Both the position numbers and the translations under genes were made by a program. A stretch of DNA of 64,000 nt. Source: a virus. The notes beneath the pieces were generated by a model, which was not told where the DNA came from, did no database searches, and was given only the letters and a program-made list of their open reading frames with translations. Of the stretch, positions 1 to 64,000 are shown piece by piece (within the stretch, counting starts at the first letter, position 1; each line of letters starts with the position of its first letter). The stretch is taken from IMG/VR virus record IMGVR_UViG_3300009103_000004, positions 1 to 64,000 of that record; one strand, given 5' to 3'.

Positions 1-308
1 TTCGTTCCATAGTAGAACTCGGTGTCGGCTGAATCACCAAACGGAATGCTCTTGGCACCCTTTGAATCGGGCTCCATGTCTTCGATCATAACCGGGCGGT
101 CATGTTCTGGAACACGGTCAAGCATGTCATTTGTGACAGTCTTCGGCGCTATAATGTTTCTGGCGAAGCCATCTTCCCGGATTCTACGGCGGATCATGTT
201 TGAACCGGCAGTAGAGGCGGACTTGATGTTACCTTCGTCAGCATCGCTAATTGCATCGATGATTTCCTTATTCAGGACATCGATATTTACTTCTTGAGAA
301 TCACTCAT
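1..308 (-). CDS. Major capsid protein, N-terminal part (runs off the window edge)
   Basis: An open frame starts at ATG 306-308 and continues past base 1, giving 102 residues of the N terminus. After an acidic first 28 residues it carries N-I-K-S-A-S at residues 27-32, then a basic segment (MIRRRIREDGFARNII) followed by LDRVPEHDRPVMIEDMEPDS and GAKSIPF. A basic helix, then a proline/aspartate segment ending in 'EPDS..A..IPF', is what I recall from the N-arm of many HK97-fold phage major capsid proteins; this is a recalled pattern, not a search result. Its place beside capsid-surface candidates and a prohead protease fits. The K-x-A-S motif at residue 29-32 would be a natural delta-domain cleavage point if the protease uses it. 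It could instead be another head protein, since the fold core lies outside the window. Confidence 0.6.
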   Translation of the reverse strand, partial: MSDSQEVNIDVLNKEIIDAISDADEGNIKSASTAGSNMIRRRIREDGFARNIIAPKTVTNDMLDRVPEHDRPVMIEDMEPDSKGAKSIPFGDSADTEFYYGT

Positions 309-335
309 CTTATTTGTTTTCCTGGTTTTTAATTG

Positions 336-968
336 TTACGCAATACTAGTTACGAATTGTACTACCCAGTTGGCGGTGGCTTGACCACTAGCATAATTAT
401 TAGCAGTTGAGTCTTCAGGAATAGTCCCTTGTACTCCACCACGTTGTATGCCTGAACCTGAAAGGTCAGTGTGTCCACCGACACCAAGGTCACGAATACC
501 AGTGCAGTAACCAACAACCGGTCCAGAACCGCTGGCCCCGGTTGAGACGATCCGCAACTTGCCGGAGTCGTTAATGCCCAATGCATCACCTACGGAAATA
601 GCATTGGTGTCATCAAACCATGGCGTTTCCAACTCGAACTTACCTAATACGGAGAAGCCCAAGAGCTTACCACAGGAAGTTACGTCCGTGTCGGTTGAGT
701 CATGATATGCAAAGAATATATCTTGCACATTCTTTGCGTCCGCTCCTTGTGTGTCTCCCCATCCGGTTCCAAGTAGATTGGTGAAATTGCCAGCGGCATT
801 TCTCCAAATCGGTTGTCCAGAAAAGATGGTTTTGGCAGCACTTGTGTGATCAACGGTTGCATCTACTGGTAGTGATGCGGTTATACTGGTTGGTTCATTG
901 CCTGGGTAACCTCTAAGGACATTTATCCTTGGACGATCTCTAAGCACTCCTTTTTCATAAGTAGCCAT
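336..968 (-). CDS. Virion surface/decoration-type protein, paralogue A
   Basis: 210 residues, preceded by a good AAGGAG ribosome site. It shares its framework with the next gene upstream (1061-1954): MATY.KGVLRD.PR.NV at the start, AYHDS.DTDV.SCGKLLGFSVLG in the middle, and IRDLGV.GH, RGGV.GTIPEDSTAN and VV.FVTS near the end. The sequence is rich in Gly, Thr, Ser and Asp, has no membrane segment and looks like a small beta-rich structural protein. It lies just before the capsid gene in the direction of transcription, so a capsid decoration or head-stabilising role is inferred. I do not recognise the family. The two copies clearly arose by duplication. Confidence 0.6.
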   Translation of the reverse strand: MATYEKGVLRDRPRINVLRGYPGNEPTSITASLPVDATVDHTSAAKTIFSGQPIWRNAAGNFTNLLGTGWGDTQGADAKNVQDIFFAYHDSTDTDVTSCGKLLGFSVLGKFELETPWFDDTNAISVGDALGINDSGKLRIVSTGASGSGPVVGYCTGIRDLGVGGHTDLSGSGIQRGGVQGTIPEDSTANNYASGQATANWVVQFVTSIA

Positions 969-1060
969 AATTTATAATCTCCTTGAATTAATTTTGTATG
1001 AGAGGTTATTTGGTAATGAACCTAGTACGACGATTCTCGATTTAGCGATTGAAAGTTATA
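969..1060 (-). other. 92-base spacer between the two paralogues
   Basis: No reading frame or terminator hairpin is evident here. The minus-strand sequence is A/T-rich and ends with AAGGAG 9 bases before the start of the 210-residue gene. It is the longest gap in the left 25 kb, so it could hold a late promoter or an RNA processing site for high expression of the capsid genes, but no consensus element can be identified by eye. Confidence 0.3.
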
Positions 1061-1954
1061 TTATGCTCCTGAAGTTACGAACTTCACGACATAGAAAGCA
1101 GGGCCTCTGGTAAAGGCCTCGGCGTTAGCTGGCTGGTCAACGTTTGTTATAGTTCCGTTACTTCCAGTAGAAATCCCTGCTGCACCTGGTACGGTCTGCC
1201 AGACATCAACTACAGAGCCAGTTGCTACAGCTGAAAATGCATGAGCTGTAGCATTAATAGATTTGGCAATTTGAGCAGCAATATCGTCTGTAGCTGTCAG
1301 ATTCTGAATGCCAATGACGCCGCCGGCGGTGCTGGTGGAGCCATTATTAATAGTCCAAGTACGGGCGGTGGCGGTGTAGTCCACTAGTTTAAGTGTCCCG
1401 CTATTATTTGGTGTACCAGTGACAGTAAGCTGAGCACCATATGCACCATTTGCCGTGGAGTCTTCAGGAATAGTCCCTATAACACCACCACGTGGGTTAT
1501 TGGAGTCATGTCCACGAACACCAAGGTCTCTAATCTCACTAACATACCCTACTGGTACCGAGCCGGCAGCTCCGCCGCTGGTATTGCCTGCTGCGCAAAG
1601 ATCATTGTTGGCGTTTACAACAAGCTTAGTTCCAACTGAAATTCCCTTAGTATTAACCCAAGGAGTTTCAATCTCGAACTCGCCAAGAACGGAGAAGCCA
1701 AGAAGCTTACCACAAGATACAACATCAGTGTCATCCGAATCATGGTATGCAATGTAAATCTGACTCAGAGTATGACTGTTGGTAGCTTGCACCCACTCAT
1801 TACTAACTAGCGCAATAGCCTGTCCCGATTTAATAGTAGCACTACTGTTAACCGGCGCTGACTTCGTTATTGATTGAGGTTCGTTCCCTGCGTATCCGCG
1901 TGGTACGTTAACTCGTGGAAAGTCCCTAAGTACTCCTTTAGTGTAAGTTGCCAT
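1061..1954 (-). CDS. Virion surface/decoration-type protein, paralogue B with inserted domain
   Basis: 297 residues. It aligns with the 210-residue neighbour over the whole of that protein, sharing the SCGKLLGFSVLG and GTIPEDSTAN blocks, but has about 100 extra residues between GTIPEDSTAN and the shared C-terminal VKFVTS. The insert (LTVTGTPNNSGTLKLVDYTA then DDIAAQIAKSINATAHAFSA, then GAAGISTGSNGTITNV) has the pattern of small beta-sandwich repeats recurrent in phage sheath, tail and fibre proteins, with an 'aa.I.aa.NA' helix between strands. It is probably an exposed domain on the capsid or tail surface. The two-copy arrangement suggests one plain and one elaborated version of the same structural unit. 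Confidence 0.6.
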   Translation of the reverse strand: MATYTKGVLRDFPRVNVPRGYAGNEPQSITKSAPVNSSATIKSGQAIALVSNEWVQATNSHTLSQIYIAYHDSDDTDVVSCGKLLGFSVLGEFEIETPWVNTKGISVGTKLVVNANNDLCAAGNTSGGAAGSVPVGYVSEIRDLGVRGHDSNNPRGGVIGTIPEDSTANGAYGAQLTVTGTPNNSGTLKLVDYTATARTWTINNGSTSTAGGVIGIQNLTATDDIAAQIAKSINATAHAFSAVATGSVVDVWQTVPGAAGISTGSNGTITNVDQPANAEAFTRGPAFYVVKFVTSGA

Positions 1955-1985
1955 AATGTTTTACTCCAATTGTTTTGATCTTAAA

Positions 1986-2381
1986 TTAGTAACGATTTTC
2001 TCTACGCAAAAGTCCCCAGCCATCCTCATCTTCGGAAGAATCACGTTCTTCTTTCTCTATAGATATGCCTGACTTATACGAAACACTTGCAAGTTTAGTT
2101 ATAAGATCCAAAATCTTTTCCGGATCTTCTTCTATCATACTTGCAACTTTTTCTGTGTAGTCAGGATCGACTAGATTCTGCGTAGCCAATAGCCCGATAG
2201 TCTTATCTAGTTTTTCCTTACTGAAAGTAGGAGTAGAAGCAACCTTTTCCAAAATTACCTTCTCTTCCTTTAATTCAGCGAGTTTTGTTTGCAACTCATC
2301 TCGTTGATCTTCCAAAGTCTTCAGGGCTTTGGAAGAACTTTCGATGTAGTCCAAATATTCTAGATCAGATTCAGAGCTCAT
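1986..2381 (-). CDS. Small coiled-coil virion-module protein
   Basis: 131 residues. Residues 10-50 form a charged coiled coil (ALKTLEDQRDELQTKLAELK), followed by three copies of the recurring K-x-A-S motif (LEKVASTPT, TEKVASMIE, ITKLASVSY) and an acidic tail ending in GWGLLRRENRY. I do not recognise a family. The coiled coil, the acidic character and the repeated motif match the adjacent larger acidic protein (2555-3766), so a scaffolding or internal head role that is degraded during maturation is a reasonable inference. Confidence 0.5.
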   Translation of the reverse strand: MSSESDLEYLDYIESSSKALKTLEDQRDELQTKLAELKEEKVILEKVASTPTFSKEKLDKTIGLLATQNLVDPDYTEKVASMIEEDPEKILDLITKLASVSYKSGISIEKEERDSSEDEDGWGLLRRENRY

Positions 2382-2385
2382 GTCA

Positions 2386-2562
2386 TCAAGAGGGTCTTGC
2401 TATTGACGGGTATCCCGAATATCCGGCTGGTTTATGGGCAGGACTGGCTTCCCTGTTGGGGCTGGTCTTTACAGCCGCTTCCTTGGTAGCTTTTTCAGCA
2501 GCTTCCTTGGCAGCAGCTTCCTCAGCAGCCTTTTTCTTAAGTGCTTGTCCTTTCTTACCCAT
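2386..2562 (-). CDS. Short Lys/Ala-rich peptide
   Basis: 58 residues from ATG 2560-2562, chosen over a start 48 bases upstream because GGGGAA lies just before it and it overlaps the preceding gene's end by only 8 bases. The first 35 residues are an Ala/Lys/Glu helix (MGKKGQALKKKAAEEAAAK), the rest is Pro/Ser-rich. It is highly basic. Function is not recognisable; its place between two scaffold-like genes suggests a minor head component or DNA-compacting peptide. Confidence 0.45.
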   Translation of the reverse strand: MGKKGQALKKKAAEEAAAKEAAEKATKEAAVKTSPNREASPAHKPAGYSGYPSIARPS

Positions 2563-3766
2563 TCTGTTGTTCCCCAGTTTGAGTTTCACCATAAAGACGA
2601 GGATCATCAAGCCAGCTAGCAGCCTTTTCGATTTCAGCTGATGCCATCTTCATTTCTTCAGCAAGCTCGGGAGGAACTTCTCCGCCGCCCATCATAGCTT
2701 CTGGTGGCATTCCACCTTCTGCACCTGGGGGCATTCCGCCTTCCATTCCGCCACCGGCACCAGCCAGCTCAGCAAGAATAGCTTCAGCAAGTTGTGGATC
2801 AAGCTCACCTGACTCAACCATGGCCATCACGATCTCAGCAATTTCTTCAATGCTAATATCTTCGCCATCGTTGCCTGGGATCATCCCGTCACCTTCGTCA
2901 GCAGCTGCAGCAGCGGCTTCAGCTCCTGCGTCGTAAGCTTGTTTTTCGAAGTCGTACTCAAAGCTGTTAATAGCTTTAGTGTGAACAGCAGCCATCTTTT
3001 CCATGCTGTTAACGTCTGCTTGTGTAGCAGTAGAAGCAATCTTTTGAACGTACTCACTCATTTCAGCTTGTTGTTGAGCTACTTGAGCTTCATGCGCACC
3101 AAGTTCTTCAGCCTCACTAATTAATTGCTCTGCAGCTTGTTTTCCAAGCTCCTTATCAGCTAGCGCGTCCAACATCTCACGACCTTCTTGATAACCTAAT
3201 ACCAAATGCGCTATCTTTCTATAAGCGTCAGGCTCAAGGTCAAAATCAGAAGCAACCTGCTCCGCAGACTTTTGCTGTTGTTGCGGAACATCAACTTCTG
3301 TGCCATGTTGCTCTACAGCATCACTTTCACTTTGTCCTACAGTTGCATCTGTAGCTTGCTTGCCCATCAAACGTGCTTTGATACGCTCTGCAAGTGAGAG
3401 ACCTTGTTGTGCAACCTTTGCAGTAACAGGATCATCAACAGATTCATCTTTCTTTTGTTGTGTCTTGTCTGCAGTCACATCAGTGGTTTCACTTTTGCCG
3501 GGAGCTTTCCCGGAAGCTTCTCCTTTATTTCCGTCGTTCTTCCCTTGTCCGGGAATATTGTTTTCGGCGGAACCGTCTGTGTTAGTAGCAGAAACTGCTT
3601 CTGGCGGGACTACCATCTTAGAAGCGTCATCCCCATCATCCTTAACAAAATCGGGTGGCGTTGTTTCCTGCGGATCTTGCTCTGATGGCATGTCCGATGC
3701 TTTCTTCTCCGTGTAGTACGAAGAGATACGAGTTTTTAGTTCATCCAAACTTAGTATGTTATCCAT
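2555..3766 (-). CDS. Acidic scaffold-like internal head protein
   Basis: 403 residues, strongly acidic, with low-complexity segments: Asp/Lys/Ser/Pro-rich to residue 120, Gln-rich to 230, then Ala-rich helices, and a Gly/Met/Pro/Glu-rich stretch (GGGMEGGMPPGAEGGMPP) near residues 345-375. It has at least seven K-x-A sites (TEKKASD at 19-24, then AKVA, QKIAST, MEKMAA, EKQAYD, MKMASA, EKAASW). No enzyme motif is seen. Position directly after the prohead protease and before the capsid genes is where tailed phages keep the scaffold/core protein, and multiple protease sites are what a scaffold destined for degradation would show. The scaffold assignment is inference. Confidence 0.5.
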   Translation of the reverse strand: MDNILSLDELKTRISSYYTEKKASDMPSEQDPQETTPPDFVKDDGDDASKMVVPPEAVSATNTDGSAENNIPGQGKNDGNKGEASGKAPGKSETTDVTADKTQQKKDESVDDPVTAKVAQQGLSLAERIKARLMGKQATDATVGQSESDAVEQHGTEVDVPQQQQKSAEQVASDFDLEPDAYRKIAHLVLGYQEGREMLDALADKELGKQAAEQLISEAEELGAHEAQVAQQQAEMSEYVQKIASTATQADVNSMEKMAAVHTKAINSFEYDFEKQAYDAGAEAAAAAADEGDGMIPGNDGEDISIEEIAEIVMAMVESGELDPQLAEAILAELAGAGGGMEGGMPPGAEGGMPPEAMMGGGEVPPELAEEMKMASAEIEKAASWLDDPRLYGETQTGEQQNG

Positions 3767-3804
3767 GATAAGGTTCGTGTTCGAGATTAGCGCTAATCAA
3801 AATT

Positions 3805-5280
3805 TCAAAATTTACGATTGTGACAAGTTAAAATTAATTTATCTTTTTCGTCAATATTAAAATTCCCTCGTTCTTCGCATAGGTGATTTAAGTAAGAAAC
3901 TTTATATAGCCCATACGAATCGACAAGGGTTTGTGCATAAGTTTTTTCATCATCAGATAAGTCTGCATCTGATGCAGACTTAACCCTAGGTTTAGCAGTT
4001 ATTGTTATTTTAATTATTTTAGTTAATCCTGGATTTCCTGACGGCTGTTGAAATTTTTCAGTAGCCTTGTTCATTAATTGTTCAATATCGTCATTAGCAG
4101 ATAGGTCGGAGTTAGACATAAATCTACTGGAAGGGTCAAACATTTTCGATATATCATCAGGTATAGCAGACCCTAGTAAGTTCTGAAACATATTTCCCAT
4201 ACACCCACAAGCATACTTAACCATTGGGCTGGACTCAACTTCGTCAACACTCTTGCCCGTGACATATGATACAAATGCTTTGAATGGCATAACTGATTTT
4301 TTAGAAGCAAGCTTCCTAAATAAAGTGCCGGGTTCGACGGATCGCATTGCTTCCATCTCCTCGTCCGTTACGTCTTCGTTATTAAAAATACTCTCCGATG
4401 CGTATTTAACAAAATTATATTTTTCATCTCTAGCTACATCGCTTCCACCAAAGACATCGTTTATATACTGCTCCTCGTTTGCCAGCTTTTCTAAAATTTG
4501 TTGGCGTCGAGGATTTGAAAACCCGAGAGCATTGGGTATACATACACCTTCGGCCCTAGCAAGTTCATCACTATATATAATACTAGGAGCTGAAGCAGCT
4601 TTCTTTAGATCGTCTGAAAATCCGTAGTCTAGGTAGTGCGCTATGCGGTCAGCGGGATTAGCTACTCGGGATATGTCAAAAAACGTGGGTTTGTCGTTAA
4701 TAGCATACGCGAACTTTTGAAACTCAGGTACGAACTGATTCATTCTGTTCTTGAGATGCTCGCAATAATTAGCGGACTTGGTTGCCTTGTTGTCGCAAAC
4801 GTTGCAGATATCGTATGGAACTCTTGCAGACATGCTGAAGCTTAATGCTTTACCTTCCTTAGCAAGACCATACTCCTCTTCAGCTTTTTCCTTATCCCCA
4901 TGTATTACTAACTCTATTCGTTTCATCTCCGGGTTGTAAGCCGAAGCCTTTACTATACCTAGAGCTTTTTTGGGGTCTCTGTTATTATGCTCTCTGAAGA
5001 AGTGTCCATGAGAAACAAAAGTGTTGTGGTATTTTTGATTTGCTTCCTTAGGCCAGAAGTCCCCATTTCTGTTTTGCCCATAAGTCTCGCCGTCACCCAT
5101 GGCAATCAAGTGCACCATGAAGTTCTTATCGTCAGGCATATTGTCACGAAGTAAATTTTCAGTTACACAAGAGGAAGAGGCTTCTTTGATATGAGACTCA
5201 CCCTCTACCAACGTTACTATTCTACCTGCAGCTTTTAGCAGTTCTTCTTGATCTATTTCAGGATGGTGTACTTTAATCAT
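3805..5280 (-). CDS. Prohead maturation protease
   Basis: 491 residues. The N-terminal 200 residues carry the signature I recall from phage prohead serine proteases of the T4 gp21/S80-like type: NRNGDFWP at 70-77, a His in VSHGHFFREHNN (H91 or H93, with H98), and a candidate nucleophile Ser in ALSFSMSARV (S147/S149/S151), corresponding to the usual 'GVSMG' block. A Cys/His cluster follows (C159, C162, C173, H175), also seen in some of these enzymes. Such proteases act inside the prohead, cutting scaffold, capsid N-arms and packaged proteins. The protein contains many K-x-A-S copies (IKEASS at 31-36, then KKAASA, VKYASE, RKLASK, VKSASD), consistent with self-cleavage. It overlaps the downstream start of its upstream neighbour by one base (TAATG). 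Confidence 0.65.
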   Translation of the reverse strand: MIKVHHPEIDQEELLKAAGRIVTLVEGESHIKEASSSCVTENLLRDNMPDDKNFMVHLIAMGDGETYGQNRNGDFWPKEANQKYHNTFVSHGHFFREHNNRDPKKALGIVKASAYNPEMKRIELVIHGDKEKAEEEYGLAKEGKALSFSMSARVPYDICNVCDNKATKSANYCEHLKNRMNQFVPEFQKFAYAINDKPTFFDISRVANPADRIAHYLDYGFSDDLKKAASAPSIIYSDELARAEGVCIPNALGFSNPRRQQILEKLANEEQYINDVFGGSDVARDEKYNFVKYASESIFNNEDVTDEEMEAMRSVEPGTLFRKLASKKSVMPFKAFVSYVTGKSVDEVESSPMVKYACGCMGNMFQNLLGSAIPDDISKMFDPSSRFMSNSDLSANDDIEQLMNKATEKFQQPSGNPGLTKIIKITITAKPRVKSASDADLSDDEKTYAQTLVDSYGLYKVSYLNHLCEERGNFNIDEKDKLILTCHNRKF

Positions 5281-6788
5281 TATTTATACCCTCTTATACT
5301 CCCCTTAACTCTATTTACTATGGAGTCATCTATAACTCCTTCGTCACGAAGCGCTATAGAGGATTTCATTTCAGCTTCGCTAACACCTGTAATTTGAGCT
5401 ATATCTTCCCATGTCGGGTTGGTTTTATATCTGCTCTTCCAAGCTTCTACAGCAGCATCGTAGTTTGCCAAATTATATATGTGCATGCCACGCTTGTTAC
5501 CTGCTGTCTCTTCATAAAGATGACCAAGACCTTGTATACCAGTCATTGTTGCTACAGGTGCAATTCCTTTTCTGAGTGCTAGAAGCTTTCTCAAATTTCC
5601 AACACCGCCCAAAGCATCTCCACGATAGCCCAAGAAGTTTCGCAACCGAGCTCCGGTTGTGCTAAGTCTACCGTGACCAGCCTCGCCCATCAACCTTGCA
5701 ACATCACCATGGCTAAGTTTATTAGATCGAAGTAAACTGTACGCAGCCTGGGTGTTATTATTTAGGAGAGCGCTCGTACCAACATTATTTCTCCACCCCG
5801 TGCCAGGGATAAAGGATTCTCCTCTTTGCCCTGCTATGTTTTGCGCTAAGTGACTAAAAAATGGAAGTGGTTTAGAGATCCCGGGAAAGCCTGCTGATCT
5901 GCGTTCTAAAGGACCCATTTTACTCATAACCTTATCAAACAAAGCTGATTGTTTCCTATACCTATCAACAACATCGTTTATAGCCGCTCGTGGATCATCT
6001 CTAAAACTAGTCAAGAATTTACTCTCATTGAAGCCCATGCCCTTGGGCATAAATTTGAACTTTCCAGAAGTGGGGTCGAAACCCTGTGACTGCATCAATG
6101 CACTTGTAACCCCTCCGTGAGAACCTGCAGCATAACTATTATTAAACAACTTAGGCATATTACTTTTAGCCATATCGCCAAACCGCTCAAGCTGAGCCTT
6201 CCTCCAAGCATCACTTATGCCTGTATTCTTAAGCAGCATCAACCCCGGTATTCCAAGTGATGCAGCGTTAAACACTGGATTTAAAGCGTTACCTTGAAGC
6301 CACCGACCCTCGCCAAAAGGATTGATGTTCATATCCGTAAATTCAGCTACGGGGTTCTGGTACATGTTAACAGCGTTCCCGACACCCCCAAGTGGATCCG
6401 CTCTGTTATACTCTTTAGCGTATCCGCTTGGTCCTGACTGCAAACCTTTAATGAGTTTTGCAATACTGTCAGGCAGCCTATCATCTTTTGCCTTCCCGAG
6501 CCCCATCAAGTACTGACCTGCAGCTGGTAACGATCCGACTGCAGCACCCATGCCAGAACCTAAAAGCCCTTGCCTCAGTATCCTACTCCTACGGTCTTCT
6601 TCTGACTCCCCTTCGACATCTTTCCTGGAAGCCATATATGAGCTCAAGCCACCGCCAACTGCACCAACTCCCAACGCACCTGTAAGCCAAGTACGCAATG
6701 GATCTTGAAACCAACCGTCCTCAGCCGCTAAGGCCGAAGCTATGTCCTTGGCACCTCCTGTGGGGCCATCTTCAGCTTGCTTTTTCAT
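5280..6788 (-). CDS. Internal/ejection-type virion protein with Gly-rich membrane segments
   Basis: 502 residues. It begins MKKQAED, a K-x-A motif at residues 3-5. Two hydrophobic Gly/Ala-rich segments lie near the N terminus (LTGALGVGAVGGGLSSYM and LLGSGMGAAVGSLPAAGQYL) with a charged loop between them, followed by about 400 residues rich in Asn, Gly and Arg without recognised motifs. The segment pair resembles the one at the C terminus of the 457-residue protein at 36143-37516. Proteins of this sort in large phages are often packaged and inserted into the host envelope during DNA ejection; that role is inferred. The family is not recognised. Confidence 0.55.
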   Translation of the reverse strand: MKKQAEDGPTGGAKDIASALAAEDGWFQDPLRTWLTGALGVGAVGGGLSSYMASRKDVEGESEEDRRSRILRQGLLGSGMGAAVGSLPAAGQYLMGLGKAKDDRLPDSIAKLIKGLQSGPSGYAKEYNRADPLGGVGNAVNMYQNPVAEFTDMNINPFGEGRWLQGNALNPVFNAASLGIPGLMLLKNTGISDAWRKAQLERFGDMAKSNMPKLFNNSYAAGSHGGVTSALMQSQGFDPTSGKFKFMPKGMGFNESKFLTSFRDDPRAAINDVVDRYRKQSALFDKVMSKMGPLERRSAGFPGISKPLPFFSHLAQNIAGQRGESFIPGTGWRNNVGTSALLNNNTQAAYSLLRSNKLSHGDVARLMGEAGHGRLSTTGARLRNFLGYRGDALGGVGNLRKLLALRKGIAPVATMTGIQGLGHLYEETAGNKRGMHIYNLANYDAAVEAWKSRYKTNPTWEDIAQITGVSEAEMKSSIALRDEGVIDDSIVNRVKGSIRGYK

Positions 6789-8287
6789 TACGGAGCTATA
6801 CGCATCCCGTCAGGTCCTTTGGATCCTTCGTAGGATCTTTCTTGAACAGCCTGCGTATTCCATTTCGATTTTTGTAATGTTTTCTCGGCCTCCACAAGTT
6901 GCGCCAAGTCCGGCGCTGCAATACCGTCATATTGTACCGCACTTCTTAAAACGACACGCATAACATTTTTATCTTTTGCTAACTCGGGAGCAACTTCCTT
7001 TACTGTGTTGTAAAGATCGACTACCTTGTCTTCATCCTCTTCAGATAGTATAGGGTCTGTTATCAAAAGATCTTGTATCAAAGTTACATACTTAGCTTCG
7101 TCCAGCTCTCTGTCTATAAGCTCTTGTTCGGTGTTTCGCTTTGGTGCTATAAGGCTTAAAAAATCCTTGCCCTTTGCATGCATCTTTTCCAAAGCTTGCG
7201 GGAAACTTCCACCAGCGCCAAGACCTCTCCTGACTCCATGTAGCGCACTAGGTATTGTGTTCAGTAAGTTCCTGCCATCTTCTTTTAGTGCCCCCTCCAT
7301 TCTCTCTAAACCTATTTCTTCTCTTATCCCCGGGAGTTCGGCATCTGGGTAGGACGCATCCCATTGAGCATCCGCTATCTCACTTGCATCCAAGTCAAAC
7401 TCGCTTACTCTTTTATCTACTGGGTCCCCAGACTTTTTCTTGGGCTTCTTTTTCTTTTTTTTTTCGCTTACAGGCCTGCCAAGGTGGTCAAGTACAATAG
7501 CCTGCTTCTTCAGGTAATCTTCCTTGAAGTCCTCAGCCATGTGCTTTCCATTCAAGTTGTCTTGTATAGAAGCAAGCTTGGTAAGCAAGCTAGTGTCATC
7601 GAGTAACCTACGAGGACCTTTATCTTCAGCGCGGGACACAGGGTAACCGATGCCAGTCATGTATCCTGCTAAATAATCACAAGCTTCTTTAACGCAGTCA
7701 CCGAAATAGTATTTGGCGTCTTGCTCTAAATTCGTGTAATTAGTTTCGTTGTACGAGTCTCTGATATGATCGGAAATTTCTGAAGCTAACTTCCTATTAT
7801 CCTCGACCATGTCGAAGATAAGCTGGTCTGCCTGTTGTTCGTTTGCAAGGGCTACAGATGCTTTTTTCCAAGACTGCCGCCTATCACTTGCCATTTTAAT
7901 CTCCTGGTAGTCATCTATGGACTCGAGAGAATTAAAATCATTAAGGTCTATCTCTTTTTCAAACAAGTCTGAAAACCTTCCAGAAGATAGGCTTGAGTAA
8001 TCATTGTTTTCGTATTCGTGATCTCCCGCTTTCTTCTCTGTATAAACCTCTACCATCTTGGGTACATCCAAAACATCAAATGTTTCTCCACGCCCCTTTT
8101 CTTCAGAAGCGCACTTGTCTAGGTACGTCACTGTCTTGGCTGTGTTATAAACGTGCCCCAGCTTCTCTAGAAGCGCAGGTGCCAAGTTTTTCTTGTTGGC
8201 AAACTTAAGCATCGTATCTTTCACATTTCCAGATTTTTTAATCTCTGGCAAAAGTTCTTCAAACCAACTTACTAACTTTTCATTCAT
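6788..8287 (-). CDS. Virion-module protein with K-x-A-S sites, function unknown
   Basis: 499 residues, mainly charged helices. At least five K-x-A sites are visible (TEKKAGD, IKMASD, WKKASV, RKLASE, TKLASI), all in the first half, then a run of lysines near residue 280 (SEKKKKKKPKKKSGD). Two thirds of the protein is acidic and helical, with no enzyme motif. It lies between two other likely virion proteins and shares one base with the next gene. It may be a packaged or core protein cut into several fragments. Family not recognised. Confidence 0.5.
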   Translation of the reverse strand: MNEKLVSWFEELLPEIKKSGNVKDTMLKFANKKNLAPALLEKLGHVYNTAKTVTYLDKCASEEKGRGETFDVLDVPKMVEVYTEKKAGDHEYENNDYSSLSSGRFSDLFEKEIDLNDFNSLESIDDYQEIKMASDRRQSWKKASVALANEQQADQLIFDMVEDNRKLASEISDHIRDSYNETNYTNLEQDAKYYFGDCVKEACDYLAGYMTGIGYPVSRAEDKGPRRLLDDTSLLTKLASIQDNLNGKHMAEDFKEDYLKKQAIVLDHLGRPVSEKKKKKKPKKKSGDPVDKRVSEFDLDASEIADAQWDASYPDAELPGIREEIGLERMEGALKEDGRNLLNTIPSALHGVRRGLGAGGSFPQALEKMHAKGKDFLSLIAPKRNTEQELIDRELDEAKYVTLIQDLLITDPILSEEDEDKVVDLYNTVKEVAPELAKDKNVMRVVLRSAVQYDGIAAPDLAQLVEAEKTLQKSKWNTQAVQERSYEGSKGPDGMRIAP

Positions 8288-8333
8288 AACGTTATAATTA
8301 TTAAGTCTTACACAATTTTAGCAAGCCAAAACA

Positions 8334-9269
8334 CTAATCCTTAACTTCTAAAATTTTTGCTTCTTCTATTTTAATGTTCAAGGCTCTCCTCCGACCTACA
8401 TCTTCAAAGTTTATAGCAGATATCTCTTCTGACATTACTTCTGCTATACCGCCCACACCCAACAAGTCACTGTTGGTCATATCAGTGTCACCACCATGCT
8501 TGGCAGCAGCAAGCAAGTTTTTAGCATTAGAGATACCAACTTGGTTTCTAGTATTCAGCATTCCTATGTTGGATAAGAATACTGCGTTAGCCATAAGTTT
8601 GTTCTCAAACTCTGCAACTAAAGCCTGCGTCGAACCCGTCATAGTGTACCCACGTAACCCAGCTAAACTTAAAACATCGTTAATACCATTCCTATACCCG
8701 GCACGTTTTAAAAGATCTATATAACTTGCTCGCAGTGCATAGTTAGGATCTAGTTCATTAGCTATACCCTCTGGCGTTACAAGAGATGCTATATACAATT
8801 GATCTTCCAGCCTGTCCCAAACATTAAAAAATAATTTCTCGTAAATTTTTATAACATTCTCTGGTATTCCCGTCTTTGCAGAGATTTCATCTGCCAAAAT
8901 GTCCTCTACCAGTAAACAGCTTTTGAGAACATTCTTAAAATAAGGACTCATAGATCTGTCTATCGATACAGCGTATATCAAGTCATCGCACCCTTTGCCA
9001 TCACGTTGGAACCAGTAAGCTTCTCTTAGTACGTCATACTCCGGAAGATCTAATAACGCCAAAGACTTGTCTATAGGAAACGGCTCTCCCGAGTCGGCGT
9101 ATAGCTTTATGATGTGCCAGCCAAATGCTGGGTTGCTGTAACACCTTGCAAACTTTTCTGTCTCAAATGATACGTCGTCTTCTGCTAGTATCTGAAACGG
9201 AGATCCTGAAAAAAAGCCAGTGTCCCTGGGGATTAACTGGGACAACGTGTATATGTCGTCCCTAGTCAT
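8334..9269 (-). CDS. Conserved-looking phage protein with possible helix-turn-helix
   Basis: 311 residues, balanced composition, no low-complexity, membrane segment or K-x-A motif, so it stands apart from its neighbours. Around residues 125-145 the stretch ADEISAKTGIPENVIKIYEK has the spacing of a helix-turn-helix. The rest is helical with an Asn-rich segment near residue 245. It could be a structural connector, a DNA-binding head-completion factor or a small packaging protein; none of these can be separated from sequence alone. Confidence 0.45.
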   Translation of the reverse strand: MTRDDIYTLSQLIPRDTGFFSGSPFQILAEDDVSFETEKFARCYSNPAFGWHIIKLYADSGEPFPIDKSLALLDLPEYDVLREAYWFQRDGKGCDDLIYAVSIDRSMSPYFKNVLKSCLLVEDILADEISAKTGIPENVIKIYEKLFFNVWDRLEDQLYIASLVTPEGIANELDPNYALRASYIDLLKRAGYRNGINDVLSLAGLRGYTMTGSTQALVAEFENKLMANAVFLSNIGMLNTRNQVGISNAKNLLAAAKHGGDTDMTNSDLLGVGGIAEVMSEEISAINFEDVGRRRALNIKIEEAKILEVKD

Positions 9270-10037
9270 TTACAAATTATGAGTTCTCTTAAACGTGTTC
9301 AGGCTTTGGTTAGCCTGCTGTTGGCTCTGCTGTTGTCTTAGTTGCTGGCCCTGTTGTTGGTGCTCCCTCTCGCCTTGTATTTTTCTATTCCTGAAATCTT
9401 GCTCAGCCCTAGTCCTATTAGCAGCATCAGCATCAGCTTGTGCTTTTGTCTTACCATGCACAGCTAAATGCCGCTGGTTCCTTTGCTTGTTGAAGTTATC
9501 AGTAGATAATCTTTTTGCTTTTTGACGCGCCTGTTCAAACGGGGAAAGCGGAGCGCTTGGAGCACTACCACTACCCGACGCTTCTTTATACTTTAGAGGC
9601 ACCCAATTTTTTTTCTGTTCCTGGAGCCAATTGTTTCCTTTTCCCCAGCCCGTTGGTGAAGGTCGGGCCTTGCCTCCTCCACCTGGAGAATAGTGTTTAG
9701 GAATAGGATACTCCTCTGGTGGAGATGGAGATTTAGGAGGAAGGCCTTTAGGAATTCCTTTAGAGTATCCAGGAGCATCGCCTACAGGAGGACTTGTCTT
9801 TCCATTACCCAGGTTAAATTCTCCAGGTAGAGGATTTAACTTTTTAAATTCGTGCTTAGGGGCAGCTTCCGGAGGTTTAGGACTAAGTCCGCCATTCTTG
9901 CCAGGCGGTATAAGTTTACCGGTTTTTTTGTCCCAGTGACCCTTGTCGTCCACTATACGATCTCCCAAATCCCAGTTGTTAGGATCATTTGGGTTGAATG
10001 CTAGTTTAACCAAGTAATACTTCTCTTTGTTATTCAC
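9270..10037 (-). CDS. Pro/Gly-rich linker plus Gln-rich coiled-coil protein
   Basis: 255 residues from a GTG start that overlaps the upstream stop by one base (TAGTG). Residues 7-14 (YYLVKLAF) hold the recurrent K-x-A motif, then about 120 residues are Pro/Gly/Lys-rich and probably unfolded, then comes YKEASGSG and a C-terminal Gln/Arg helix (EHQQQGQQLRQQQSQQQ). The layout of a motif-bearing N terminus, a disordered linker and a helix suits a flexible internal virion component. No family recognised. Confidence 0.5.
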   Translation of the reverse strand: MNNKEKYYLVKLAFNPNDPNNWDLGDRIVDDKGHWDKKTGKLIPPGKNGGLSPKPPEAAPKHEFKKLNPLPGEFNLGNGKTSPPVGDAPGYSKGIPKGLPPKSPSPPEEYPIPKHYSPGGGGKARPSPTGWGKGNNWLQEQKKNWVPLKYKEASGSGSAPSAPLSPFEQARQKAKRLSTDNFNKQRNQRHLAVHGKTKAQADADAANRTRAEQDFRNRKIQGEREHQQQGQQLRQQQSQQQANQSLNTFKRTHNL

Positions 10038-12415
10038 TAATAGGTCCTCCCGGTGCTTTCACTAAAGCTTTTGATTTTCTTCAATAGCTCCAGTACCAGC
10101 TCCCCAAATGACTTAAAGTTTGATACTAGCATATTCTCCAAGCCTGACTGGTCATCCGACCCGTACAAGTGACTAAAGTCTTCGGGCTTCCAATAAAATA
10201 AAAACACCATGCGACCCAGCCTGTCCAAGGCTTTTTCCAAGTCTGGGAAATACTTGTCTATTAACATACTCGAATCATATGTGTTAGCTAATGATCCTAC
10301 AACGCCATGCTCGAACAAGCTCGGTACACCAAGTTCATCTGCCATAGCAGATAACTCATTTGGCCCCTTACCCTCTAGCTCACCAGCATCATTAAATTTA
10401 ATTGAGTCACCAATCCTACTTTCGTTGGGCATATTAGGAACGGTGGAATCTGCTATTAATTGAACACTCTGTGGAGATTGTCTTGAGATATTAAAGATAT
10501 CATCCACATCTTCAGTGAAGTAAGACTCAGGATCTTCCCCGAAATTCAGGTTGTGTCCCTCTTTAGTTAGTGGAGCAAAGAAAGTAACCTTGCCATGCTT
10601 ATCAGCTGAATCCAAAAGATCTACAACTAAAGGCTCGGCCAGAGATCCATATTTCATTAAGTAGCACATAGTGGAGAGCCTACTCTGCTCACTGGTAGTA
10701 TTACTACCTGATTTGGTTATGTAACTACCGTCTCCATTGGAATATATAGAGGCTGACTTTATACCGCCGCCAAGTATCAAGTTGTGTAGATCAGCCGAAG
10801 ACGCTAGGTCTACGGACTCGGATTTATCAACCTTTACAAAAGCAACATCACCCTTCTTAAAGACCCTGTCCCTATAGTTGTTTTCCTCATAGTCGGGATT
10901 TAGAGTTAAAGTAGGCAAGTTATCGTCTTTATCGAAGCTATTCTCAGACCAGTCTATTTTATACTTGTTAACTCCTTTTGAGGAGCCAACCGAACTCTTT
11001 ACATAAAAGATATCTGAAACGGTACTGCTGTTCCCCAGAGCCTTGATGCCTTTTGACAGGTCCAAAAGTACGTAATGATTTCCCGGTGTCGGAGTGTCAG
11101 GAAACTTGTCTAGGTCCTCATCACTGGGGTCCTTCTCAGCTTCTCTTTCTGAAGTTATAATACGTTTACTGTCAACTGTGCTGACTGCATTGCTTTCTAA
11201 ATCTACAACGGTGTACTTACTAGTGTGAGACCCGTACCCACGACTACCGCCACAGATCTGTCTTTCAGACATGGCGTCATCATCATCGTCATTCCAAAAT
11301 GTAGAAGCTAGACTTTTTCCATTTGTAGGTACTACTAGGCAACGCTTGGTGGTTCCGTCCTTAAGCAGAACCTTGTATATTCCAGACTCTGATACTCCGC
11401 TGTACTCCCTTTCGTCATCCTTGAATACTTTGTACGTCAAGCCCGTCTTGTCTCTATTGTCTTCAAATAGAAACCCATGCTTGGCTAACTTTTCAGAAGC
11501 TTCTTTCACATTGTCATTCAAGAAGCCCATGTGCAACGTCAGCCCATCCTTGTTAACGGAAGCTTCTTTATTTAACTCTTCCTGTATTTCATCCAATAAG
11601 ACATTCTCTAAACCCACATGATTCAATATAGCAGTAGCAAACGTTGCATCCTTTTGCATCAAGTTCGTTAATTGTTTTATAGATGTGAGCCCACCGTCTT
11701 CAGTAATAAACTTCCTAATTAAGGAACCCTTCTTTTCTGCTACACCTTTCTCTTCGTCAATATCAACAGGCTCACCAAGTCTTTCTAAAACTTCCTGTTG
11801 TTTTTTCTTTCGCTCATCCTCTGAAGCTTTTAACTCTTCTCCTGCTACTATCTCGTCAATTATGGCGACAGCTTCTTCAGTAGATGCTGCTTTAATTTCT
11901 CTATAAATTTCCGACATTTCGGGCAGCCAATCATTTACTTTCTTAAACGACGAGTACGAAGCATTTTTTGCTCCACCTTGGCTGTAGTTGGGCGGGTTTA
12001 TTAACTTACCTATGTTAAGTCCACGAGAGTTCTCAGACTCAGACTTATCCATACCGGTACCACTCTTATTCTCTTGTATACCAACAAGGTACTGAGCCCA
12101 ATCATTTGTAAGCGGAACAAAAGTTTTATTCTTATGTCTATACAGCAAATCCGTACCCTTAATGGCTCCATTTACAAAAAAGGCAGGTGCGTATATTAAT
12201 TCATTGCCAACCTTAAACGCAAATATACCAACCATCTTGCTATTAGCGTCATTTTTATACACGATCTCGAATCCTAGCTTATAGGGATCTTTCATCAAGG
12301 GCGTAGCCTTGTTTTGTATAAACATGTAAGCCTGGTCTAGAAATGCTTTTTCAACATCCTTATCCGAATAGACCTGTGCCGCATTCTTTTTCCAATCTGA
12401 TTCAATTTCAATCAT
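10037..12415 (-). CDS. Large virion-module protein, function unknown
   Basis: 792 residues. Residues 1-150 look globular and alpha/beta (LGFEIVYKNDANSKMVGIFA, ELIYAPAFFVNG). Residues 170-300 are helical with several K-x-A sites (IKAASTEE, NKEASVNK, VKEASEKL). The C-terminal 450 residues are beta-rich with a Thr/Asp/Ser composition and one more site (IKSASIYS). No catalytic signature is visible. Its size and position near the polymerase and protease genes fit a large head, vertex or tail component that is processed. It could include a portal-like element, but nothing in the sequence establishes that. Confidence 0.5.
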   Translation of the reverse strand: MIEIESDWKKNAAQVYSDKDVEKAFLDQAYMFIQNKATPLMKDPYKLGFEIVYKNDANSKMVGIFAFKVGNELIYAPAFFVNGAIKGTDLLYRHKNKTFVPLTNDWAQYLVGIQENKSGTGMDKSESENSRGLNIGKLINPPNYSQGGAKNASYSSFKKVNDWLPEMSEIYREIKAASTEEAVAIIDEIVAGEELKASEDERKKKQQEVLERLGEPVDIDEEKGVAEKKGSLIRKFITEDGGLTSIKQLTNLMQKDATFATAILNHVGLENVLLDEIQEELNKEASVNKDGLTLHMGFLNDNVKEASEKLAKHGFLFEDNRDKTGLTYKVFKDDEREYSGVSESGIYKVLLKDGTTKRCLVVPTNGKSLASTFWNDDDDDAMSERQICGGSRGYGSHTSKYTVVDLESNAVSTVDSKRIITSEREAEKDPSDEDLDKFPDTPTPGNHYVLLDLSKGIKALGNSSTVSDIFYVKSSVGSSKGVNKYKIDWSENSFDKDDNLPTLTLNPDYEENNYRDRVFKKGDVAFVKVDKSESVDLASSADLHNLILGGGIKSASIYSNGDGSYITKSGSNTTSEQSRLSTMCYLMKYGSLAEPLVVDLLDSADKHGKVTFFAPLTKEGHNLNFGEDPESYFTEDVDDIFNISRQSPQSVQLIADSTVPNMPNESRIGDSIKFNDAGELEGKGPNELSAMADELGVPSLFEHGVVGSLANTYDSSMLIDKYFPDLEKALDRLGRMVFLFYWKPEDFSHLYGSDDQSGLENMLVSNFKSFGELVLELLKKIKSFSESTGRTY

Positions 12416-12478
12416 GACAGTAATTTTAGTTTAAAGGTGTAATACTACAACTATTTTAAAATATATCAATAACTAACT

Positions 12479-13561
12479 TTAGCTAGTACCGAAGAGGGTC
12501 TGGTACATCTCATCGTTTTTTCCGGCGGGCCCTCTTCGGTTTACTCTTTTTCTTTCTTCTTCTTTTTCTAAGATATCCAACTTCTCCCGATACTTCTTAA
12601 ACTCGTCGTCTGTCCTGGACCAAGCTTCCGTGGCTCTAGCAGTTGTTGCTCCTATAGGCATCCCTATAACTCCACCTAATCGTCCGACAGGCCCTCCTGC
12701 TAGCCCGCCAACAAGAGCACCACTATAGCTACCGTACGATCCACCGAATATTTGGTTTAAGTAATCTATTTTCTTTTTGTCAGCTACGGTGAGTTTTTCC
12801 TTTTTGTTAATTGCCTGTAACGCTTTGTTCATAGCATTACGATTTGCCCTGTACTCAAGATACATTGTCGTTCCCGGAACAGGCAGTAATCCTAACGTGG
12901 CTTGTTCGAGAAGAGGTAACAGAGCACGGCCACCAGGAGTTCCGTCTTCGGTGAAATCTTGTGCATGCCCCAACTCATGTCTCAAAACTCCAGGATCTGC
13001 AGATTCAACATTTACTGTGTCAGAAAATGGGTTGTAATGGTTTGGTCTGTTAAACCCCGCCATCCCGGCAGCTGCTTGCAATGGGTAAACTAAGCCCCCA
13101 AATAGTTTAGAGGGCCAGCCAGTTTTCTTATTTTTAAAAATATTTATAAATTCAGTTAATGGCCTAACACCCCCTAGCGACACATTAGTCTCTGCTAATG
13201 ACGGGTCATCCTTTAATTCTTCTATAATCTCCTTGATCTGCTTGTGCTGCTCTTGACTAGGCCCATGAATAAACTCCCTAGCATTAGTCCAAGGTGTCAT
13301 ATTATACGGTGACCCAGCGAGACTTAGAGCATAGTTTAATGGCTGTATCCTTCCCATTATCTCAAACGGCTTTGAAACTGAATCTGCAAGCTCGCCAACT
13401 GCCCCTCGTGACGTAGAACCCCCAGGGCCCTCACTCCATGTCGGCTCATACACACGCATGGGCCCAAAGTCTTCGGAGTCTATGTAAGGTAAACGCCTGA
13501 GTCCCTTTTTACGCTTCTTAGCAGCACTTGAACGTTTAGCTATGCCTGCTAGTCCGTTCAT
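12479..13561 (-). CDS. Virion-module protein with HExxH metalloprotease domain
   Basis: 360 residues from ATG 13559-13561, sharing a base with the upstream stop (TGATG). The zincin motif H195-E-L-G-H199 lies in GVLRHELGHAQDF, with a candidate third ligand E236 in YLEYRANRNA, a usual spacing for gluzincins. The N terminus is very basic (IAKRSSAAKKRKKGLRRL). A Gly-rich hydrophobic stretch (GALVGGLAGGPVGRLGGVIG) near residues 280-300 follows the protease domain. It may be an ejected protein that cleaves envelope peptides or other virion proteins. The metal-binding residues are seen; the substrate is unknown. Confidence 0.6.
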   Translation of the reverse strand: MNGLAGIAKRSSAAKKRKKGLRRLPYIDSEDFGPMRVYEPTWSEGPGGSTSRGAVGELADSVSKPFEIMGRIQPLNYALSLAGSPYNMTPWTNAREFIHGPSQEQHKQIKEIIEELKDDPSLAETNVSLGGVRPLTEFINIFKNKKTGWPSKLFGGLVYPLQAAAGMAGFNRPNHYNPFSDTVNVESADPGVLRHELGHAQDFTEDGTPGGRALLPLLEQATLGLLPVPGTTMYLEYRANRNAMNKALQAINKKEKLTVADKKKIDYLNQIFGGSYGSYSGALVGGLAGGPVGRLGGVIGMPIGATTARATEAWSRTDDEFKKYREKLDILEKEEERKRVNRRGPAGKNDEMYQTLFGTS

Positions 13562-15399
13562 CACAATAATCCTGTCTTTTCTGAATCTTCACCGAACCCG
13601 TGTCCAATTGCTAGCCTTGGTGCAAAGTGTACGTTCCTATCTACGTTTGTCTCTGCTCCGGAATTTGCAGACTGACTAAGCCTATGTGCTTGATAGCTGG
13701 AGTGTAAGGAAGCCAGCCAGTCCTTCTCATTTAAAGTTGCAGTTCTAAGCCTGACCATCTCTGGCTCAAAATTTAGTTTGTCGTCACTTGCTATCACTTT
13801 GTTAATACCCATATCAGCAATGTTGTTTGCCATGTTGGGAGTTATCTTGGTGCCAAGAGAGTAGTGTAGAGCCGGTGCGTGTAAGTACTTACCCACAGCG
13901 CTCTGCGTATCTCTTAACACAGCACTCTTGGGCGGGACATATGAAGAAACCAAAGAATTATAGGATGCCAAGTCTTCGGGCAGGTAACCACCTATGTCAT
14001 CATCCCCAGTTACACGAACATGATCCAATGCCCCTTTTGCTAAAAATTCTAAATTCTTTTTACTAGCGTATAGTCCACTATTATCAAAGACTTCCTTTAA
14101 ATAGTTTACGTAATGCTGTCTTCCTGAGCCCAAACCTCGTAAAGCTATAACGTCCTTTACGTCAAGTATACCCTCACTAAGTCTGTCTCCCGGTTCTACT
14201 GTCTGACCACGTTTTACATTTATCTCAAATCCAGGAAGAATATAATGATCCTGCCCATCTATTGTTACATTGTTCCCACCTTGCGGAGCCTTGCTTATTT
14301 TTTCCACGCGACCACCAACCTCAGCTAGTGTAGCCTTATTCGGGTATGTAGAAGGGCTTTGCATTATTTGATTAACCACCTTGAACCCGCTAGTAGGAAC
14401 TTTACTTCCACTAAACTGCCCACCCCCATGTTTAACATTTAGAGCACCTTGCGTTAGTGGCTCGCTCAAAGCGTGTGCAGCAGTTATACCTACAGCTTCT
14501 CCAAGTTTAGGGAACTTGCCGTCATTATTTAAACCCGAGCACTTAACGCATACACCGCTGGCAGACTCACAAGTTAACGGGCTTCTTGCCAGCACTCTTT
14601 CTTTTTTTAACTTGGTTAGTGCTTTATATACACTTTTATCTACAGCTTCCCCAGCAGCTACAGGGCCATACTTTCGTTGTAATACCCTGCCTGATAATTC
14701 TTCCACATCAGAAACATCAAGAGGTATGCCATTAGTTGTACCGCAGTCATCCTCAGTAGTTATCAACCTTGTAACGGACTGTACCATTTGCTTAGCTAAA
14801 TCACCAGCGTCTGCGGTAGCTTCTTTAGTAGATATAACAGCTTTTCTGGCGCCGAACGTACTTGATAGGTATTCTGCTGGCCTCAAGCCCTCGCCATAGC
14901 TGTTCTCTATAAACAAATCTATAATATTATCTTTGTAGTCTGTGTAAACTCCGGGAGTTGTGATCATGGATTTGAGCTGCCCTTTGTTTCCTCTTGCTCC
15001 AGAGACTACGGAGTTACCGAGATTGTGCTCAGTACCCTTGATTGACTCCATTGTCATCTTTTCTAGTATGTCAGAATACTTTGCGTATACAGCAGCTCTC
15101 GCACTTCTCTTGTCTTTTGCCTTGGATTCAGCCTTTTTTACGTCTTGCTTCATCTTAGCTATGACAGCGTCCTTGTCGAACGTCGGGTACATATCTGCCA
15201 GAGTTATGGTCTCTGCCTGGTTGTACGAAGCTTCCCTACCCAAGTCAGAAATCTCTTTAGATAACTTCCTATACTTCTCGGGGTGCTTGCTGGCAATTTC
15301 GGACATTATATAACTTATACCCTTACTGTTATATTCGACACCCTCCAAATCTATATCTTCGGGCACAATATCTCGCATTATTAAATCGACTGCCTTCAT
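13561..15399 (-). CDS. RNA polymerase beta-prime subunit, C-terminal part
   Basis: 612 residues matching the bridge-helix to trigger-loop half of bacterial beta-prime. Visible hallmarks are GARGNKGQLKSM and the GLRPAEYLSSTFGARKA block; TEDDCGT (C219); LTCESASGVCVKC (C277, C284, C287), which with C219 reproduces the four-Cys zinc site; and the trigger-loop block GEAVGITAAHALSEPLTQ. The catalytic NADFDGD half is encoded separately at 20808-24482, so beta-prime is split between those regions, similar in position to the cyanobacterial rpoC1/rpoC2 split. A variant of the recurrent motif, GREASY, lies near residue 55. With the other polymerase pieces in this window it should form a phage transcriptase. 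It overlaps the downstream protease-like gene. Confidence 0.9.
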   Translation of the reverse strand: MKAVDLIMRDIVPEDIDLEGVEYNSKGISYIMSEIASKHPEKYRKLSKEISDLGREASYNQAETITLADMYPTFDKDAVIAKMKQDVKKAESKAKDKRSARAAVYAKYSDILEKMTMESIKGTEHNLGNSVVSGARGNKGQLKSMITTPGVYTDYKDNIIDLFIENSYGEGLRPAEYLSSTFGARKAVISTKEATADAGDLAKQMVQSVTRLITTEDDCGTTNGIPLDVSDVEELSGRVLQRKYGPVAAGEAVDKSVYKALTKLKKERVLARSPLTCESASGVCVKCSGLNNDGKFPKLGEAVGITAAHALSEPLTQGALNVKHGGGQFSGSKVPTSGFKVVNQIMQSPSTYPNKATLAEVGGRVEKISKAPQGGNNVTIDGQDHYILPGFEINVKRGQTVEPGDRLSEGILDVKDVIALRGLGSGRQHYVNYLKEVFDNSGLYASKKNLEFLAKGALDHVRVTGDDDIGGYLPEDLASYNSLVSSYVPPKSAVLRDTQSAVGKYLHAPALHYSLGTKITPNMANNIADMGINKVIASDDKLNFEPEMVRLRTATLNEKDWLASLHSSYQAHRLSQSANSGAETNVDRNVHFAPRLAIGHGFGEDSEKTGLL

Positions 15400-15405
15400 A
15401 CTTAT

Positions 15406-16485
15406 TTAATCACAACATGAATTTTCTATTTCATCAACTCTATTTACTAGTGCATTAAATTGTGTGAGTGTAGTAAACCCACCAACGATAGCCATAATTT
15501 GTTCCTGACTAAACGTTATTCCAAGATCTTCTGGAGATGCATTAGCTGTAGAGATACAGGACACTAACTCTTCTGGGTTACACTCGACAGGAAAAGACGG
15601 AGGTGGAAGCTCTAACTCTCCAGTTAAAGAAGCTTGGCAGTTTTGGTTATCTATATGTAATGCTATAGAGTGCGATGGAGAAAATAGATAACCGTTAGGA
15701 GCAGTTATATCTAAATCGTTTACAACGTTAGTAATTCCATCGGGGCACCAAAAACAATCTCGAACGTCCTCACAATCAATTATAGTCCCGGGCGCTGGGG
15801 TGGTGCCGCTTCCTGAGTTTACATTTTCTGTGAAGTCCTCTGGGACTTTTACAACTTTATGTATTGTTGTTTGTGTAGAAAATGAACCCTCTATCTTTCC
15901 AGCCAGCCCGTCTTGCTTTAATACGAAGAATATACAGTCCCCGTCCTCAAGCATTGCCTCTACAACACCAGTGTACATCAGTTCAGTACTACCAGGTGTT
16001 ATGTCGTTTTTATTTATAAGCTCTAAGCTATATACTTCTTGGTCGGCTCGCTCTATCTTTGCGGTAACTACAAGGTATGTGGCATCTACAGCTGGACTGT
16101 GCTGGAATTTTAACTCCAGACCTATACCGTAAAGTCCCTCATCTGATACGCAAAACTTGTACCCGCCAGGAGGTGACTTTTGATTAAACAAGTAATTGCC
16201 GTAGTCATATACCTTCTGGTCGAATGGTATATATTGCTCGGCGTTCTTTTTTACTATTACAGTGTTGGATACAGATGCTAGTTTTGCACCGCTGAATCCA
16301 CGCTCTGCTATTAATGTGTCGGGTAGGTGCTCTACGGATATCTTTTTATCAGATCCAAAAGGTATCCTAGAGTTAAGAAGTTCTTTTAATGTACTGTCTT
16401 CGCCATCAAATTTTACTTTAGTGGTATCCGGAAATATGGACTGCCCACTAATCCGAAGATTTGCGATTTCGGTTTTACTATCCAC
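15406..16485 (-). CDS. Tail or appendage protein, beta-rich
   Basis: 359 residues from a GTG start. It contains a fibre-like N terminus (TKVKFDGEDSTLKELLNSRI) and a Cys-containing C-terminal half (IIDCEDVRDCFWCPDG, NQNCQASL, EENSCCD-like end at IENSCCD). The pattern of short beta strands, Gly/Ser linkers (NSGSGTTPAPG) and a final short coiled coil is common in phage fibres and baseplate appendages. The downstream polymerase gene is 6 bases away. No carbohydrate-cleaving motif is seen, so adhesion rather than catalysis is inferred. Confidence 0.45.
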   Translation of the reverse strand: MDSKTEIANLRISGQSIFPDTTKVKFDGEDSTLKELLNSRIPFGSDKKISVEHLPDTLIAERGFSGAKLASVSNTVIVKKNAEQYIPFDQKVYDYGNYLFNQKSPPGGYKFCVSDEGLYGIGLELKFQHSPAVDATYLVVTAKIERADQEVYSLELINKNDITPGSTELMYTGVVEAMLEDGDCIFFVLKQDGLAGKIEGSFSTQTTIHKVVKVPEDFTENVNSGSGTTPAPGTIIDCEDVRDCFWCPDGITNVVNDLDITAPNGYLFSPSHSIALHIDNQNCQASLTGELELPPPSFPVECNPEELVSCISTANASPEDLGITFSQEQIMAIVGGFTTLTQFNALVNRVDEIENSCCD

Positions 16486-16503
16486 GACATCGCTGATTCG
16501 TTT

Positions 16504-16884
16504 CTAGGGTCCTGCTATCCAATTGATAAGATCCCCTAGACCAGCCTTTTCAGCTCCAGCCAAGTAGACAGGGTAGGCAATCATAGCTACAACTAGTAGC
16601 AAAGCCTTTTTCCATTTTTTAGTCTTATTTTCAGCAAAGTTTTCTGCAGAAGCTTCTTGTCTAAATTTCTCCAGTTCTATTACCTTTCCATTTATATTAC
16701 TACAGTAATCGTGTACATCAGACAGATGTTCCATTTGCCAGCGTTGCTGTTGTATTAATACTGATATACGTTCCAACAAGAACTTTTGTTGATCGTCGCA
16801 ATCTTTTAGCAAGTGCTTTGGTATAGTGGGCTTAAACTCAGGAGCGTCAAAGGGCCTACGCTGCCGCTGTATACTGTCACTCAT
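16504..16884 (-). CDS. Small membrane-anchored coiled-coil protein
   Basis: 126 residues: a soluble Arg/Pro-rich N terminus, a helical region (LLERISVLIQQQRWQMEHLS), KFRQEASAEN, then one C-terminal membrane segment (ALLLVVAMIAYPVYLAGA) preceded by a lysine patch (NKTKKWKK). It lies at the end of what looks like a lysis cassette (16893-17423), so a role in envelope disruption or membrane attachment is possible. The family is not recognised. Confidence 0.45.
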   Translation of the reverse strand: MSDSIQRQRRPFDAPEFKPTIPKHLLKDCDDQQKFLLERISVLIQQQRWQMEHLSDVHDYCSNINGKVIELEKFRQEASAENFAENKTKKWKKALLLVVAMIAYPVYLAGAEKAGLGDLINWIAGP

Positions 16885-16892
16885 ATTATTAT

Positions 16893-17180
16893 TTATTCTT
16901 CTACCTTCTTAGATGGCATACCACCAGCATACCACCCCTCGGGCAGGGTTACTTTACTTTTGCTCTTTACCCACTCGCCTTCATCGTAATAGTAAACGTG
17001 GCCTTTAACGTCTGGACCGAGTCTTACGAGTTCGCTGTCACTGTCCACGAAAACGACTCTTCCGCCCCCCAGGCCTAGGTTTAGGCACCCCGTCATCGTC
17101 AAACTTATCATCCCAACGCTCACGGATGTGAGAAGGAATTGGAGTAGAGTCTTTTGCTTTGATTGGTTTTTTTGCTTCAT
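16893..17180 (-). CDS. Small lipoprotein, possible outer-membrane spanin
   Basis: 95 residues. It has a basic N terminus, a hydrophobic stretch and a lipobox-like end (FLLTSVSVGMISLTMTGC), giving a predicted mature lipoprotein of about 65 residues with a short soluble domain. The reading frame begins inside the upstream gene (17038-17241) in a different frame, an overlap of 143 bases. Overlapped inner-membrane and lipoprotein genes are the classic layout of phage Rz/Rz1 spanins. Residue -3 of the lipobox is Met rather than Leu, which weakens the prediction slightly. The spanin role is inferred. Confidence 0.5.
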   Translation of the reverse strand: MKQKNQSKQKTLLQFLLTSVSVGMISLTMTGCLNLGLGGGRVVFVDSDSELVRLGPDVKGHVYYYDEGEWVKSKSKVTLPEGWYAGGMPSKKVEE

Positions 17181-17241
17181 TTACTGTCCAGCCGAATAGG
17201 CCTTTTAACACGTTAACTATTATACTCCAGAGGAAGCTCAC
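17038..17241 (-). CDS. Small amphipathic/membrane protein overlapped by the lipoprotein gene
   Basis: 67 residues, starting with a 4-base ATGA overlap with the preceding holin-like gene, which supports translational coupling. The N terminus (MSFLWSIIVNVLKGLFGW) is hydrophobic or amphipathic, then the chain is charged and ends Pro/Arg/Gly-rich (KPRPGGRKSRFRGQ). It could be the inner-membrane partner of the embedded lipoprotein or a membrane-active accessory peptide. It is much shorter than typical Rz proteins and lacks a long coiled coil, so the spanin label is tentative. Confidence 0.45.
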   Translation of the reverse strand: MSFLWSIIVNVLKGLFGWTVNEAKKPIKAKDSTPIPSHIRERWDDKFDDDGVPKPRPGGRKSRFRGQ

Positions 17242-17423
17242 TTATCGCCTTTATCCTTTGCCTTTCCTACGTTAAGTGCAAGCAAGTCTACTATCTTGTA
17301 GGCTTTCTTGACCCACCCGTCATCTTTGGGTGTAGGTGTCAAAGCTGCAACAGCTGATGCTGCAGCGACAACTGCGGTTATAATGCTAAGTATGGCTTCC
17401 CAGTTTTCTTGTATATATTCCAT
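17238..17423 (-). CDS. Holin-like one-segment membrane protein
   Basis: 61 residues with an AAGGAG ribosome site. One central membrane segment (AILSIITAVVAAASAVAAL) is followed by TPTPKDDGWVKKAYKIVDLL and a short lysine-rich tail. Small phage proteins with this 'TPTPKDD..V.K.YK..DLLALNVG.AK' ending are familiar to me as uncharacterised or holin-annotated proteins. It heads a three- or four-gene cluster with a lipoprotein and small membrane proteins, which supports a lysis function. No endolysin was recognised in the window. Confidence 0.5.
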   Translation of the reverse strand: MEYIQENWEAILSIITAVVAAASAVAALTPTPKDDGWVKKAYKIVDLLALNVGKAKDKGDK

Positions 17424-17442
17424 GGTTTTCTCCTTAGTTAGG

Positions 17443-18798
17443 TTAGAAAATAGTTAGTTGAAAGTTTTCATCAATTGTAAATGGAGCTAGCTCTTCTGTT
17501 GTAACTCCTGTCATTATAGATTTATTAGCAGTGTTTCCAGCTAAAACGCTTATAAGACAAGTATCCGACTCTTCAGTGACAATAGAATGATCCCCTGCTG
17601 CAATCAATATATTATTTTTTATCCTGCAACCTGTACTGTTGGGGTATACAAAAATGGCCCCGCACTCGGCAGAGTCACAAGCTGTTTCCAGCTGGCAGTT
17701 ATCTATAAATGCATTTACACTCTGCCCTCTAATGCAAATAGCACAGCCGAGTTCTGATTTAACGTAACTGTTCTTTACAATTATAATATCCTCAGTGGTG
17801 CGTATTCCAGACCCAGACGATATAATTTTTCTACTCTCAACTTCAAGATTACCTGCGTTATGTGTAATTACGTTCTCGCTTACAGTTGCTGTCGTAGTCT
17901 GTATTAAGTTTGCCTGAACCTTTACCTTGGACGATGCGTCAGTAAGCTTTATAACAGACCTATTTAAATTGTTGTTGGTTATGAATGTACCATGCCCGTA
18001 AACATTAGATGTTAGACCGCCACTATCACGCATGATTATAGTGCCGACATCCAACGCAGGCGTTTGCACAACTTTAGAGCCTGGGAAGAAGAAAAAGTCT
18101 ACACCGTCCTTGAGTATATCGTACTCGTCGTTATATGTGCCCGGCCATACTATTATAGTATCACCAGCTACGGCAGCTTCCTTTGCAGCCCTTATTGTTG
18201 CAAACGGATATGAAAAATCATAATTAGTTAAGTCGGTCCTAGTATCAGTACCGCTGGTTACGTTAACATGGATTGCGTTATCCGTTTCAACCATTCCAGA
18301 AATACCACTGAAACCTAGGTTGTACGATTCGTCTACCAGCTCTCCTGTAAGCGGCGCGCTTACACTAAGCATAGCGTTAACCTTATCCTTTACCTTAGTG
18401 TCTGTGTAGTAATAATTACTATCACCCTCATCAAGGTCATCAGTAGTTGCCAAAGCTAGTAAATCTTTAACAGTTGTGTCAGAAACGCTAGAGAGGTCAA
18501 AGGTTCCAGAAAAATCTCCTGATATAGTGTTTGCAGATATATCCCCCGAAACTGTGAGGTTTCCTCCCACATTCCAATTGTTCTCAAGAGTATTTGAGTC
18601 CCAAGATATAGTAGCAGTGCCGCTACTGTTAAATAGTTTTCTAGACTCAAAGTTACCAGAGTTAACACTAGAATTATCTGTAGCTATAAGGGCTTTGAAC
18701 AAACCACCAGCGACTAAGTTATTTTTGTTACTAGTAGTTAGTAATGAAGACAGTATGACATCATTACTATCGAGAACATATTTTTGCGCGGTAGTCAT
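17443..18798 (-). CDS. Tailspike/fibre protein with right-handed beta-helix
   Basis: 451 residues. The N-terminal 180 residues are fibre-like (Ser/Thr/Asp-rich, YYYTDTKVKDKVNAMLSVSA). At about residue 195-225 comes the usual entry to a pectate-lyase-like beta-helix: YPFATIRAAKEAAVAGDTII then VWPGTYND. Repeating rungs follow (DVGTIIMRDSG, NRSVIKLTDASSKVKVQ, NSYVKSELGCAICIRG, CRIKNNILIAAGDHSIV). Proteins like this form trimeric tailspikes that bind or cut surface polysaccharide. No catalytic residues can be assigned by eye. Confidence 0.7.
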   Translation of the reverse strand: MTTAQKYVLDSNDVILSSLLTTSNKNNLVAGGLFKALIATDNSSVNSGNFESRKLFNSSGTATISWDSNTLENNWNVGGNLTVSGDISANTISGDFSGTFDLSSVSDTTVKDLLALATTDDLDEGDSNYYYTDTKVKDKVNAMLSVSAPLTGELVDESYNLGFSGISGMVETDNAIHVNVTSGTDTRTDLTNYDFSYPFATIRAAKEAAVAGDTIIVWPGTYNDEYDILKDGVDFFFFPGSKVVQTPALDVGTIIMRDSGGLTSNVYGHGTFITNNNLNRSVIKLTDASSKVKVQANLIQTTTATVSENVITHNAGNLEVESRKIISSGSGIRTTEDIIIVKNSYVKSELGCAICIRGQSVNAFIDNCQLETACDSAECGAIFVYPNSTGCRIKNNILIAAGDHSIVTEESDTCLISVLAGNTANKSIMTGVTTEELAPFTIDENFQLTIF

Positions 18799-18803
18799 AC
18801 TAG

Positions 18804-19244
18804 TTATATTCTATTTAAAAAGTATGTTAGTTCAGCTCCCTGAGCTAAAGTCCCGGGGGTTGTGGCCTGTACGCACTTGATGTGGTATGTGTTGTTTACT
18901 CCTAACCCTGATACAGCTGGCGTGGTAGATTGATCTCCTAGTTGTGCGTAGCTGGAACCGGCGCTTAGTGTAAACTCAATTGTGTTAACCTGCGAAGAAC
19001 CATCGTATAGCTTTAATACTATGTCTTCATCTGAGGGAGTCTGTACAAATAACGTCATGCCGTATAAAGAATACGTGCTGTACCCGTGATTGTATATGGC
19101 ACTAAAGTGTGCAAATTCAAAATCGTTATATAGAGTAGGAGCAGTGTAAGACGCCAAACTCCTAACTGGAGTCTCACTCAAGTTAGGTATGTCATAATTA
19201 CTAGCAACAGCTAGTGTTTTAGAGAACTGCCTGGTTTCACTCAT
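18804..19244 (-). CDS. Small beta-rich virion accessory protein
   Basis: 146 residues, no membrane segment, composition rich in Ser, Thr, Tyr and Gly. The C-terminal part (DIVLKLYDGSSQVNTIEFTL, then NNTYHIKCVQATTPGT) has the strand pattern of a jelly-roll or carbohydrate-binding-like fold. It lies immediately upstream of the beta-helix tailspike in the same unit, so a fibre tip, chaperone or capsid fibre is likely. The family is not recognised. Confidence 0.45.
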   Translation of the reverse strand: MSETRQFSKTLAVASNYDIPNLSETPVRSLASYTAPTLYNDFEFAHFSAIYNHGYSTYSLYGMTLFVQTPSDEDIVLKLYDGSSQVNTIEFTLSAGSSYAQLGDQSTTPAVSGLGVNNTYHIKCVQATTPGTLAQGAELTYFLNRI

Positions 19245-19502
19245 TTAGTGTATATTTAACTCCATAGGTTCGGACTTAGGCCATGTACCATGTATTTTTT
19301 TTGACCACTTAACTCCATACATCTTAGAGTAACTAGTAGCTTCATCATCTTCTGGTGCTATACAAGTTACAGCTTCGCTATCCATTATATCTTCTTTATA
19401 AAAAACCATTGCTACGTTTCCGTCACCATCCAAAATTTCAATAAACTTTAAAGGCTCCTCAACAATTATAGTCTTCCCTGACTGTGACCTAACTCTTAGC
19501 AT
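19245..19502 (-). CDS. Small conserved-type protein of unknown function
   Basis: 85 residues from ATG 19500-19502, preferred to a start 27 bases upstream because the extra residues are a basic leader overlapping the previous gene. It begins MLRVRSQSGKTIIVEEPLKF and continues IEILDGDGNVAMVFY, a pattern seen in small phage proteins downstream of tail genes. The fold is probably a small beta barrel. It overlaps the gene before it by 14 bases. The role is unknown. Confidence 0.45.
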   Translation of the reverse strand: MLRVRSQSGKTIIVEEPLKFIEILDGDGNVAMVFYKEDIMDSEAVTCIAPEDDEATSYSKMYGVKWSKKIHGTWPKSEPMELNIH

Positions 19503-19722
19503 TTTTCTTTTTCTTTTTAGGTGAATCATCTATTACACCCTTACCTTGCGAGTCAGAAAGTAAATGAGCGAGTATAGCATTGATTCCATAGAGTCCAGCA
19601 AGTCCTCCAACACTACCTAAGCCCCAAGCCATAGGGTTATCACTACGCCAAAAACTTTCGTCTGGAGGTCTGTGAGGATGCGCACCATCCAGCTCTGGAG
19701 TCTGATCTGGATCTTCTTGCAT
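19489..19722 (-). CDS. Small glycine-zipper membrane protein A
   Basis: 77 residues. A Pro/Asp/His-rich N terminus is followed by RSDNPMAWGLGSVGGLAGLYGINAI in two parts (DNPMAWGLGSVGG and LAGLYGINAILAHLL), a Gly-spaced membrane helix, and a Lys-rich tail (DDSPKKKKKNAKS). The same core, DNP.AWG.G.VGGLAGL, occurs in the next gene (19722-20195), so the two share an origin. Glycine-zipper helices often oligomerise in membranes; a pore or ejection role is inferred. Confidence 0.5.
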   Translation of the reverse strand: MQEDPDQTPELDGAHPHRPPDESFWRSDNPMAWGLGSVGGLAGLYGINAILAHLLSDSQGKGVIDDSPKKKKKNAKS

Positions 19723-20195
19723 TATCTACGTCTCCTACGTTTCTTTTCTTCTTCGTCTTTCCCGCCGAATAATTTGCTTAGGGCCCAAAGTCCAGCAAGG
19801 CCACCTACTCCACCTGCGCCCCATGCCCAAGGATTGTCGCCACGCCAGAATCCCGATGAATGCTCTTGCCCAAACATTCCGGTTCCCTCGGGGCTAGCAC
19901 CGGGAACTGGGGCGCCAAGGGCTCCAGCCATGTCACCACGTTCAAAATTTTGAACACCTTCTTGCGGATCCAAATGTCCGGTGCCCGGGGCAATGCTGTC
20001 GACGCCTAACCCTTCAGCCGTCAGTTGATCTATAAGCGCCTGGGTCTCTGGATCTTGTACGTCATCGCTTTGCGGCGAATCTTGAGAAAACTCACTAAAT
20101 GGCTCATGCCACTCATAGTCAACTCCTGGAACTCCCTCTGGTCGGTCCCCGCCTTCTGCTTTCTTTATTAGCTTACCTATGTCTTCTAGTTTCAT
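19722..20195 (-). CDS. Glycine-zipper membrane protein B
   Basis: 157 residues. Residues 9-13 (LIKKAE) hold the recurring K-x-A motif near the N terminus. A long acidic, probably unfolded middle part rich in Pro, Gly, Gln and Glu leads to a C-terminal membrane helix (DNPWAWGAGGVGGLAGLWAL) and an extremely basic end (KDEEEKKRRRRR). The core matches the 77-residue neighbour almost residue for residue. The start overlaps the neighbour by one base. A virion membrane-active protein is inferred. Confidence 0.5.
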   Translation of the reverse strand: MKLEDIGKLIKKAEGGDRPEGVPGVDYEWHEPFSEFSQDSPQSDDVQDPETQALIDQLTAEGLGVDSIAPGTGHLDPQEGVQNFERGDMAGALGAPVPGASPEGTGMFGQEHSSGFWRGDNPWAWGAGGVGGLAGLWALSKLFGGKDEEEKKRRRRR

Positions 20196-20197
20196 TT

Positions 20198-20761
20198 TTA
20201 ATACCCCGATGTTTCGTCTATAAGGCTCATCACCTTGTCGACTTGTGAGGCCAACCCTTGGATCTGGCCTTCTAAATTAAATACTTGTTGTGCTAGTTTT
20301 TGATTTTGTGCCTGAGATTGTTGCAGTGCCTGTGCCAGTTGTTCCACCCCAGCGTAAAGCTCTTGTACTTCTGGAGAAGGTCCTTGTTGCGGAGGTTGAC
20401 CGCCTTGTTGAGGTGGGGGCTGACCACCTGGAGGAGCACCGCCACCAGCTTGCATCTCCTGTTGTACCATTTGCATCAGCTGGTTGGGGTCAACTTGAAG
20501 TTGTTGAGCAACCTGTTGTGCCATGTTAGGATCCTGCATTAATTGATTAGGATCCACACCCATCTGACCCAGAGCATCCAGTACACCTCCACCGCCACCA
20601 CCTTGAGGAGGAGGTTGCCCACCTGGTGGTGGCTGACCACCCTGCGGGGGCGGTTGACCACCACCGCCCTGTTGTTGCGGGTCGGGCATTGGGGAAAAAG
20701 CTGATTTGTTTAGCTGTTCTTTTAATTCAGCAATTGCATCGATAGTTTTAGATAGACTCAT
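20198..20761 (-). CDS. Pro/Gly/Gln-rich low-complexity virion-module protein
   Basis: 187 residues. Residues 17-22 (LNKSAF) carry the K-x-A motif. Residues 25-65 and 110-135 are blocks of Pro, Gly and Gln (QPPPQGGQPPPGGQPPPQGG), with helical segments between them (DPNQLMQDPNMAQQVAQQLQ) and a C-terminal coiled coil (LAQQVFNLEGQIQGLASQVD). It is probably a flexible packaged protein or tail component. No family recognised. The 46 bases upstream of it are A/T-rich and hold nothing identifiable. Confidence 0.5.
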   Translation of the reverse strand: MSLSKTIDAIAELKEQLNKSAFSPMPDPQQQGGGGQPPPQGGQPPPGGQPPPQGGGGGGVLDALGQMGVDPNQLMQDPNMAQQVAQQLQVDPNQLMQMVQQEMQAGGGAPPGGQPPPQQGGQPPQQGPSPEVQELYAGVEQLAQALQQSQAQNQKLAQQVFNLEGQIQGLASQVDKVMSLIDETSGY

Positions 20762-20807
20762 AACTAATTTTTCAGTTTACAAAAAAAAATTTATTTTACC
20801 AAGCTTT

Positions 20808-23800
20808 TTATACAATGTTTACTTCGTCATTCAAATTTATATGTCCTGCACGTATAGCTTTTAACGCATCCGCTTTACTCCTAAAAGTAAAGGGCGTGCC
20901 ACCTTTGGATTTCTGCGAAGAATATAACCCCAGTATAAATTCATGTTTTGGTTTAGGCACAATATCATTTCTCTTCTTAATTGAGAATAACATTTTAGAT
21001 GGTAAAAGTTTGTTCTTAGCATCGTCCACCGCTTCGGGTAATGCAGGTAACTGTATATTCATAGCATCCCCATCAAAGTCTGCATTGTGACCTGTAGTTA
21101 CTAACGGGGATATCATAATAGTATTACCCTCAATTAGCTTAGGGTAACCAGCAGTAATATTATATTTATGCCAAGCTGGAGACCGTGAGTATATGACTGG
21201 TCGATCCTTAGATTCTAACTTCATAGCATGCTCTGCATGAGGGGCCCTGTCCCTAATAGCTATAACAGCATCTGCAGCACTTCTTCCAGACCTAACCAAC
21301 CTGCGCTGAATGTAAGGAGCGTATAGCTTCCACGCCATCTCCTTTGGTATCCCTATTTCATCTAGGTCAAGTTCTGGGTCTACGCCAATAACTCCTCTGC
21401 CAGAAGAGTCTACTGGTTTAGATATCAACCTACGTTGAAAAAAACTAAACTTAGCTTGGTTACCAACTAGTTTTTTTAGAAACCCCGAAACTCCTCTGGA
21501 TTTAGTCTTTGGTTGTACGGGGTCGCCAAACCCGTAAACGGCTTTGACTGCGTCATAAACATTTAATCTGCTGTCACCTACAGCTTCATCTCCCAACTCG
21601 TCTCTCAAGTCACGATACGAATCCCTTACCTCGAACAAATCTTTGTACAGTTCGTTAGCATCTCCTGGGACAAAAGAATCACCTATGATGTTAAACGGCC
21701 TAAACTTAGGAGGAATAACAGGAACTCTTGTTATCAAATAATCCGAAGGTGCTATATTATTTTTGCGCATCCCATGGGCGTAACGCATAAGTTTAATAGA
21801 TGGGCCGCGAGCAGATTTCTTTTTGCTGTCCAAGCCCTCCTTAGACATTTTCTCAACATCATTTACAGAGAAGGTTCTTAGTGCAGCGGCTAGTGAATCA
21901 GGCCCAGTATGCTTCATCTGGGAAACATCTGCAGTGCTGGCTGCTTTATCAATATACTCTGGTGGTATGCCACCACTGGGGGTTATAATTTGAGCGTGTG
22001 GCACATTGCTCGCATAACGAGCACCATCCGGTTCATCGTAATGCTTCCATAATTCTTCAGGAGTTTTTGAAATATACTTTCTAACATCCTCAATACCTAT
22101 ATCCTTGTGTCTCTCATCACCTTGATGCTCAGGACCCTCAGGGTCATAAGGAACTAACTCAGACCCAACTATACGTGTGCCCGGGTGATCCTTTAGTAAT
22201 TTACTTAAGTTTATTCTGATCAATTCAGATTTAAGTTTTTTAATTGGATGCGCATCAGTTATCTTACTAGAATCGGGATCTCCGAATAGTACGCTTGGTC
22301 CCTGCAGCGATGTTCCCCAAAACTCATCCTTAAGTTCCTCACTCACTCTAGCTTTAAAATCTTCTTCCGATTCTTCCCAATCTGTCCCAGCCCTGTTGGC
22401 TAGCACTGCCTTTAGCACCTCTTTGTTATCCAGCAAAGACTTGGAAGACAACAGGCCATGCTTATTTACTAAATCCGTAGATCCTCCTGGAATTGCACTT
22501 GTGACATATACGTCGGCCTCAGTGCTGGATTTCTTAACAAACTTAGCTATCCTATCAATTAAGCTCTGTGGAAGCTCTTCCTTACCAGATAATATATTTC
22601 TATACTGCTTTTCGGTAAGCCCCAGTATTTTTCTTACCGGCTCCTCGAATGCTGGGTTTGGAACTTCAAATGGTAATCTCACAAAGCCATACTTGTTTGT
22701 GTTTGATAAGGAGTCATCAAACAAACCACCTTTAACCGGTACTACAGCGCCCTTGGACAACTGACGCATCTCAAGCAAACCAGGGTTGTTTACCTCTACA
22801 GGGTCTAGTTCCGTAAGAACTTTCTCGGTCATTGGTCCGAGTCTCATGTCGCCCTTTTTATTTATCTGCCTAGCGTGATACCCAGATCCCTGAAGCAAAG
22901 TTTTAAATTTATTATATACCAGCGGAGTATCAGGCATCTTTGGATCGTACCCGCTCCTTAGCTGTTGCCAGTAGTCATCGTTCTTTGCTCCACGCAATAA
23001 TGACATGTCTTTCAACATGCCGTAAGCGCCAGATGATAACAGCCCATGGGTTTCAAGCCCACTTAACCGCTTGCTCTGAGCTAATTCATCCCCGCCCTTA
23101 AGTGGTTGCTCGTTAATATCATACGCTCCTTGGTTTCTAGCTGAGAACCCCTTAGTAGCAGTGTGGTGAAGCTTTAGAACGTAAGCGTCACCAACAGTTG
23201 CAGGCTTTTGTAATTTCTTATCACTTTGCGGGTCAAAGATTTCCTCCACATCAGAAATCCCATGCTTATCCAACTCACCCTTAACATAACTAAACCACTT
23301 GTTTCCCGGCTGTGTAAAAGCATTTAACTTGTAAGGCTTTCCCGTAGCTTTTGCAGCTTTACCCAACAGTAACTCGTAAATCATAGAGTTATTAACACGT
23401 GACGGTATCCCAAGAGGGTTAAGTAAAAGCTCAAGCGGCTTACCATTAACAGTTCTGGGCATATGGTCGTTTGGTATTATTTTACTTATCGTTCCCTTTT
23501 GACCTGATCTAAAAACAACCTTGTCACCAGGCATGGCTGGCTCATCAGAGCGTACTGTAACCTTAACCCCACTCCGAGTTCTTACAACATCTGTAACCAC
23601 CCCGGGAGTTTCGTGCTCCCAAACTAAAGAGGCATCATTCCTGGCATTCTTCATATACGATGAGAGCTTACCAAGTTTTTGTGATGAGGAAGAAACTACA
23701 CGAGGCTTACTAGCAAGTGCAACTGGATCACCAGGTTCCAGAGTTTGGCCCGGAAGAACCACACCGTTATCATCTAATTTATCTAACTGTGATATAACAA

Positions 23801-24482
23801 ATTTCTTTGGGAAAAGACTTACGTAGTGGTTCTTACCACCCTTTACACCACGCTTATATTCCAAATCGTCAGCATACATATGCTCGCTGGTAAGACGTTT
23901 TGCAAAATCTTCAGATACCACAATAGCGTCTTCCATTGAGTGACCCTTGTAAGGTAAGAGTCCAACTCTAGCATTGAGGCCAAGCGCCAGCGTTCCCCTA
24001 TCGTCTGTGTAGTTTGATTTGGCTAATAAATCTCCAGACTTAACAACGTCACCCTTTCTTACTATAGGAGTGTTGTGTAGGCTGGTTTTTCTATTGAAGG
24101 GAAAGTTATGATAGAGTGGCTTCTTGATAAGCTCGCCATCTTCAGACTTTATAGTTATGCTCTTTTTGTTAACATTTTGAACCACACCGTTCTTGTCTGA
24201 GAACATAGCGCCTGCATTACGCCCAAGCGTTTCGTCAAAGCTTTCTCCGTTATCGCTAAGCTCGTTTATATTTTGAATGAGTGGAGCTTCAGGATTTGAA
24301 AGAGGCAAAGCCTGATTAAAATACTTAGACCCGTAAAAGAGTCTAGAGCCATGAACTGAAGATTGAAGTGGTATTAGATTTAGATGACTACCGAAGAATT
24401 GGTTTGTGGACGGCAGCTCATAATCTACTTCCTTATTATCAACCTTAGTTATAACATCATTCTTAATTGCATGTCTCATCAT
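20808..24482 (-). CDS. RNA polymerase beta C-terminal / beta-prime N-terminal fusion subunit
   Basis: 1224 residues. The first 380 match beta downstream of the rifampicin region: KEVDYELP, NLIPLQSS, ALPLSNPEAPLI, YKGHSMEDAIVVSEDF (178-193), and GDKVVFRSGQKGTISKI with both catalytic-region lysines (K321, K329), then LLLNPLGIPSRVN. From about residue 880 it is beta-prime: NIAPSDYLITRVPVIPPKFRPF, PVDSSGRGVIGV, and the magnesium-binding NADFDGD at 1133-1139. It ends before the bridge helix, which is encoded at 13561-15399. Between the two halves is YIDKAASTAD (K846-S849), a copy of the candidate protease motif. Natural beta/beta-prime fusions exist, but this one lacks the ends of both subunits. 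The start overlaps the upstream gene by ATGA. Confidence 0.92.
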   Translation of the reverse strand: MMRHAIKNDVITKVDNKEVDYELPSTNQFFGSHLNLIPLQSSVHGSRLFYGSKYFNQALPLSNPEAPLIQNINELSDNGESFDETLGRNAGAMFSDKNGVVQNVNKKSITIKSEDGELIKKPLYHNFPFNRKTSLHNTPIVRKGDVVKSGDLLAKSNYTDDRGTLALGLNARVGLLPYKGHSMEDAIVVSEDFAKRLTSEHMYADDLEYKRGVKGGKNHYVSLFPKKFVISQLDKLDDNGVVLPGQTLEPGDPVALASKPRVVSSSSQKLGKLSSYMKNARNDASLVWEHETPGVVTDVVRTRSGVKVTVRSDEPAMPGDKVVFRSGQKGTISKIIPNDHMPRTVNGKPLELLLNPLGIPSRVNNSMIYELLLGKAAKATGKPYKLNAFTQPGNKWFSYVKGELDKHGISDVEEIFDPQSDKKLQKPATVGDAYVLKLHHTATKGFSARNQGAYDINEQPLKGGDELAQSKRLSGLETHGLLSSGAYGMLKDMSLLRGAKNDDYWQQLRSGYDPKMPDTPLVYNKFKTLLQGSGYHARQINKKGDMRLGPMTEKVLTELDPVEVNNPGLLEMRQLSKGAVVPVKGGLFDDSLSNTNKYGFVRLPFEVPNPAFEEPVRKILGLTEKQYRNILSGKEELPQSLIDRIAKFVKKSSTEADVYVTSAIPGGSTDLVNKHGLLSSKSLLDNKEVLKAVLANRAGTDWEESEEDFKARVSEELKDEFWGTSLQGPSVLFGDPDSSKITDAHPIKKLKSELIRINLSKLLKDHPGTRIVGSELVPYDPEGPEHQGDERHKDIGIEDVRKYISKTPEELWKHYDEPDGARYASNVPHAQIITPSGGIPPEYIDKAASTADVSQMKHTGPDSLAAALRTFSVNDVEKMSKEGLDSKKKSARGPSIKLMRYAHGMRKNNIAPSDYLITRVPVIPPKFRPFNIIGDSFVPGDANELYKDLFEVRDSYRDLRDELGDEAVGDSRLNVYDAVKAVYGFGDPVQPKTKSRGVSGFLKKLVGNQAKFSFFQRRLISKPVDSSGRGVIGVDPELDLDEIGIPKEMAWKLYAPYIQRRLVRSGRSAADAVIAIRDRAPHAEHAMKLESKDRPVIYSRSPAWHKYNITAGYPKLIEGNTIMISPLVTTGHNADFDGDAMNIQLPALPEAVDDAKNKLLPSKMLFSIKKRNDIVPKPKHEFILGLYSSQKSKGGTPFTFRSKADALKAIRAGHINLNDEVNIV

Positions 24483-26008
24483 GCTTTAGCCTTCGTAGGC
24501 TTGTTTTCCAACGCTAGTTGTTCTTCTCCGCCAGGGATTGCTTTCTTGGGTTTTTTCTTCGGATCTTTAAATAACATATTCCTGCTTAAGTTGGTGTAAA
24601 ACCTGTCTCGCACTTCGCCCTCTGGTATCTCAACAGTCATCACTCCAGGCTTTGCTTTGTTAGGCTTCTTTAATGCATTGTAAAGGTACGCTCCCAGTAA
24701 GGAACCACCTAGGGCAGATGTAACACCCCAAGCAGTCTTTGGATTTTCGCCAAACCAATCCTTTGTATCCTTCCACCAGTTGCCTTTCAATCTTTCCTTC
24801 TCTGCAGCCAAACGAGCTTTAGCGGCATCTAGATTAGTAGCCGCATGCTCGCCGGCCTCGTCAGTGTACTTCTGCATGCTTTCTGCTAGACTTCCAGCAT
24901 CCGCTGATAAATTTTGCATCCCCATGGTTCCCAACAAACCCAGCTGCTTGTATGTCCAGCCAGATCTATTAAGTGCTCCCAGTAAACTTTGCCTATCCTT
25001 TGCTTCCGAAACAAACCTGTTCTTAAACATCTTACTGCCAGCAGAGCCACCAGTTAGTGTACCGAGAAGGAGGTTGATTTTATGGATGGCGGGATCTGCA
25101 TCAGGAATGATGTACTCATTCTCCGCTGCTGCAGTACCAAACCCACCACCAGCTCCACCAAGCCTATGGAGTGCTCCAGAATCACGCAGCCTACCAGCGC
25201 CGCTAGCTAAGGCCTCTGCCCTAGGTGCTCCAAAGATACGTTGTAACAGTCTCACGAGTTTACCTGGGTCCCTTGTGGATTCCTTTACGTGAGCCTTCTT
25301 ACTACGTGGCTTGTTAGGATCTTCAGAGTACATAGTACCCATCTCGTCATCTATAATATTAGGGTATAACCCAAAGTGATCTGGGCCCGGTCCGCGCATC
25401 AACAAACCACTGGTGGGCTTGCCTCGCCGCTTAAAGTAATCTTCGTCCATCTCCTGACCAACAATATCCCTGCCAGGAACTCGATCTGAACCAAATCCGA
25501 AATGGTACCATGGCCTTGGTTTTGAATACCTCTCAACCAAAGCCAGTAGTTTTGATCGCAAATCTTTGGATCTGGTGCTTAACTTTTCTTTTTCCTTCTT
25601 TGCAGCGGCCTTAGTTATCTGTGTCTCAACGCCATCAATATTTTTGGCTAATTCAATAGATGGCTTGTTAGTATGAGAGATTAAAGCTTTAACAACATCC
25701 ACACCTGCAGCTTTTTCAGAAAGTATTTTTGTTATAGCTTCCTTAGCAAACCCCCTACGCCTATGTTCGGGCAATATACCTATACTGTAGTACCCAACCT
25801 TATCCATCCCCTCTTCACGCTCTTGCCACCCCACAAAGCCCACGGGTACGTGACTTGCACTTTTTCTAACTAAATATAACCCGCCATCAAAATGTTTGGA
25901 GGTAAGACCATTTGGCCAGTGCGAAGGGTTCTCATTATAGATGTTGCTCATAATTTCCTCTGCCTCGGAAAAAGCAGAGGCCGTTTTTACTAAAGACCCG
26001 TAATGCAT
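24479..26008 (-). CDS. GNAT acetyltransferase domain fused to a Gly-rich membrane virion protein
   Basis: 509 residues from ATG 26006-26008. A start 42 bases further up is unlikely because a promoter -10 box lies inside that leader. The K-x-A motif is at residues 6-11 (LVKTAS). Next is a GNAT N-acetyltransferase domain, with VPVGFVGWQE, YYSIGILPEHRRRGFAKEA (acetyl-CoA loop R/Q-x-x-G-x-A type) and SHTNKPSIELAKNI. The remaining 350 residues are virion-like, ending with a membrane module NPKTAWGVTSALGGSLLGAY near residue 445. An acetyltransferase joined to a packaged membrane protein suggests an enzyme delivered at infection. It is the first gene of the leftmost transcription unit. Confidence 0.65.
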   Translation of the reverse strand: MHYGSLVKTASAFSEAEEIMSNIYNENPSHWPNGLTSKHFDGGLYLVRKSASHVPVGFVGWQEREEGMDKVGYYSIGILPEHRRRGFAKEAITKILSEKAAGVDVVKALISHTNKPSIELAKNIDGVETQITKAAAKKEKEKLSTRSKDLRSKLLALVERYSKPRPWYHFGFGSDRVPGRDIVGQEMDEDYFKRRGKPTSGLLMRGPGPDHFGLYPNIIDDEMGTMYSEDPNKPRSKKAHVKESTRDPGKLVRLLQRIFGAPRAEALASGAGRLRDSGALHRLGGAGGGFGTAAAENEYIIPDADPAIHKINLLLGTLTGGSAGSKMFKNRFVSEAKDRQSLLGALNRSGWTYKQLGLLGTMGMQNLSADAGSLAESMQKYTDEAGEHAATNLDAAKARLAAEKERLKGNWWKDTKDWFGENPKTAWGVTSALGGSLLGAYLYNALKKPNKAKPGVMTVEIPEGEVRDRFYTNLSRNMLFKDPKKKPKKAIPGGEEQLALENKPTKAKA

Positions 26009-26026
26009 AATATTAAAAGTTAAGGT

Positions 26027-26055
26027 ATTATCTAGAAGCAACCCCCGCATGTCAA
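26027..26055 (-). promoter_or_regulatory. Sigma70-type promoter of the leftmost transcription unit
   Basis: On the minus strand TTGACA (26050-26055) and GATAAT (26027-26032) are separated by exactly 17 bases: a perfect -35 and a five-of-six -10. The predicted start of transcription is near 26020, about 12 bases before the ATG of the acetyltransferase-fusion gene. An intrinsic terminator lies just upstream (26080-26104), so the site sits in a genuine gap between units. It implies that host sigma70 polymerase can transcribe the polymerase-fusion and structural operon. Confidence 0.7.
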
Positions 26056-26079
26056 CGGATATATAATTAGCTAATAGCT

Positions 26080-26104
26080 AAAAAAAGGGCCCCCTGAGGG
26101 GCCC
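26080..26104 (-). terminator. Intrinsic terminator after the 204-residue gene
   Basis: Minus strand: GGGCCCC/GGGGCCC stem of 7 G:C pairs (26087-26104) with a four-base loop, then seven T residues (26080-26086). It follows the stop of 26134-26748 by about 30 bases and ends the unit that starts at the AAA+ ATPase. Confidence 0.9.
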
Positions 26105-26133
26105 ACACATAAATAAGTTAATAGAGTTAACCG

Positions 26134-26748
26134 TTATGTTTTTTTCTTAAGATAAGCAGGATGTCGCTCAAAACGTGATAGAAGCGTACCCTCATAAGAA
26201 GATCCACCATCACGTCCGTCAAGCTGAAGTTTACTACCGAAGAATGATTCGAGTTCTTCATCGTGTCCTTCCCTTATTACGGTAAATCGCGGAATTCGGC
26301 TGTTGTTCCAATCAAAAAACAATATCTTTGTTGGGACATGCCTTATTCTGCAATTATATATATTTTTGTCCGTTCTTATTTCAAACATAAGAAGCATGGA
26401 CACCTGAGCGTCTATCTTGTGCCCAAGCTGTTTACAGTCAGCCCAGGTTTTCGAATAACGCCCAGTTTCATCAGTGCCAAGATTTTGTGCTTGGACGACA
26501 TACCTATCTGTTGCATGGAACCACTCTACAAGAATGGATCCGCAGGCGTAAACGCCATCTCGTTTAGACTCAAGCGGGTAGCTATGTCTATACTTGAAAG
26601 CGCCACGTTCTTCTGAAATAAGCGAGCTTATTAAACGTTTTTTAGGATTAAGGAGCTGGTATGAAAACATACGGTGTGCTCCTGTCCTAGATTGTTTATT
26701 ACCAGTATCACTTGTTGTTTTTATATTATTATATTTGAAGCTGCTCAT
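26134..26748 (-). CDS. Hypothetical protein, last gene of the AAA+ ATPase unit
   Basis: 204 residues with a strong ribosome site (GGGGG before the start). The chain is basic and Tyr/Arg/Ser-rich, alpha/beta in pattern (DGVYACGSILVEWFHATDRY, QVSMLLMFEIRTDKNIYNCR, RIPRFTVIREGH), and ends in lysines. No catalytic motif, signal peptide or K-x-A motif was seen. It is separated by 11 bases from the next gene upstream and is followed by a strong terminator, so it is co-transcribed with the DUF1257-like group. Function unknown. Confidence 0.5.
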   Translation of the reverse strand: MSSFKYNNIKTTSDTGNKQSRTGAHRMFSYQLLNPKKRLISSLISEERGAFKYRHSYPLESKRDGVYACGSILVEWFHATDRYVVQAQNLGTDETGRYSKTWADCKQLGHKIDAQVSMLLMFEIRTDKNIYNCRIRHVPTKILFFDWNNSRIPRFTVIREGHDEELESFFGSKLQLDGRDGGSSYEGTLLSRFERHPAYLKKKT

Positions 26749-26759
26749 GGTCCCCCTAA

Positions 26760-27026
26760 CTATTTGTTGTTTACATCATCGATTAACTCTTTGCTCAATA
26801 TGAGTACCTCTTGTTTGAGACAGTAGCCTCTACTAGGGTGCTCACAAAGAACCTCTTCTGTGCCCGTCTTACGAGCAACCCAGACCTCACGTTCGCTATC
26901 ATAGCGAACGTTTGAGGCCCGAGAAATATCGGGTGCGCCCAACAAGGGGCGCAACCCGTTTAAATTATCGTTGTAAATGGCGACCACTCTAGAAGCGTCA
27001 CCACTTATTGCTAATGCATTACCCAT
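26760..27026 (-). CDS. Small hypothetical protein in the Ycf46-type cluster
   Basis: 88 residues from ATG 27024-27026, which overlaps the preceding gene by 8 bases and has AGGAAG close by; a longer frame to 27209 would lie almost wholly over that gene and is rejected. The sequence begins MGNALAISGDASRVVAIYND and later has VRYDSEREVWVARKTGTEEV, with two cysteines (CEHPSRGYC). It is probably a small alpha/beta domain. The family is not recognised. Its place suggests it belongs functionally with the ATPase and DUF1257/DUF2997-like genes. Confidence 0.45.
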   Translation of the reverse strand: MGNALAISGDASRVVAIYNDNLNGLRPLLGAPDISRASNVRYDSEREVWVARKTGTEEVLCEHPSRGYCLKQEVLILSKELIDDVNNK

Positions 27027-27237
27027 CTTCCTGAACCTCAACATTTTCCTCCATTGGAGGAAGTTCTTCAGTTTCATGGAATCTTTCCGTGTATGCAAAT
27101 GAACCTTCGTCTTGCAACGCCATGGGGCCAAATATTCCTTCCCAAGTGGAAGCACATTGAGTTGAGTCTGCCGTACAAGCATCGTCAACCTTGAACCCAT
27201 TACCATCACCGTTTATAGTCATCTTTATTCCTGCCAT
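27019..27237 (-). CDS. DUF2997-like small protein
   Basis: 72 residues with GGAGGG before the start. The N terminus (GIKMTINGDGNGFKVDDACT) and the Cys followed by ST.EGIFG recall DUF2997 proteins ('I.I..DG...v...g..G..C...t..le..lG'), which in cyanobacteria and some phages accompany Ycf46-type ATPases and DUF1257 proteins. Both such neighbours are present here. The C-terminal 25 residues are acidic (ETEELPPMEENVEVQEDG). The assignment rests on a short pattern plus context and is moderate. Confidence 0.45.
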   Translation of the reverse strand: MAGIKMTINGDGNGFKVDDACTADSTQCASTWEGIFGPMALQDEGSFAYTERFHETEELPPMEENVEVQEDG

Positions 27238-27248
27238 TTTATTCCCTC

Positions 27249-27767
27249 CTATAACATTAACGCGGTTGGATCTTCTAACGTAGACAGCAGCAAATCAGAC
27301 TGACCCTTGAGATCTTCAACAGTCATTGGATTGCCGTCAGTGTCAGTTACATATTTCCTCATGAACTCGTCAAAACCGTAACCCTGAATTATAGAGTTAT
27401 GAGCAGTTCTTACGCTTTCAATGATTACTTCTTTCTTCAACGCAACAGCACCTTTACCGAACTCGTTCTCTACAGATCCCTGATAGGAGTCGTAGACAAG
27501 TTCAGCATTCTGCCCTTCGTTAGTAACCTCAACGCCTATATCGTAAGCATTGTGTTCTGTTGACGGATTAACTAGAACCATAGGATACACAGTAGTGTTC
27601 TCATTTCCATGAGCCCGAACCATTACTGGGTCCAATCCGTTCTTTGCTCGCTCCTCATTATTTACCATCTCCCAACCGTGACGGTTGAGAACATTTTGAA
27701 GAGCAGTTCGAACATTATCGTGGTTAGCGGCAATGTTCACACTTTGATATGTTGATGTGAATGACAT
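27249..27767 (-). CDS. DUF1257 (Ycf35)-like protein
   Basis: 172 residues. The pattern of an N-terminal ferredoxin-like unit (STYQSVNIAANHDNVRTALQ, NVLNRHGWEMV), then AYDIGVEVTNEGQNAELVYD, then KEVIIESVRTAHNSIIQGYG matches what I recall of DUF1257/Ycf35: 'tt...d...l..al..lg', 'yDIgf..n...yelv.D', and a helix around 'y....v...a...Gf'. Ycf35 genes are kept beside a Ycf46 AAA+ ATPase and DUF2997, as here. The biochemical role of Ycf35 is not established. There is no membrane segment or K-x-A motif. Confidence 0.6.
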   Translation of the reverse strand: MSFTSTYQSVNIAANHDNVRTALQNVLNRHGWEMVNNEERAKNGLDPVMVRAHGNENTTVYPMVLVNPSTEHNAYDIGVEVTNEGQNAELVYDSYQGSVENEFGKGAVALKKEVIIESVRTAHNSIIQGYGFDEFMRKYVTDTDGNPMTVEDLKGQSDLLLSTLEDPTALML

Positions 27768-27785
27768 TTATTTTTTATTTTATTT

Positions 27786-29114
27786 TTACATTATACCGAC
27801 GAAGAACTCACCGGACTCTGGATCCAGACTAGAATCATCTAACGCAAGTTCGACTATCCTGTCTATATTTTCGGAAAGCATCTGACGATCTTCTACATGT
27901 TCCAGATCAATATCTTCCATGTTCAAGCTGCGCCTGAATTCGGATATAGCCTGGTAGAACTCATCAGTACTATCAAATGAACCTAGTTCTCCAGTTAGGT
28001 CGTCTATAATTGAAGTTAACTGAGTTACAGAATTTTCAGTAACGCGAGCTGGGTCTACAACCCGCTTAGCACCACTATCTTTTCTTTCCTCAATTTCATC
28101 CTCAGTCATTAGCGTCCTATCTAGTCGAATCTTAAGTTTCGAAACCTTATCAGCAATCATGCTTCTGATTCCCTTCTGAATGTCAGATACTGTGTCCAGT
28201 GTCTTATTCCTCCAGGATTCTATTTCACGTTGACGAATTGTTTCTTTCTCATGATTCAGCTCATCAGCAGCGCGTATCCTGTCAGCTATTGCTCGGTAAG
28301 AAGTGTTACCCTGCATTACGCAGGACGGTACCTCTTGTGTACGAGTCCACTCACATTTAATACGCCTAGGATTTCTTAGCGATTCTCTTGTTGGGATAAA
28401 CCCTGTGATGACATCCACTAGATCTTCGGAGAACATTCTACGATACTCTGAAATTATTTCAGCTCGCAAAACATCATATCGCTCATACATATAATCTATG
28501 TAAGAAAGATACGTTACTGGAGCTTGGTTATTAAGCTCCCACTCATTTCTCTTATCCAGCTTCCCGTCTATTATAATCTGAGCCTGACTACAAATGTCTG
28601 TACCGGCATAGGTTTCATAATCAGCATCAACAATTCCACGAGCGGCGAGCAAAGATGCTTCAACCTCCTCGAACTTGTCGAACTTTATCATGTAACCAAA
28701 GCGGATGTCGGCATTCGATGAATAACGACTCAGCGTCGAACTGATATATGAACGTATGGACGCGCCAATCTTTTTGAACCACGTCGGGAAAACATCCATC
28801 TTCCCCAGTCGCAGCTTTTCATCCTGATAGCGCTCACGCATCTCTTCGGGAAGAAGCTCTGGCGATATAGTTGCTTCCATCGAAGCAGGGAACCTAACAC
28901 TATACTTGTATCCCATGTATGACTCATTTAACTTAGCATGCATACGCAATGCTTGGTCATAATCGGAATTGATATCCTGTGCAAGGTCACCAGTAATCCG
29001 GTCGAAAGCAACATCACCGCTCCCAACCTGCACAGCAGGCTGGGAGCTTACATCTTCAGAATGCTCACTAATATCAGACTCCGTTGTTGGAGTCTCATGA
29101 TTTTCAGTTGTCAT
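27786..29114 (-). CDS. Helical hypothetical protein between the AAA+ ATPase and DUF1257 genes
   Basis: 442 residues from ATG 29112-29114; the longer frame would need a TTG start and a Lys/Arg leader that is shadow of the upstream gene. It has an acidic N-terminal tail, then long helices (RYDVLRAEIISEYRRMFSED, KETIRQREIESWRNKTLDTV, KVSKLKIRLDRTLMTEDEIE) and an acidic C-terminal region. It overlaps the ATPase gene by 11 bases, implying coupled synthesis, so it may be the ATPase's adaptor or substrate. I do not recognise the family. Confidence 0.5.
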   Translation of the reverse strand: MTTENHETPTTESDISEHSEDVSSQPAVQVGSGDVAFDRITGDLAQDINSDYDQALRMHAKLNESYMGYKYSVRFPASMEATISPELLPEEMRERYQDEKLRLGKMDVFPTWFKKIGASIRSYISSTLSRYSSNADIRFGYMIKFDKFEEVEASLLAARGIVDADYETYAGTDICSQAQIIIDGKLDKRNEWELNNQAPVTYLSYIDYMYERYDVLRAEIISEYRRMFSEDLVDVITGFIPTRESLRNPRRIKCEWTRTQEVPSCVMQGNTSYRAIADRIRAADELNHEKETIRQREIESWRNKTLDTVSDIQKGIRSMIADKVSKLKIRLDRTLMTEDEIEERKDSGAKRVVDPARVTENSVTQLTSIIDDLTGELGSFDSTDEFYQAISEFRRSLNMEDIDLEHVEDRQMLSENIDRIVELALDDSSLDPESGEFFVGIM

Positions 29115-30903
29115 TTTCTTTTTTCTTTTTGTTAATCTTTTCGTCGCCAATCATGATCATGTTGGGAGCAGAATCGAGTATTCCTCGCTCATCGCTTGCA
29201 ACAGTATGATTGACGCATTGATCCATAAACCCAGACTCTTGAGCCCAACGTGTTTGCCTATCATACTCACTGTTTTCACGAGTACTCTGCGGGTTATGCA
29301 ATTTAGCTATACCTACAGCAAGCGAGCCTTCATCCTCTATCTTCTCAGCGTAAGCACGCTTTATAGTCTCGACGACAACATGCTCTATCTCGGCTCCAGT
29401 GAACCCGCGCGTTGAATCTACCAGCTCAGAAATAGGAAAATTATGTAATTCCCGCTTTCTCTTTTTAAGATGAACTGCGAATATCGCTGCACGAGCTTCA
29501 TCTTCTGGAAGACCAAGCCAAGCTTTGGAGTTAAACCTACCGGGCCTAAGGAGTGCATCATCAAGCATGGCTCCGTTATTAAACGTACCAACTATATATG
29601 CGTTGTCATTCTTGTTATACTGACGCTCTTGAAAGTACGTAAGTAATGTACCAAGTAAACGCAGACCGGTGCCCATAGTGGAATCATCTCCCTTACTGGA
29701 GAAGCTACCAAAGAGCTTGTCACATTCCTCAAAATAGAGGATACAACCAGCACCTTGATACAACTCTGGAAGAGCAAGAATCTTGTTCAAGTTCTCCTCA
29801 GACTTACCCAAGTGAGAATGCAATATCTTATTTGCGGAAACCAATAGTACATCCATTCCAAACTCACCACCAGTTGCTACAGCAAGAGCAGACTTACCAG
29901 TACCTGGAGGACCACCAAACAAAATACCATTTGGTTTATCCATTCCAAAGTCTTGAGCTTCCTCGTTAAGACCATTTAGATCTCTGGTTATCATAGACTT
30001 GGCATCTTCATAACCACCGATGACCTCAAAGCCACCCCTTGGTTTTACTAATTCAACCAACCCAGTCTCCCGAATATATTCTCTACGTAGACGAGCACAC
30101 TCAGCCACATACGAAGGATCGTTGTAACTAAAGTCAGACCTGACAAGAGCTAGAGTAAAAGCTTGCCGTGCCTTGTGAGTGTATAATCCCTGAGTAGCGG
30201 AAATAGATTTCTCTACAGTCTCATCAGTAGGTAAATCAAGGTTGGGCCTGCCCCTTCGAGCGGAGTTATGAATTACATCAAATGCCTTACCTAGAGCTTC
30301 CTTGCCAGGGAGCGTGTAGTGCAATCTCTGTACGTCATCCGACAATGTTTCCGGCACGGTCATAGACGGGCCGTAAAATATAAAAGAACACGTACGATGT
30401 TCAAAGAAGGGAAGACAATTAATAATCATCTCCATTACAGAATACGGTCGGCCTGGGCCCCATGCCATACCCGACCAGCACTCATTAAAATTACGCATAA
30501 GAAATACGCACTTTTGGTTGAGTTGCGGGCAGTCGGCTGGAGTCTTACCCTCCATAACCATCTCCTGAATTACACGAAGAGCTTCCACAGGATGGGTTGT
30601 ATCCCCAGTTCCCAAACTACGAGCATTCGTGCCATTGTTCGGGAAGTAGTGCAATCCTTCGTCACCATCCCAGTACACTATACTGCCGTCAATAGTAGGA
30701 CGACTTACAGCTTCCTTGATGTCCTTAACGAATTGGCGCCTGTCGTGTACGTCAACCACAAGTGCTGGCACAGCGCTTCTTACGTGTACTATTAGTTCAT
30801 TTATGAACTTTTCATTCAGTATCGTGTCTTCTTGTTCCTGAGGAAGTTGAACTGTTTCCTCGTTACCTTCTTCTGAGTTAGTCTCAGCATTATTATCTGT
30901 CAT
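29104..30903 (-). CDS. AAA+ ATPase of the Ycf46/Cdc48-like type
   Basis: 599 residues. Residues 30-280 form the accessory domain typical of Ycf46-type ATPases (an N-terminal 'L...v.s..p.lvvd.hd', a 'vFL...f..c' strand, a helical region with 'ARQAF.LALVR', then 'RREYIRETGLVELV'). The AAA+ core follows: Walker A GGPPGTGKS at 330-338, Walker B ILYFEECD at 388-395, sensor GTFNN near 439-443, and the arginine-finger block LLRPGRFNSK at 451-460, then the FtsH/Cdc48-style lid RGFTGAEIEHVVVETIKRAY. It should be an ATP-driven remodelling enzyme. The DUF1257- and DUF2997-like genes nearby reproduce the set found in cyanobacteria and plastids. Confidence 0.85.
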   Translation of the reverse strand: MTDNNAETNSEEGNEETVQLPQEQEDTILNEKFINELIVHVRSAVPALVVDVHDRRQFVKDIKEAVSRPTIDGSIVYWDGDEGLHYFPNNGTNARSLGTGDTTHPVEALRVIQEMVMEGKTPADCPQLNQKCVFLMRNFNECWSGMAWGPGRPYSVMEMIINCLPFFEHRTCSFIFYGPSMTVPETLSDDVQRLHYTLPGKEALGKAFDVIHNSARRGRPNLDLPTDETVEKSISATQGLYTHKARQAFTLALVRSDFSYNDPSYVAECARLRREYIRETGLVELVKPRGGFEVIGGYEDAKSMITRDLNGLNEEAQDFGMDKPNGILFGGPPGTGKSALAVATGGEFGMDVLLVSANKILHSHLGKSEENLNKILALPELYQGAGCILYFEECDKLFGSFSSKGDDSTMGTGLRLLGTLLTYFQERQYNKNDNAYIVGTFNNGAMLDDALLRPGRFNSKAWLGLPEDEARAAIFAVHLKKRKRELHNFPISELVDSTRGFTGAEIEHVVVETIKRAYAEKIEDEGSLAVGIAKLHNPQSTRENSEYDRQTRWAQESGFMDQCVNHTVASDERGILDSAPNMIMIGDEKINKKKKENDN

Positions 30904-30919
30904 CAGTATTTTGTATTTT

Positions 30920-30991
30920 TTATGTGGATGAACCTAAACCTCCCGTGAATAACATCACCAGGATAAACATTACAAATAAAGCGGTTAGCAT
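30920..30991 (-). CDS. Possible 23-residue hydrophobic peptide
   Basis: Between the ATPase gene and the unit upstream, the minus strand can encode MLTALFVMFILVMLFTGGLG plus SST and a stop, a single membrane helix. There is no ribosome site worth the name before its ATG, so translation is doubtful. The surrounding 119 bases hold nothing else recognisable apart from the hairpin at 31012-31045. Confidence 0.25.
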   Translation of the reverse strand: MLTALFVMFILVMLFTGGLGSST

Positions 30992-31011
30992 ATAAAATTA
31001 ATCAATATGTA

Positions 31012-31045
31012 AAGAAGAAGACCTATTCGGGTAGGTCTTCTTCTT
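31012..31045 (-). terminator. Long hairpin over the stop codon of the 102-residue gene
   Basis: A 14-base-pair stem AAGAAGAAGACCTA/TAGGTCTTCTTCTT with a six-base loop spans the stop codon of 31023-31331. The 3' arm is pyrimidine-rich rather than a pure T run, so termination may be partial. It could also protect the transcript end or limit ribosome release. Confidence 0.5.
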
Positions 31046-31331
31046 CTTTTAGTAAAAGTTTAGCTTCGCTTTCCTTTCGAAAGCGTGAAGCGTTGATATT
31101 GTTGATACAACCGTAGTGGTACTCACCAAATGAGGAGAGAACCATCAACAACAAGAACAGACAGACGAAGACCCCAAAGGACTCTGCCATTACACTAATT
31201 ATTACAATCAGTGTGAATGTAACGCAGAACCCTGTTGGCCCAGCCATGTCTAACAACAGGGGCAAAATGTTCTGCCCAAAGATCTTCCGACCTTTTACCG
31301 TCCTATCACGGAGACTTTTTAGCTTGCCCAT
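31023..31331 (-). CDS. Two-segment membrane protein
   Basis: 102 residues from ATG 31329-31331, chosen because GGAGGAG lies 10 bases before it; upstream ATGs lack a ribosome site and would extend the overlap with the previous gene. A basic N terminus (MGKLKSLRDRTVKGRK) precedes two hydrophobic segments (FCVTFTLIVIISVMA and FGVFVCLFLLLMVLSSFG), and the tail is acidic (KEEEDLPE). A holin-like or membrane-accessory role with the two genes upstream is possible. Family not recognised. Confidence 0.45.
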   Translation of the reverse strand: MGKLKSLRDRTVKGRKIFGQNILPLLLDMAGPTGFCVTFTLIVIISVMAESFGVFVCLFLLLMVLSSFGEYHYGCINNINASRFRKESEAKLLLKEEEDLPE

Positions 31332-32004
31332 CGTCGATATGCTCCTCCGATTGTTGGGCTTGTTCTCCATGAACGACAACGCGAGCTGCAAGCTCTTTAG
31401 CTTCCTCCGCAACCTGACCCGCCGTAGCGTCTGACTCCTTCTTCGAGGTTCGAAGATCTTCCACCGCTTCCGCTATGGAAACAGTCTCAGGATCCTCAGG
31501 CTTCTCAAGCTCCTTAGGTTTAGCTGGCGCCTGCTTATCCATCTCTTCGAGATACCCCAAAGAGAATGTGTATGCAAGGCATCCTAGGATTCCCAAGGCT
31601 GCTAGACCTGCAGCCGAAGCTGATGCTCTACCGCTCCAAACAAATGGATTGGCATACGCCTCAGCTTTAAGAGCAGCTAGGACAGCTGCTCCTTCGCCTC
31701 TGTGAGTCCACTTGGTCTCACCAACCTTCCTAGAGATATACTCTATTTCAGCTAGTGGACCGGTCCGGTATCCTACTGCCGTCAAATCAGGCAGTACGAT
31801 TACCGTCCAGTTCAAGGACGAGACGCTGGACGCGGTGGGCTGATCTGCGATCTCGATCTCTGGGAGTCCGAGTTCACTGACCCTTTGCCCACGAGCCTCT
31901 GCCAGGCTCGAAGAGTCAACCCCGTTAAGGATTGAATTCCCCCACCAACCCAGCGCGGCCAAGATGGCCGCGAGGGAGGTGAGTAAGATTAGCTTTCGCG
32001 CCAT
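31306..32004 (-). CDS. Bitopic/polytopic membrane protein in a GC-richer cassette
   Basis: 232 residues from ATG 32002-32004, one base after the upstream stop. It has an N-terminal anchor (LILLTSLAAILAALGWWG), a soluble domain of about 100 residues, a second segment (SAAGLAALGILGCLAYTFSL) and an acidic/Ala-rich helical cytoplasmic-type tail ending DDGQAKKSP. It overlaps the next gene by 26 bases. The base composition is visibly richer in G+C than flanking genes. The function is unknown; membrane partners of the adjacent lipoprotein are a possibility. Confidence 0.45.
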   Translation of the reverse strand: MARKLILLTSLAAILAALGWWGNSILNGVDSSSLAEARGQRVSELGLPEIEIADQPTASSVSSLNWTVIVLPDLTAVGYRTGPLAEIEYISRKVGETKWTHRGEGAAVLAALKAEAYANPFVWSGRASASAAGLAALGILGCLAYTFSLGYLEEMDKQAPAKPKELEKPEDPETVSIAEAVEDLRTSKKESDATAGQVAEEAKELAARVVVHGEQAQQSEEHIDDGQAKKSP

Positions 32005-32005
32005 C

Positions 32006-32293
32006 TCAAGAGGCCTTCGATTTAGATTTCTCCGACGTTTCCAAGGTCTCCTGTACCCGGGCAAGTTGGTCGGTGATCTCCTTCACCCTGGCTTCCTTCT
32101 TGGCGATTTCTGCCTTGAGCTCAGTCCGCTCCTTTACAAGAGCTTGAACCGAGCTTTCAGCCTGGGAGGCTTTTGCAGAAGCAGAGGTTTTGGCCGGCTC
32201 AGCTGGCTCTCCCTTTTGGGGAACTGGCTTGTCTCCGCAAGAAGCGAAGAGCATGGCGATTGCGGCGAATAATGAAACGATGATTTTTTTCAT
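32006..32293 (-). CDS. Coiled-coil lipoprotein
   Basis: 95 residues. A lipoprotein signal (MKKIIVSLFAAIAMLFASCG) with a good lipobox (L-F-A-S-C) is followed by a Pro/Lys/Ala linker and a coiled coil of about 50 residues (LVKERTELKAEIAKKEARVK). A short lipoprotein with a periplasmic coiled coil beside a membrane protein could be a spanin pair or an exclusion lipoprotein. The signal implies a host with lipoprotein sorting. It is the first gene of its unit, downstream of a strong terminator. Confidence 0.55.
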   Translation of the reverse strand: MKKIIVSLFAAIAMLFASCGDKPVPQKGEPAEPAKTSASAKASQAESSVQALVKERTELKAEIAKKEARVKEITDQLARVQETLETSEKSKSKAS

Positions 32294-32400
32294 AGTATGT
32301 TGTATTTGTTTATTTTACTTTTGGTTTATTGGAGCAGAGGACTAATGACTAATCGTACTCCAAAGATATATAACCCGTTTTAGGTTATTATTTCATACGG

Positions 32401-32432
32401 AAAAGGCGGGCTCGAAATCAATCGAGCCCGCC
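32401..32432 (-). terminator. Intrinsic terminator after the 316-residue gene
   Basis: A perfect 11-base-pair stem GGCGGGCTCGA/TCGAGCCCGCC with a six-base loop is followed on the minus strand by TTTT. It lies 22 bases after the stop of 32455-33405 and separates it from the lipoprotein unit. Confidence 0.85.
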
Positions 32433-32454
32433 CAGTTCCTATACTATGAACAAA

Positions 32455-33405
32455 CTATTTAGTGACAACTGCGCGCTTGATTATACTAGCCATACTTTCT
32501 TCGCATATCTTCTCTTTGGTCTTAGCTAGTTGCCCTTCGTCAGAAGCGTATAAAATGTCCGCGTCTTCCTTAAGCAAACTGAAGTCGATGCTTGGGTCTT
32601 CATTCCTCCTAAAAAAAGAGGTTCCTTCGCCACGATCATCATTCGAAACTACTACTGACACATCATGATCATTATCATTCAGGTAGTTATTAACGTACTT
32701 AGTTGGGTTATCATCTCCGGGGATAATGCTAGTAGAGTCAAATACCTTCACGCCTTCGACGTAAAAAGTTCTGCACTGTTCTAGAACGACCTCGCGATCA
32801 GTCACATTGTTGAAAGATTCAAAAATAGACCTACCAATTTGGGCTAGTAACTCTTGAGCTTCAGCATTATGCCATGGATGCTTAATGTCGATAAACCACT
32901 GCTCGATAGGTGACTGCAGAGCAGGAGTGTACTTCTTACTTAAACGAACAGCAAAATCAAGCAACTGCGAGTTAGCCTTATTTTCTATACGCTCAGCCAT
33001 CTTTGTAGCGAACAGGGCTGGGGACCTGCCGAAGCTTAGTTCCATATACTCAACCCACGGATGTGCTTTCACTGCTACATCGTATACATCGAAGTAACGT
33101 AGTATTATACCAGTTACGGATTTTCCGTTGGCATCGTCCGAAGCTTCTTCATCGAAGCAACGTAGAGCTGCGTTATTCTTACCACCAACCCCAAGTAATG
33201 CGATTGTTGGGTTATCATAATCATCTTCGGTTATATCAGATGATTCTTTACATGTTATGTCCGCGTGACCTGCATTGGATTTAATACCTATAGCTCCCAG
33301 CAACAAACAGAGTGCCGTGAGGCTATCCCTGTTTTGTTCTGGAGAGACTATGATTTTTTCAATGCCCGGACCAGCGTCCAGGATCTTTTCAATCTTAGCT
33401 TTCAT
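32455..33405 (-). CDS. Hypothetical protein, possibly MYG1/DHH-like
   Basis: 316 residues, a single-gene unit between two terminators. The N-terminal half alternates strands and helices (KIIVSPEQNRDSLTALCLLL, TIALLGVGGKNN, FDEEASDDANGKSVTG) in a way that recalls the MYG1/UPF0160 relatives of DHH phosphoesterases, in which a 'DVGG' strand is followed by the metal-binding His residues. Here the metal-binding DHH motif is not evident, so any relation would be to a degenerate member. The C terminus (VVVSNDDRGEGTSFFRRN) is also alpha/beta. The assignment is weak. Confidence 0.3.
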   Translation of the reverse strand: MKAKIEKILDAGPGIEKIIVSPEQNRDSLTALCLLLGAIGIKSNAGHADITCKESSDITEDDYDNPTIALLGVGGKNNAALRCFDEEASDDANGKSVTGIILRYFDVYDVAVKAHPWVEYMELSFGRSPALFATKMAERIENKANSQLLDFAVRLSKKYTPALQSPIEQWFIDIKHPWHNAEAQELLAQIGRSIFESFNNVTDREVVLEQCRTFYVEGVKVFDSTSIIPGDDNPTKYVNNYLNDNDHDVSVVVSNDDRGEGTSFFRRNEDPSIDFSLLKEDADILYASDEGQLAKTKEKICEESMASIIKRAVVTK

Positions 33406-33434
33406 TATTATATATGGTTAATTACGTTAGACAT

Positions 33435-33463
33435 AAAAAAGCGACGATTATTAAACCGTCGCT
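33435..33463 (-). terminator. Intrinsic terminator closing the 44.4-33.5 kb unit
   Basis: Stem AGCGACG/CGTCGCT with a ten-base loop at 33440-33463, followed on the minus strand by six T residues (33435-33440). It lies about 30 bases after the metallophosphoesterase stop and only 30 bases before the next start at 33405. Confidence 0.8.
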
Positions 33464-33494
33464 CAATTATATATAACACAAACGCGTATATAAT

Positions 33495-34508
33495 TTACTT
33501 AGCCCTAGTAACCTCGTAATTAACCCCTCGAGTGTTAGGGTCTTTTGTCTTCTTCCAAAAAAAGCGTATCCACATAGCTCCATTGGGTTTGGGAGGCCCA
33601 CCTCGTTCTATATGCCAGCCACCATAACCATCTTCATATTCTTCTTTGTATCCTGGAGTTTTTAAATGCAGCTGTTCGTCGTGATATACTGTTCCCGTAT
33701 CATGAAGCCTAATTCGGGTAATAGGAAAGATCCATTCATTATGTGTGTGGCCTGTGCATACAATGTGAGCATCAGGTACATATACGGCTTGTCGTCCGGT
33801 CTGTATAGTCCCCTTGGTTACAGGAGCATCTCCTCCATAACCATGATGATACCAAAGATTAGTTGATGCCTGGCATTTTTGACTACCGTCAATCCGCATG
33901 TTTGAACCGCCTTGGGGTTTTCCATAATTAAATTTAAACTTAACCCACCCGCTATAACCACCTGTGCGTATCTTAGAACCAGTAGACATGTTTAAACGTT
34001 CAACGAGGCGTTCAGTTAGATTAGTCTCATGATGCTTCAGCATAGCAGTCTCATGATTGCCTGGACCCATAACGGCAAAGTTATTTGCGTAAGGTGCGTA
34101 AAACTCAGTAGCTGTGGCTACGAGCTTATCTAAATAATTACCATGCTGATGCTCGGGACGTATGTCGTCTTTACTAGCTCTTCGGTCAAACTTACCCTGC
34201 ATAGCACAAAACAGATCTCCGTAATCTATAATTACGGCGTTTCGTTCTTTAGCTTCGTCAAGATGCTTTTTCTCTAGCTCTTGATTACAATGGGGGTTGT
34301 CGTGATGTCGGTCACTGGTTAACAGGACCCAGAAGTTATCAGAAGTAGAAAGAAACCTATGATTTATAAAGTGAACGTTTCTACTTATCTCTTCTAGTGT
34401 TGTGTTGCCGGGTAGGTGTTTCTTTTCCGATTCCTCGGTCTTTACTTTTTTCTTGGTGGTTGATGTTTTATTAGTTGCTACTTTTTTATTTTTTTTAGTT
34501 TCGCTCAT
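33495..34508 (-). CDS. Calcineurin-like metallophosphoesterase
   Basis: 337 residues. After a Lys/Thr-rich N-terminal tail of about 30 residues come the five metal-binding blocks of the family in order: SDRHHD (65-70), YGD (96-98), GPGNHE (148-153), YHHG (220-223) and GHTHN (253-257). Such enzymes hydrolyse phosphodiesters or phosphomonoesters with two metal ions; in phages they occur as nucleases or nucleotide phosphatases. The basic tail may bind nucleic acid. It ends a unit of virion and polymerase genes. The substrate cannot be told from sequence. Confidence 0.8.
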   Translation of the reverse strand: MSETKKNKKVATNKTSTTKKKVKTEESEKKHLPGNTTLEEISRNVHFINHRFLSTSDNFWVLLTSDRHHDNPHCNQELEKKHLDEAKERNAVIIDYGDLFCAMQGKFDRRASKDDIRPEHQHGNYLDKLVATATEFYAPYANNFAVMGPGNHETAMLKHHETNLTERLVERLNMSTGSKIRTGGYSGWVKFKFNYGKPQGGSNMRIDGSQKCQASTNLWYHHGYGGDAPVTKGTIQTGRQAVYVPDAHIVCTGHTHNEWIFPITRIRLHDTGTVYHDEQLHLKTPGYKEEYEDGYGGWHIERGGPPKPNGAMWIRFFWKKTKDPNTRGVNYEVTRAK

Positions 34509-34523
34509 AATGTGTTAAATGAT

Positions 34524-35411
34524 TTAAGTAGGCGGTGTGTTGTCAGGGGCGTCTTCCGCATCAAACGCTCCCCCGGCCCAGGCACCAGCAACACCGCCAG
34601 CACCTGTTCCCAAAAGCGTAAATAAAGCACGACGTTGTCTCTCTTTTCTGGCAGCTTCTTCACGAGCCTTAGAACTTCTAAAGTTAACCACGTTTGGAGT
34701 AAATAGCCCGGAAGTAATGTTTCCAATTAAACCGCCTGCAGTACCACCTGCTAAGCCACCAGCATAAGGAGCAGCTCCTTCAAGCTTTGCGCCTATTTCT
34801 GAAATAGGATCCATTGCTTTTCTTATGCCGTCAAAAAGACCCACATTGTCATCATCACCCCTGATGAGATCACCTATGCTATCTATGTTTTCTTGGAATT
34901 TAGTTCCGCCAGACTCAAGCTGAGAATGAAGCTCAGGAAGTAGGTGGTGTCCAGTACTCAACCCAATACCTCCAAGCATCTTCCCTGCAAGTGGCTTCCA
35001 ATTCGTTACGGGATTTCCGAAAATAGCTCTGCGAGCTCCTGGGTGAGCCAGTCCAACGCCATGGAGTCCACCTATAAGTTTATCAACAAAGTTCGGTTCC
35101 TCGCCTTTATTTTCCTCATCCTTCCAAATATCAGAATACCACTGACCGCCCAGGGGTATGTCAGCGTCATGCATATAGTAGCCGCCACCGGCACCTTGTA
35201 ACCCATGCGTACCCATCTGCAGACGTTTAAGTGTAGCGGGACTCCACCCACCAGCCCTGGTTGCCATATCACCCCCTCGACCAAACAAGGCATCAACATT
35301 TTTCCAGTTTCTTCCAGAACGCAAAGCAGACCAAAGCCTTGCTAGTTTACCAGGATCTGCTGCGGACTTTACAAATGGTAATCGATCCAATTTTTCAGAT
35401 AAGGTCTCCAT
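34524..35411 (-). CDS. Internal/ejection-type virion protein with Gly-rich membrane segments
   Basis: 295 residues. The K-x-A motif is at residues 13-18 (FVKSAA). Two Gly/Ala-rich hydrophobic segments lie near the C terminus (YAGGLAGGTAGGLIGNITSG and LFTLLGTGAGGVAGAWAGGA), separated by a basic stretch, with an acidic last part. The motif position and segment style match the proteins at 24479, 36143 and 37513. It is likely a packaged protein entering or crossing the host membrane. Family not recognised. Confidence 0.5.
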   Translation of the reverse strand: METLSEKLDRLPFVKSAADPGKLARLWSALRSGRNWKNVDALFGRGGDMATRAGGWSPATLKRLQMGTHGLQGAGGGYYMHDADIPLGGQWYSDIWKDEENKGEEPNFVDKLIGGLHGVGLAHPGARRAIFGNPVTNWKPLAGKMLGGIGLSTGHHLLPELHSQLESGGTKFQENIDSIGDLIRGDDDNVGLFDGIRKAMDPISEIGAKLEGAAPYAGGLAGGTAGGLIGNITSGLFTPNVVNFRSSKAREEAARKERQRRALFTLLGTGAGGVAGAWAGGAFDAEDAPDNTPPT

Positions 35412-35435
35412 AATACTACAAAATACTTTACATGT

Positions 35436-36146
35436 TTACTCTGGAAGCGCAATCACTTTATTGGCCAAGTCTTTGGCTGACAACCACTCGTACTTTCCAG
35501 TGCGTGAATTTTTGAATCGTTGGTATATATTACCATCGCTTCCGAGCTTGGCTCCCCAAGCAATTCTAGTATCAACTCCAATACGTTCAGACTCAGGTCC
35601 TTCTATTGCAGAGAGGAACATAAATTCTGACGGGTGAAGGTTTTGTGCATCCTCTGTAATGGATGTAGAACTAGGTAAACCACCAGGTCCCATTTGAGAA
35701 ACCCGCCTAGCCTGCTCTGTGAGATGCATTGGGTTTATCTCCTCAAGAGCCAGGGACAATGGATTACCAGTAATTAACTTTTCCGAATACTTGTTAAAGT
35801 GGCCAGGAGCGATGCTGTTGAGATTTCCCATTCTGGATATCCTACGAACAGTGTTTCGCATCAGCTTCTCAGCATCCATGTCTATGCGCTCACGCAATAG
35901 TTTGTCAGGACCATACACCTTCCTGAACCTAAGAGAGTCGCGTTCGTCCGGGTCAACTAGGCCACGATTAATTGCCAGAACCTTTTCGGTAGCAGACAAT
36001 ATAGTGTCCACTCCACCATCTATCTCATCATCAGGGTCTTCGTCGTCGTACTTAAAGCTAGTAGTTGCAGCCTGCTTTTCATACTGAGACTCGATAGCCA
36101 TTAGCACAAAGTCATCTATGCTATCATCTTCTTCGGAATAACTCAT
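35436..36146 (-). CDS. RNA polymerase beta subunit, middle (rifampicin-region) part
   Basis: 236 residues. Residues 70-157 follow beta: DERDSLRFRKVYGPDKLLRERI (compare 'DDIDHLGNRRIR..GE..'), NPLSLALEEINPMHL (compare 'QNNPLSEITHK') and RRVSQMGPGGL (compare RRISALGPGGL). Residues 171-191 (HPSEFMFLSAIEGPESERIG) correspond to '[20 protein letters not shown]', and the end WLSAKDLANKVIA corresponds to 'YLSA.EE..YVIAQA'. The protein stops exactly where 20808-24482 resumes beta. The Glu-Thr-Pro-Glu core is altered. The K-x-A motif is at residues 24-26 (YEKQAA), just before the homologous region. So beta is in three genes. It overlaps the upstream gene by ATGA. Confidence 0.75.
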   Translation of the reverse strand: MSYSEEDDSIDDFVLMAIESQYEKQAATTSFKYDDEDPDDEIDGGVDTILSATEKVLAINRGLVDPDERDSLRFRKVYGPDKLLRERIDMDAEKLMRNTVRRISRMGNLNSIAPGHFNKYSEKLITGNPLSLALEEINPMHLTEQARRVSQMGPGGLPSSTSITEDAQNLHPSEFMFLSAIEGPESERIGVDTRIAWGAKLGSDGNIYQRFKNSRTGKYEWLSAKDLANKVIALPE

Positions 36147-37516
36147 GTGATGCTCAACGATGAATCTATAAAGTCAGATTTTGCATTTGATGAACCGTAC
36201 TGGTAACCGCCTAAGCCACCAAGTGCAAGACCTCCCATACCGCCAAGTAAATAGTTTGGAGTTCCTAACTCATCTTCTGCATCCTCTTCACTTATACCAT
36301 TTCTCTTAGCATAGTTAGAAACTCTGTTCTTATGAAGTAAGTATTGACCACCAACTCCCAACCCCGATCCTAGTATACTACCGTACAGCCCGCCACGCAG
36401 TCCCTCTCTAGGTATAGCATCCAAGCCAGAATTAATAGATTTCTTCCAATCATCAGTAATTTCATTGAATGTGTTCTTTGCCATTGCAAGTGCTCGGGCA
36501 TCTAAATCTGCCTTAGCTGCATCTACATCCGCGTTATGTTGATCTGTAGCGTCAATAATTTCATTTTGTTTGTCTTGGAGGAAAAGGTTATTAGCAACGT
36601 TTACAGCCTTGTTGGCTTCGTTGATGGCGCGCCCCTGCATGACGCCTGCTGTGCCAAGTACCATACCAGTCACGGGGTTCCAAAAAGTAGTTCCCAGCTT
36701 TTTACCTAAAGCGGGAAGACCAAACTGAGGCCCACTCATAAAGCCGGGTTTTGCAAGGCGGCGAAGGAAGTTACCTACGAAGCCTGTACGACCCTCAGGA
36801 AACAATGTGTTAAAAAAACTGATGTTTGTAGGTTTGTATGTGTTAGGCCCACTAAATATTCCACCATCACCCTTGCTCTTAGTACCAATTCTAAACTCAT
36901 CAGGAAGTATCCTGAGTCCCATCTTATCCTTAATACGACCCAAGCCATGCTTTAGGTTACTATACCAACTCAGAGGGTTTGCGGTAAATTTAGGCCGAAC
37001 GGGGTTGTGTCTTACAATATTACTTGACTGGCCTGGGATAACATTGGGTGAATTAGATGAGCCAGACAATCCAGACCTATGCAATGGATCATTTGGGTTT
37101 GATTTCATTTCCCTGGGATTTTTTTTACCAGTTAGCTTACCCCCCGTTCTAGATCTAGCTGCAAATGTACCGTCATCGGCCTTCTGCAATACAACCCTAG
37201 ATCTATGGCCCATACCTGGGAAACTCCCAGGAGCTCCCATAGTTGCTGGTGTGTGAGTTTCAACACGACGAACAACCTTGGGCCCTACACGGTTCTTTGC
37301 TGCAGTCCTAAAAGTATCTATGGGATGAAGTAGACTCCTGAAACTTATTGGAGTCCTAGCTATGCCGAGAGCCCTGCGACCTAAATTGGTGTTGAAGATA
37401 ACGTCACGACTTACACGCCCTGGCTGTTTGACGAAATCCCAAATCCCGATTTTGGCCTGCTTCTCAATTCCGTAAATCGGATCTCGTAACGCAGCTATCT
37501 TCTGCTCTAGAGTCAT
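36143..37516 (-). CDS. Internal/ejection-type virion protein with C-terminal Gly-rich hairpin
   Basis: 457 residues. The K-x-A motif is at residues 17-21 (IEKQA). The first 280 residues are basic, Pro/Asn/Gly/Arg-rich and probably extended. A helical, Asn/Asp/Ala-rich region follows (INEANKAVNVANNLFLQDKQ), then two Gly-rich hydrophobic segments (GLYGSILGSGLGVGGQYLL and YLLGGMGGLALGGLGGYQYG) joined by a charged loop. The hairpin resembles the N-terminal one in 5280-6788. It overlaps its neighbours by 4 bases on both sides, consistent with fixed-ratio synthesis. A DNA-ejection role is inferred. Confidence 0.5.
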   Translation of the reverse strand: MTLEQKIAALRDPIYGIEKQAKIGIWDFVKQPGRVSRDVIFNTNLGRRALGIARTPISFRSLLHPIDTFRTAAKNRVGPKVVRRVETHTPATMGAPGSFPGMGHRSRVVLQKADDGTFAARSRTGGKLTGKKNPREMKSNPNDPLHRSGLSGSSNSPNVIPGQSSNIVRHNPVRPKFTANPLSWYSNLKHGLGRIKDKMGLRILPDEFRIGTKSKGDGGIFSGPNTYKPTNISFFNTLFPEGRTGFVGNFLRRLAKPGFMSGPQFGLPALGKKLGTTFWNPVTGMVLGTAGVMQGRAINEANKAVNVANNLFLQDKQNEIIDATDQHNADVDAAKADLDARALAMAKNTFNEITDDWKKSINSGLDAIPREGLRGGLYGSILGSGLGVGGQYLLHKNRVSNYAKRNGISEEDAEDELGTPNYLLGGMGGLALGGLGGYQYGSSNAKSDFIDSSLSIT

Positions 37517-38550
37517 TGCGGTGGCGGCGTAGGTTGAACTGGTTGAACTGGTTGGACGGGGTCAACTTCTGGTGGATCTTCATATTCCGGATCCAATACT
37601 TTATGGAATCCTACATCAGCTAAGTGCTTGGGTATATTCGACATGAAATTACTAACGGCGGGAATTGCACTAAACGCATGGTTCATGTTGTCAGTTGCAG
37701 TCTGCCTGTAATCGTCAAAGTTCCTAGCAGTTAAAATGTCTTGCTGGCTCTTTGGCATTTGGCTGAAAGCAATTGCTGCCTGCGCCTGATCTAGCTTACC
37801 AGCATCCGGTTTAATCTTGAGATAGTTTTCACGAGCATCATTATATCTATTAGCGTTAGTAAGAGCCCAATTAGCCTTACCTATTAAGGTGCTAGTATCG
37901 TGCTCAGGATATTCTGGCACATCAAGTTCTGGCATTTCCTTAAACCCAAGCGCTGTTGTTGGGTTGTCCATAAAATTAGCTAAACCAGTTCTGGCGTTAC
38001 CCACTGCGTCTGACAGCTTGGTTTTTATAGTGTTTCCAGCTGCAGCAATATTGTCTTGTTTGTTATCCAGGATTGGGTTTCCTGTAATTCTGTTAACAGT
38101 ACTGGCAAATGTGTTAGCGCTGTTGACCTTATCTGGAAAGTCAGAAGCAGCTATCATATTTTGCCTGCTGACAGGCATATTGTTAAAATCGTTAAATGCT
38201 TTCCACGCACGGCCAAAATCAAACCCCTCGTCAGGATTTAACTTTCTATAATTCTGATAGGCATCCCAGTTACGCTTTATTCCTTCGAGACCTCCGACTT
38301 TGTCTAAAAGCCATCCGCCGCCACCTAACACTCCCAATGTTCCCAATGTTCCCAACATGGAACTCTTACCACCCATTATCCTGTTTAGTAACAAAGATAA
38401 ACCGCCAGCACCAAGGCCCCCAGCTAGGTAAGGATTGTTTCCTGCCCACCCACCAAGTTGCTTAAGTAGGGAAGAGTTAGTACCCTCTAAAGCAGCACGC
38501 TTAACTATACTATCCAACACAGCACGTTCTCTGTTAGGAAGATTAGACAT
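37513..38550 (-). CDS. Virion protein with Gly-rich membrane hairpin
   Basis: 345 residues. The K-x-A motif is at residues 15-19 (IVKRA). A Gly/Leu-rich hydrophobic hairpin follows (NPYLAGGLGAGGLSLLLNRI and MLGTLGTLGVLGGGGWLLD). The rest holds two similar modules of about 100 residues (ALTNANRYNDARENYLKIKP after AWKAFNDFNNMPVSRQNMIA) in which 'AF..MP.SQQ.ilaA..F.' recurs, suggesting an internal duplication. The C terminus is Pro/Gln/Val repeats (PVQPVQPVQPTPPPQ). It is probably a packaged membrane-active protein. Family not recognised. Confidence 0.5.
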   Translation of the reverse strand: MSNLPNRERAVLDSIVKRAALEGTNSSLLKQLGGWAGNNPYLAGGLGAGGLSLLLNRIMGGKSSMLGTLGTLGVLGGGGWLLDKVGGLEGIKRNWDAYQNYRKLNPDEGFDFGRAWKAFNDFNNMPVSRQNMIAASDFPDKVNSANTFASTVNRITGNPILDNKQDNIAAAGNTIKTKLSDAVGNARTGLANFMDNPTTALGFKEMPELDVPEYPEHDTSTLIGKANWALTNANRYNDARENYLKIKPDAGKLDQAQAAIAFSQMPKSQQDILTARNFDDYRQTATDNMNHAFSAIPAVSNFMSNIPKHLADVGFHKVLDPEYEDPPEVDPVQPVQPVQPTPPPQ

Positions 38551-38586
38551 TACTACAGATTACTTAATAATTAAATTATGTAAAGT

Positions 38587-41037
38587 TTATTGCTTTGTAC
38601 TGGATTCGGAATCAGGTTGATTATTATCCGTGTAGCACTTTGCTACATCCTCATCCGTAACGCGGATAATATTGATGCTATCCGCATCACTATCCAATAA
38701 CTTATAATACCGATGCCTACCGTCAATAATATCATTATTCTCATCAACCAATATAGGCTTAGTTGTATCAGCTTCTTCATAACGTTTTGATCCGAAGCCT
38801 GTGCGTTTGCTTCGGTTAGCCCCATTTGTAGAAAGACGTTCTAGAGCTATAGACTCAGTATCTCTACCCCCCACCAGATCAATTAATTTTATTATATCTA
38901 CTTCGTGACCGTTCTTTAGAGTCTTGGTGTGCAGGTGCACATTCTCTGCTTCTGGATTTTGGCGGTACTTACCTTTACGAGCATACTTTATTGTATTCTC
39001 TACCCACGCATCGCACGTGTTGTCTTTAACGCAACTAAAGTTAAACGCATTACAATGACCAACGTTAGTCCTATGTTGGCAAGTCCCACAAGTCTTATCT
39101 GGAGATTCAGAAGGACGATAATTAGGAGCTTCCAAGTTTATAGCAGCACCCTCTATAGAAGCCGCTGCCTTTGTGTCATCCAACCCTAGTATACCCATAG
39201 CTTGATCCCTGATATCAACTTGCGACTCATCTTTGATATCCAAGTCAGCCACAACATGCTTTGGGAGATGCAATCTAAATCCAGTGGGTGAGTGAGTAAC
39301 TCCAACAATACCTTCCTCACGAGTAGTTATAACAAAATCCTTAGGATTCTTATTCATTAAAGTACGCAACCGAACTTGCTTGTGGTGGTACTGCTTGTTG
39401 TCAGATTCATTCTTGGCCTTGATTAATTCGTCTAGAGCAGATCCCGGTTCCACTGCGGAGCTCTTCCTACGCTCCTCCTCCTCTTCAGCTTCCTGTGCAG
39501 CAAGCTCTTCCTCTTCTTCAAGACGTGCAAGCTCCTCATCAGTAAGTTCATGGGCACCATATATTTTCTTCTTATGACGAAAAGCTGCAGAGATAGGGTT
39601 GAACATAGCTTCCTTCTCATCAAATCTTTCTCTCTCTGGGTCCACTGCACCCATCTTGGGCATCATGGATTGTTCGGGCATTCCCATTTCGGGTTGCTGA
39701 GGCATTCCCATTTCGGGTTGCTGTTGCATCATGTCCTGCAACGGAGGTTGTTCAGGTATCTGCTGTTGCGGAAGACTTTGCCTTATTCTACCAAGAACAC
39801 GTTCGCGCTCTTGCTCTAAACGCTCCTGATCAGCACGATCCTTAATATCATGGAATTTATCCTGCAGCTTATCCTCTGCCTTTATCTTCTCCACATGTTT
39901 CTTGTTCTGGTGCTTTAGATCCTTTGTAACTTTCTTTGTCTTAATGGCCCTCTCAGTCTTCTGCTTATTATGCATATTTTGCATAACTTGCTTAACAACA
40001 GCATGCGGGTCGAGCTGACCACTCTCATTAAGCAAATCAGCGTTAAGTCCCTGTATCTCCAGCTTCTTCCTGCGTACCTCTAGGTCACGCTTAAACTCTG
40101 CCTGCTCTTGCTTTTTCTTAGCCTTGTCTTCCAGCTCCTGACGCTTCTGGTCCCACTTAACGAACTCCTCGGAATTTTGAGCCATTGAAAAAGGCTGTTG
40201 TGGAGCAGCAGGAGCCTGAAACCCAAACTTCCTCCAAACTGACGCAGCCTTTTCATTAAATAAATTAGGGAGTGTTCGCTCAACAGAAGACTTTGAAAGT
40301 TTAGTTAACTGTAGAGCATTCCTGACTGCAGTAACTTTATCCTCCCTGGATGCATCGGGATCCCCATTCCTAACAAGTTTACTGTATGCCTTATCCAGTA
40401 CCCTAGAGTCATACTTAGCCTTGTTAGCCTGTAGAACTTCAGGCCCCCACCTAAGCTCAAGGTCATCATCCGGTACTCCTATATCATGCAACAATGAATA
40501 CAAACGAAGAGAAGCTTGGTCTATATCCATTTTGTAAAGAGAGGTCTCTGGCTCTAATCTCAACCTGTAAGATTTACCAGTACCACGCTTTGCATTGATA
40601 TGAGCCTCGATCTCTCCAGATTCTTTTTTACGAGTGTATATGCCCGAAGATAGGCGGGCTTGATTTAATGTTACATACTCATTCCCATTATGTATCATGG
40701 TCCCACGATCTGTAACGTAGGGAACACGCATTAACGTAACTTTCTTTTTCTCTATAAGTCCGCCCTGATCTCTGTCGTAAAGGCTGAACGTTCCACGCAA
40801 CCTGTTACCAAGAAATTGATTTTTCATCAGGGCATTCTTCTGCTGTACAAGATCGTACTCTCCCTTATCAGCATAATGAACGTCATCAAGCTCCAGACGA
40901 TACTTTCCGTACTCCTGTGGAAAGCGTTTCTTAAATCCCTCAGCTACAGAGTTGAATGTGTCTTCCCTAAGTGCTGAGAAATCATCTAAGTCTCTAAGCC
41001 TAACTCCTGTAGGTACTATGTCTCCTTTTCCTATCAT
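38587..41037 (-). CDS. RNA polymerase beta N-terminal part fused to coiled coil, Cys cluster and ParB-like domain
   Basis: 816 residues. Residues 75-255 match the beta N-terminal lobe: VTLMRVPYVTDRGTMIHNGN (compare 'IPLMTDNGTFVINGTERVI'), LNQARLSSGIYT (compare 'VSQLHRSPGVFF'), AKRGTGKSYRLRLEP, DIDQASLRLYSLLHDIGVPD. Directly after comes NEKAASVW (K263-S266), a candidate protease site. Residues 270-560 are charged coiled coil and Met/Gln/Pro-rich linker. A Cys cluster (C650, C653, C662, C669, C675) follows, then a ParB/sulfiredoxin-like block with VDENNDIIDGRHRYY near 765-779. The fusion is unusual; if cut at 263, the polymerase lobe and the ParB-like half would separate. Beta continues in 35436-36146. 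Confidence 0.82.
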   Translation of the reverse strand: MIGKGDIVPTGVRLRDLDDFSALREDTFNSVAEGFKKRFPQEYGKYRLELDDVHYADKGEYDLVQQKNALMKNQFLGNRLRGTFSLYDRDQGGLIEKKKVTLMRVPYVTDRGTMIHNGNEYVTLNQARLSSGIYTRKKESGEIEAHINAKRGTGKSYRLRLEPETSLYKMDIDQASLRLYSLLHDIGVPDDDLELRWGPEVLQANKAKYDSRVLDKAYSKLVRNGDPDASREDKVTAVRNALQLTKLSKSSVERTLPNLFNEKAASVWRKFGFQAPAAPQQPFSMAQNSEEFVKWDQKRQELEDKAKKKQEQAEFKRDLEVRRKKLEIQGLNADLLNESGQLDPHAVVKQVMQNMHNKQKTERAIKTKKVTKDLKHQNKKHVEKIKAEDKLQDKFHDIKDRADQERLEQERERVLGRIRQSLPQQQIPEQPPLQDMMQQQPEMGMPQQPEMGMPEQSMMPKMGAVDPERERFDEKEAMFNPISAAFRHKKKIYGAHELTDEELARLEEEEELAAQEAEEEEERRKSSAVEPGSALDELIKAKNESDNKQYHHKQVRLRTLMNKNPKDFVITTREEGIVGVTHSPTGFRLHLPKHVVADLDIKDESQVDIRDQAMGILGLDDTKAAASIEGAAINLEAPNYRPSESPDKTCGTCQHRTNVGHCNAFNFSCVKDNTCDAWVENTIKYARKGKYRQNPEAENVHLHTKTLKNGHEVDIIKLIDLVGGRDTESIALERLSTNGANRSKRTGFGSKRYEEADTTKPILVDENNDIIDGRHRYYKLLDSDADSINIIRVTDEDVAKCYTDNNQPDSESSTKQ

Positions 41038-41039
41038 AA

Positions 41040-44000
41040 CTAGTTTACTGGGGGAACTTCTTCGTTAACCTGACCCTGTACTTGTTCATCAAATAAATCT
41101 CCATATGCTTTTGAGTTATCGTTAGCTTCTCCTATTTCTCGTGCAAGATTGTGTATAGTATCGATTGCGCCATCCTCTTGAAGATTTACACTGGGGCTTA
41201 CAGGGTAGCTATTTTGAGGGCCGAAGCGTGGGCGCTCAAACTTTGGCTGAATCATATTCTTAGGATGGTCTTTTATATTTCCAACCGGTTTTCCGTCATT
41301 ATATTTCGGATCCCTCATCAACCTCTCGTACGGCAGAGCCATGTCATTAGACATGCCAACCCCGCTACTACCACCAGCGTCTACGGAAAAGTTAGCACCT
41401 TCCGGATTCCAGGTGCGATTTTTGTGCAGCTCTGCTCGGGCGTTCGCTTCATCCTCGGCTTTATACTTAGCTTTTTGTGCCTGAGATACGAAGTCAACAC
41501 CTCTGTGATCAGTTTGAAACGTTTCATACGGGAAAAATTGCCCACCTTGAACCATACCAGTGTTTGGGTCCCAAGGAGCAGCAAAGTTATACGTGTTCAA
41601 CTGCTCGTCAGAAAACCCTTCAACATTTTTAAGGTATTCGTATTCTTGTGGGCCCATAAAGTAGCCAGTTCGAGAGTGAGGCTTAAGATCGACATACCTA
41701 CCATCCTCACCGTACGGTACTTTCGTAGGATAAAATTGGTCACGCAGATCGGTGTACTTGAACGTGTGACCTCCGCCCATCGTCGCGCCAGTAGAAATGC
41801 TGCCATCAGCTTCCCTATACTGATAGGGAAAATGCCCTCCCTGATATGCTGAGTCATTCCCACCAGGAAGTTCGCTAAGTGGAAGGGTTCCACGTCCACC
41901 AGGATCGTAATCAGTAAGTGGATGCCCTTGCTCGATAGTATCGCGCCCAGAATCGGTTAAGTTACCGTCTGCATCCAAAAAGCCTCGTTGGATAGAGTCC
42001 TCAGGGTTACTACGCATATATTCCTCCGTCCACACTGGTGTCTCAGTATCTATACCAATACTGTTAGCTCCACCGCCCAGTCTCCCGCCACCCTGAAGTG
42101 CTCCTATTGCACTAGGACCACGGGATATATAATTACCGCTACCGTCTGGTATGGGAGTACCAACGGCCATATTAAAACCGTCGTCATTTCCATAAGCCTG
42201 TATGTGTTGGGCTCTATATCGCTCAACATCCGCTGGAGTAGCAGAAGAATAGCCACTGCTATGACCAGCGTGAATGTTAAACATTTTTCTTAATCCTTGT
42301 GTAAGAAGTGGATCCCTCATGGTACCATCCGAAGTAAACGTGGGGGAGGCAGCGGGGGTACCCACTTGATCTGCCCAAAAAGTACCTATGGCCCCTTTTT
42401 GTAAATTGCTCATGGGAACTCTAGTGCCAGATGAAGGTAGCCAACTCTGAGGAATGACCTTCCCACCACCTCTTTTGATGGCCTGTGTAAATGCACCACC
42501 GGCGATGGTTGCGTCCACCAGACCCAATCCAATATCCATACTTCCCTGCAACGCAGCTTCGCCAGGAGTGTATACGGCAGTAGTGCCATCTGGATACACC
42601 ACTATTTGCGGGTGTAAATCCCCGGTCTCCTTGCCGCCTCTAAAAAAGTTCCTACCTGGAGCGCCCCAGCTTTCATTAACCTTAGTAGCACCTCCCCAAA
42701 CACCAGCGTTTATAGCCTGGGCCATACCCCCCACGGTGTTTCTGATTCTGTTACCACCACCAATCCTGGGGGCACGCCCAAGAAGGTTGGATTTTTGGTG
42801 AGAAAAAAGACCATTGCCGCCATGTGTGTCACCTGCCAAGGTGAAGAAGTTTGGCGTGCCTTCATTTTTACCCCAAGTATAATTCTCCCACCTTTCCTGC
42901 GGAGTGCGAACAGTTATGGGATCATCCATACTCTCGATCACACCATCTTTAAGAAGTCGCTGCTTTAACGCATAGTGTGGGTTCCAAGCATTTTCAGTAG
43001 GGGCATTAGCCCAAGTCCCGGTCTCATGATCGTACTTTGGCTGTATATAAGGAAGTAAACTTTCTTCCAACGCTTGTCTCTCTTGTACCTTAGCAGCAAT
43101 TTGTTGGTCGATGCCAGCTGCATCGGTAGGGCCCCCGCTTTGTTTGAGGGTTTGCAGCTGAGCTATCTCTTCTGATATCTTGTCAAGTTCCCCACCAGCC
43201 CCCTGCAAAAGCTTCTGGTAATCTTTTTTCCAATAAGAAGGATACATTTTTGTACCTGACGAGCGTTCCCCTGATGGAGCTGGTAAACCATGCTCATCTA
43301 GATTCCAATATTTACCTGGGTCTATTTCTGTTGTGTTGCCTATATTGGCATGACGCCAGCCGCCAGGCTGATTCATCATAGCTGGGTCTAGGTGTCGAAG
43401 TGGTTTACCTTCCCCGTCTAACCTTACATATTCACCGGGTACAATGCTGTTGTGCTCGCCTTGTGTCTTATGGGTCCAGCCATATGGCTGGCCGTATTGC
43501 TCTTGAGGAGGAGTTGCACCACCGCTAAATGTGAGGTCTGCATATTCACCTGTAGGGTTGCCTTCAGCATCAGTGGGTACACCTGAAAACGGGAGCCACT
43601 CACGAAACCTATAAGGTGCACCATCTTTACCCGTAGGTACTATATGTTTGTTCGCTATAGGATAGTAGTCAGGAGACAGCTGCTCTAATATGTGTTTCTG
43701 GATATCGGTTGTACGCATGGGGTCGTAATACCCACCCCCGCCTGGTAAACCAGCCGTAGATTGCATAAAATCTATATCTTCTTCTCCAGGAGTTCCAGTC
43801 GCACCGTACCACGCTGCCGAAGCTGCGTCGTCTATCATATTGGGAATGGAGAATAGCTCCTTATTCCTTTCCTTCCAGTACGCGTCATCTTCTTTTTCCT
43901 TAGCAAGCAGTTGTTTATACTCCCGGTCACCTGCCTCATTAAGCTGTACGTATGTTGGCTTACCCATCTGCTGCGTACTTAATTTCCATAACTTTTCCTT

Positions 44001-44393
44001 GTAGGCAAAGTCCTTAGCAGACATCTTGTCTGGCCAGTCAGGAGGGAAGTTACCAACCTGTATACCATTCTCAGTTGTGATTTCCCTTTGGGGATAAGCT
44101 GGAAGCTTGCCGCCATGGGAGTAGTCTATTTTTGATTTCAGTATTGGTAGTTCTTTTTCTTTTGGAAAGTCCGCTTCTATAGTCTCCTCGCTTACTGGCA
44201 GCATCTCCTTCATAGCTTTTTCATACGAAGGCCACTTTTTTTGTGGGTGTATAACTCTTAGCCGGTCTACCCAGGCAAACTCTTTAGGTGACATGGTGTC
44301 TGGATAACTGTCGTCGTCAACCCATTCACGCGTGTACACTGTACCATTTGGGCGTGTGATCCCAACCATCTTGCCGGCCTTCTTGGTGAGCAT
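41040..44393 (-). CDS. Large Gly/Pro-rich virion protein
   Basis: 1117 residues from ATG 44391-44393, preferred to a TTG at 44474 because a terminator ends only a few bases upstream of that codon. It starts MLTKKAGKMVG, with the K-x-A motif at residues 4-6. The sequence is Gly, Pro, Tyr, Asn and Asp-rich throughout. A tandem repeat of about 36 residues is visible (GWTHKTQGEHNSIVPGEY, then GWRHANIGNTTEIDPGKY). A hydrophobic Gly/Ala segment (LQGSMDIGLGLVDATIAGGA) lies near residue 650. No enzyme motif. Large packaged or tail-lumen proteins can look like this. It is the first gene of the 44.4-33.5 kb unit. Confidence 0.55.
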   Translation of the reverse strand: MLTKKAGKMVGITRPNGTVYTREWVDDDSYPDTMSPKEFAWVDRLRVIHPQKKWPSYEKAMKEMLPVSEETIEADFPKEKELPILKSKIDYSHGGKLPAYPQREITTENGIQVGNFPPDWPDKMSAKDFAYKEKLWKLSTQQMGKPTYVQLNEAGDREYKQLLAKEKEDDAYWKERNKELFSIPNMIDDAASAAWYGATGTPGEEDIDFMQSTAGLPGGGGYYDPMRTTDIQKHILEQLSPDYYPIANKHIVPTGKDGAPYRFREWLPFSGVPTDAEGNPTGEYADLTFSGGATPPQEQYGQPYGWTHKTQGEHNSIVPGEYVRLDGEGKPLRHLDPAMMNQPGGWRHANIGNTTEIDPGKYWNLDEHGLPAPSGERSSGTKMYPSYWKKDYQKLLQGAGGELDKISEEIAQLQTLKQSGGPTDAAGIDQQIAAKVQERQALEESLLPYIQPKYDHETGTWANAPTENAWNPHYALKQRLLKDGVIESMDDPITVRTPQERWENYTWGKNEGTPNFFTLAGDTHGGNGLFSHQKSNLLGRAPRIGGGNRIRNTVGGMAQAINAGVWGGATKVNESWGAPGRNFFRGGKETGDLHPQIVVYPDGTTAVYTPGEAALQGSMDIGLGLVDATIAGGAFTQAIKRGGGKVIPQSWLPSSGTRVPMSNLQKGAIGTFWADQVGTPAASPTFTSDGTMRDPLLTQGLRKMFNIHAGHSSGYSSATPADVERYRAQHIQAYGNDDGFNMAVGTPIPDGSGNYISRGPSAIGALQGGGRLGGGANSIGIDTETPVWTEEYMRSNPEDSIQRGFLDADGNLTDSGRDTIEQGHPLTDYDPGGRGTLPLSELPGGNDSAYQGGHFPYQYREADGSISTGATMGGGHTFKYTDLRDQFYPTKVPYGEDGRYVDLKPHSRTGYFMGPQEYEYLKNVEGFSDEQLNTYNFAAPWDPNTGMVQGGQFFPYETFQTDHRGVDFVSQAQKAKYKAEDEANARAELHKNRTWNPEGANFSVDAGGSSGVGMSNDMALPYERLMRDPKYNDGKPVGNIKDHPKNMIQPKFERPRFGPQNSYPVSPSVNLQEDGAIDTIHNLAREIGEANDNSKAYGDLFDEQVQGQVNEEVPPVN

Positions 44394-44479
44394 GGGGGTA
44401 CCAACTTTAAATAAATTGTACTTATCCTTATTAGTCACGTAGGAAATTAAATACCAAACGATAAAGTTATGCAACAGAT

Positions 44480-44529
44480 AAAAAAAATCGCGGGGGCAAA
44501 AAGCTGAGGGGCTTTCGCGATTTTTTTTT
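44480..44529. terminator. Bidirectional intrinsic terminator
   Basis: Stem AAATCGCG/CGCGATTT (44485-44492 with 44516-44523), with a smaller inner hairpin, flanked by at least seven A on one side and nine T on the other, so it works on both strands. It ends the unit of 44558-46270 and precedes the large virion gene at 44393. Confidence 0.85.
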
Positions 44530-44557
44530 GATATACTAAATGATATGTTTATATTTA

Positions 44558-46270
44558 TTATTCACTTAAACCCGTGGGAGGGGTCAACTCATATACGCCG
44601 GCTTGGGAGCTATTATGCCAGGTAACATGATCTATCGCGTAGTATATGTACCCGATCTCCTGCATTGAATCTCGAAGTATATGAGAAAAGAATCCCGGGC
44701 ATTTGCTTAACAGGAAACTTTCTATAATCTCTAGAGACAACAGTAATACCTCTTCTACATGTTTTTGGTTCCTTACTCTAGAGAGCTCTGCCCATTCTTT
44801 ACGAATAGCGTTTACTATATAACTCTTTGGCAGAAGCCTGCTCTCGCAGTAGGAATCAAGCATTAAGAAGAACAAGAGGCGTGGGCAGGGGTTCTGCCAG
44901 AAATCAAACCTAACACTGTCAGCATTACCCGACACTTCTTGATTAGATACAGTGTTGTTAACTATAGAGTTGTAGTCATACCAGCGATGATTCCTATAAG
45001 TTTTAGCATCCAGATCTATGTAGGTACCAGTAGCACCGAATAGATTGGAACTAGCTCTAGTATTATCATCTCTGCCAGAGCCACCGCGTAGTACAGCTTT
45101 AGCAGGACCTCCAGATGATAGAAGTAACATATGCATCAGATATGATTTTATTAGCCCATACCGCAATGTATACGTACATTTTACATAAGGGTCCATAAGG
45201 CTCTCGACTGCAGAATACCTGTTCCTAGAATACCAATCATTAAAATCAAACTCTGATAGGTGGTCAGTTGGAACAGAAGGGTCTATTACACCATGATCTG
45301 CATCATAAGGAAAAAACGCATTTCCTCTTAAAGCAAGTATTGCCTGCAGAAGAATACCGTAACGTAGTATATGTTTATCCTTGGTTCGCAATAAAGCATC
45401 AGATGAATATAAATCTCCAGTAAGGAAATCACCATCTGGACCTCTCCAGCCCGCGTCTAGCCTATCTACTAGATGTTCTTGTGTTACGCCAGTATCGGAA
45501 TCTTCGTACCTAGCGTTCCTGTGAGAAAAGGGAACTTCCTCGTCTGAACAAAAAGAACAAAACGAAAGCCCGTAACCCAAGCTTTGTGTATATGCTTTAA
45601 GATAATCAATAGCGTAATTACGTATGACCTCCTTTAAAAACCGGATGCGATTGGTGTGAGTTCCGAATATAGAGTACATCCTACCATAACCACCCTCGAC
45701 GGTCCACCAACCACGTCGGTGTTCCATCCTGCCGTTTATATTGGTGTTGCCGTTCCTAACCATCCTGTAAGAGTAATACTGCGTATACTTATTGTTATGG
45801 GAATAATCTATAGTGTATGTATCCCTCACAAACTTGTTGTTGTCAGCGCCAACGCAGAGAATACCGGAGTTCTCAGACCTGTAGATACGAGAGCCAGTGT
45901 AGGAGAGAATACGATTCTTATAACCATTCGTTAGGTAGTAATTATTTCTTTGCTTGTGCAAAACCCAATGCGTGGTATGAATATCTATAATAGGCTCGCC
46001 GTAATACGACACCCTGTAGTATGACACCGGCGCACTGTTTTGGTTAGCTTTGGAAGCACATGCCATAGGGTAAAGGTACGTACTATCACATAGTTTCTTT
46101 CGACGTGATCCATATGGTCGTCGCCTATGTACCTGACGGCACTTATCGAAAGTCAGCAAACCATGGGCCCGTAATGTATAATTACCGCCAGGAGTGTCTC
46201 TGTAATCCCTACTAACTTTATGATCAATCTTGGGTAACTCTGTATTAGCATAATTAATTATATCAGTCAT
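44558..46270 (-). CDS. Large Tyr/Arg/Asn-rich protein of unknown function
   Basis: 570 residues. The N-terminal half is Tyr/Arg/Asn/His-rich with beta-type alternation (YYRVSYYGEPIIDIHTTHWV, NKYTQYYSYRMVRNGNTNIN). A CSFCSDEE motif sits near residue 245 and the C-terminal half is helical. No signal peptide, K-x-A motif or catalytic block was recognised. It overlaps the 71-residue gene by 8 bases and is followed by a terminator. It could be an early host-takeover or nucleic-acid-binding protein, but this is not supported by any motif. Confidence 0.5.
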   Translation of the reverse strand: MTDIINYANTELPKIDHKVSRDYRDTPGGNYTLRAHGLLTFDKCRQVHRRRPYGSRRKKLCDSTYLYPMACASKANQNSAPVSYYRVSYYGEPIIDIHTTHWVLHKQRNNYYLTNGYKNRILSYTGSRIYRSENSGILCVGADNNKFVRDTYTIDYSHNNKYTQYYSYRMVRNGNTNINGRMEHRRGWWTVEGGYGRMYSIFGTHTNRIRFLKEVIRNYAIDYLKAYTQSLGYGLSFCSFCSDEEVPFSHRNARYEDSDTGVTQEHLVDRLDAGWRGPDGDFLTGDLYSSDALLRTKDKHILRYGILLQAILALRGNAFFPYDADHGVIDPSVPTDHLSEFDFNDWYSRNRYSAVESLMDPYVKCTYTLRYGLIKSYLMHMLLLSSGGPAKAVLRGGSGRDDNTRASSNLFGATGTYIDLDAKTYRNHRWYDYNSIVNNTVSNQEVSGNADSVRFDFWQNPCPRLLFFLMLDSYCESRLLPKSYIVNAIRKEWAELSRVRNQKHVEEVLLLSLEIIESFLLSKCPGFFSHILRDSMQEIGYIYYAIDHVTWHNSSQAGVYELTPPTGLSE

Positions 46271-46478
46271 TGTTGTTATTTCCTTCTGTTAAACACTTAT
46301 CCTCCACATCCACAAAACTACAAGAATGTACAAGGTCTGAATCGCCTAGAGAAGCTAAACGCTTTTTTATTGCAGATCGCAAAACCCTGCCGTCTATCTC
46401 ATCCCAAAGTATTAAGTTATTATTCTCTGGATCAGTAGGTACCTCGGCTGCGAAACAAATGTCTAGTACTACAAACAT
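46263..46478 (-). CDS. Small hypothetical protein
   Basis: 71 residues with a strong AGGGAGGAGG ribosome site located in the end of the small membrane-protein gene before it. Sequence: a hydrophobic start (MFVVLDICFAAEVPTDPENN), a helical middle (GRVLRSAIKKRLASLGDSDL) and a Cys/Asp-containing end. No family is recognised. Overlap of 8 bases with 44558-46270 suggests co-translation. Confidence 0.5.
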   Translation of the reverse strand: MFVVLDICFAAEVPTDPENNNLILWDEIDGRVLRSAIKKRLASLGDSDLVHSCSFVDVEDKCLTEGNNNND

Positions 46479-46480
46479 TG

Positions 46481-46624
46481 TTAATCCTCCTCCCTATTCT
46501 TACTGCGAAGCCAAAGCGGCACAAGGCCCACTGCTATAAGTGCACCCCAAACTAAAAAACCGCCGTTCTGCAGAAATATACCCAAAAGCAAAACGGCGGC
46601 TACCATCAAAAATAAACTATTCAT
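46481..46624 (-). CDS. Hidden 47-residue two-segment membrane protein
   Basis: Translation of the gap gives MNSLFLMVAAVLLLGIFLQN, then GGFLVWGALIAVGLVPLWLR and SKNREED. Two short hydrophobic segments are separated by QNGG, with a charged tail. The ATG overlaps the stop of the glycosyltransferase gene at 46621 by 4 bases (ATGA), and its 3' end carries the ribosome site of the following gene, so it fits exactly between two real genes. Positive-inside topology puts both ends in the cytoplasm. The function is unknown; small holin-like or superinfection-immunity peptides have this form. Confidence 0.6.
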   Translation of the reverse strand: MNSLFLMVAAVLLLGIFLQNGGFLVWGALIAVGLVPLWLRSKNREED

Positions 46625-47286
46625 TGTTTAATGTAACCATGTAATATTCTAACTCTTTCTTTATCAGGAACTTTTATGAGATGACGTATGAATGTACCAT
46701 CCAGACCATTAAGCTCCTTATAACTTTTTACAAACCGAAAACTCCTGGTGTTGGATTCCCACAAAAACCACAAAGCAAGTTGCTCATAAGGATGATGATA
46801 GAGAGAATCAGAGTTATCCAAGTAGCGATACGTGTCATAGAATGTTCCACCATAAGAAGGATCTTCGGGGACGTTCCACCACTTGTCCGCTAACTCAATA
46901 CCATTATTACCTCTGCTAAACAAAAATACTCCAGCGTTTGCTCTATCCGAATGGAAGACTGAGGACTCCAGCATTTGATCTCTGGCAAATAGCCCACAAA
47001 CATTGGGATCTTTAATATACCCTGTAAGCGGGCCTAAGTTCATTGATTGGTTTACTACGAAAGCATCGCCATCAACATACAAAACGTAATCATAATTTGG
47101 AAGCTGCTCACGCAAGTGCCAAACCCTGCCCCAGGCTGGGTGCCTGGGAAAGGATTCATCTAGCTTAAACTCCTTATAATCATAGCCATGCGAAGCTGCA
47201 TACTGCTTGTTTATTTTAGAAGATAGGCTAACGTACTCGGGTTCTGGAGCACCATATGATACCTGATATATAAGAATGTTACTCAT
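46621..47286 (-). CDS. GT34-like glycosyltransferase
   Basis: 221 residues. The layout matches galactosyl/mannosyltransferases of the GMA12/MNN10 (GT34) type: INKQYAASHGYDYKEF, PAWGRVWHLREQLPNYDYVL, and the nucleotide-sugar DxD in YVDGDAFV (D72-G-D74), then NAGVFLFSRGN (compare 'NAGVfllRns') and a final LHGYIKQ (compare 'HF.g.'). It should transfer a hexose from a nucleotide sugar in the cytoplasm. It is one of several sugar-transferase genes to the right of 44.5 kb. The acceptor is unknown. Confidence 0.7.
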   Translation of the reverse strand: MSNILIYQVSYGAPEPEYVSLSSKINKQYAASHGYDYKEFKLDESFPRHPAWGRVWHLREQLPNYDYVLYVDGDAFVVNQSMNLGPLTGYIKDPNVCGLFARDQMLESSVFHSDRANAGVFLFSRGNNGIELADKWWNVPEDPSYGGTFYDTYRYLDNSDSLYHHPYEQLALWFLWESNTRSFRFVKSYKELNGLDGTFIRHLIKVPDKERVRILHGYIKQ

Positions 47287-47292
47287 TCCAAC

Positions 47293-48363
47293 CTACCACT
47301 GTGCCGTCTTACAACCTGTCTCTGTAGTAACTTCGGGCCTATAGTCTACAACGCATTTTAATGGATACCCTGTTAAAGGGCAGTAACACACATCATCCAT
47401 ATCTGCGTAAATCTCACCCTTACCTCGCTTGGTCTCATCTGATGTGATCTTATAACTATATATATCATTCTTTACATTCAACTCCCCGGATTCGCTGTGA
47501 ACGTCACCTAGGAACTTTGTGATTGAAGAATTAAAAACACACACTGACCACAAGGATGAAGTTCTACGTATCAGAGTAGATTGTAAAGCAGTGTGCATGT
47601 TCTCACTACTCATTGTAAGTGGAAGCCACATTTGATTGTTAAATGAATCATCTATGTCTTCCGGAAGGTCTGCCTTAATATATAGTAAATCTTTAAAGGC
47701 ACTAGTGGGGTTAGAACCCTGACCGAACCTGGCGGATAATATCTGATCCTTGAGCCTAAAGATAAAGTGACTGTCGCTGCGTGGAGTTGATGGCCTATCA
47801 TCAAAGTTGTACTGCACTGGATAGATTTCACGCGATACATCGGTGTTAGTAAAATCGCTAGTATTTTCAAAATTGATAACCATGTAGCTACCAGGGCCAT
47901 GTCGAAGATAAGCCCTGTTAACAGTATTAGGACCATCAATGTTTCTAAGTTCGAAAAAACTAAGATTAAATTGATTGCCCAAGACTTCCCTAGCAACCGT
48001 GTCCCTGAATACTAGCGGCCTTGCGGCAAACCTATTACCTGAATTTCCAGAATTTATGTAATCTATAAAGGGATCCACATTATTCCGTTGGTCACTTGCG
48101 AATCGCGAATCTAACCCAACTCGTTTCCAGCTATTGAACCAGCTGGTAAGTTGGTGGCTATAATCATCTATAACTAAATCGAGCCAGTCATAGACATTAA
48201 ACAATGGTTGTAACTTTCTCTTCTTGTTAAATTTTCCATTATCTACCAACTCAGCTTTAAGGTAGGGGGGCCCCATAGATTTGAACTTCCGCCAAATCTT
48301 GTTACCCATGCCCATACCCTGCTGCAGCATACCAGCTTTACTTTTGTATAATATGTTATCCAT
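47293..48363 (-). CDS. Hypothetical protein between two glycosyltransferases
   Basis: 356 residues. No membrane segment, signal or recognised catalytic block. A Gly/Met/Lys-rich start (KSKAGMLQQGMGMGNKIWRK) is followed by an Asn/Asp/Arg/Tyr-rich alpha/beta body and a C-terminal Cys pair (DVCYCPLTGYPLKCVV). It overlaps the glycosyltransferase upstream by 8 bases, so the two are probably made together. It may be a structural protein decorated by its neighbours or an enzyme accessory; no assignment is made. Confidence 0.5.
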   Translation of the reverse strand: MDNILYKSKAGMLQQGMGMGNKIWRKFKSMGPPYLKAELVDNGKFNKKRKLQPLFNVYDWLDLVIDDYSHQLTSWFNSWKRVGLDSRFASDQRNNVDPFIDYINSGNSGNRFAARPLVFRDTVAREVLGNQFNLSFFELRNIDGPNTVNRAYLRHGPGSYMVINFENTSDFTNTDVSREIYPVQYNFDDRPSTPRSDSHFIFRLKDQILSARFGQGSNPTSAFKDLLYIKADLPEDIDDSFNNQMWLPLTMSSENMHTALQSTLIRRTSSLWSVCVFNSSITKFLGDVHSESGELNVKNDIYSYKITSDETKRGKGEIYADMDDVCYCPLTGYPLKCVVDYRPEVTTETGCKTAQW

Positions 48364-49168
48364 TATTCTTTTTTATTTGTTTCTTGAAATGATCTATCGC
48401 GTTTCCGCGAAATACAAATGTTCCTCTATGGTGTAGCGGGCACATAAGATCAGCCCACACCTCCCCGCCAGCTTCAATCCAACGCTGACAAAATGCATAA
48501 TCCTCAGAAAGATAACGCTTAGATTCAGGGTGTAGCCAAGTGTCAAAGAAAGCCCACATGTTTTCTGCCAAAGGAGTGCCAGCAAAAGATTTAATATCAT
48601 TACGATACTGTAACTCAGGATGCTTCTCCATTAACACAGTAAAGGCTTGTTTCTTTACTAGCATAAATCCCGTACCTATGTTTGCAACTCGAGCAAATCC
48701 GTCTTTTATCTTACCTACAGATTCCCGGTCAACTTCGGTACTATGAACATTGATTACATACCGTGCAGAGCTATGTATAAGTTCGTCGTTAGACAGGTCC
48801 GGGTTTTGCTTTATAGAATCCTTTACTGCATCCCAGTTAACCGTCTTCATAGGGTACACACCGCCAACAACATCCTTGTCAGCAGATAATAACCGATAAA
48901 TGGATTTTGGGTTAAACGTAATGTCTGCGTCTATGAACATAAGATGCGTTGCATCTTTGTCTGCTAAAAATGTAGCTAGTAAACAAGCACGGGCACGTGT
49001 GACCAAACTGTCGTTTGATATTGTTTGAATACTGTATTTTATACCAGTGTCGGATAACTCACTTATTAAGTTACACATACTGCGCATATACTCCACGCTA
49101 ACCATACCGCCGTAACACGGCGTAGCTAGATGTAGGTTAACGCCATCGAAATCATATGATTCGGACAT
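48356..49168 (-). CDS. GT-A glycosyltransferase (GT2-like, common in marine phages)
   Basis: 270 residues. It begins with a strand and donor loop (VNLHLATPCYGGMVSVEYM), continues with NDSLVTRARACLLATFLADK and a strand ending in the DxD motif MFIDADITF (D80-A-D82), and has DVVGGVYPMK after it. Later blocks are VANIGTGFMLVKKQAF, YLSEDYAFCQRW (the catalytic-base region) and CPLHHRGTFVF. This order is typical of phage glycosyltransferases that modify DNA, capsid or surface glycans. The substrate is not evident. Confidence 0.75.
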   Translation of the reverse strand: MSESYDFDGVNLHLATPCYGGMVSVEYMRSMCNLISELSDTGIKYSIQTISNDSLVTRARACLLATFLADKDATHLMFIDADITFNPKSIYRLLSADKDVVGGVYPMKTVNWDAVKDSIKQNPDLSNDELIHSSARYVINVHSTEVDRESVGKIKDGFARVANIGTGFMLVKKQAFTVLMEKHPELQYRNDIKSFAGTPLAENMWAFFDTWLHPESKRYLSEDYAFCQRWIEAGGEVWADLMCPLHHRGTFVFRGNAIDHFKKQIKKNNG

Positions 49169-49183
49169 AATAAATATTAATGC

Positions 49184-49651
49184 TTAGGTTATTGTACGGG
49201 TTAAAGAATCTTCCGATATTGCTCGAGATGCCGGAGAGTTTGTATTGCTGCTCAACGAAACGTTGTAGTTGGTAGATCCAGACGATGAAAACAAATCTTC
49301 CCAGTATACATAGTAACGTTGTTTCTTATAGTAATGGTCGAAATGCCCAACATACTGCATGTTTGAATCCGCTGTAGGTTGCATATTAAAAACACTTCGC
49401 AATGCAACATCGGTATTATAAAAGGTGTCGTAAAGACCTTCTAACGAACGTGGAGCAGGAATCGAATAAACCGTAACGTCAACTAAGTCAGATGCAACCG
49501 GGTCATCTGCATCATTAAAAGTCTGTAAAACAATTTGAGGGGCGACAATGTTACCACTAGGCGCTGGGTTTACAACATCTACAATCCTAGCATTGCTGGA
49601 AATAGTCACAACTTGCGGGCTACATTCTAATATAATCGAGTATAGTTTCAT
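49184..49651 (-). CDS. Hypothetical beta-rich protein
   Basis: 155 residues. It has Ser/Asn/Thr/Val-rich strands (PQVVTISSNARIVDVVNPAP, NIVAPQIVLQTFNDADDPVA), a Tyr-rich centre (HFDHYYKKQRYYVYWEDLF) and a Ser/Asn-rich tail. It looks like a small virion or adhesion protein. The start codon lies only a few bases after a terminator T run, so its own promoter must overlap the hairpin or read-through must supply it. Family not recognised. Confidence 0.45.
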   Translation of the reverse strand: MKLYSIILECSPQVVTISSNARIVDVVNPAPSGNIVAPQIVLQTFNDADDPVASDLVDVTVYSIPAPRSLEGLYDTFYNTDVALRSVFNMQPTADSNMQYVGHFDHYYKKQRYYVYWEDLFSSSGSTNYNVSLSSNTNSPASRAISEDSLTRTIT

Positions 49652-49655
49652 AAAA

Positions 49656-49679
49656 TAAAAAACCCTGCCTGGGCAGGGT
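49656..49679 (-). terminator. Intrinsic terminator touching the next start codon
   Basis: Stem ACCCTGC/GCAGGGT (49662-49679) with a four-base loop and six T on the minus strand (49657-49662). It ends the unit of 49725-50351; the next ATG (49651) is about five bases past the T run. Confidence 0.85.
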
Positions 49680-49698
49680 CGTGTTAATAGTTAGATAA

Positions 49699-49720
49699 TA
49701 AAACGTCACACGACGTTTTA
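49699..49720. repeat. Second hairpin, perfect inverted repeat
   Basis: TAAAACGTC/GACGTTTTA (nine pairs, four-base loop) directly after the stop of 49725-50351 and 20 bases before the terminator at 49656-49679. It could be a secondary terminator, an RNA-stabilising 3' stem or a protein-binding site. Confidence 0.6.
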
Positions 49721-49724
49721 TTTA

Positions 49725-50351
49725 TTAATTTAAGTTCAAATCATCGAGATCAATATCATCATCAAACTTTAAGCCAAACCTATCCGAATAATCGTGCGGG
49801 GGTGGCTTTTTCTTCTTATAAAATAATTTAGGATTTGCGGGTTGTATCTCACTGTTGCTGACATGTGACAACTTACTAACTGGAACAACACAAAATTTAC
49901 CGTTTGATACAACTATAACATTATGGTCACTGTCTACAGCTGGTACTAAAAGCCTAACCATCTTTCCCCTGTACATAGCTGCGCCACCCTGCAGCATACA
50001 AAGGAAAAAATCAAACTCACCTTGTGGCATACCTGTAGGTGGTTTTAGAACAGGGGAGTCGGAAATACTCTTAAGTATAATGTGCTGTGCCTTGACATCG
50101 CCCGTGGCACGATACACTACTACTCGCTCTTCCTCAACAAGGGCAGAAACATCTAGGAAAAAATCACCAGGGTTTGGAGTTCTTATAGTGCCAGTCATAA
50201 CATAGCCGTCTGGAAGATTAACCAGGTTGTCTAACTCATGAAGTGCCCAGTCACTAAGACAAAGAGAGTTATTACCTCGATCGTTAAGGACCGAGTCAGG
50301 GGATAATCCCAAAAGGCTAGAAAATGCTTCTCGTAATTCGCCTCTATCCAT
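49725..50351 (-). CDS. Hypothetical protein with acidic tail
   Basis: 208 residues. A helical N terminus (REAFSSLLGLSPDSVL), alternating strands (FFLDVSALVEEERVVVYRAT, NVIVVSNGKFCVVPVSKL), a Lys/Pro patch (YKKKKPPPHDY) and an acidic end (FDDDIDLDDLNLN). Acidic tails of this type are found on DNA mimics and on partners of nucleic-acid-binding proteins, but no family is recognised. It ends a unit that begins near 52329. Confidence 0.45.
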   Translation of the reverse strand: MDRGELREAFSSLLGLSPDSVLNDRGNNSLCLSDWALHELDNLVNLPDGYVMTGTIRTPNPGDFFLDVSALVEEERVVVYRATGDVKAQHIILKSISDSPVLKPPTGMPQGEFDFFLCMLQGGAAMYRGKMVRLLVPAVDSDHNVIVVSNGKFCVVPVSKLSHVSNSEIQPANPKLFYKKKKPPPHDYSDRFGLKFDDDIDLDDLNLN

Positions 50352-50396
50352 AGCAGCTATTATAACCCCTACGACACCTAAATAAAAGGAAAAACA

Positions 50397-50633
50397 CTAA
50401 AGTGGGCGCGACACAATCTTTACTAACTTACACTTATTATACGGCCTAGCACACACTAGTACCTTCATGCCTACCTGTATGTCATACTTCCACGCATCTT
50501 CTCCTGAAATTAAGCGAATATTCTGTGCACCCTTGGTGTCTGAGTATACCGCAACCCAATGTTTGTGCCTAACTAGGTCAACCTCGGCTTCGTATGTCGT
50601 AGTATACTTTTCTGTAAGTTTAGACTTGGCCAT
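50397..50633 (-). CDS. Small beta-barrel-like hypothetical protein
   Basis: 78 residues: VDLVRHKHWVAVYSDTKGAQ, then DIQVGMKVLVCARPYNKCKL. The pattern of short strands with basic loops suggests an OB- or SH3-like small barrel, possibly nucleic-acid binding. It follows the 99-residue gene by one base. No family recognised. Confidence 0.4.
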   Translation of the reverse strand: MAKSKLTEKYTTTYEAEVDLVRHKHWVAVYSDTKGAQNIRLISGEDAWKYDIQVGMKVLVCARPYNKCKLVKIVSRPL

Positions 50634-50634
50634 G

Positions 50635-50934
50635 TCACTTCAGTGTTTGTTCTGCAAGATCTGGTATACGATCAAAAGCACAACTAAGACAATGCTCTAA
50701 TAATTTAGGATCTTTCAACACAGTATCTTTCATACCCTCTGTTATAAATGCTGTCAGTGCAAGCAAAACACCATTTGCTATACTCCTTTCGACAATACTC
50801 TCATCTGAAGGTATCGGAGTGCTGACATCGGTTAGAACATCTCCTGTATCGTTGGTCTTGATCGAAATACTTATACCGAGAGAGTCGAAATTTATACGCT
50901 CTTCATCACCAGGCTTTAATAAACTGTAAGGCAT
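50635..50934 (-). CDS. Small hypothetical protein
   Basis: 99 residues. The first half is beta-like (INFDSLGISISIKTNDTGDV), the second helical (VERSIANGVLLALTAFITEG, HCLSCAFDRIPDLAEQTLK). No signal peptide or catalytic motif. It is one of several short, closely packed genes in this unit and probably early or middle expressed. Function unknown. Confidence 0.4.
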   Translation of the reverse strand: MPYSLLKPGDEERINFDSLGISISIKTNDTGDVLTDVSTPIPSDESIVERSIANGVLLALTAFITEGMKDTVLKDPKLLEHCLSCAFDRIPDLAEQTLK

Positions 50935-50944
50935 AGTAGGTATG

Positions 50945-51451
50945 TTATTTGACTATTTTCCTAAAACGGTCAAGTAACAAGTTACCATACATATCAGCAT
51001 TTTTCTCAGTGTCTTCTGCATCTATCTGTTCTTCAGCGACTAAGTAATGATGAAGTTCATGACCAAATAAAAAAACCAAAGCTTCGCCGGGAGTGTTGAC
51101 CATCAGGGAACTCTCGAGTTTTACAGACACGGTTTGCTCCTTAAGGCAAACATTCCTAGACGTTATAACCTGGCCACTAGGAATTGACTTTTTTAAACCA
51201 GGGAGCGGGAGTACAAGCGGGGGTTCTTTTGTGGCGACCCTAAACGGGTACGGGCCTGGTATGTGAAGGACCATCTCATACGGACGATTTGCACCGTCTA
51301 TATGGTCCAGCCAGCCGTATACACCAAACCCGTACTTACCCCGCTTAACCTTAACATGAGACATGGAGTCACAGTCAAACTTGTATAACCAGACCTTGCA
51401 AAAATCCAATGCAGACTCGTCACATAGCTTGGTACTGATTCTCCAGTTCAT
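50945..51451 (-). CDS. HExxH metalloprotease-like protein
   Basis: 168 residues. Near the C terminus, ALVFLFGHELHHYLVAEEQI gives the zincin motif H131-E-L-H-H135, followed by DAEDTEKNADMYG, whose Asp/Glu residues (such as E149 or D153) could be the third ligand. The arrangement resembles small SprT-like or ImmA-like peptidases. The N-terminal part is beta-rich (KYGFGVYGWLDHIDGANRPY, PYEMVLHIPG). It overlaps the 165-residue gene by 4 bases. An intracellular protease acting on host or phage regulators is possible. The motif is clear; family and target are not. Confidence 0.55.
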   Translation of the reverse strand: MNWRISTKLCDESALDFCKVWLYKFDCDSMSHVKVKRGKYGFGVYGWLDHIDGANRPYEMVLHIPGPYPFRVATKEPPLVLPLPGLKKSIPSGQVITSRNVCLKEQTVSVKLESSLMVNTPGEALVFLFGHELHHYLVAEEQIDAEDTEKNADMYGNLLLDRFRKIVK

Positions 51452-51945
51452 GCCTCTAATTCAAACTCTCCCTGAATTTCTCTAAACCCACCGCTGGTTA
51501 ACTTAATAGTTAGGTCAGCTAAGTTAGCCTGCTCCCTCGGGTGAAGGCAAGTCTCGGGATACTTTATGTTAATCCTAAGCTTGCCCTGCTTCCACAGTTC
51601 AGCGTTTTGAACTATAGAGTTAAGAATCTGCATAACAAGTACGAACACGCACTTAACACCAGAACCTTCAGACCGGAAATCCTCCAGTGTCTTTGGTAAG
51701 TTTATAGCATCATCTTTAAACACAGTGTTGAAGCACGCCCGGAAAATACCAGAACCATTCGCAACTCTAATATCTTGCTCGTTTATACCGTCAGCTATCT
51801 GCAGAGATCTGGTAGTATCTATGACTACAGCATTCGGGACGTGAAGCGTAAAGCTATACCCGTAAAACAAAGTTATGGGTGCTAACTCTACCTCCTCCTC
51901 CTGCCCGTCTATTATAACAATCTCCTTCTCATTCTTATCAGACAT
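51448..51945 (-). CDS. Hypothetical protein paired with the metalloprotease-like gene
   Basis: 165 residues. An acidic start (KNEKEIVIIDGQEEEVELAP) leads into ITLFYGYSFTLHVPNAVVID, helices (VFVLVMQILNSIVQNAELWK) and the C-terminal TIKLTSGGFREIQGEFELEA. It is translationally coupled (ATGA) to the HExxH gene, so it may be its partner or substrate. Family not recognised. Confidence 0.4.
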   Translation of the reverse strand: MSDKNEKEIVIIDGQEEEVELAPITLFYGYSFTLHVPNAVVIDTTRSLQIADGINEQDIRVANGSGIFRACFNTVFKDDAINLPKTLEDFRSEGSGVKCVFVLVMQILNSIVQNAELWKQGKLRINIKYPETCLHPREQANLADLTIKLTSGGFREIQGEFELEA

Positions 51946-51957
51946 ATATGTTCCTTT

Positions 51958-52329
51958 CTATATAGGTTTTATAGGTTCCCAGTCACGTATACCGCACTGA
52001 GATCGTAGTTTATCAGAAAATAATAAAAGCTGTCTTAGCCACTCAGTTATAGCAACTACATCCTTAGACTCATCAGTCATACCTGCAAGCAGACATGATA
52101 AACGTAAAATAATCAATACCCTGAACTTAACCTCATCCTTTACACCAACATCAAACGGGTAGAGCTCCTTACGTAGCTCATCTGTAAGATGTATACTAGA
52201 TCCAGCATCAAGGAAGTTGGCATCAAATACAGGAGGGCGAACCCACTTGGGGGTTAGCTTTCCTCGTCCTGCAATGTACTTTTCAGACTTCTGTTTATAC
52301 TTTTCCTTATCTTTTTTTTCAATCTTCAT
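51958..52329 (-). CDS. Small basic hypothetical protein
   Basis: 123 residues: a strongly basic start (KIEKKDKEKYKQKSEKYIAG), a Pro/Trp segment, and a helical body (VKFRVLIILRLSCLLAGMTD, AITEWLRQLLLFSDKLRSQC). Its start faces the plus-strand gene across a 46-base divergent gap. No family recognised. Confidence 0.4.
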   Translation of the reverse strand: MKIEKKDKEKYKQKSEKYIAGRGKLTPKWVRPPVFDANFLDAGSSIHLTDELRKELYPFDVGVKDEVKFRVLIILRLSCLLAGMTDESKDVVAITEWLRQLLLFSDKLRSQCGIRDWEPIKPI

Positions 52330-52375
52330 AATAAAGTTCTTGTAACCGAAAACTAAACTGCGTATTTATGCAACC

Positions 52376-52609
52376 ATGAATAAAGAAGAATTAGTAGTAG
52401 CGTATGACGAGTGTCAGGAACTTACTTCAGACTACCAGAATATGGTTGTAGACTATTGCAACAGGTTAGAACTTGCAAAACGCGCAAAGACGGATGAGGA
52501 GTTTACTATGGACATGCAGACGATGGAGTTCATGGAGAACAAACTGCAGGAAGCAGCAACTACGCTGGAAGACAAGATCCAGCGTCTAGAAATCTGCGTT
52601 GGGATGTAA
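52376..52609 (+). CDS. Only convincing plus-strand gene: small helical protein
   Basis: 77 residues, all helix and acidic (EELVVAYDECQELTSDYQNM, DEEFTMDMQTMEFMENKLQE), probably a coiled-coil hairpin. It fills the gap between two minus-strand genes exactly, starting 46 bases after one start and stopping one base before the neighbouring stop at 52611. No ribosome site is evident, but a weak TTGTAA and TATTTA pair with 17-base spacing lies just upstream. It could be a small regulator expressed separately from everything else. Family not recognised. Confidence 0.6.
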   Translation: MNKEELVVAYDECQELTSDYQNMVVDYCNRLELAKRAKTDEEFTMDMQTMEFMENKLQEAATTLEDKIQRLEICVGM

Positions 52610-52610
52610 G

Positions 52611-52826
52611 CTAGTATACTTCTTCGTCCAGGAACTTGGTAAGCCTTACTTTAAGCTTACCGAGATCTCCTAGAGTCATATCTAACTCATCAGATAGCTC
52701 TATCGGCCAGTTAACTATAGAGCGCTCGGCAATTTGAACTATGAGTAATGTGTCCTCATAATCAAATTCTGAGTTTAGCCCATGGTGTTTTCTAACCGGG
52801 TGATTCGACTGTTGGTTTTTGTTCAT
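52611..52826 (-). CDS. Small hypothetical protein
   Basis: 71 residues from ATG 52824-52826; a frame start at 52838 would need TTG. A polar start (MNKNQQSNHPVRKHHGLNSE) is followed by helices (YEDTLLIVQIAERSIVNWPI, LGDLGKLKVRLTKFLDEE). Its stop is one base from the stop of the plus-strand gene, so the two are convergent. Function unknown. Confidence 0.4.
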   Translation of the reverse strand: MNKNQQSNHPVRKHHGLNSEFDYEDTLLIVQIAERSIVNWPIELSDELDMTLGDLGKLKVRLTKFLDEEVY

Positions 52827-53049
52827 TGTTGTCGCCAAAATGCTTCCTTAGCGTGTCGAGCTTTGCTTCTGTAGCTGATAACTCATCTAGCTTAGACATT
52901 ACTTTAGAACTGCATGTGTTTCGCTCAGCCATGAGCTGTAGGTCTGCTAATATAATTTCTTTCTCACCAACTAATTTGTTGTGGTACCCAGCAACTGCCC
53001 TAAAGAAAGGACTTGGTGCTTCGTGACTATCTTCTTTTGATTCTGACAT
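52792..53049 (-). CDS. Small acidic coiled-coil protein
   Basis: 85 residues from ATG 53047-53049, where the charged sequence typical of the gene begins; the longer frame upstream has no ribosome site and an unrelated composition. The chain has FFRAVAGYHNKLVGEKEIIL and SKLDELSATEAKLDTLRKHF, i.e. two helices likely forming a coiled coil. It overlaps the next gene by 35 bases. Function unknown. Confidence 0.4.
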   Translation of the reverse strand: MSESKEDSHEAPSPFFRAVAGYHNKLVGEKEIILADLQLMAERNTCSSKVMSKLDELSATEAKLDTLRKHFGDNNEQKPTVESPG

Positions 53050-53095
53050 AACTTGTGGTTGTAAGTTGTTTATTAAATAATAGTTGTCAAGCGTG

Positions 53096-53467
53096 TTATT
53101 CTGGAAACAGTTCAAACTCAGCTTGATGCACTCTAACATTGTGAGATTCGCCAGCACTAACTACATGAGATATGCGAACTTCTTTAGTATCGTAATCATA
53201 CGTTATAGATATGGGAACAACGGCGCTAGTACCGGGATTGTTTAAAAGCCCAGAGCTGTCACCCCTAGGCATGACCTGCACGAAAAAGACATCGCGTGCA
53301 GACTTTACTGAACCGTTAGGATCCATCTCGCCCTCATGTATGTGCCTACCAATAACTGTTACACGAACGTGATGGGATTGGGCTTCAGAAGTTATCCCCG
53401 TAGTTTTATGACCGCACCTAGTTGCAGAACCTCTACCACCTAATACTTTACTGTAAAAATGACTCAT
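53096..53467 (-). CDS. Small beta-rich hypothetical protein
   Basis: 123 residues from ATG 53465-53467. The frame is open further upstream, but that part lies over a terminator hairpin and is rejected. The sequence (ATRCGHKTTGITSEAQSHHV, VRVTVIGRHIHEG, ARDVFFVQVMPRGDSSGLLN, TYDYDTKEVRISHVV) is strand-rich with many histidines. No enzyme block is recognised. The start codon is only seven bases after the T run of the terminator. Confidence 0.45.
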   Translation of the reverse strand: MSHFYSKVLGGRGSATRCGHKTTGITSEAQSHHVRVTVIGRHIHEGEMDPNGSVKSARDVFFVQVMPRGDSSGLLNNPGTSAVVPISITYDYDTKEVRISHVVSAGESHNVRVHQAEFELFPE

Positions 53468-53475
53468 AGTTTTAT

Positions 53476-53504
53476 AAAAAAAACGCTCCCCACTATGGGG
53501 AGCG
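53476..53504 (-). terminator. Intrinsic terminator touching the next start codon
   Basis: Eight-pair stem CGCTCCCC/GGGGAGCG (53484-53504), five-base loop, then eight T on the minus strand (53476-53483). It follows the unit ending at 53570 and is almost joined to the ATG at 53467. Confidence 0.9.
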
Positions 53505-53569
53505 CTCAACACCACCGAACAGAAACAGCCGGGCGTTATGGCCCGATGTTTTTGTTTAGTAAATTTTAA

Positions 53570-53914
53570 TTAAAAAGAAGTCCTGGTAACATTGCCAGAA
53601 CGAAATTTTTTGTATTCTTCTTCTGTCATATCCACTATACCTTCTGGTGTGGATACCACATACGTCTTACCTCCGGACTTATACTTTATACGAACAAGAT
53701 TTTCATCGCGCTCATACTTGCCAAAAACTTTCTCGTAGTTATCTAAAAATAACTTACTGACAGGCTTGTCTACATCGCCCTTGCCCTGACCGCTCCACCT
53801 AGAAGGGTCGTCAACACTATGGCCTGGATGTGTGGGCTCTATGCCTGCCGCCCTATCGAGCTTCTCATCCTTTAGCCAGTTACCAAGTGAAGTTACCTTT
53901 TCTTCTTCGCTCAT
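53570..53914 (-). CDS. Small hypothetical protein
   Basis: 114 residues: a charged N terminus (SLGNWLKDEKLDRAAGIEPT), Gly/Asp loops, then DENLVRIKYKSGGKTYVVST and DMTEEEYKKFRSGNV. A small basic alpha/beta domain is likely. It overlaps the preceding gene by 4 bases. No family recognised. Confidence 0.4.
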   Translation of the reverse strand: MSEEEKVTSLGNWLKDEKLDRAAGIEPTHPGHSVDDPSRWSGQGKGDVDKPVSKLFLDNYEKVFGKYERDENLVRIKYKSGGKTYVVSTPEGIVDMTEEEYKKFRSGNVTRTSF

Positions 53915-54105
53915 AATACTTTTTCAAAAACATTGTCACTTAAAACCCAGTAGCATCCCTTTGGTACGCCAACCCCCTTGGGCCTAAAGAACGTCCCCAT
54001 AATGTCTTCCTTTACCTCAAGTACTTCAAACTCATCACCCACTTCGAGGATGTGATGGTTTATTCGCATCGGCTTTACCACTCTTACTTTCTTTGCATCT
54101 TTCAT
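53911..54105 (-). CDS. Small SH3-like hypothetical protein
   Basis: 64 residues with five or six short strands (KKVRVVKPMRINHHILEVGD, EFEVLEVKEDIMGTFFRPKG, GCYWVLSDNVFEKVL), the pattern of a small SH3-like barrel. Probably co-translated with 53570-53914 through a 4-base overlap. The 89 bases between it and 54195 hold no convincing gene. Confidence 0.4.
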   Translation of the reverse strand: MKDAKKVRVVKPMRINHHILEVGDEFEVLEVKEDIMGTFFRPKGVGVPKGCYWVLSDNVFEKVL

Positions 54106-54194
54106 TTTCTTTTAAAGGTATATCGCATGACTGTCTAACACAACCCATGAATATCTCAGAAGATTCATTCCAAGATTTTGGCTTAACTAATAGA

Positions 54195-54425
54195 TCAGTC
54201 CTCTTTCTCCAATATTTTCTTATTTTTTTCAACATCATTATCTAACGCAGCAAGACTCTCTTCGAGCATACTGGTAAGTCCTATTTTAAAATAATCATTT
54301 CTAGTAATTTCTTCTTCCCCAATTTTTACAATCATATCGTATGTTTCGTCCTCCATCTCCAAATCTACAGCACAAGACTCAACATCCCTAACCTCTAATA
54401 CTTTTATAACCGGCAAATCTAACAT
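54195..54425 (-). CDS. Small acidic hypothetical protein
   Basis: 76 residues from ATG 54423-54425; upstream in-frame sequence runs through a terminator. The protein starts MLDLPVIKVLEVRDVESCAV and is acidic and strand/helix mixed (YDMIVKIGEEEITRNDYFKI), ending in a charged helix (DNDVEKNKKILEKED). No family recognised. Confidence 0.4.
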   Translation of the reverse strand: MLDLPVIKVLEVRDVESCAVDLEMEDETYDMIVKIGEEEITRNDYFKIGLTSMLEESLAALDNDVEKNKKILEKED

Positions 54426-54462
54426 AAAATTAAATAGTAACACTGTTGCGTTACAGATAAAG

Positions 54463-54504
54463 AAAAAAAAGGTCGGACCACCTCGCCCTGAAACCAAGGC
54501 GAGG
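54463..54504 (-). terminator. Intrinsic terminator after the 54505-54717 intergenic region
   Basis: Stem CCTCGCC/GGCGAGG (54481-54504) with a ten-base loop, then a small GGTC/GACC self-complementary piece and eight A on the plus strand (eight T for minus-strand transcripts, 54463-54470). Confidence 0.8.
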
Positions 54505-54717
54505 CTGCAAAATAAACTCGATAAAGAATTTTAAACTTTAATGCAGGAGGTTTAACTAATGAACATTCAATTTTGAATCTTAATGGCTAGTTACTCCGGG
54601 CCTTCAGCCCTTGTCGGCATCAATAGTTGGATTTCTTTATTCCTTGCATAGGAATGTTATAGCACGTTATTAGCGCGCAGTGAGTTTGTGTTTGCTGGTC
54701 ACGACCTTAAAGTCTCT
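54505..54717. other. 213-base non-coding region with plus-strand micro-ORFs or a minus-strand small RNA
   Basis: No frame of normal size fits here. On the plus strand AGGAGG (54546-54551) is ideally placed before ATG 54559-54561, which opens only MNIQF and a stop; six bases after that stop, ATG 54583-54585 opens MASYSGPSALVGINSWISLF plus LA (to 54651). On the minus strand the region ends in the strong terminator at 54463-54504 and contains a GGGCTGAAGGCCC hairpin, so it could equally be a small RNA or the 3' leader of 54718-55239. Nothing in it is recognised as a known RNA family. Confidence 0.35.
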
Positions 54718-55239
54718 TCAAACAGAGATGAAGGTTGTCGCGTTAATGCGATCTATTTCATCCTGAAGATCGGCAAGTTCTCGGTTGATGTCCTGCTCTT
54801 GCCTGTCCACATGCTCCTGGTTGAAGTGAGCTGTGTACTTAAGCTCGACAGGATTCTCAGACCTGTAACTTAGCATCTCTTCAAAATGCTTTCCGTCTTT
54901 TGTTTCGAGCCCACGAAAGAAGGATAAAGTATCCTTCATCTCCGAAAGGCGGTAAATCTTTTCCTGGACTCCAGTTTCAGAGTTGGCCCGCTGGATTGCA
55001 GACTTCAAAGAAACGAGCCTTTGCTTTGTTGTGGTGTATTCGTCAAACACCAAAGCACAATCCACGGTGGACGTGCTCTTTTCGCTCTTGGAGTTTTCAC
55101 GCTCCATTATTCCCCTTAAACGGGAAATTTCCTTAACTAGGAGGTTCTTTTCCTTCAAGGCTCTCGCGAGTGACATTTTGCCCTCGCCCACTTTTTCTGC
55201 ATTACTTGTATCAAGTATACCGTCACCAATATCTGTCAT
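54718..55239 (-). CDS. Coiled-coil protein, possibly DIP1984-like
   Basis: 173 residues. After a 20-residue leader it is helical throughout: SLARALKEKNLLVKEISRLR, YTTTKQRLVSLKSAIQRANS, IYRLSEMKDTLSFFRGLETK, NRELADLQDEIDRINATTF. The order 'la.AL..k..L.k.I..Lr', 'L...I.raN', 'l.e...l...l..L' and a final 'lq..iD.iNa.T' resembles the DIP1984 family as I recall it, whose function is unknown. It is a single-gene unit between two terminators. Moderate support only. Confidence 0.45.
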   Translation of the reverse strand: MTDIGDGILDTSNAEKVGEGKMSLARALKEKNLLVKEISRLRGIMERENSKSEKSTSTVDCALVFDEYTTTKQRLVSLKSAIQRANSETGVQEKIYRLSEMKDTLSFFRGLETKDGKHFEEMLSYRSENPVELKYTAHFNQEHVDRQEQDINRELADLQDEIDRINATTFISV

Positions 55240-55266
55240 GATTTATTTTAGTTTTGAGTTTTATAT

Positions 55267-55293
55267 AAAAAAAGCTCTCTAGGAAAGAGAGCT
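55267..55293 (-). terminator. Intrinsic terminator before the coiled-coil gene
   Basis: Eight-pair stem AGCTCTCT/AGAGAGCT (55273-55293) with a five-base loop and seven T on the minus strand (55267-55273). It closes the long glycan unit, and is followed after about 28 bases by the start at 55239. Confidence 0.9.
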
Positions 55294-55331
55294 AGCTAAT
55301 AAGCGTTCATGTATATATAACGCAATTATGG

Positions 55332-55370
55332 ACAAGGTTGCACTTTACCCGAAAGCTGGGGCAACCTTGT
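55332..55370 (-). other. Long hairpin directly after the methyltransferase stop
   Basis: Ten-pair outer stem ACAAGGTTGC/GCAACCTTGT with an inner CTTT/AAAG pairing and a short loop. It begins at the stop codon of 55370-55939 and lacks a T run, so it is not a canonical terminator; with the terminator 40 bases on it could form a stable 3' end or a protein-binding site. Confidence 0.55.
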
Positions 55371-55939
55371 TATAGATTAAATACCATAACAGAATCTCTA
55401 AACCAACTACAATTTGTGCTAGATTTTTGTAGAGTTTCAGATAATTCATTGTCGTGGGTTAGGCCATACTCGTCCATAACGTCTATAACGTAATCTTGAT
55501 TTTGTTCATTAACATGACCACATCCTCTTTGCCCAATTTTAGCCCAACTAATTATTAGTAAATTGCTGCAATGCCTTAATAAGTTTTCAATATATATTTT
55601 TTCATATTCTTTAGGAATGTGTTCAGCAACTTCTAATGAACAGACCACATCGTACTTTTTATTAAGATCAAATGTTTTAGATAAATCTAAAACCTTACCA
55701 AATCCATCAGTCACTAATTCAACTTCTGGATTGCCGTCGTATGCTTCAACTGCAATTAATGGATTATTCTCTTTTATGTACTTTGCATACTTTGCATCAC
55801 CACATCCAAAGTCTACATATGTATTATAGTTAGAAACTATAGTATTAAGAGTTTTTGAGAAAGATTCATCGTAATGATGATTAATACACGCTCCTTCCCA
55901 GAATCCTCTAGAATTTATTTTTTGTCTATATCGTTTCAC
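55370..55939 (-). CDS. Class I SAM-dependent methyltransferase
   Basis: 189 residues from a GTG start. The SAM-binding motif I is YVDFGCGDAKYA (41-52), an acidic motif II follows strand two (IAVEAYDGNP), and YDVVCSLEVAEHIPKEY (96-112) is the motif IV region typical of small-molecule and sugar methyltransferases. It is the last gene of the glycan island. Methylation of a sugar or of a polyprenyl or phospho-alcohol group on the glycan is a likely role, inferred from context. Confidence 0.75.
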   Translation of the reverse strand: MKRYRQKINSRGFWEGACINHHYDESFSKTLNTIVSNYNTYVDFGCGDAKYAKYIKENNPLIAVEAYDGNPEVELVTDGFGKVLDLSKTFDLNKKYDVVCSLEVAEHIPKEYEKIYIENLLRHCSNLLIISWAKIGQRGCGHVNEQNQDYVIDVMDEYGLTHDNELSETLQKSSTNCSWFRDSVMVFNL

Positions 55940-55940
55940 T

Positions 55941-56528
55941 TTAAAAGGGGCTTTTCAAGTGCCTCTTGTAGGGAGTAATGTAATTATCTCCGTACTGATC
56001 GGCCAGTACCTTTACCGTGTCCTTCTTGCTTGGCGCATACGTATCAACACCATACAGTTTGATTTTACGCAACTTATTGTAATCTATTTTGTAATCCATC
56101 CAGAAATCCGACTCTATGATATTAAGTACCAGGTCGCAATGTATGTTCATTTGGGGGAAAGATTTAGGACTGCCGGCAGTGTCAAACGTTAACAGCCATG
56201 CCTGTATTCCATTTATCTTCTGCTTGTCCATGTCGTGAAATCTTTTGTCGAAGGACAAATTGTATTTCGGGTTCTCTATATTGTTATCGTCGCTACAATA
56301 TATTTCCCATTGTGTAAGGTCGTCCACACAAAACCTGAGATCTATGTCATCATCGTGATAGATTGGCTTGCCACGCTCGTACTCTATCAAGTTACCATGC
56401 GAAATTACATATCGCACACCGACATCATCTAACAAAGCGGACATACCCTCCATCAACTGTCTTTTGTAAGACAATACGTATTTGTAAGTCTCCTCGGTTA
56501 CTACGACTTTGTTATGTTTGTATTTCAT
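55941..56528 (-). CDS. LicD-like phosphotransferase, copy 1
   Basis: 195 residues. It has the LicD (PF04991-type) layout: YVISHGNLIEYERGKPIYHD (40-59) and the metal-binding HDDDIDLRF (58-66), then ALKDG-like loops. Members move phosphocholine or another phospho-alcohol from its CDP derivative to sugars. The Gly of the usual 'GTLLGavR' block is replaced by HGNLIEYER, a divergent form. Two further LicD-like genes lie nearby, and a CDP-alcohol-forming enzyme at 58284, which supports a phospho-alcohol decoration pathway. Confidence 0.65.
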   Translation of the reverse strand: MKYKHNKVVVTEETYKYVLSYKRQLMEGMSALLDDVGVRYVISHGNLIEYERGKPIYHDDDIDLRFCVDDLTQWEIYCSDDNNIENPKYNLSFDKRFHDMDKQKINGIQAWLLTFDTAGSPKSFPQMNIHCDLVLNIIESDFWMDYKIDYNKLRKIKLYGVDTYAPSKKDTVKVLADQYGDNYITPYKRHLKSPF

Positions 56529-56533
56529 TTTTA

Positions 56534-57334
56534 TTAGAAAAGTTCTTCACAATATATCCCACTGTTAATACCTTCCCATCTATGCCCATCAACGTTAAAA
56601 TCTTTTAAATCCTCTATTGGGATAGTAAGCCTTGAATCTCCCTCATCATACATCTCCGCAAATGCATCACGCTTTAACTTATGGTTGAATTGAATTTTAC
56701 ATGATTTAAAAACATCCTCACCATACTGACGTTTTAATAAATCTACGGAACAGTTTGGCACAGGGACAGTAAGTCCTTCGTAATCGGCCTTTAGAAGTGG
56801 GAATATATTGTCCACTGGATCCGAAAAAGATTTAATGTGGCCGGAGACCATTTGACGTTTGGGAATTGTCAGCATGCCATCTTTAATATCATAAGTATAA
56901 AAATCGATGAATGGGTAAGCCCTACCCCTGACATAAGTCTTAAATGGAACTCCCCAATCTTTTTTCCATAGAGTCAAGTCCCCTGGCCACAATCCATCTT
57001 CGGTATGTTTGTTTTCCTTTGTCTGCCCGGGAACATATTTTTCTGACCCGTGAATTATCCATTTAGTATATCCCTTTTCTATGTCCTTTGGTGAAGGAAC
57101 ATGTTTCTTTAAATTAGACGTTAATTTGGGTATGTCGTCAGCACTTATGACAATATCAATATCATCATCCCAAGGCATTCGTCTACCATGTCGCAAAGCT
57201 CCTATAAGTGTGCCAAAGGCCAGAAAAAATTTAATATCCTGACTGACTAGAAAGTTAAATGTTTGCTCAAATAAATAAACCAACCTAGCCTCCTGCTCTC
57301 GGCTGAGGTCCATTTCTTTAGATATGCTGTTCAT
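56534..57334 (-). CDS. LicD-like phosphotransferase, copy 2
   Basis: 266 residues, the most canonical of the three: FFLAFGTLIGALRHGRRMPW (37-56) and WDDDIDIVI (55-63) correspond to 'aGTLLGavRh.gfIpWDDDiDv'. Further blocks VPFKTYVRGRAYPFIDFYTY and PIEDLKDFNVDG fit the fold of LicD/fukutin-type enzymes. A CDP-linked alcohol phosphate donor is likely. It has an alternative start at the second Met. Together with copies 1 and 3 it may add phospho-alcohols to different positions. Confidence 0.8.
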   Translation of the reverse strand: MNSISKEMDLSREQEARLVYLFEQTFNFLVSQDIKFFLAFGTLIGALRHGRRMPWDDDIDIVISADDIPKLTSNLKKHVPSPKDIEKGYTKWIIHGSEKYVPGQTKENKHTEDGLWPGDLTLWKKDWGVPFKTYVRGRAYPFIDFYTYDIKDGMLTIPKRQMVSGHIKSFSDPVDNIFPLLKADYEGLTVPVPNCSVDLLKRQYGEDVFKSCKIQFNHKLKRDAFAEMYDEGDSRLTIPIEDLKDFNVDGHRWEGINSGIYCEELF

Positions 57335-57352
57335 GAATAGACTAGTTTAGAT

Positions 57353-58261
57353 TTATGCAATTCTTTCCATGAAGGGGCACGCATCCATGATATCTTCGTA
57401 ATTAAAATTAATGGGCCTATCATCAAAGTTAAAATGTTTTTCCAGATTAGACGCGTCAAGAGCACCAGGGACATTTTTGATTTTATACATATGCCGGTCA
57501 CGGATCTTATCTACTGACATAAAATAATCCAGATATTTAAATCGCCCAGAGGCAGAGCAAGAGGCCCCGGTAACTTTTGGTGTCCAAAGCCATGCATTAG
57601 GAATATTAAATGCATCGGATATGATCAACCCATGCAGGGCTGAAGATACGATCTTCTCGCATGACAGTATATCTATAAGAGTTTTCTCAACATCCGTTGT
57701 TTTAAGGTCAATTAACTTTACATTATCTCCCGGTACAGCATCTTTCCAGGCCCAGTCATTACACCGTATAATTACTCCTATCTTATGTGTTTTTGGTATA
57801 TCTTCCCGGGTTTTATCAAATAAGTAAGGTACTAAAAGCGCTGGGTCTCCATATACTTCTGGGCAGTGGCCGCCGGCAGATGCTATTAAGCTCCGTGTTA
57901 ACGGTCCACGTACTGAATGATATTTAGCTTGTTCTGAATGATGTCCGGCACCTAGGGTCTTCATCTTTCTAAACGGCTCGGTACTATTTGCACCAGTTCC
58001 CCATACTATACTTGTCGGCCTGACATACAGTAGCATAGATCCTATAGCTATATAGTGCGGTTGTTTAATCAATTTAGTACATGTAGACGGGGGCTCAACA
58101 ACACTCCTGGCATTTATACCTGTCAATTTATGTATTAACCATGGTGATATAGCATCTCCCCAATTGTCGATCCGCCTCCACCACGTAAGTGGGACTTCAC
58201 CATCCCTTAAGATAATATCTTTTCTAGGCCTGTATTTAGAAGTAATTTCATTAACACCCAT
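57353..58261 (-). CDS. Polysaccharide pyruvyl transferase-like protein
   Basis: 302 residues. It has the signature order of PF04230 (WcaK/CsaB type): NWGDAISPWLIHKLTGI near the start, HYIAIGSML, VWGTGANS, YHSVRGPLTRSLI, EVYGDPALLVPY, then SSALHGLIISDAFNIPNAWL near residue 215. These enzymes add a pyruvate ketal from phosphoenolpyruvate to a sugar of a cell-surface or capsular glycan. In a phage this would alter a surface or virion glycan. It lies between LicD-like and cytidylyltransferase genes in one operon. Confidence 0.75.
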   Translation of the reverse strand: MGVNEITSKYRPRKDIILRDGEVPLTWWRRIDNWGDAISPWLIHKLTGINARSVVEPPSTCTKLIKQPHYIAIGSMLLYVRPTSIVWGTGANSTEPFRKMKTLGAGHHSEQAKYHSVRGPLTRSLIASAGGHCPEVYGDPALLVPYLFDKTREDIPKTHKIGVIIRCNDWAWKDAVPGDNVKLIDLKTTDVEKTLIDILSCEKIVSSALHGLIISDAFNIPNAWLWTPKVTGASCSASGRFKYLDYFMSVDKIRDRHMYKIKNVPGALDASNLEKHFNFDDRPINFNYEDIMDACPFMERIA

Positions 58262-58283
58262 ACTGTCATCTCCTCTATTTAAT

Positions 58284-58760
58284 CTATCTAACTATCTTCT
58301 CAATTAACATTGTTGTAGATATCGAAGGTGTCCGGGGCAGGTACACTACTTCACATATATCCTTAAACTCGTCGAACTTACCCTTCCAGTCATCCCCCAT
58401 AACAAGGACATGCGCCTCATATTCTTTTATATATTCCCTTTTCTGCTCCATTGATTCCTCAAGAAATACTTTATCAACTACGCTTAAGGCCCCGACAATA
58501 GCCATCCTATCCTCTTGATTAACCACAGGATATTTCTTTTTTTTATCATAGTTCATCTTATCACTAGACACTCCAACTATTAGAGTAGGCTCTGGTCCAA
58601 ACCAACCTAGTTTTCTAATTTTTGGATTTTCAGTTTCCTTGTATGGGTATACCATAACTCGGCCAGCTTCATTCGCCCCATTAAGAATATTCAAATGCCC
58701 TATGTGAAATAGATCGAATGTGCCGAATGTGATTACATTACTAGTGGTCCTCTCTGTCAT
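58284..58760 (-). CDS. CDP-alcohol (glycerol-3-phosphate or related) cytidylyltransferase, TagD type
   Basis: 158 residues from ATG 58758-58760, just after the end of the LicD-like gene; the longer frame would overlap that gene. It carries the nucleotidyltransferase motif GTFDLFHIGHLNIL (13-26) with H19-x-G-H22, the KPYPV-like VVNQEDRMAIVGAL, and the C-terminal RTPSISTT (143-150) that corresponds to the RTEGISTT signature of glycerol-3-phosphate and related cytidylyltransferases. It makes a CDP-linked alcohol, the donor type used by LicD enzymes, of which three are encoded beside it. Confidence 0.8.
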   Translation of the reverse strand: MTERTTSNVITFGTFDLFHIGHLNILNGANEAGRVMVYPYKETENPKIRKLGWFGPEPTLIVGVSSDKMNYDKKKKYPVVNQEDRMAIVGALSVVDKVFLEESMEQKREYIKEYEAHVLVMGDDWKGKFDEFKDICEVVYLPRTPSISTTMLIEKIVR

Positions 58761-58770
58761 GCCTTTGTTG

Positions 58771-59328
58771 TTACATATTACATTCGAAAATCTTATAATT
58801 CGTATCCCAATATTTTGAGTACTCACTTTCGACTAATCCCCTATTCCTATGAAATGTGGTATCGGCATGTGAGCCAGAAGGAACTTTCCAATTACCATAT
58901 AGTTGATCTAGATATAGCTCGCTTTCAATTGGTATTGTGTAAATTTCTTCATTCATTTTGACCTCCTCTAATTTCGGGAATGCTGGATTTGCGTAAACGT
59001 CACAATATAATTCAGCCCATTTAGTTTTAATACTAATCATGTTACCCCATTTTTTTTTAGGATAATGCTCATGCGCTTTAATTTTTATTAAGTCATATTT
59101 TTCAAAATTAATTTTCTTCAATTTGCCCCACTGAGATAGGTGAGTAGTTATATCGACGTCAGTATCACTTATTATTAAATCTTTATCTCTCACACAACCT
59201 ATCAGTGTACCACAATCCAAATAATATTTTATACCCTTAGCATTTAATATATGTACAACCTTTTTTAAAAGATAATTCATTAACTCCAATTTATGTCGAG
59301 CTACCTCATTCCAATATGCAAAATCCAT
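58771..59328 (-). CDS. LicD-like phosphotransferase, copy 3
   Basis: 185 residues. YYLDCGTLIGCVRDKDLIIS (35-54) and SDTDVDITT (54-62) form the LicD nucleotidyl/metal site; the second part has GNMISIKTKWAELYCDVYAN. The WDDD block is replaced by SDTD, which keeps two acidic residues. It overlaps neither neighbour and is followed by the cytidylyltransferase after 10 bases, so the donor enzyme and a transferase are made together. Confidence 0.65.
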   Translation of the reverse strand: MDFAYWNEVARHKLELMNYLLKKVVHILNAKGIKYYLDCGTLIGCVRDKDLIISDTDVDITTHLSQWGKLKKINFEKYDLIKIKAHEHYPKKKWGNMISIKTKWAELYCDVYANPAFPKLEEVKMNEEIYTIPIESELYLDQLYGNWKVPSGSHADTTFHRNRGLVESEYSKYWDTNYKIFECNM

Positions 59329-59341
59329 TGAACATTATCAT

Positions 59342-61105
59342 TTATTGTTTATTTTTTTGGCTAACCAAATAATCAAAACACCCTTGATATTTGTAAGCGT
59401 TAACGCCATCCGGGCGTATCCATTTCTTTTCCTTGAACTCTGGGAGGCCGCTAGCTTTGAAAATAGCATCCTCTCCAAAACCATATGTAAACTGCGTTAC
59501 TAATTTAAGATTATAAAACTCATTATTTAACACCTCTGTGCCAATACCCTGTTCAGACAAAAGAAAGGAGTGCACCATATCATCAGAAAACCTACAAGTA
59601 CTGCATTCGTTAGATACGGAAACCATTTTATTTATTGTATCCTCGTGTATGTCCGAAACCTTGTATGCTACACCTGAAAACCCTTCAGAAACAACTTTGT
59701 TCTCATGCGGCCAGTCTTTATCGTCAATGTCCCAAAAGGACAAGGTTGGCGCAGAAGCAGTAACCACCTTGTTATTGAGTTTAGACATTGCTAGGGCCAT
59801 TTCATTAACCATCCCAAACGGGTAAGCAGTGTCGTCATCGATTGTAATTAAAATAGCACTAGGGTCATGTTCCTTTAGGTACCTCAATGCGGGAATCAGT
59901 TTATTTATGGGTCCTAGATCATGCTCACCCCTAATAAGAGTTACCTTCTCATTAGAAGTTAAATCTTTGGGTATAATATAATCTTCCTCATCTCTGTACT
60001 TATCGGGCAACGATAATAGTATGGCATTAACAAACTCTAAATCCAATGTGTTTAAGGGGTAGTAGATTTTATCAAGCCTGGAAGGAGAAGAAGTCAACGA
60101 CACGTAAACGTTATGTTCTGAAAGATACGCAGAAAGCTCATCAGATACCACTCTTCGTTTTTGTTTAAGGCAAGCCTGTACGATACCGCGAAATTTATAA
60201 ATTGATTTATCACAAACATCACCGCCTGGGTATGGGAAATTAACAGTTGTAAGTTCACCGAACGAGGGGGTGACGCGGCCTTGCCAATTTTGCTCTATCT
60301 CTCCAAGGTGTACTACACGTACGCTTTTTAACGTAGTTTTCTTTTTAAACTTACCACTAAATAGTAGGTCTGAGTGTGAGGCATCACGATGGTGCTCGGG
60401 GTATGGCTGGTTGCCTATTTTACTACTCTTGAAGTTTAAAGAATTAAAAAGTTGAAAGTAACCTATAGGCATTCCGCGCGGGCTGTATGCTTTGGGTAGA
60501 GCTGTAAAGTCGCGTCCAGAAGACTTGTAGCTATCAAACTCCTCAGGCGTTTCCGCGAAATGACGTATTGCTCCGTATAAAGTCGTAGTATTCAAACTAC
60601 GAGTGTCCATGTAACGCTTGAAATATGGTGGAAACACAATATCTGCATCAAATATCAAAACCCAATTAGATTTATTAGTACCGATTTTCGAAAGACCCAA
60701 ATTAATACCTGCGCCCTTGTCAAAGAAAGAACCACCCCGGTAAAACACGTCAGTCTTTATCAACTCTACGAAATCATATTTTCGGCAAAGCTCCTCAGTA
60801 GCTTTATCGTTAGTGTCTGTTACTACATATAACTTTGTAAACACACCGACTGCAGACTCCAAACTATACTTAAAATAATCAGCATAGTTAACACAACAAA
60901 CAACTCCATACAACTTAGCAACAGGAACGGATGTATCTGGTACCCAAAGACCAGAACCAGAATCAGATGTCTTAGCAGCCTTAACCTCAAGCATAGGGTC
61001 TAAATCCTGACCGCCGCCGCGTCTGGGGTTGTCACCAATATAATTAATACTTTTCTTTATAGGAACGTTCCTCTTCTTTACATTTAAGTTAAAATTTATA
61101 TCCAT
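59342..61105 (-). CDS. Two-domain glycosyltransferase
   Basis: 587 residues from ATG 61103-61105 (TGATG overlap with the upstream stop). Domain one: LYGVVCCVNYADYFKYSLES, then VLIFDADIVFPP with D153-A-D155, a GT-A fold using DxD. Domain two: NVYVSLTSSPSRLDKIYYPL, EKVTLIRGEHDLGPINKL, and ILITIDDDTAYP with the acidic triad at 423-425, again a GT-A-type enzyme. Each domain should transfer one sugar, so the protein may add two residues in order. A copy of the K-x-A pattern near residue 41 (LEVKAAK) is the only one in this island. Confidence 0.7.
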   Translation of the reverse strand: MDINFNLNVKKRNVPIKKSINYIGDNPRRGGGQDLDPMLEVKAAKTSDSGSGLWVPDTSVPVAKLYGVVCCVNYADYFKYSLESAVGVFTKLYVVTDTNDKATEELCRKYDFVELIKTDVFYRGGSFFDKGAGINLGLSKIGTNKSNWVLIFDADIVFPPYFKRYMDTRSLNTTTLYGAIRHFAETPEEFDSYKSSGRDFTALPKAYSPRGMPIGYFQLFNSLNFKSSKIGNQPYPEHHRDASHSDLLFSGKFKKKTTLKSVRVVHLGEIEQNWQGRVTPSFGELTTVNFPYPGGDVCDKSIYKFRGIVQACLKQKRRVVSDELSAYLSEHNVYVSLTSSPSRLDKIYYPLNTLDLEFVNAILLSLPDKYRDEEDYIIPKDLTSNEKVTLIRGEHDLGPINKLIPALRYLKEHDPSAILITIDDDTAYPFGMVNEMALAMSKLNNKVVTASAPTLSFWDIDDKDWPHENKVVSEGFSGVAYKVSDIHEDTINKMVSVSNECSTCRFSDDMVHSFLLSEQGIGTEVLNNEFYNLKLVTQFTYGFGEDAIFKASGLPEFKEKKWIRPDGVNAYKYQGCFDYLVSQKNKQ

Positions 61106-61935
61106 CACTCATCACAGTTTACAGCTATTGTGTCAGCAGACCACTTCGCGTAAAGATAAAAATTAGAATTATTAGAACCAACTACGTACGGGCACAATGA
61201 CATTATAATAGCATTCATTAATTCAGAACGTATAGGGTCTGTGTCGTGTTCTCTGAAGGTGAGTCTGTCACTGTACCTGTTTACAATATACTCAGCGTAT
61301 AAACTGTTACTCCCTATGGCAAATAACCTTATATTTATTTTCTTACAAACAAAAGAATCTACCGCATCTATAAAACTAGATAAGTTGCTTTCGTTAATGC
61401 AATTAAGATCTACGCCAATAACCGTACTGTCCTTAAATTTGTCTCGAAAATAACCCCGGGCTGCTTTGCTCTGAAACCACCTCGGGACTACCTTGTCCGC
61501 ACAGGCATTCCATAAAAAAGACCCTCGTGCCAAATCATCCGTAAAATACTCGTGCTCAAAAAAAGAATCATATGTAAATAGGCTGTAATTACCAACAGCG
61601 GAAGGGCCCCGCAACAAAGCGTCCCGATCTATGTTTTGTGGAGCAGCATTATCACGTATGACTTCAGGTATGTCTGAAAGAGAGTAAGCATACTGCTCTT
61701 TTATCTTTAGCTTAAAACAATCGTGAAAAACATTACTACCGTCCGTAGATACCTTTGAATCTGACCAATCGACAAAAATATTATACCCGCGCCAATGCCT
61801 GAGTGAAACCAAAACATCCACAACGGTAAGAACCCTGTTTATTACAGAAGAAGTCTCTGACCCGCGAATAACAATATATTTGTTAAACGCCTGAGGTATA
61901 AGACGCTCGGCAACGTAGTGTTTGTTATCAGTCAT
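61105..61935 (-). CDS. Glycosyltransferase-like protein (fucosyltransferase-like fold suspected)
   Basis: 276 residues from ATG 61933-61935, overlapping the upstream gene by 8 bases; an earlier TTG is less likely. The first part (NKYIVIRGSETSSVINRVLT, VLVSLRHWRGYNIFVDW) resembles the Rossmann unit of NodZ/O-fucosyltransferase-type GT-B enzymes, and the end (IIMSLCPYVVGSNNSNFYLY) resembles the 'c..liGt.sSnf' block that binds the donor nucleotide. No DxD is present, as expected for that type. The call rests on these two blocks and on the operon, and remains tentative. Confidence 0.45.
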   Translation of the reverse strand: MTDNKHYVAERLIPQAFNKYIVIRGSETSSVINRVLTVVDVLVSLRHWRGYNIFVDWSDSKVSTDGSNVFHDCFKLKIKEQYAYSLSDIPEVIRDNAAPQNIDRDALLRGPSAVGNYSLFTYDSFFEHEYFTDDLARGSFLWNACADKVVPRWFQSKAARGYFRDKFKDSTVIGVDLNCINESNLSSFIDAVDSFVCKKINIRLFAIGSNSLYAEYIVNRYSDRLTFREHDTDPIRSELMNAIIMSLCPYVVGSNNSNFYLYAKWSADTIAVNCDE

Positions 61936-62797
61936 CTTCTTTCCTGGAAGCAAAGTAATCTCTTATATCCGAATGCATAGTGCCTTTGTCTGAATCCCAA
62001 GTTAAAACACCGGACTCGTCAGAACCAAGATCAGTAGCAGGGTCAAACTGCGCCTTAAGCAAAACCTCGTGTCTATCAAGATAATTTCTATTCTTGAGAT
62101 TACCATGAAAGAAAGTATCGATCTTGTTTTCAGCGTAACCTATGTCGCCAGCAACCTTCGAATACCACTCATTTGACCAAGCTATAATGTCGTATATATG
62201 CTGCAAGGAATATGATCTCTTGCTAAACCAATCACGCAATTCGTTAAAAGCAGCAGCATATATAAGAGTATCGCCACCACCCACAACTAGGTTAGTGTAT
62301 AGCCCAAACCCGTCTGCAAATAAAGAAGAGGGGCAAGCCCACCCAAAACCCGTGGCAGGCGAGCATTGACCCATAGACGCCACAGTACTCTTCATTACCT
62401 TAAAGGCATCATCATCATCGTAACGTTTTATAACTTCAAATACCTGAACCAGAGTGCTCTCTAACAAAGCTTCTATAATCTTATCGTACCAACCATCATT
62501 TATAAAAATTATATCAGCATCAAGCCACGAGACATACTCGTACCCGCGAGATAAAACATCCCTTATGCCAATGTTAAGCAAAGCTTCCTTCTGCCACATC
62601 AAATGCTGTGTCCTAAACGACAAACGGTTTGGGAGTTCATCTAGATGAAAATCAGCGTCATCAAAAGCCAGCTCAACAGTAGTGAGTTGTTCAGCGTAGT
62701 CGCCAAGGCCTTCGTAAAACCTAAAGTAGTTATCCCTACGTCGTGAGTATCCGCACGGATTAAAGTAACAAGCAGTTAAGCCTAAATCAAAACTCAT
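61928..62797 (-). CDS. GT-A glycosyltransferase
   Basis: 289 residues. The N-terminal strand and loop (LTACYFNPCGYSRRRDNYFR), a helix that receives the donor base, and YVSWLDADIIFIND with D93-A-D95 mark a GT-A enzyme. The block ATGFGWACPSSLFADG and the GGGDTLIYAAAF segment occupy the usual acceptor and catalytic regions. It overlaps the sialyltransferase-like gene by 4 bases, so both are made together. The linkage formed is unknown. Confidence 0.7.
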   Translation of the reverse strand: MSFDLGLTACYFNPCGYSRRRDNYFRFYEGLGDYAEQLTTVELAFDDADFHLDELPNRLSFRTQHLMWQKEALLNIGIRDVLSRGYEYVSWLDADIIFINDGWYDKIIEALLESTLVQVFEVIKRYDDDDAFKVMKSTVASMGQCSPATGFGWACPSSLFADGFGLYTNLVVGGGDTLIYAAAFNELRDWFSKRSYSLQHIYDIIAWSNEWYSKVAGDIGYAENKIDTFFHGNLKNRNYLDRHEVLLKAQFDPATDLGSDESGVLTWDSDKGTMHSDIRDYFASRKEDD

Positions 62798-63645
62798 GAC
62801 ACTATATCAAAATTATGTAAGGACTTGGCGCAATGTATAAATTCAGCAGCCTCAAACTCTGGATCATGAGAAGAATGTAAACGCTCAGACCCATGGTAGT
62901 GACGCCTGGATTTTCCAAGATCAAAACCGTAAAGCGTTACTCCCCCGAAGACCCTGATGCCAAACGCAGCTGCAGCATACCCTATAGATGGCTTCTTGGT
63001 AGAATGTAAAGAGCTAAGACATGCACGAAAAGAAGGCTTAAGCACTAACATAGCTGAAGGGTCTCCGCCAGAATCTAAGTAACGAGCATACTCTAGTAAA
63101 GCTGCAGTTTCATTAGTCGTGCCTATAGCTATGTTTAAAACACCGAGTAGCTGGAAATCATCTCTGGTTATATCGCGCGTGTAGTCATAAATCCTACGTT
63201 CATTAAATAAATGTATGGTAGTCTTAGTGCCTATATCTTCAGAATGCTCTGTTATAAAAGGATGATTAAGCCTACACACCACTTTGTTGGAATCTATATG
63301 CTTACCGTACTTTGAGTTAAGCAAACAACTACCCCCACCGACTATGGTTATATGACCACCATAGATAGAAAAATTAGATATATCGGAAAGACTGGGAAGT
63401 TTATCAGAAAAAACCGAACATATGTATGGAGCTGAATTGGGATCAGGCCAATCTTCTTCTAGCCAGTGCGTAGGCATATTCTCGCGAAGTAAGTCGCTAC
63501 TATTGTCTGATATAACGCCACGCTCGAAATCAGTGAAAGCTTCTTTATACAGAACAACTGACGATAGGTCAGATGTTACTGGGATATGACTTAGTCTCTC
63601 AAGCGTTGGGAATTCAGGTATGTTAACTAGTAAGTCCTCATTCAT
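62794..63645 (-). CDS. GT29-like sialyltransferase
   Basis: 283 residues. Residues 100-145 match sialylmotif L of the GT29 family: TIVGGGSCLLNSKYGKHIDS (donor-binding Gly-rich loop) continuing as NKVVCRLNHP and EDIGTKTTIHLF. Residues 219-243 match motif S (PSIGYAAAAFGIRVFGGVTL then YGFDLG), and HYHGS at 249-253 plus H260-x4-E fits the short catalytic motifs III and VS. The family transfers sialic acid from CMP-sialic acid. The next gene encodes a CMP-sialic acid synthetase. GT29 is mainly known from animals, plants and some bacteria and phages. No signal peptide or membrane anchor is present, so it acts in the cytoplasm. Confidence 0.75.
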   Translation of the reverse strand: MNEDLLVNIPEFPTLERLSHIPVTSDLSSVVLYKEAFTDFERGVISDNSSDLLRENMPTHWLEEDWPDPNSAPYICSVFSDKLPSLSDISNFSIYGGHITIVGGGSCLLNSKYGKHIDSNKVVCRLNHPFITEHSEDIGTKTTIHLFNERRIYDYTRDITRDDFQLLGVLNIAIGTTNETAALLEYARYLDSGGDPSAMLVLKPSFRACLSSLHSTKKPSIGYAAAAFGIRVFGGVTLYGFDLGKSRRHYHGSERLHSSHDPEFEAAEFIHCAKSLHNFDIVS

Positions 63646-64000
63646 TTAGGAGAACTGAAGTAACCTGATTTCATTAGAAAGGTCAACTCTTCAAAGTCTG
63701 CTGGCTCGTCTATCTCAAAGCTACGTTGCCTAGGCATTACATAGAGTCCAACATTACCACTAGCTCTATCCTTAGACGCTTCAAGCAAGCCCTTGCTGGT
63801 TATATAAAAAGCGCCGTTTTCTCTATAGACCTCGGGCCTGTCTTGTCGCTGATGATGATACTGGTTTGATCGTATAGCGCCATGCTTGCCATATGACCAC
63901 ATGAACCCCCCGCACAACCACCCGCCACTGTCTAGACAAACAGAGACCACAGAATCGTATGGATTGTATTTTAAAACGTCCAAGCCACCCTCTATATCTT
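63642..64000 (-). CDS. CMP-sialic acid synthetase-like cytidylyltransferase, C-terminal part (runs off the window edge)
   Basis: About 119 codons lie in the window and the frame stays open to base 64000, so the N-terminal half is outside. NPYDSVVSV, RQDRPEVYRENGAFYITSKG and YVMPRQRSFEIDEPADFE are the blocks found at the same place in NeuA-type CMP-sialic (or related nonulosonic) acid synthetases. The enzyme activates a sialic acid with CTP. It overlaps the sialyltransferase-like gene by 4 bases (ATGA), giving a paired donor-making and donor-using unit. KDO or pseudaminate specificity cannot be excluded without the N terminus. Confidence 0.75.
   Translation of the reverse strand, partial: DIEGGLDVLKYNPYDSVVSVCLDSGGWLCGGFMWSYGKHGAIRSNQYHHQRQDRPEVYRENGAFYITSKGLLEASKDRASGNVGLYVMPRQRSFEIDEPADFEELTFLMKSGYFSSPK

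Follow-up and report, generated by a model that had tools for sequence, protein, structure and literature searches.

Head proteins of a large, very diverse and mostly uncultured phage family are tagged by a Lys-x-Ala motif that is almost certainly the cut site of the head protease. We analyzed a window of 64,000 nucleotides at the start of a virus record 167,189 bp long; features written as start..end lie on its minus strand. An initial annotation had proposed a shared K-x-A-(S/A) motif as a candidate prohead protease site, a proposal now supported by predicted processing positions that are conserved in independent relatives. We consider it highly likely that the phage's own prohead protease recognizes [L/M]-x-K-x-A| and cleaves there, within a scheme of prohead processing and leader targeting. 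Sequence alone would then predict which proteins are packaged in the head and how they are trimmed. Our search of the open-access literature (subscription literature lay outside it) found no publication describing either the leader or a head protease with K-x-A specificity.

Motif enrichment in head genes

Within-protein shuffles were used to compare observed and expected motif counts. The virion genes of the window (1 to 44.5 kb) contain 52 copies of [hydrophobic]-x-K-x-A (hydrophobic being L, M, F, I, V, Y, or W) versus 22.1 expected (z 6.7), 48 copies of K-x-A-[SAG] versus 19.7 (z 6.5), and 23 copies of [LMFIVYW]-x-K-x-A followed by S, A, or G versus 5.3 (z 7.4). These counts are clearly above a composition-matched background, contrary to the outcome that the initial annotation had named as refuting its proposal. 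The scarcity that it had noticed at 45 to 64 kb also held, since [hydrophobic]-x-K-x-A is at chance in the genes at 44.5 to 64 kb (6 versus 6.3 expected), although two of these copies, not one, have S, A, or G next. No excess was found in the window for the control motifs A-x-K, R-x-A, K-x-S, K-A, K-x-x-A, and E-x-A, and plain K-x-V was slightly elevated (71 versus 55 expected, z 2.4). Beyond the window, the motif is enriched at 91.5 to 112 kb (18 versus 8.7) and at 128 to 138 kb (16 versus 6.9); enrichment is absent from the glycan (64 to 91.5 kb) and replication (138 to 165.5 kb) regions of the record.

Among 756 open reading frames (ORFs) of relatives, a set in which some homologues remain, an unbiased ranking of 2,000 gapped residue pairs placed K-x-A first (1936 versus 1222 expected). 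[LM]-x-K-x-A occurred 753 times versus 125 expected, and the full motif, [L/M]-x-K-x-A|[S/A/G/N], 423 times versus 37. The single-residue variants L-x-R-x-A, L-x-K-x-S, L-x-K-x-G, and L-x-E-x-A were all at chance in these ORFs, and P or G was rare at P2. The motif core is K-x-A with a hydrophobic residue at K-2, and S, A, or G after the alanine is a preference only; the K-x-A of the form first proposed stands, and the whole is corrected to [hydrophobic]-x-K-x-A. All 13 proteins initially listed carry K-x-A within their first 35 residues, and the following S, A, or G holds for 9 of them, those at 5280 (E), 9270 (F), 19722 (E), and 20198 (F) being the exceptions.

Applied to T4 as a positive control, the same test recovered [LI]-x-E (18 versus 6.3 expected) and did not return K-x-A; gapped-pair ranking of head genes may be transferable to further phage groups. 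In Salmonella phage Arash and Vibrio phage D69, the K-x-A motif is enriched in the head modules, with little or nothing in the tail and early modules. A T4/phiKZ-type x-x-E signal was not found: [LI].E[ASG] numbered 9 versus 8.9 in the Arash head module and 14 versus 14.3 in that of D69. Likewise, [SA].E shows no excess in the window's virion region (138 versus 151 expected), where [LI].E (150 versus 130, z 1.9) is not above the level in the phage's own glycan genes (z 2.2).

The prohead protease and its predicted substrates

The gene at 3805..5280 adjoins the scaffold-like gene and the major capsid protein (MCP) gene and encodes a protein with a CxxC...CxH knuckle. Its initial identification as a prohead protease was borne out by sequence, with a match to the head maturation protease family PHROG 18299 (E 1e-7), and by fold, as a model of its core (pLDDT 77) matched numerous prohead proteases in BFVD (E values reaching about 2e-6); 15 of 20 relatives also match a PHROG head maturation protease. 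A single-sequence search found no relatives, which were recovered by an alignment including Arash and D69. Foldseek returned no significant match in the PDB and was uninformative with the full-length model, Pfam offered no reliable family, and T4 gp21 was absent among the BLAST, PHROG, and Pfam matches. H98 and S149, invariant in alignments A3 and A4 (A6 was a further alignment of the family), are the putative catalytic His and Ser. These data support assignment of the gene as a tailed-phage prohead (head maturation) protease with predicted proteolytic activity.

The motif flanks the protease core on either side. K-x-A occurs at residues 26 to 32 in 31 of 31 relatives and here is K32-E-A34 (5179..5187), a predicted N-terminal self-cut. 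A predicted C-terminal self-cut, K227-x-A229 (4594..4602), falls immediately past the catalytic core, the order of the AF2 model stopping at about residue 210; it is invariant in 24 proteases, and K-x-A is found in 20/20 rows of alignment A4, almost always with L or M at K-2. In the mechanism that we propose, scaffold, protease zymogen, and head precursors would co-assemble within the prohead, and the protease, cutting after Ala, would release itself at K32-E-A| and K227-x-A|, chop the scaffold into pieces, and trim the capsid protein and internal proteins.

The MCP is represented by its N-terminal 102 residues (3..308), truncated by the contig end, with 42% identity to Arash MCP gp226 (E 1.6e-14) and 58 IMG/VR relatives. 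Its short N-terminal propeptide is predicted to be removed after A31 at K29-S-A31 (216..224); this K and A are invariant in 42 of 42 distinct MCP sequences and are the sole invariant residues among the first 33. The scaffold-like protein (2555..3766), counterpart of Arash gp223 and the D69 scaffold-like gene (6 and 10 K-x-A-[SAGT], respectively), has 11 K-x-A, of which 7 have a hydrophobic residue at K-2, in agreement with the "seven or more" copies first counted; K21-K-A23 (3698..3706) is near its N terminus. The products of this gene and of 2386-2562 are rich in K and A.

The packaged RNA polymerase offers further predicted sites, and with them a maturation route. A fusion of the beta C-part and the beta-prime N-part (20808..24482; Rpb2_6 and Rpb1_2, two segments matching gp206) has K846-A-A848 (21939..21947) in its linker (residues 707 to 859), where a cut would separate the subunits; hydrophobic-x-K-x-A is present in the linker of 6/6 distinct fusions examined. 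A separate gene for the beta middle segment (35436..36146; residues 44 to 236 match gp206 263 to 469) carries K24-Q-A26 (36069..36077) upstream of its homologous part, and the beta N-part with its extension (38587..41037, by gp206 homology) carries K263-A-A265 (40243..40251) exactly where that homology ends (261). The beta-prime C-terminal part is encoded at 13561..15399 (Rpb1_5, E 1.6e-20; Arash gp216, E 2.7e-62).

Other products of the virion region also carry the motif. A head protein weakly similar to the Arash virion protein gp221 (6788..8287; E 8e-4) has 9 K-x-A, 4 with a hydrophobic residue at K-2, and a virion protein homologous to Arash gp218 (10037..12415) has 8, including K10-N-A12 by its N terminus. 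The sole copy is N-terminal in 5280-6788 (K3-Q-A5, 6774..6782), 19722-20195 (K11-K-A13, 20157..20165), and 37513-38550 (K17-R-A19, 38494..38502). Additional sites are K19-S-A21 of 20198-20761 (20699..20707), K30-S-A32 of the GNAT-headed protein 24479-25951 (25856..25864), K15-S-A17 of 34524-35411 (35361..35369), K19-Q-A21 of 36143-37516 (37454..37462), and K19-K-A21 of 41040-44438 (44376..44384). In Arash mass spectrometry (MS) data, N-terminal K-x-A-[SAG] marks 8/68 detected versus 4/137 undetected proteins (p 0.022), a modest difference obtained after many motif and threshold combinations, and plain K-x-A is not enriched. The "coverage" column of these data, which lists about 90% for a 965-residue protein with two unique peptides, was left unused.

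Motif counts and enrichment would fit binding as well as cutting, and K-x-A could instead be an uncut docking motif that tethers precursors within the prohead to the scaffold or the protease; the many copies in the scaffold, and the short helix that the leader and hydrophobic-x-K could form, are compatible with this. The strict A, the S/A/G/N that follows, and the paucity of P and G at P2 resemble protease subsites, however, and core edges and intersubunit linkers are sensible places to cut, which makes docking unlikely. Cutting by a protease of the host, or by a second one of the phage, would be compatible with all of our results, but the sole head protease found sits in the head cluster, bears the motif at the boundaries of its own domain, and belongs to a family that co-occurs with the motif; we regard another cutter as very improbable.

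An N-terminal leader peptide

Many carriers of the motif begin with a dedicated leader, which escaped the initial annotation, as most of its copies are found beyond the window. Protein 9270-10037 starts with MNNKEKYYLVKLA (9999..10037), a leader type found on at least 9 further genes outside the window, and the N terminus of 41040-44438, MTNKDKYNLFKVG, is a degenerate copy. Ending in K-x-A, the leader heads many unrelated proteins, as MNNKEKYYLVKxA on 10 genes here and as MNKYLEKIA on 108 proteins in relatives, up to 8 of them within one relative's 20-kb locus. As in a capsid-targeting sequence (CTS), a short N-terminal peptide with the protease motif at its end is thus common to otherwise unrelated proteins. 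An exact IMG/VR search for the window's NKEKYxLVK gave chance matches only, and we conclude that this spelling is private to the lineage. Pfam returned only a subthreshold S21 match for ten leader-array and neighboring proteins. Signal-peptidase or lipobox cleavage was ruled out, as the leaders have no hydrophobic stretch.

Pairwise comparison of nine close leader copies in this genome revealed 131 synonymous versus 71 nonsynonymous codon differences. Peptide variation is confined to three positions, and the DNA downstream is 29% identical, demonstrating that the leader peptide is under selection: the encoded peptide is maintained although its codons have diverged. It is also this result, with unrelated downstream parts, that together with the excess over within-protein shuffles, the chance levels of reversed and one-residue control motifs, and the little or no enrichment in the same phages' tail and early genes largely refutes the least probable reading, in which composition, coiled-coil character in K/A-rich head proteins such as the scaffold-like and 2386-2562 products, or shared ancestry among homologues partly remaining in the relatives' ORF set would account for the excess.

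The leader occurs almost exclusively in contigs with this capsid and protease: 31/38 contigs with N-terminal NKYLEK[IV]A were independent MCP/protease relatives, versus 0/14 contigs with non-N-terminal matches only. Leader-bearing relatives exist for Arash gp217, gp96, and gp242, three families that are all abundant in Arash virions by MS (PMC10585845), and it is through these homologues that leader carriers are predicted to be in the virion. We set aside one leader hit, to Arash gp216, since it was an internal fragment. A leader need not be present, because Arash gp217 is packaged without one and no shared multigene leader was seen in Arash or D69.

On balance, we favor the view that the leader serves an entire unclassified phage family as a self-sufficient packaging tag, by which any protein beginning N-K..[YFW]-L-x-K-x-A enters the head, is trimmed, and is then injected, and that the same protease matures the virion RNA polymerase by cutting the beta/beta-prime fusion in the head. 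The leader, 9 to 13 residues long and borne by a subset of small unrelated proteins, would probably act like the T4 CTS, directing them into the prohead core before its removal at K-x-A. If this is true, the injected proteins of each phage form a large set that changes fast; hundreds of anonymous genes become predicted internal or injected proteins, an ordered list for discovery of antidefense effectors is obtained, and a 9-residue tag becomes a candidate for protein delivery via phage heads.

Relation to known head proteases

Phage T4 carries Alt in addition to three internal proteins (IPs); here at least 10 leader genes are found in one genome. T4 gp21 cuts the scaffold, removes the capsid N terminus, and cleaves an N-terminal targeting sequence common to the diverse small proteins IPI, IPII, and IPIII (PMC3012670, PMC5694885). 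T4 ipII and ipIII start with MKTYQEFIAE-A, which resembles MNKYLEKIA in length and layout, and in both systems a short N-terminal sequence is what diverse internal proteins (here, predicted ones) have in common. The giant phages phiKZ, 201phi2-1, and SPN3US share with the present phage a packaged multisubunit RNA polymerase, motif repeats (there within propeptides), and protease self-cutting (here predicted) during head maturation (PMC5694885, PMC10052503). Most SPN3US propeptides are 111 to 254 residues long, whereas those predicted here are 5 to 35, and the SPN3US protease cuts itself at the C terminus, in contrast to the self-cuts predicted at both ends here. Because the proteases of T4 (at [L/I]-x-E), phiKZ, 201phi2-1, and SPN3US all cut after Glu, the predicted K-x-A specificity would be new. 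In P1, the N-terminal 30 residues of DarB suffice to bring a reporter into the head (PMC9024508), a similar capsid-targeting role; no common leader was found among the Dar proteins.

Arash and Vibrio phages D69, D181, and D148 have MCP, protease, RNA polymerase, and portal proteins homologous to those here and likewise use the K-x-A code, although in the Arash/D69 group beta forms a single chain together with the beta-prime N-part and here it is spread over three genes. The main text of the Arash paper (PMC10585845) mentions neither cleavage nor a protease. Among distant phages with a related protease, E3 has no motif and Myrna has weak K-x-A with next to none followed by S/A/G/N; the K-x-A code is therefore not common to all related proteases. 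Bacillus phage G gp19 is a related protease (27.6% over about 205 residues), and although the MCP N terminus of that phage, unlike the one here, is without K-x-A-[SAGT], its head region contains a K-x-A excess (13 versus 5.1).

Genome context and the head protease

The record is 167,189 bp long, its first 64 kb forming the window, and carries 199 called genes, nearly all on the minus strand. Comparison with Salmonella phage Arash and Vibrio phage D69 identified the head genes: the first 102 aa of the major capsid protein (3-308; 42% to Arash gp226), the protease (3805-5280; gp222, 35%), homologues of gp218 (10037-12415) and of the RNA polymerase gene gp216 (13561-15399), and, outside the window, the portal (135334-137148). 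A paralogue pair adjoining the capsid gene (336-968 and 1061-1954; MATYxKGVLRDxPRxNVxRGY) possibly encodes decoration proteins. Bacterial and archaeal genomes yielded a single capsid relative; its contig, placed in an archaeal MAG, is 3.2 kb long, which is insufficient for host assignment. Between 64 and 91 kb lies a long series of short genes, by eye sugar-nucleotide, glycosyl- and sulfotransferase-like enzymes, several beginning M-I-S-H-K-H-K.

By PHROG profiles, and by comparing the fold of its core model with predicted viral structures, the 3805-5280 product is identified as a prohead protease near Gordonia phage Pupper and phage G gp19; a fold search against solved structures gave no significant match. 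H98, S149 and a CxxC...CxH knuckle are invariant.

Enrichment of K-x-A in virion proteins

The initial annotation proposed that K-x-A-(S/A) marks virion-module proteins and listed 13 N-terminal cases, all of which do have K-x-A. The enrichment was borne out by within-protein shuffles: K-x-A-[SAG] occurs 48 times in 1-44.5 kb against 19.7 expected (z 6.5), with no excess there of reverse, neighbouring or single-residue control patterns except a mild one of K-x-V (z 2.4), and no K-x-A-[SAG] excess in the glycan and replication regions. For K-x-A with a hydrophobic residue at K-2, the virion region has 52 copies against 22.1 expected and the 44.5-64 kb stretch 6 against 6.3; copies with a polar or small residue at that position number 39 against 38.5. 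K-x-A falls within the first 40 residues of 42/83 virion-type proteins (18.8 expected; regions picked after a first look) and of 18/110 others (16.9 expected). Part of the virion-type excess is due to a family of N-terminal leaders. In the 24479-25951 product, a GNAT acetyltransferase domain at the head of the protein overlaps the N-terminal K-x-A.

Relatives were collected from IMG/VR by protease (31 loci) and capsid (58 loci) alignment. Among 2,000 gapped pairs ranked in 756 of their ORFs, K-x-A was the most over-represented, with a z of 23.5 that is inflated by residual homology in this loosely non-redundant set; L-x-K ranked third. In the surrounding profile K-2 is L/M and K-1 is E, G/P are scarce between K and A, and S/A/E follow A. 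[LM]-x-K-x-A[SAGN] occurred 423 times against 37 expected, whereas L-x-R-x-A, L-x-K-x-S, L-x-K-x-G, L-x-E-x-A and L-x-Q-x-A showed no excess (ratios 0.9-1.1), a contrast that residual homology cannot explain. As a positive control, the T4 head region returned its known [LI]-x-E (18 against 6.3) and no K-x-A excess; the Arash and D69 heads gave the opposite, an excess of K-x-A and none of [LI]-x-E. Arash and D69 tails and Arash early genes had little or no K-x-A excess.

Candidate cleavage sites and the N-terminal leader

K-x-A sites stand where maturation-protease cuts are expected. In 42 distinct capsid sequences, K and A are the sole invariant positions of the first 33 residues, and the capsid search patterns lay downstream of both. 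The protease has K-x-A at residues 26-32 in 31/31 relatives and, in their alignment, a second invariant copy after the last conserved core motif; the part ordered in the AlphaFold2 model (approximately residues 35-210) is the stretch between the two. The scaffold has 11 K-x-A in this genome, and those of Arash and D69 have 6 and 10 K-x-A-[SAGT].

The leader, M-x-N-K-E-K-Y-x-L-V-K-x-A or close variants, occurs at 9270-10037, in genes at 105.6-109.9 kb and in two others outside the window. Nine close copies hold K, E, K, Y, L, K and A constant through 131 synonymous codon-difference pairs; the non-synonymous differences, 71 in all, are restricted to three positions, including that between K and A, and the downstream DNA is 29% identical. 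The relatives' equivalent is M(S/T)NKYLEKIA. A strict DNA-pattern search for NKYLEK[IV]A matched 52 contigs; it is N-terminal in 38 (108 distinct proteins), 31 of them capsid/protease relatives found independently, against 0/14 of the remainder, where it is not N-terminal. Arash matches of leader proteins are gp217 (helicase, 1148 spectra), gp96 (816) and gp242 (550), which are abundant in purified virions (PMC10585845).

Several proteins of the array at 105572-112113 share, after the leader, a second segment that is basic and rich in proline, [VI]P[RK]xxPKxRPKPK, and possibly DNA-binding; it also occurs inside 109888-112113 and 92762-93571, downstream of an internal LVKxA. HExxH-type metallopeptidase signatures (HEMMH, HELGH) are found in the leader-bearing protein 107275-107820 and the virion-region protein 12479-13561.

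These results are best read as a prohead protease specific for K-x-A, together with a capsid-targeting leader; cleavage and its exact bond, as well as targeting and ejection, are inferences. The logic is already known, but the specificity would be new, because Glu is the residue after which the T4, phiKZ, 201phi2-1 and SPN3US proteases all cleave (PMC5694885). In T4, a diverse set of internal defence proteins has no conserved part other than the capsid-targeting sequence (PMC3012670). The N-terminus of T4 ipII and ipIII, MKTYQEFIAE-A, has M, Y, E, I and A in register with the relatives' MNKYLEKIA, a likeness that is suggestive only. The Arash proteome supports this reading only modestly when all detected proteins are pooled: N-terminal K-x-A-[SAG] is present in 8/68 detected against 4/137 undetected proteins (p 0.022, with several choices of motif and threshold tried). 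A modest signal would be expected if the protease does not act on tail proteins.

K-x-A in the divided RNA polymerase

Genes 13561-15399, 20808-24482, 35436-36146 and 38587-41037 encode a packaged-type multisubunit RNA polymerase that is divided in a different way from that of Arash. Arash gp206, a beta/beta-prime N fusion, is here distributed over genes 38587, 35436 and 20808; beta occupies three genes, the third joined to the beta-prime N-part through a 153-residue linker. The linker carries hydrophobic-x-K-x-A in 6/6 distinct fusions with a readable junction (VMHKEA, GITKKA, DFTKQA, QFSKQA, LLKKA and YIDKAA), in otherwise different surroundings. In the 38587 product, K263 of a K-x-A lies at the end of gp206 homology (residue 261), and in the 35436 product K24 lies upstream of where it resumes (residue 44). 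The C-terminal part of the 38587-41037 product is a long extension of the beta N-part; the DGRHR segment at its end is ParB/sulfiredoxin-like, with a weak match to PHROG 17560.

Follow-up and report, generated by a model that had tools for sequence, protein, structure and literature searches.

In the lic locus (LicA-LicB-LicC-LicD), the phosphotransferase LicD is fed by a dedicated cytidylyltransferase. In A. pleuropneumoniae, it has been proven biochemically that the glycerol-3-phosphate cytidylyltransferase (GCT) Cps7B supplies Cps7C, a LicD-family Gro3P polymerase in which two of the FKRP-like aspartates are crucial for activity (PMC11666461). Cps7B and Cps7C belong to a bacterial capsule system with a linker on poly(Kdo), a TPR domain, and PF04464 partners (PMC11666461). 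Human FKRP and FKTN, together with ISPD, use a CDP-polyol donor for transfer to a protein-borne glycan; the donor is CDP-ribitol from an IspD-type enzyme, and the transferase is a Golgi enzyme with a stem domain (PMC6965139, PMC4873967). LicD with IspD has already been published for phages, namely, the Flandersviridae of the gut, in which LicD lies beside a cytidylyltransferase-family gene; in the available part of that paper, the authors drew no donor synthase/transferase link between the two (PMC8008677).

The phage locus described here resembles Cps7B/Cps7C in that a PF04991 enzyme bearing FKRP-like aspartates would receive its CDP-Gro from a GCT, but it has three small LicDs, no PF04464 match, and a predicted different acceptor. 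With FKRP/FKTN it shares the LicD/NTase fold and a D-x-D-x-D motif plus a distal Asp; a CDP-polyol donor and a protein-borne glycan target would be further points of likeness if the phage donor and target are as we infer. Compared with the Flandersviridae (PMC8008677), the cytidylyltransferase is of the TagD type rather than the IspD family, and there are three LicDs rather than one LicD in a replication-module insertion. The TagD-type enzyme also separates the locus from lic, as does the failure to find a choline kinase or choline transporter in the record. The wall teichoic acid enzymes TagD/TarD are similar to the phage GCT in sequence, fold, and catalytic motifs but lack its 25-aa insert, and their TagB/TagF (PF04464) partner was not found in the record.

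The window analyzed here covers the first 64 kb of a linear phage contig that is 167,189 bp long. The LicD and cytidylyltransferase genes lie in an ~36-kb glycan island, and the cluster reaches ~91 kb of the record. The four open reading frames reported in the first-pass annotation (55941..56528, 56534..57334, 58284..58760, and 58771..59328) are all present on the minus strand, and its description of a CDP-alcohol synthase beside LicD-type transferases is borne out by the TagD match and by LicD profile and HMM evidence. They are part of a seven-gene run on that strand: a GT2-type glycosyltransferase (59342..61108; PF00535, E = 1.1e-9), which ends 13 bp from LicD 58771; LicD 58771; the TagD-type gene 58284; a polysaccharide pyruvyltransferase-like gene (57353..58261; PF04230, E = 3.1e-11); LicD 56534; LicD 55941; and, 1 bp farther on, a SAM methyltransferase-like gene (55370..55939; PF13489, E = 1.4e-7). 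No intergenic gap in this run exceeds 22 bp, so one operon is likely. A Bacteroidota-type promoter test, meant as a host clue, performed at chance level, and SD-like motifs are scarce (11/57) and give no host name. We consider it probable that these genes give the phage a self-sufficient module for decorating phage-made glycans with glycerol-phosphate.

The product of 58284..58760 (158 aa) is predicted to be a TagD-type CTP:glycerol-3-phosphate cytidylyltransferase. It carries the motifs GTFDLFHIGH (residue 13), KKKK (residue 73), GDDWKGKFD (residue 122), and RTPSISTT (residue 143). TIGR01518 was the top family, with 106.7 bits against 57.8 for the next, in a two-piece match around the insert; this falls short of the equivalog cutoff of 165.4 bits, perhaps partly because of the insert, and we file the protein as TagD-like, probably working like a GCT, rather than as a certified equivalog. 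The insert, of ~25 aa, follows the first helix (roughly residues 35 to 58), has low model confidence, and is absent from the relatives aligned. In a phmmer search of the PDB, B. subtilis TagD (1coz) was the best match (101 bits), followed by S. aureus TarD (85 bits), ECT (43 bits), and CCT (26 bits); 1coz was also the best Foldseek match to the AF2 model (pLDDT, 88; TMt, 0.94; rmsd, 1.5). In TagD numbering, the alignment shows that H14, H17, K44, K46, R55, D66, D94, R113, T114, S118, and T119 are kept, as is the WxGKFD motif, while R63 is S, W74 is M, and E115-G116 is PS. A role in NAD or FAD synthesis was considered and rejected: FAD_syn was under its cutoff (E = 1.4e-4), no NMNAT family was among the matches, and TagD was nearest, in agreement with the first-pass assignment of this small enzyme to alcohol activation.

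In a phylogenetic tree, the GCT falls in a mostly cellular clade (support, 100/100). In 14/25 genomes of this clade, the GCT gene has a gene for a PF04464 CDP-glycerol glycerophosphotransferase no more than 200 bp away, and in 20/25 the two are within 3.5 kb of each other. Searches of the 167-kb record, which is perhaps incomplete, gave no match to choline kinase (PF01633), the BCCT choline transporter (PF02028), or the PF04464 glycerophosphotransferase of the TagB/TagF route. Because of the TagD clade and motif, the tie of the cellular clade to PF04464, and the choline genes not being found, glycerol-3-phosphate is most likely the alcohol that the GCT would activate. The first-pass annotation had allowed for either a phosphocholine- or a glycerol-phosphate-like group; the glycerol part gains from these data, and the phosphocholine part now appears unlikely. 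A module on the model of the Haemophilus and pneumococcal lic loci, in which the cytidylyltransferase makes CDP-choline or CDP-ethanolamine and the LicDs pass on phosphocholine, would suit the origin of the LicD name in phosphocholine transfer. Among NCBIfam models, two of the LicDs come closest to the Mf1 cholinephosphotransferase, although they score far under its cutoff. There is also an apparent phage precedent in Vibrio phages 150E35-1 and 1.031.O, which carry a cytidylyltransferase-kinase fusion with a BCCT transporter and LicD. Given the GCT scores (TagD over ECT and CCT), the clade linked to CDP-glycerol transferases, and the lack of choline kinase and BCCT matches in the record, we regard this alternative as improbable.

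Of the three LicD-family genes, 56534..57334 scores above the Pfam cutoff (PF04991, E = 2.2e-19; 70.9 bits). Its metal site reads PWDDDIDI, its distal Asp lies in PFIDFYT, it contains LLKRQYG, and its sole significant match in a PDB sequence search was FKRP (6kaj; E = 1.7e-5). LicD 58771..59328 (PF04991, E = 1.9e-6) scored 28.6 bits, also above the cutoff of 22.6; in its site, ISDTDVDI, SDTDVDI serves as the D-x-D-x-D, and the distal Asp lies in ELYCDVY. The third gene, 55941..56528, has the site YHDDDIDL, a distal Asp in NIHCDLVL, and the sequence VLADQYG. No match to it was found in a Pfam scan; however, a LicD HMM built without it matched most of the protein (E = 1.5e-9), compared with a best value of 0.07 among 2,000 shuffles, which speaks against a false LicD assignment, and Foldseek ranked FKRP first in the PDB for its AF2 model (6.8e-6; mean pLDDT only 68). 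The WDDD, HDDD, and SDTD sites thus read as originally described, and D-x-D-x-D plus the distal Asp is intact in all three proteins when set against FKRP D360/362/364/416 (PMC6965139).

The donor of a LicD cannot be read from sequence. The first-pass annotation had taken the three divergent metal sites as a hint at three acceptors or donors. The three proteins are only about 17 to 26% alike, and 55941 is the most divergent and sits apart from the GCT gene, which would suit a division of labor in which CDP-glycerol serves just one or two of the LicDs and another, most likely 55941, takes a different CDP donor from the host (CDP-ribitol or CDP-choline, for example) or no longer carries out phosphotransfer. 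The full metal-ligand set in all three, the single CDP-alcohol synthase (the GCT) among the genes scanned, and the close spacing of the likely operon weigh against this arrangement, and we hold it to be rather unlikely. If instead all three serve the glycerol-phosphate module, the TagD-type enzyme would convert CTP and host sn-glycerol-3-phosphate to CDP-glycerol and pyrophosphate, and the LicDs would move glycerol-phosphate from CDP-glycerol to sugar hydroxyls, or onto a previous glycerol-phosphate, with release of CMP; Mg ions would be bound by D-x-D-x-D and the distal Asp, as in FKRP. Points against the module are the subequivalog score, odd insert, and TagD departures of the GCT, the divergence of 55941, and the proximity of two LicDs to Mf1.

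The acceptors would be glycans assembled by the phage's own island, which encodes NeuB, a CMP-nonulosonate synthetase, UDP-Galp mutase, at least five sulfotransferases, pyruvyltransferases, and glycosyltransferases of families including GT2, GT7, GT8, and GT29. On the minus strand beyond the seven-gene run are an uncharacterized protein between two glycosyltransferase genes (61105..61953; no Pfam match), a possible GT2-like glycosyltransferase (61928..62797; PF00535, E = 0.023, below the cutoff), and a GT29 (sialyltransferase-family) protein (62794..63645; PF00777, E = 7.6e-18). No multi-TM open reading frame was found in the island, and no lipid-carrier priming enzyme (PF02397) or Wzx flippase (PF01943) was matched in the 167-kb record, which is linear and perhaps incomplete, so that missing genes could sit beyond its ends; family searches can also overlook very divergent transporters or kinases. 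Because these proteins were not found, glycan assembly probably takes place in the cytoplasm, with an internal acceptor that is most likely a virion protein. The same observations count against a host-directed version of the route, in which a polysaccharide of the host surface receives the glycerol-phosphate, so that superinfection is blocked or receptors are hidden. Such a role has been proposed for the Flandersviridae LicD (PMC8008677), and phage glycosyltransferases able to alter host serotype are cited in PMC12619734. However, the island is broader than a simple receptor edit needs, and contigs with paired loci in other phages also hold genes for terminase, portal, or tail proteins, a setting that is consistent with a late or virion role without proving it; we consider the host-directed version unlikely.

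Few deposited phages show the LicD/GCT pairing, but it recurs in metagenomic phages, many of them unrelated. Queries of deposited phages for LicD returned 0 to 3 records each, and tblastn against them gave no match for LicD 56534, the LicD of locus L020, GT29, or GT2. LicD adjoins GCT in 18 of the 41 IMG/VR viral loci carrying GCT, frequently with a 4-bp overlap, and there are two fusions, one LicD-GCT (L048) and one GT-GCT (L020). The earlier view that such a route is uncommon in phages therefore holds for deposited genomes but needs qualifying in view of these viral loci and of the published LicD-IspD pair. Searches for relatives of this phage with its AAA ATPase, and of viral contigs with LicD 56534, found none; a DNA polymerase search found three, all fragments, which come chiefly from the replication/portal region, do not extend to the glycan island, and show neither LicD nor GCT. 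This negative result in the fragments, the grouping of the GCT with cellular enzymes, and its unusual insert could be taken to mean that the genes are decayed or neutral cargo, a functionless fragment of a host capsule locus. With all open reading frames intact and tightly packed, catalytic residues kept, and the pairing recurring in many phages, including as fusions, this explanation is very improbable.

What is known of glycan chemistry in phages comes chiefly from glucosylated DNA and from the glycans on the virions of some mycobacteriophages. Both are cited in PMC12619734. A phage donor-to-acceptor phosphodiester route that is recurrent and sometimes fused offers specific candidate enzymes for making charged glycans on virions or surfaces. 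By extension, a role can be proposed for the orphan GCT genes of cyanophages and roseophages, whose function papers have called unclear, and for the LicD-IspD pair of gut phages. More tentatively, the virion might be coated with an elaborate, sulfated, nonulosonate- and glycerol-phosphate-bearing, teichoic-acid-like anionic glycan made with phage-encoded donor synthases, glycosyltransferases, and modifiers, and phages in general might gain LicD together with its own CDP-donor synthase, whether TagD-type, IspD-type, or kinase-fused.

Two genes of the present locus align with the viral fusions. LicD 58771 matches the LicD half of L048 (28% over 157 columns), and the GT2 protein 59342..61108 matches the 1,397-aa protein of L020, which has its GCT domain at its end (32% over 276 columns).

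The window spans positions 1 to 64000 of an IMG/VR record that is linear, 167,189 bp long and possibly incomplete. PHROGs matches to phage families of DNA polymerase, portal protein, UvsX-like recombinase, SbcC and the RNA polymerase beta subunit identify the record as that of a phage. Almost all coding lies on the minus strand. In the direction of transcription, a packed minus-strand run comprises a GT2 glycosyltransferase (61108-59342), a LicD-family phosphotransferase (59328-58771), a TagD-type cytidylyltransferase (GCT; 58760-58284), a polysaccharide-pyruvyltransferase-like gene (58261-57353), two further LicDs (57334-56534 and 56528-55941) and a methyltransferase (55939-55370), all spaced 1 to 22 bp apart. 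The first-pass annotation had placed the cytidylyltransferase among LicD-like genes, and the run bears this out: LicD 58771 directly precedes it, and LicDs 56534 and 55941 follow the pyruvyltransferase-like gene.

The top curated family for the cytidylyltransferase, CYTIDYLYLTRANSFERASE (58284-58760), was TIGR01518, at 106.7 bits (runner-up, 57.8), a score under the equivalog cut-off. Its sequence neighbors were Bacillus subtilis TagD (101 bits) and Staphylococcus aureus TarD (85), followed by ethanolamine-phosphate (43) and choline-phosphate (26) cytidylyltransferases. The predicted model (pLDDT 88) matched 1coz with a TMt of 0.94 and an rmsd of 1.5. The protein retains the HxGH, K44/K46, GDDWKGKFD and RTxxISTT motifs and differs from TagD at R63, W74 and E115-G116; an insert of ~25 residues after the first helix, where the model is unsure, is missing from the viral relatives aligned.

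A tree built from 72 GCTs placed the phage protein in a set of 30 rows with strong support; 28 of these rows were cellular, including marine Gammaproteobacteria, Marinifilaceae and some Actinomycetota. When contigs were paired through coordinates rather than names, a CDP-glycerol glycerophosphotransferase (PF04464) lay within 200 bp of GCT in 14 of 25 genomes of these cellular relatives and within 3.5 kb in 20. No match to choline kinase, BCCT transporter or PF04464 was found in the 167,189-bp, possibly incomplete record. Glycerol-3-phosphate is a general host metabolite, so one enzyme would be enough for CDP-glycerol, which we infer to be the GCT product. Of the two groups first proposed for transfer, glycerol phosphate is thus favored by the TagD affinity and the PF04464-linked clade, and phosphocholine is unlikely, given the lack of choline kinase and BCCT matches.

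LicD queries against deposited phages matched zero or three records. Two of the three are Vibrio phages 150E35-1 (OX241562; L164:5653-8654) and 1.031.O (MG592415; L165:3650-6648), with a three-gene run of a CTP_transf/kinase-like fusion (weak APH/choline-kinase match), a BCCT betaine/carnitine/choline transporter (Pfam 5.7e-49 in the former) and LicD. In contrast to the window module, this run apparently encodes a complete route from choline uptake to phosphocholine transfer, of which we found no description in the open-licence papers searched. LicD with IspD is reported in Flandersviridae phages (PMC8008677). Since the CDP-ribitol used by FKTN/FKRP is a product of ISPD (PMC4873967), the IspD of these phages may by analogy be a polyol-phosphate cytidylyltransferase supplying LicD, not an isoprenoid enzyme. 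One roseophage and one cyanophage are described as carrying GCT genes of unclear function (PMC6918029, PMC9146016).

LicDs 56534 and 58771 exceed the Pfam LicD cut-off. LicD 55941 has no Pfam match; a LicD HMM from which it had been left out detected it at an E value of 1.5e-9 (best of 2000 shuffles, 0.07), and the top structural match of its modest-confidence model (pLDDT 68) was FKRP. The Mg sites of FKRP, Asp360/362/364 and Asp416, are required for activity (PMC6965139). The three phage LicDs share about 17 to 26% similarity. Each has D-x-D-x-D and, further along, another Asp in similar surroundings, and the metal sites postulated at first pass are therefore intact in all three. The three may differ in acceptor or donor, as suggested at first pass.

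A scan of IMG/VR with the window GCT returned 45 loci, 13 records of which had a PF04991 match. A LicD HMM derived from these loci showed LicD adjoining GCT in 18 of the 41 loci with a recovered GCT ORF, a proportion that belongs to a survey seeded by this GCT alone and is not a general frequency. Several pairs overlap by 4 bp, and every closest gap is below 25 bp. One locus (L048:6653-7570) encodes both domains in a single 305-aa ORF, its LicD half slightly below the Pfam cut-off. Another (L020:6173-10366) encodes a protein of 1397 aa in which several glycosyltransferase domains precede a terminal GCT domain, with LicD as the next gene. Across 276 columns, the N-terminal part of this protein shares 32% identity with the glycosyltransferase directly upstream of the window LicD-GCT pair. 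Seven of 10 proteins probed from LicD loci clearly matched terminase, portal, head or tape-measure families, so most of these loci are phage contigs. L011 and L012 appear cellular and are near-duplicates, as are L035 and L036, leaving about 15 independent loci. Among cellular GCT loci, LicD lies in the flank of 14 of 80, several overlapping. The tree needs several separate phage-cell changes. The LicD-GCT pair is a recurrent phage module.

The closest proven case is that of Actinobacillus pleuropneumoniae, in which the GCT Cps7B feeds Cps7C, a Gro3P polymerase that belongs to the LicD family and has aspartates like those of FKRP (PMC11666461). By analogy, the phage would make CDP-glycerol and its LicDs would put glycerol phosphate onto glycans of an island that has the packed run at one end and extends at the other to roughly position 91 kb in the record. 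Its Pfam and NCBIfam matches include GT29 (62794-63645, minus strand), a PseF/KdsB-like CMP-nonulosonate synthetase (63642-64331), NeuB (65713-66591), GT7 (66916-67584), a second PS_pyruv_trans (68177-68995), UDP-galactopyranose mutase (80125-81141), GT8, GT92-like and FkbM methyltransferase proteins, a sugar epimerase and at least five sulfotransferases (PF03567; 74495-90887), five of which exceed the Pfam cut-off. The GT29 and GT7 families are best known from animals, and GT29 had no tblastn match among 50,697 deposited phage records. The host surface is a live rival as the target of glycerol phosphate; against it, the possibly incomplete 167,189-bp record gave no match to a priming transferase or Wzx, and a simple hydropathy scan found no island ORF with two or more hydrophobic segments. 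These results favor a cytoplasmic acceptor, most likely a virion protein.

The locus of a relative (L057, record G048) likewise ends in a sulfotransferase, and similar proteins occur in other phage GCT-LicD loci (L026 and L049). The island also contains a caspase-domain protein (81138-81932; L004:17639-18433; Peptidase_C14, E value of 5.9e-31), of the EACC1-associated type by an NCBIfam match below the cut-off. In the window, RNA polymerase beta-subunit-like proteins (PHROGs; 13561-15399 and 20808-24482) suggest a phage with its own multisubunit RNA polymerase. Shine-Dalgarno-like motifs precede only 11 of 57 minus-strand ORFs of the window, a scarcity that is possibly a clue to the host. About a dozen ORFs of the full record (105572-109891, 131991-132425, 137145-137501 and 166207-166593, record coordinates) begin with the near-common peptide MNNKEKYxLVKxA, which we take to resemble the T4 capsid-targeting sequence, a mark of internal head proteins.
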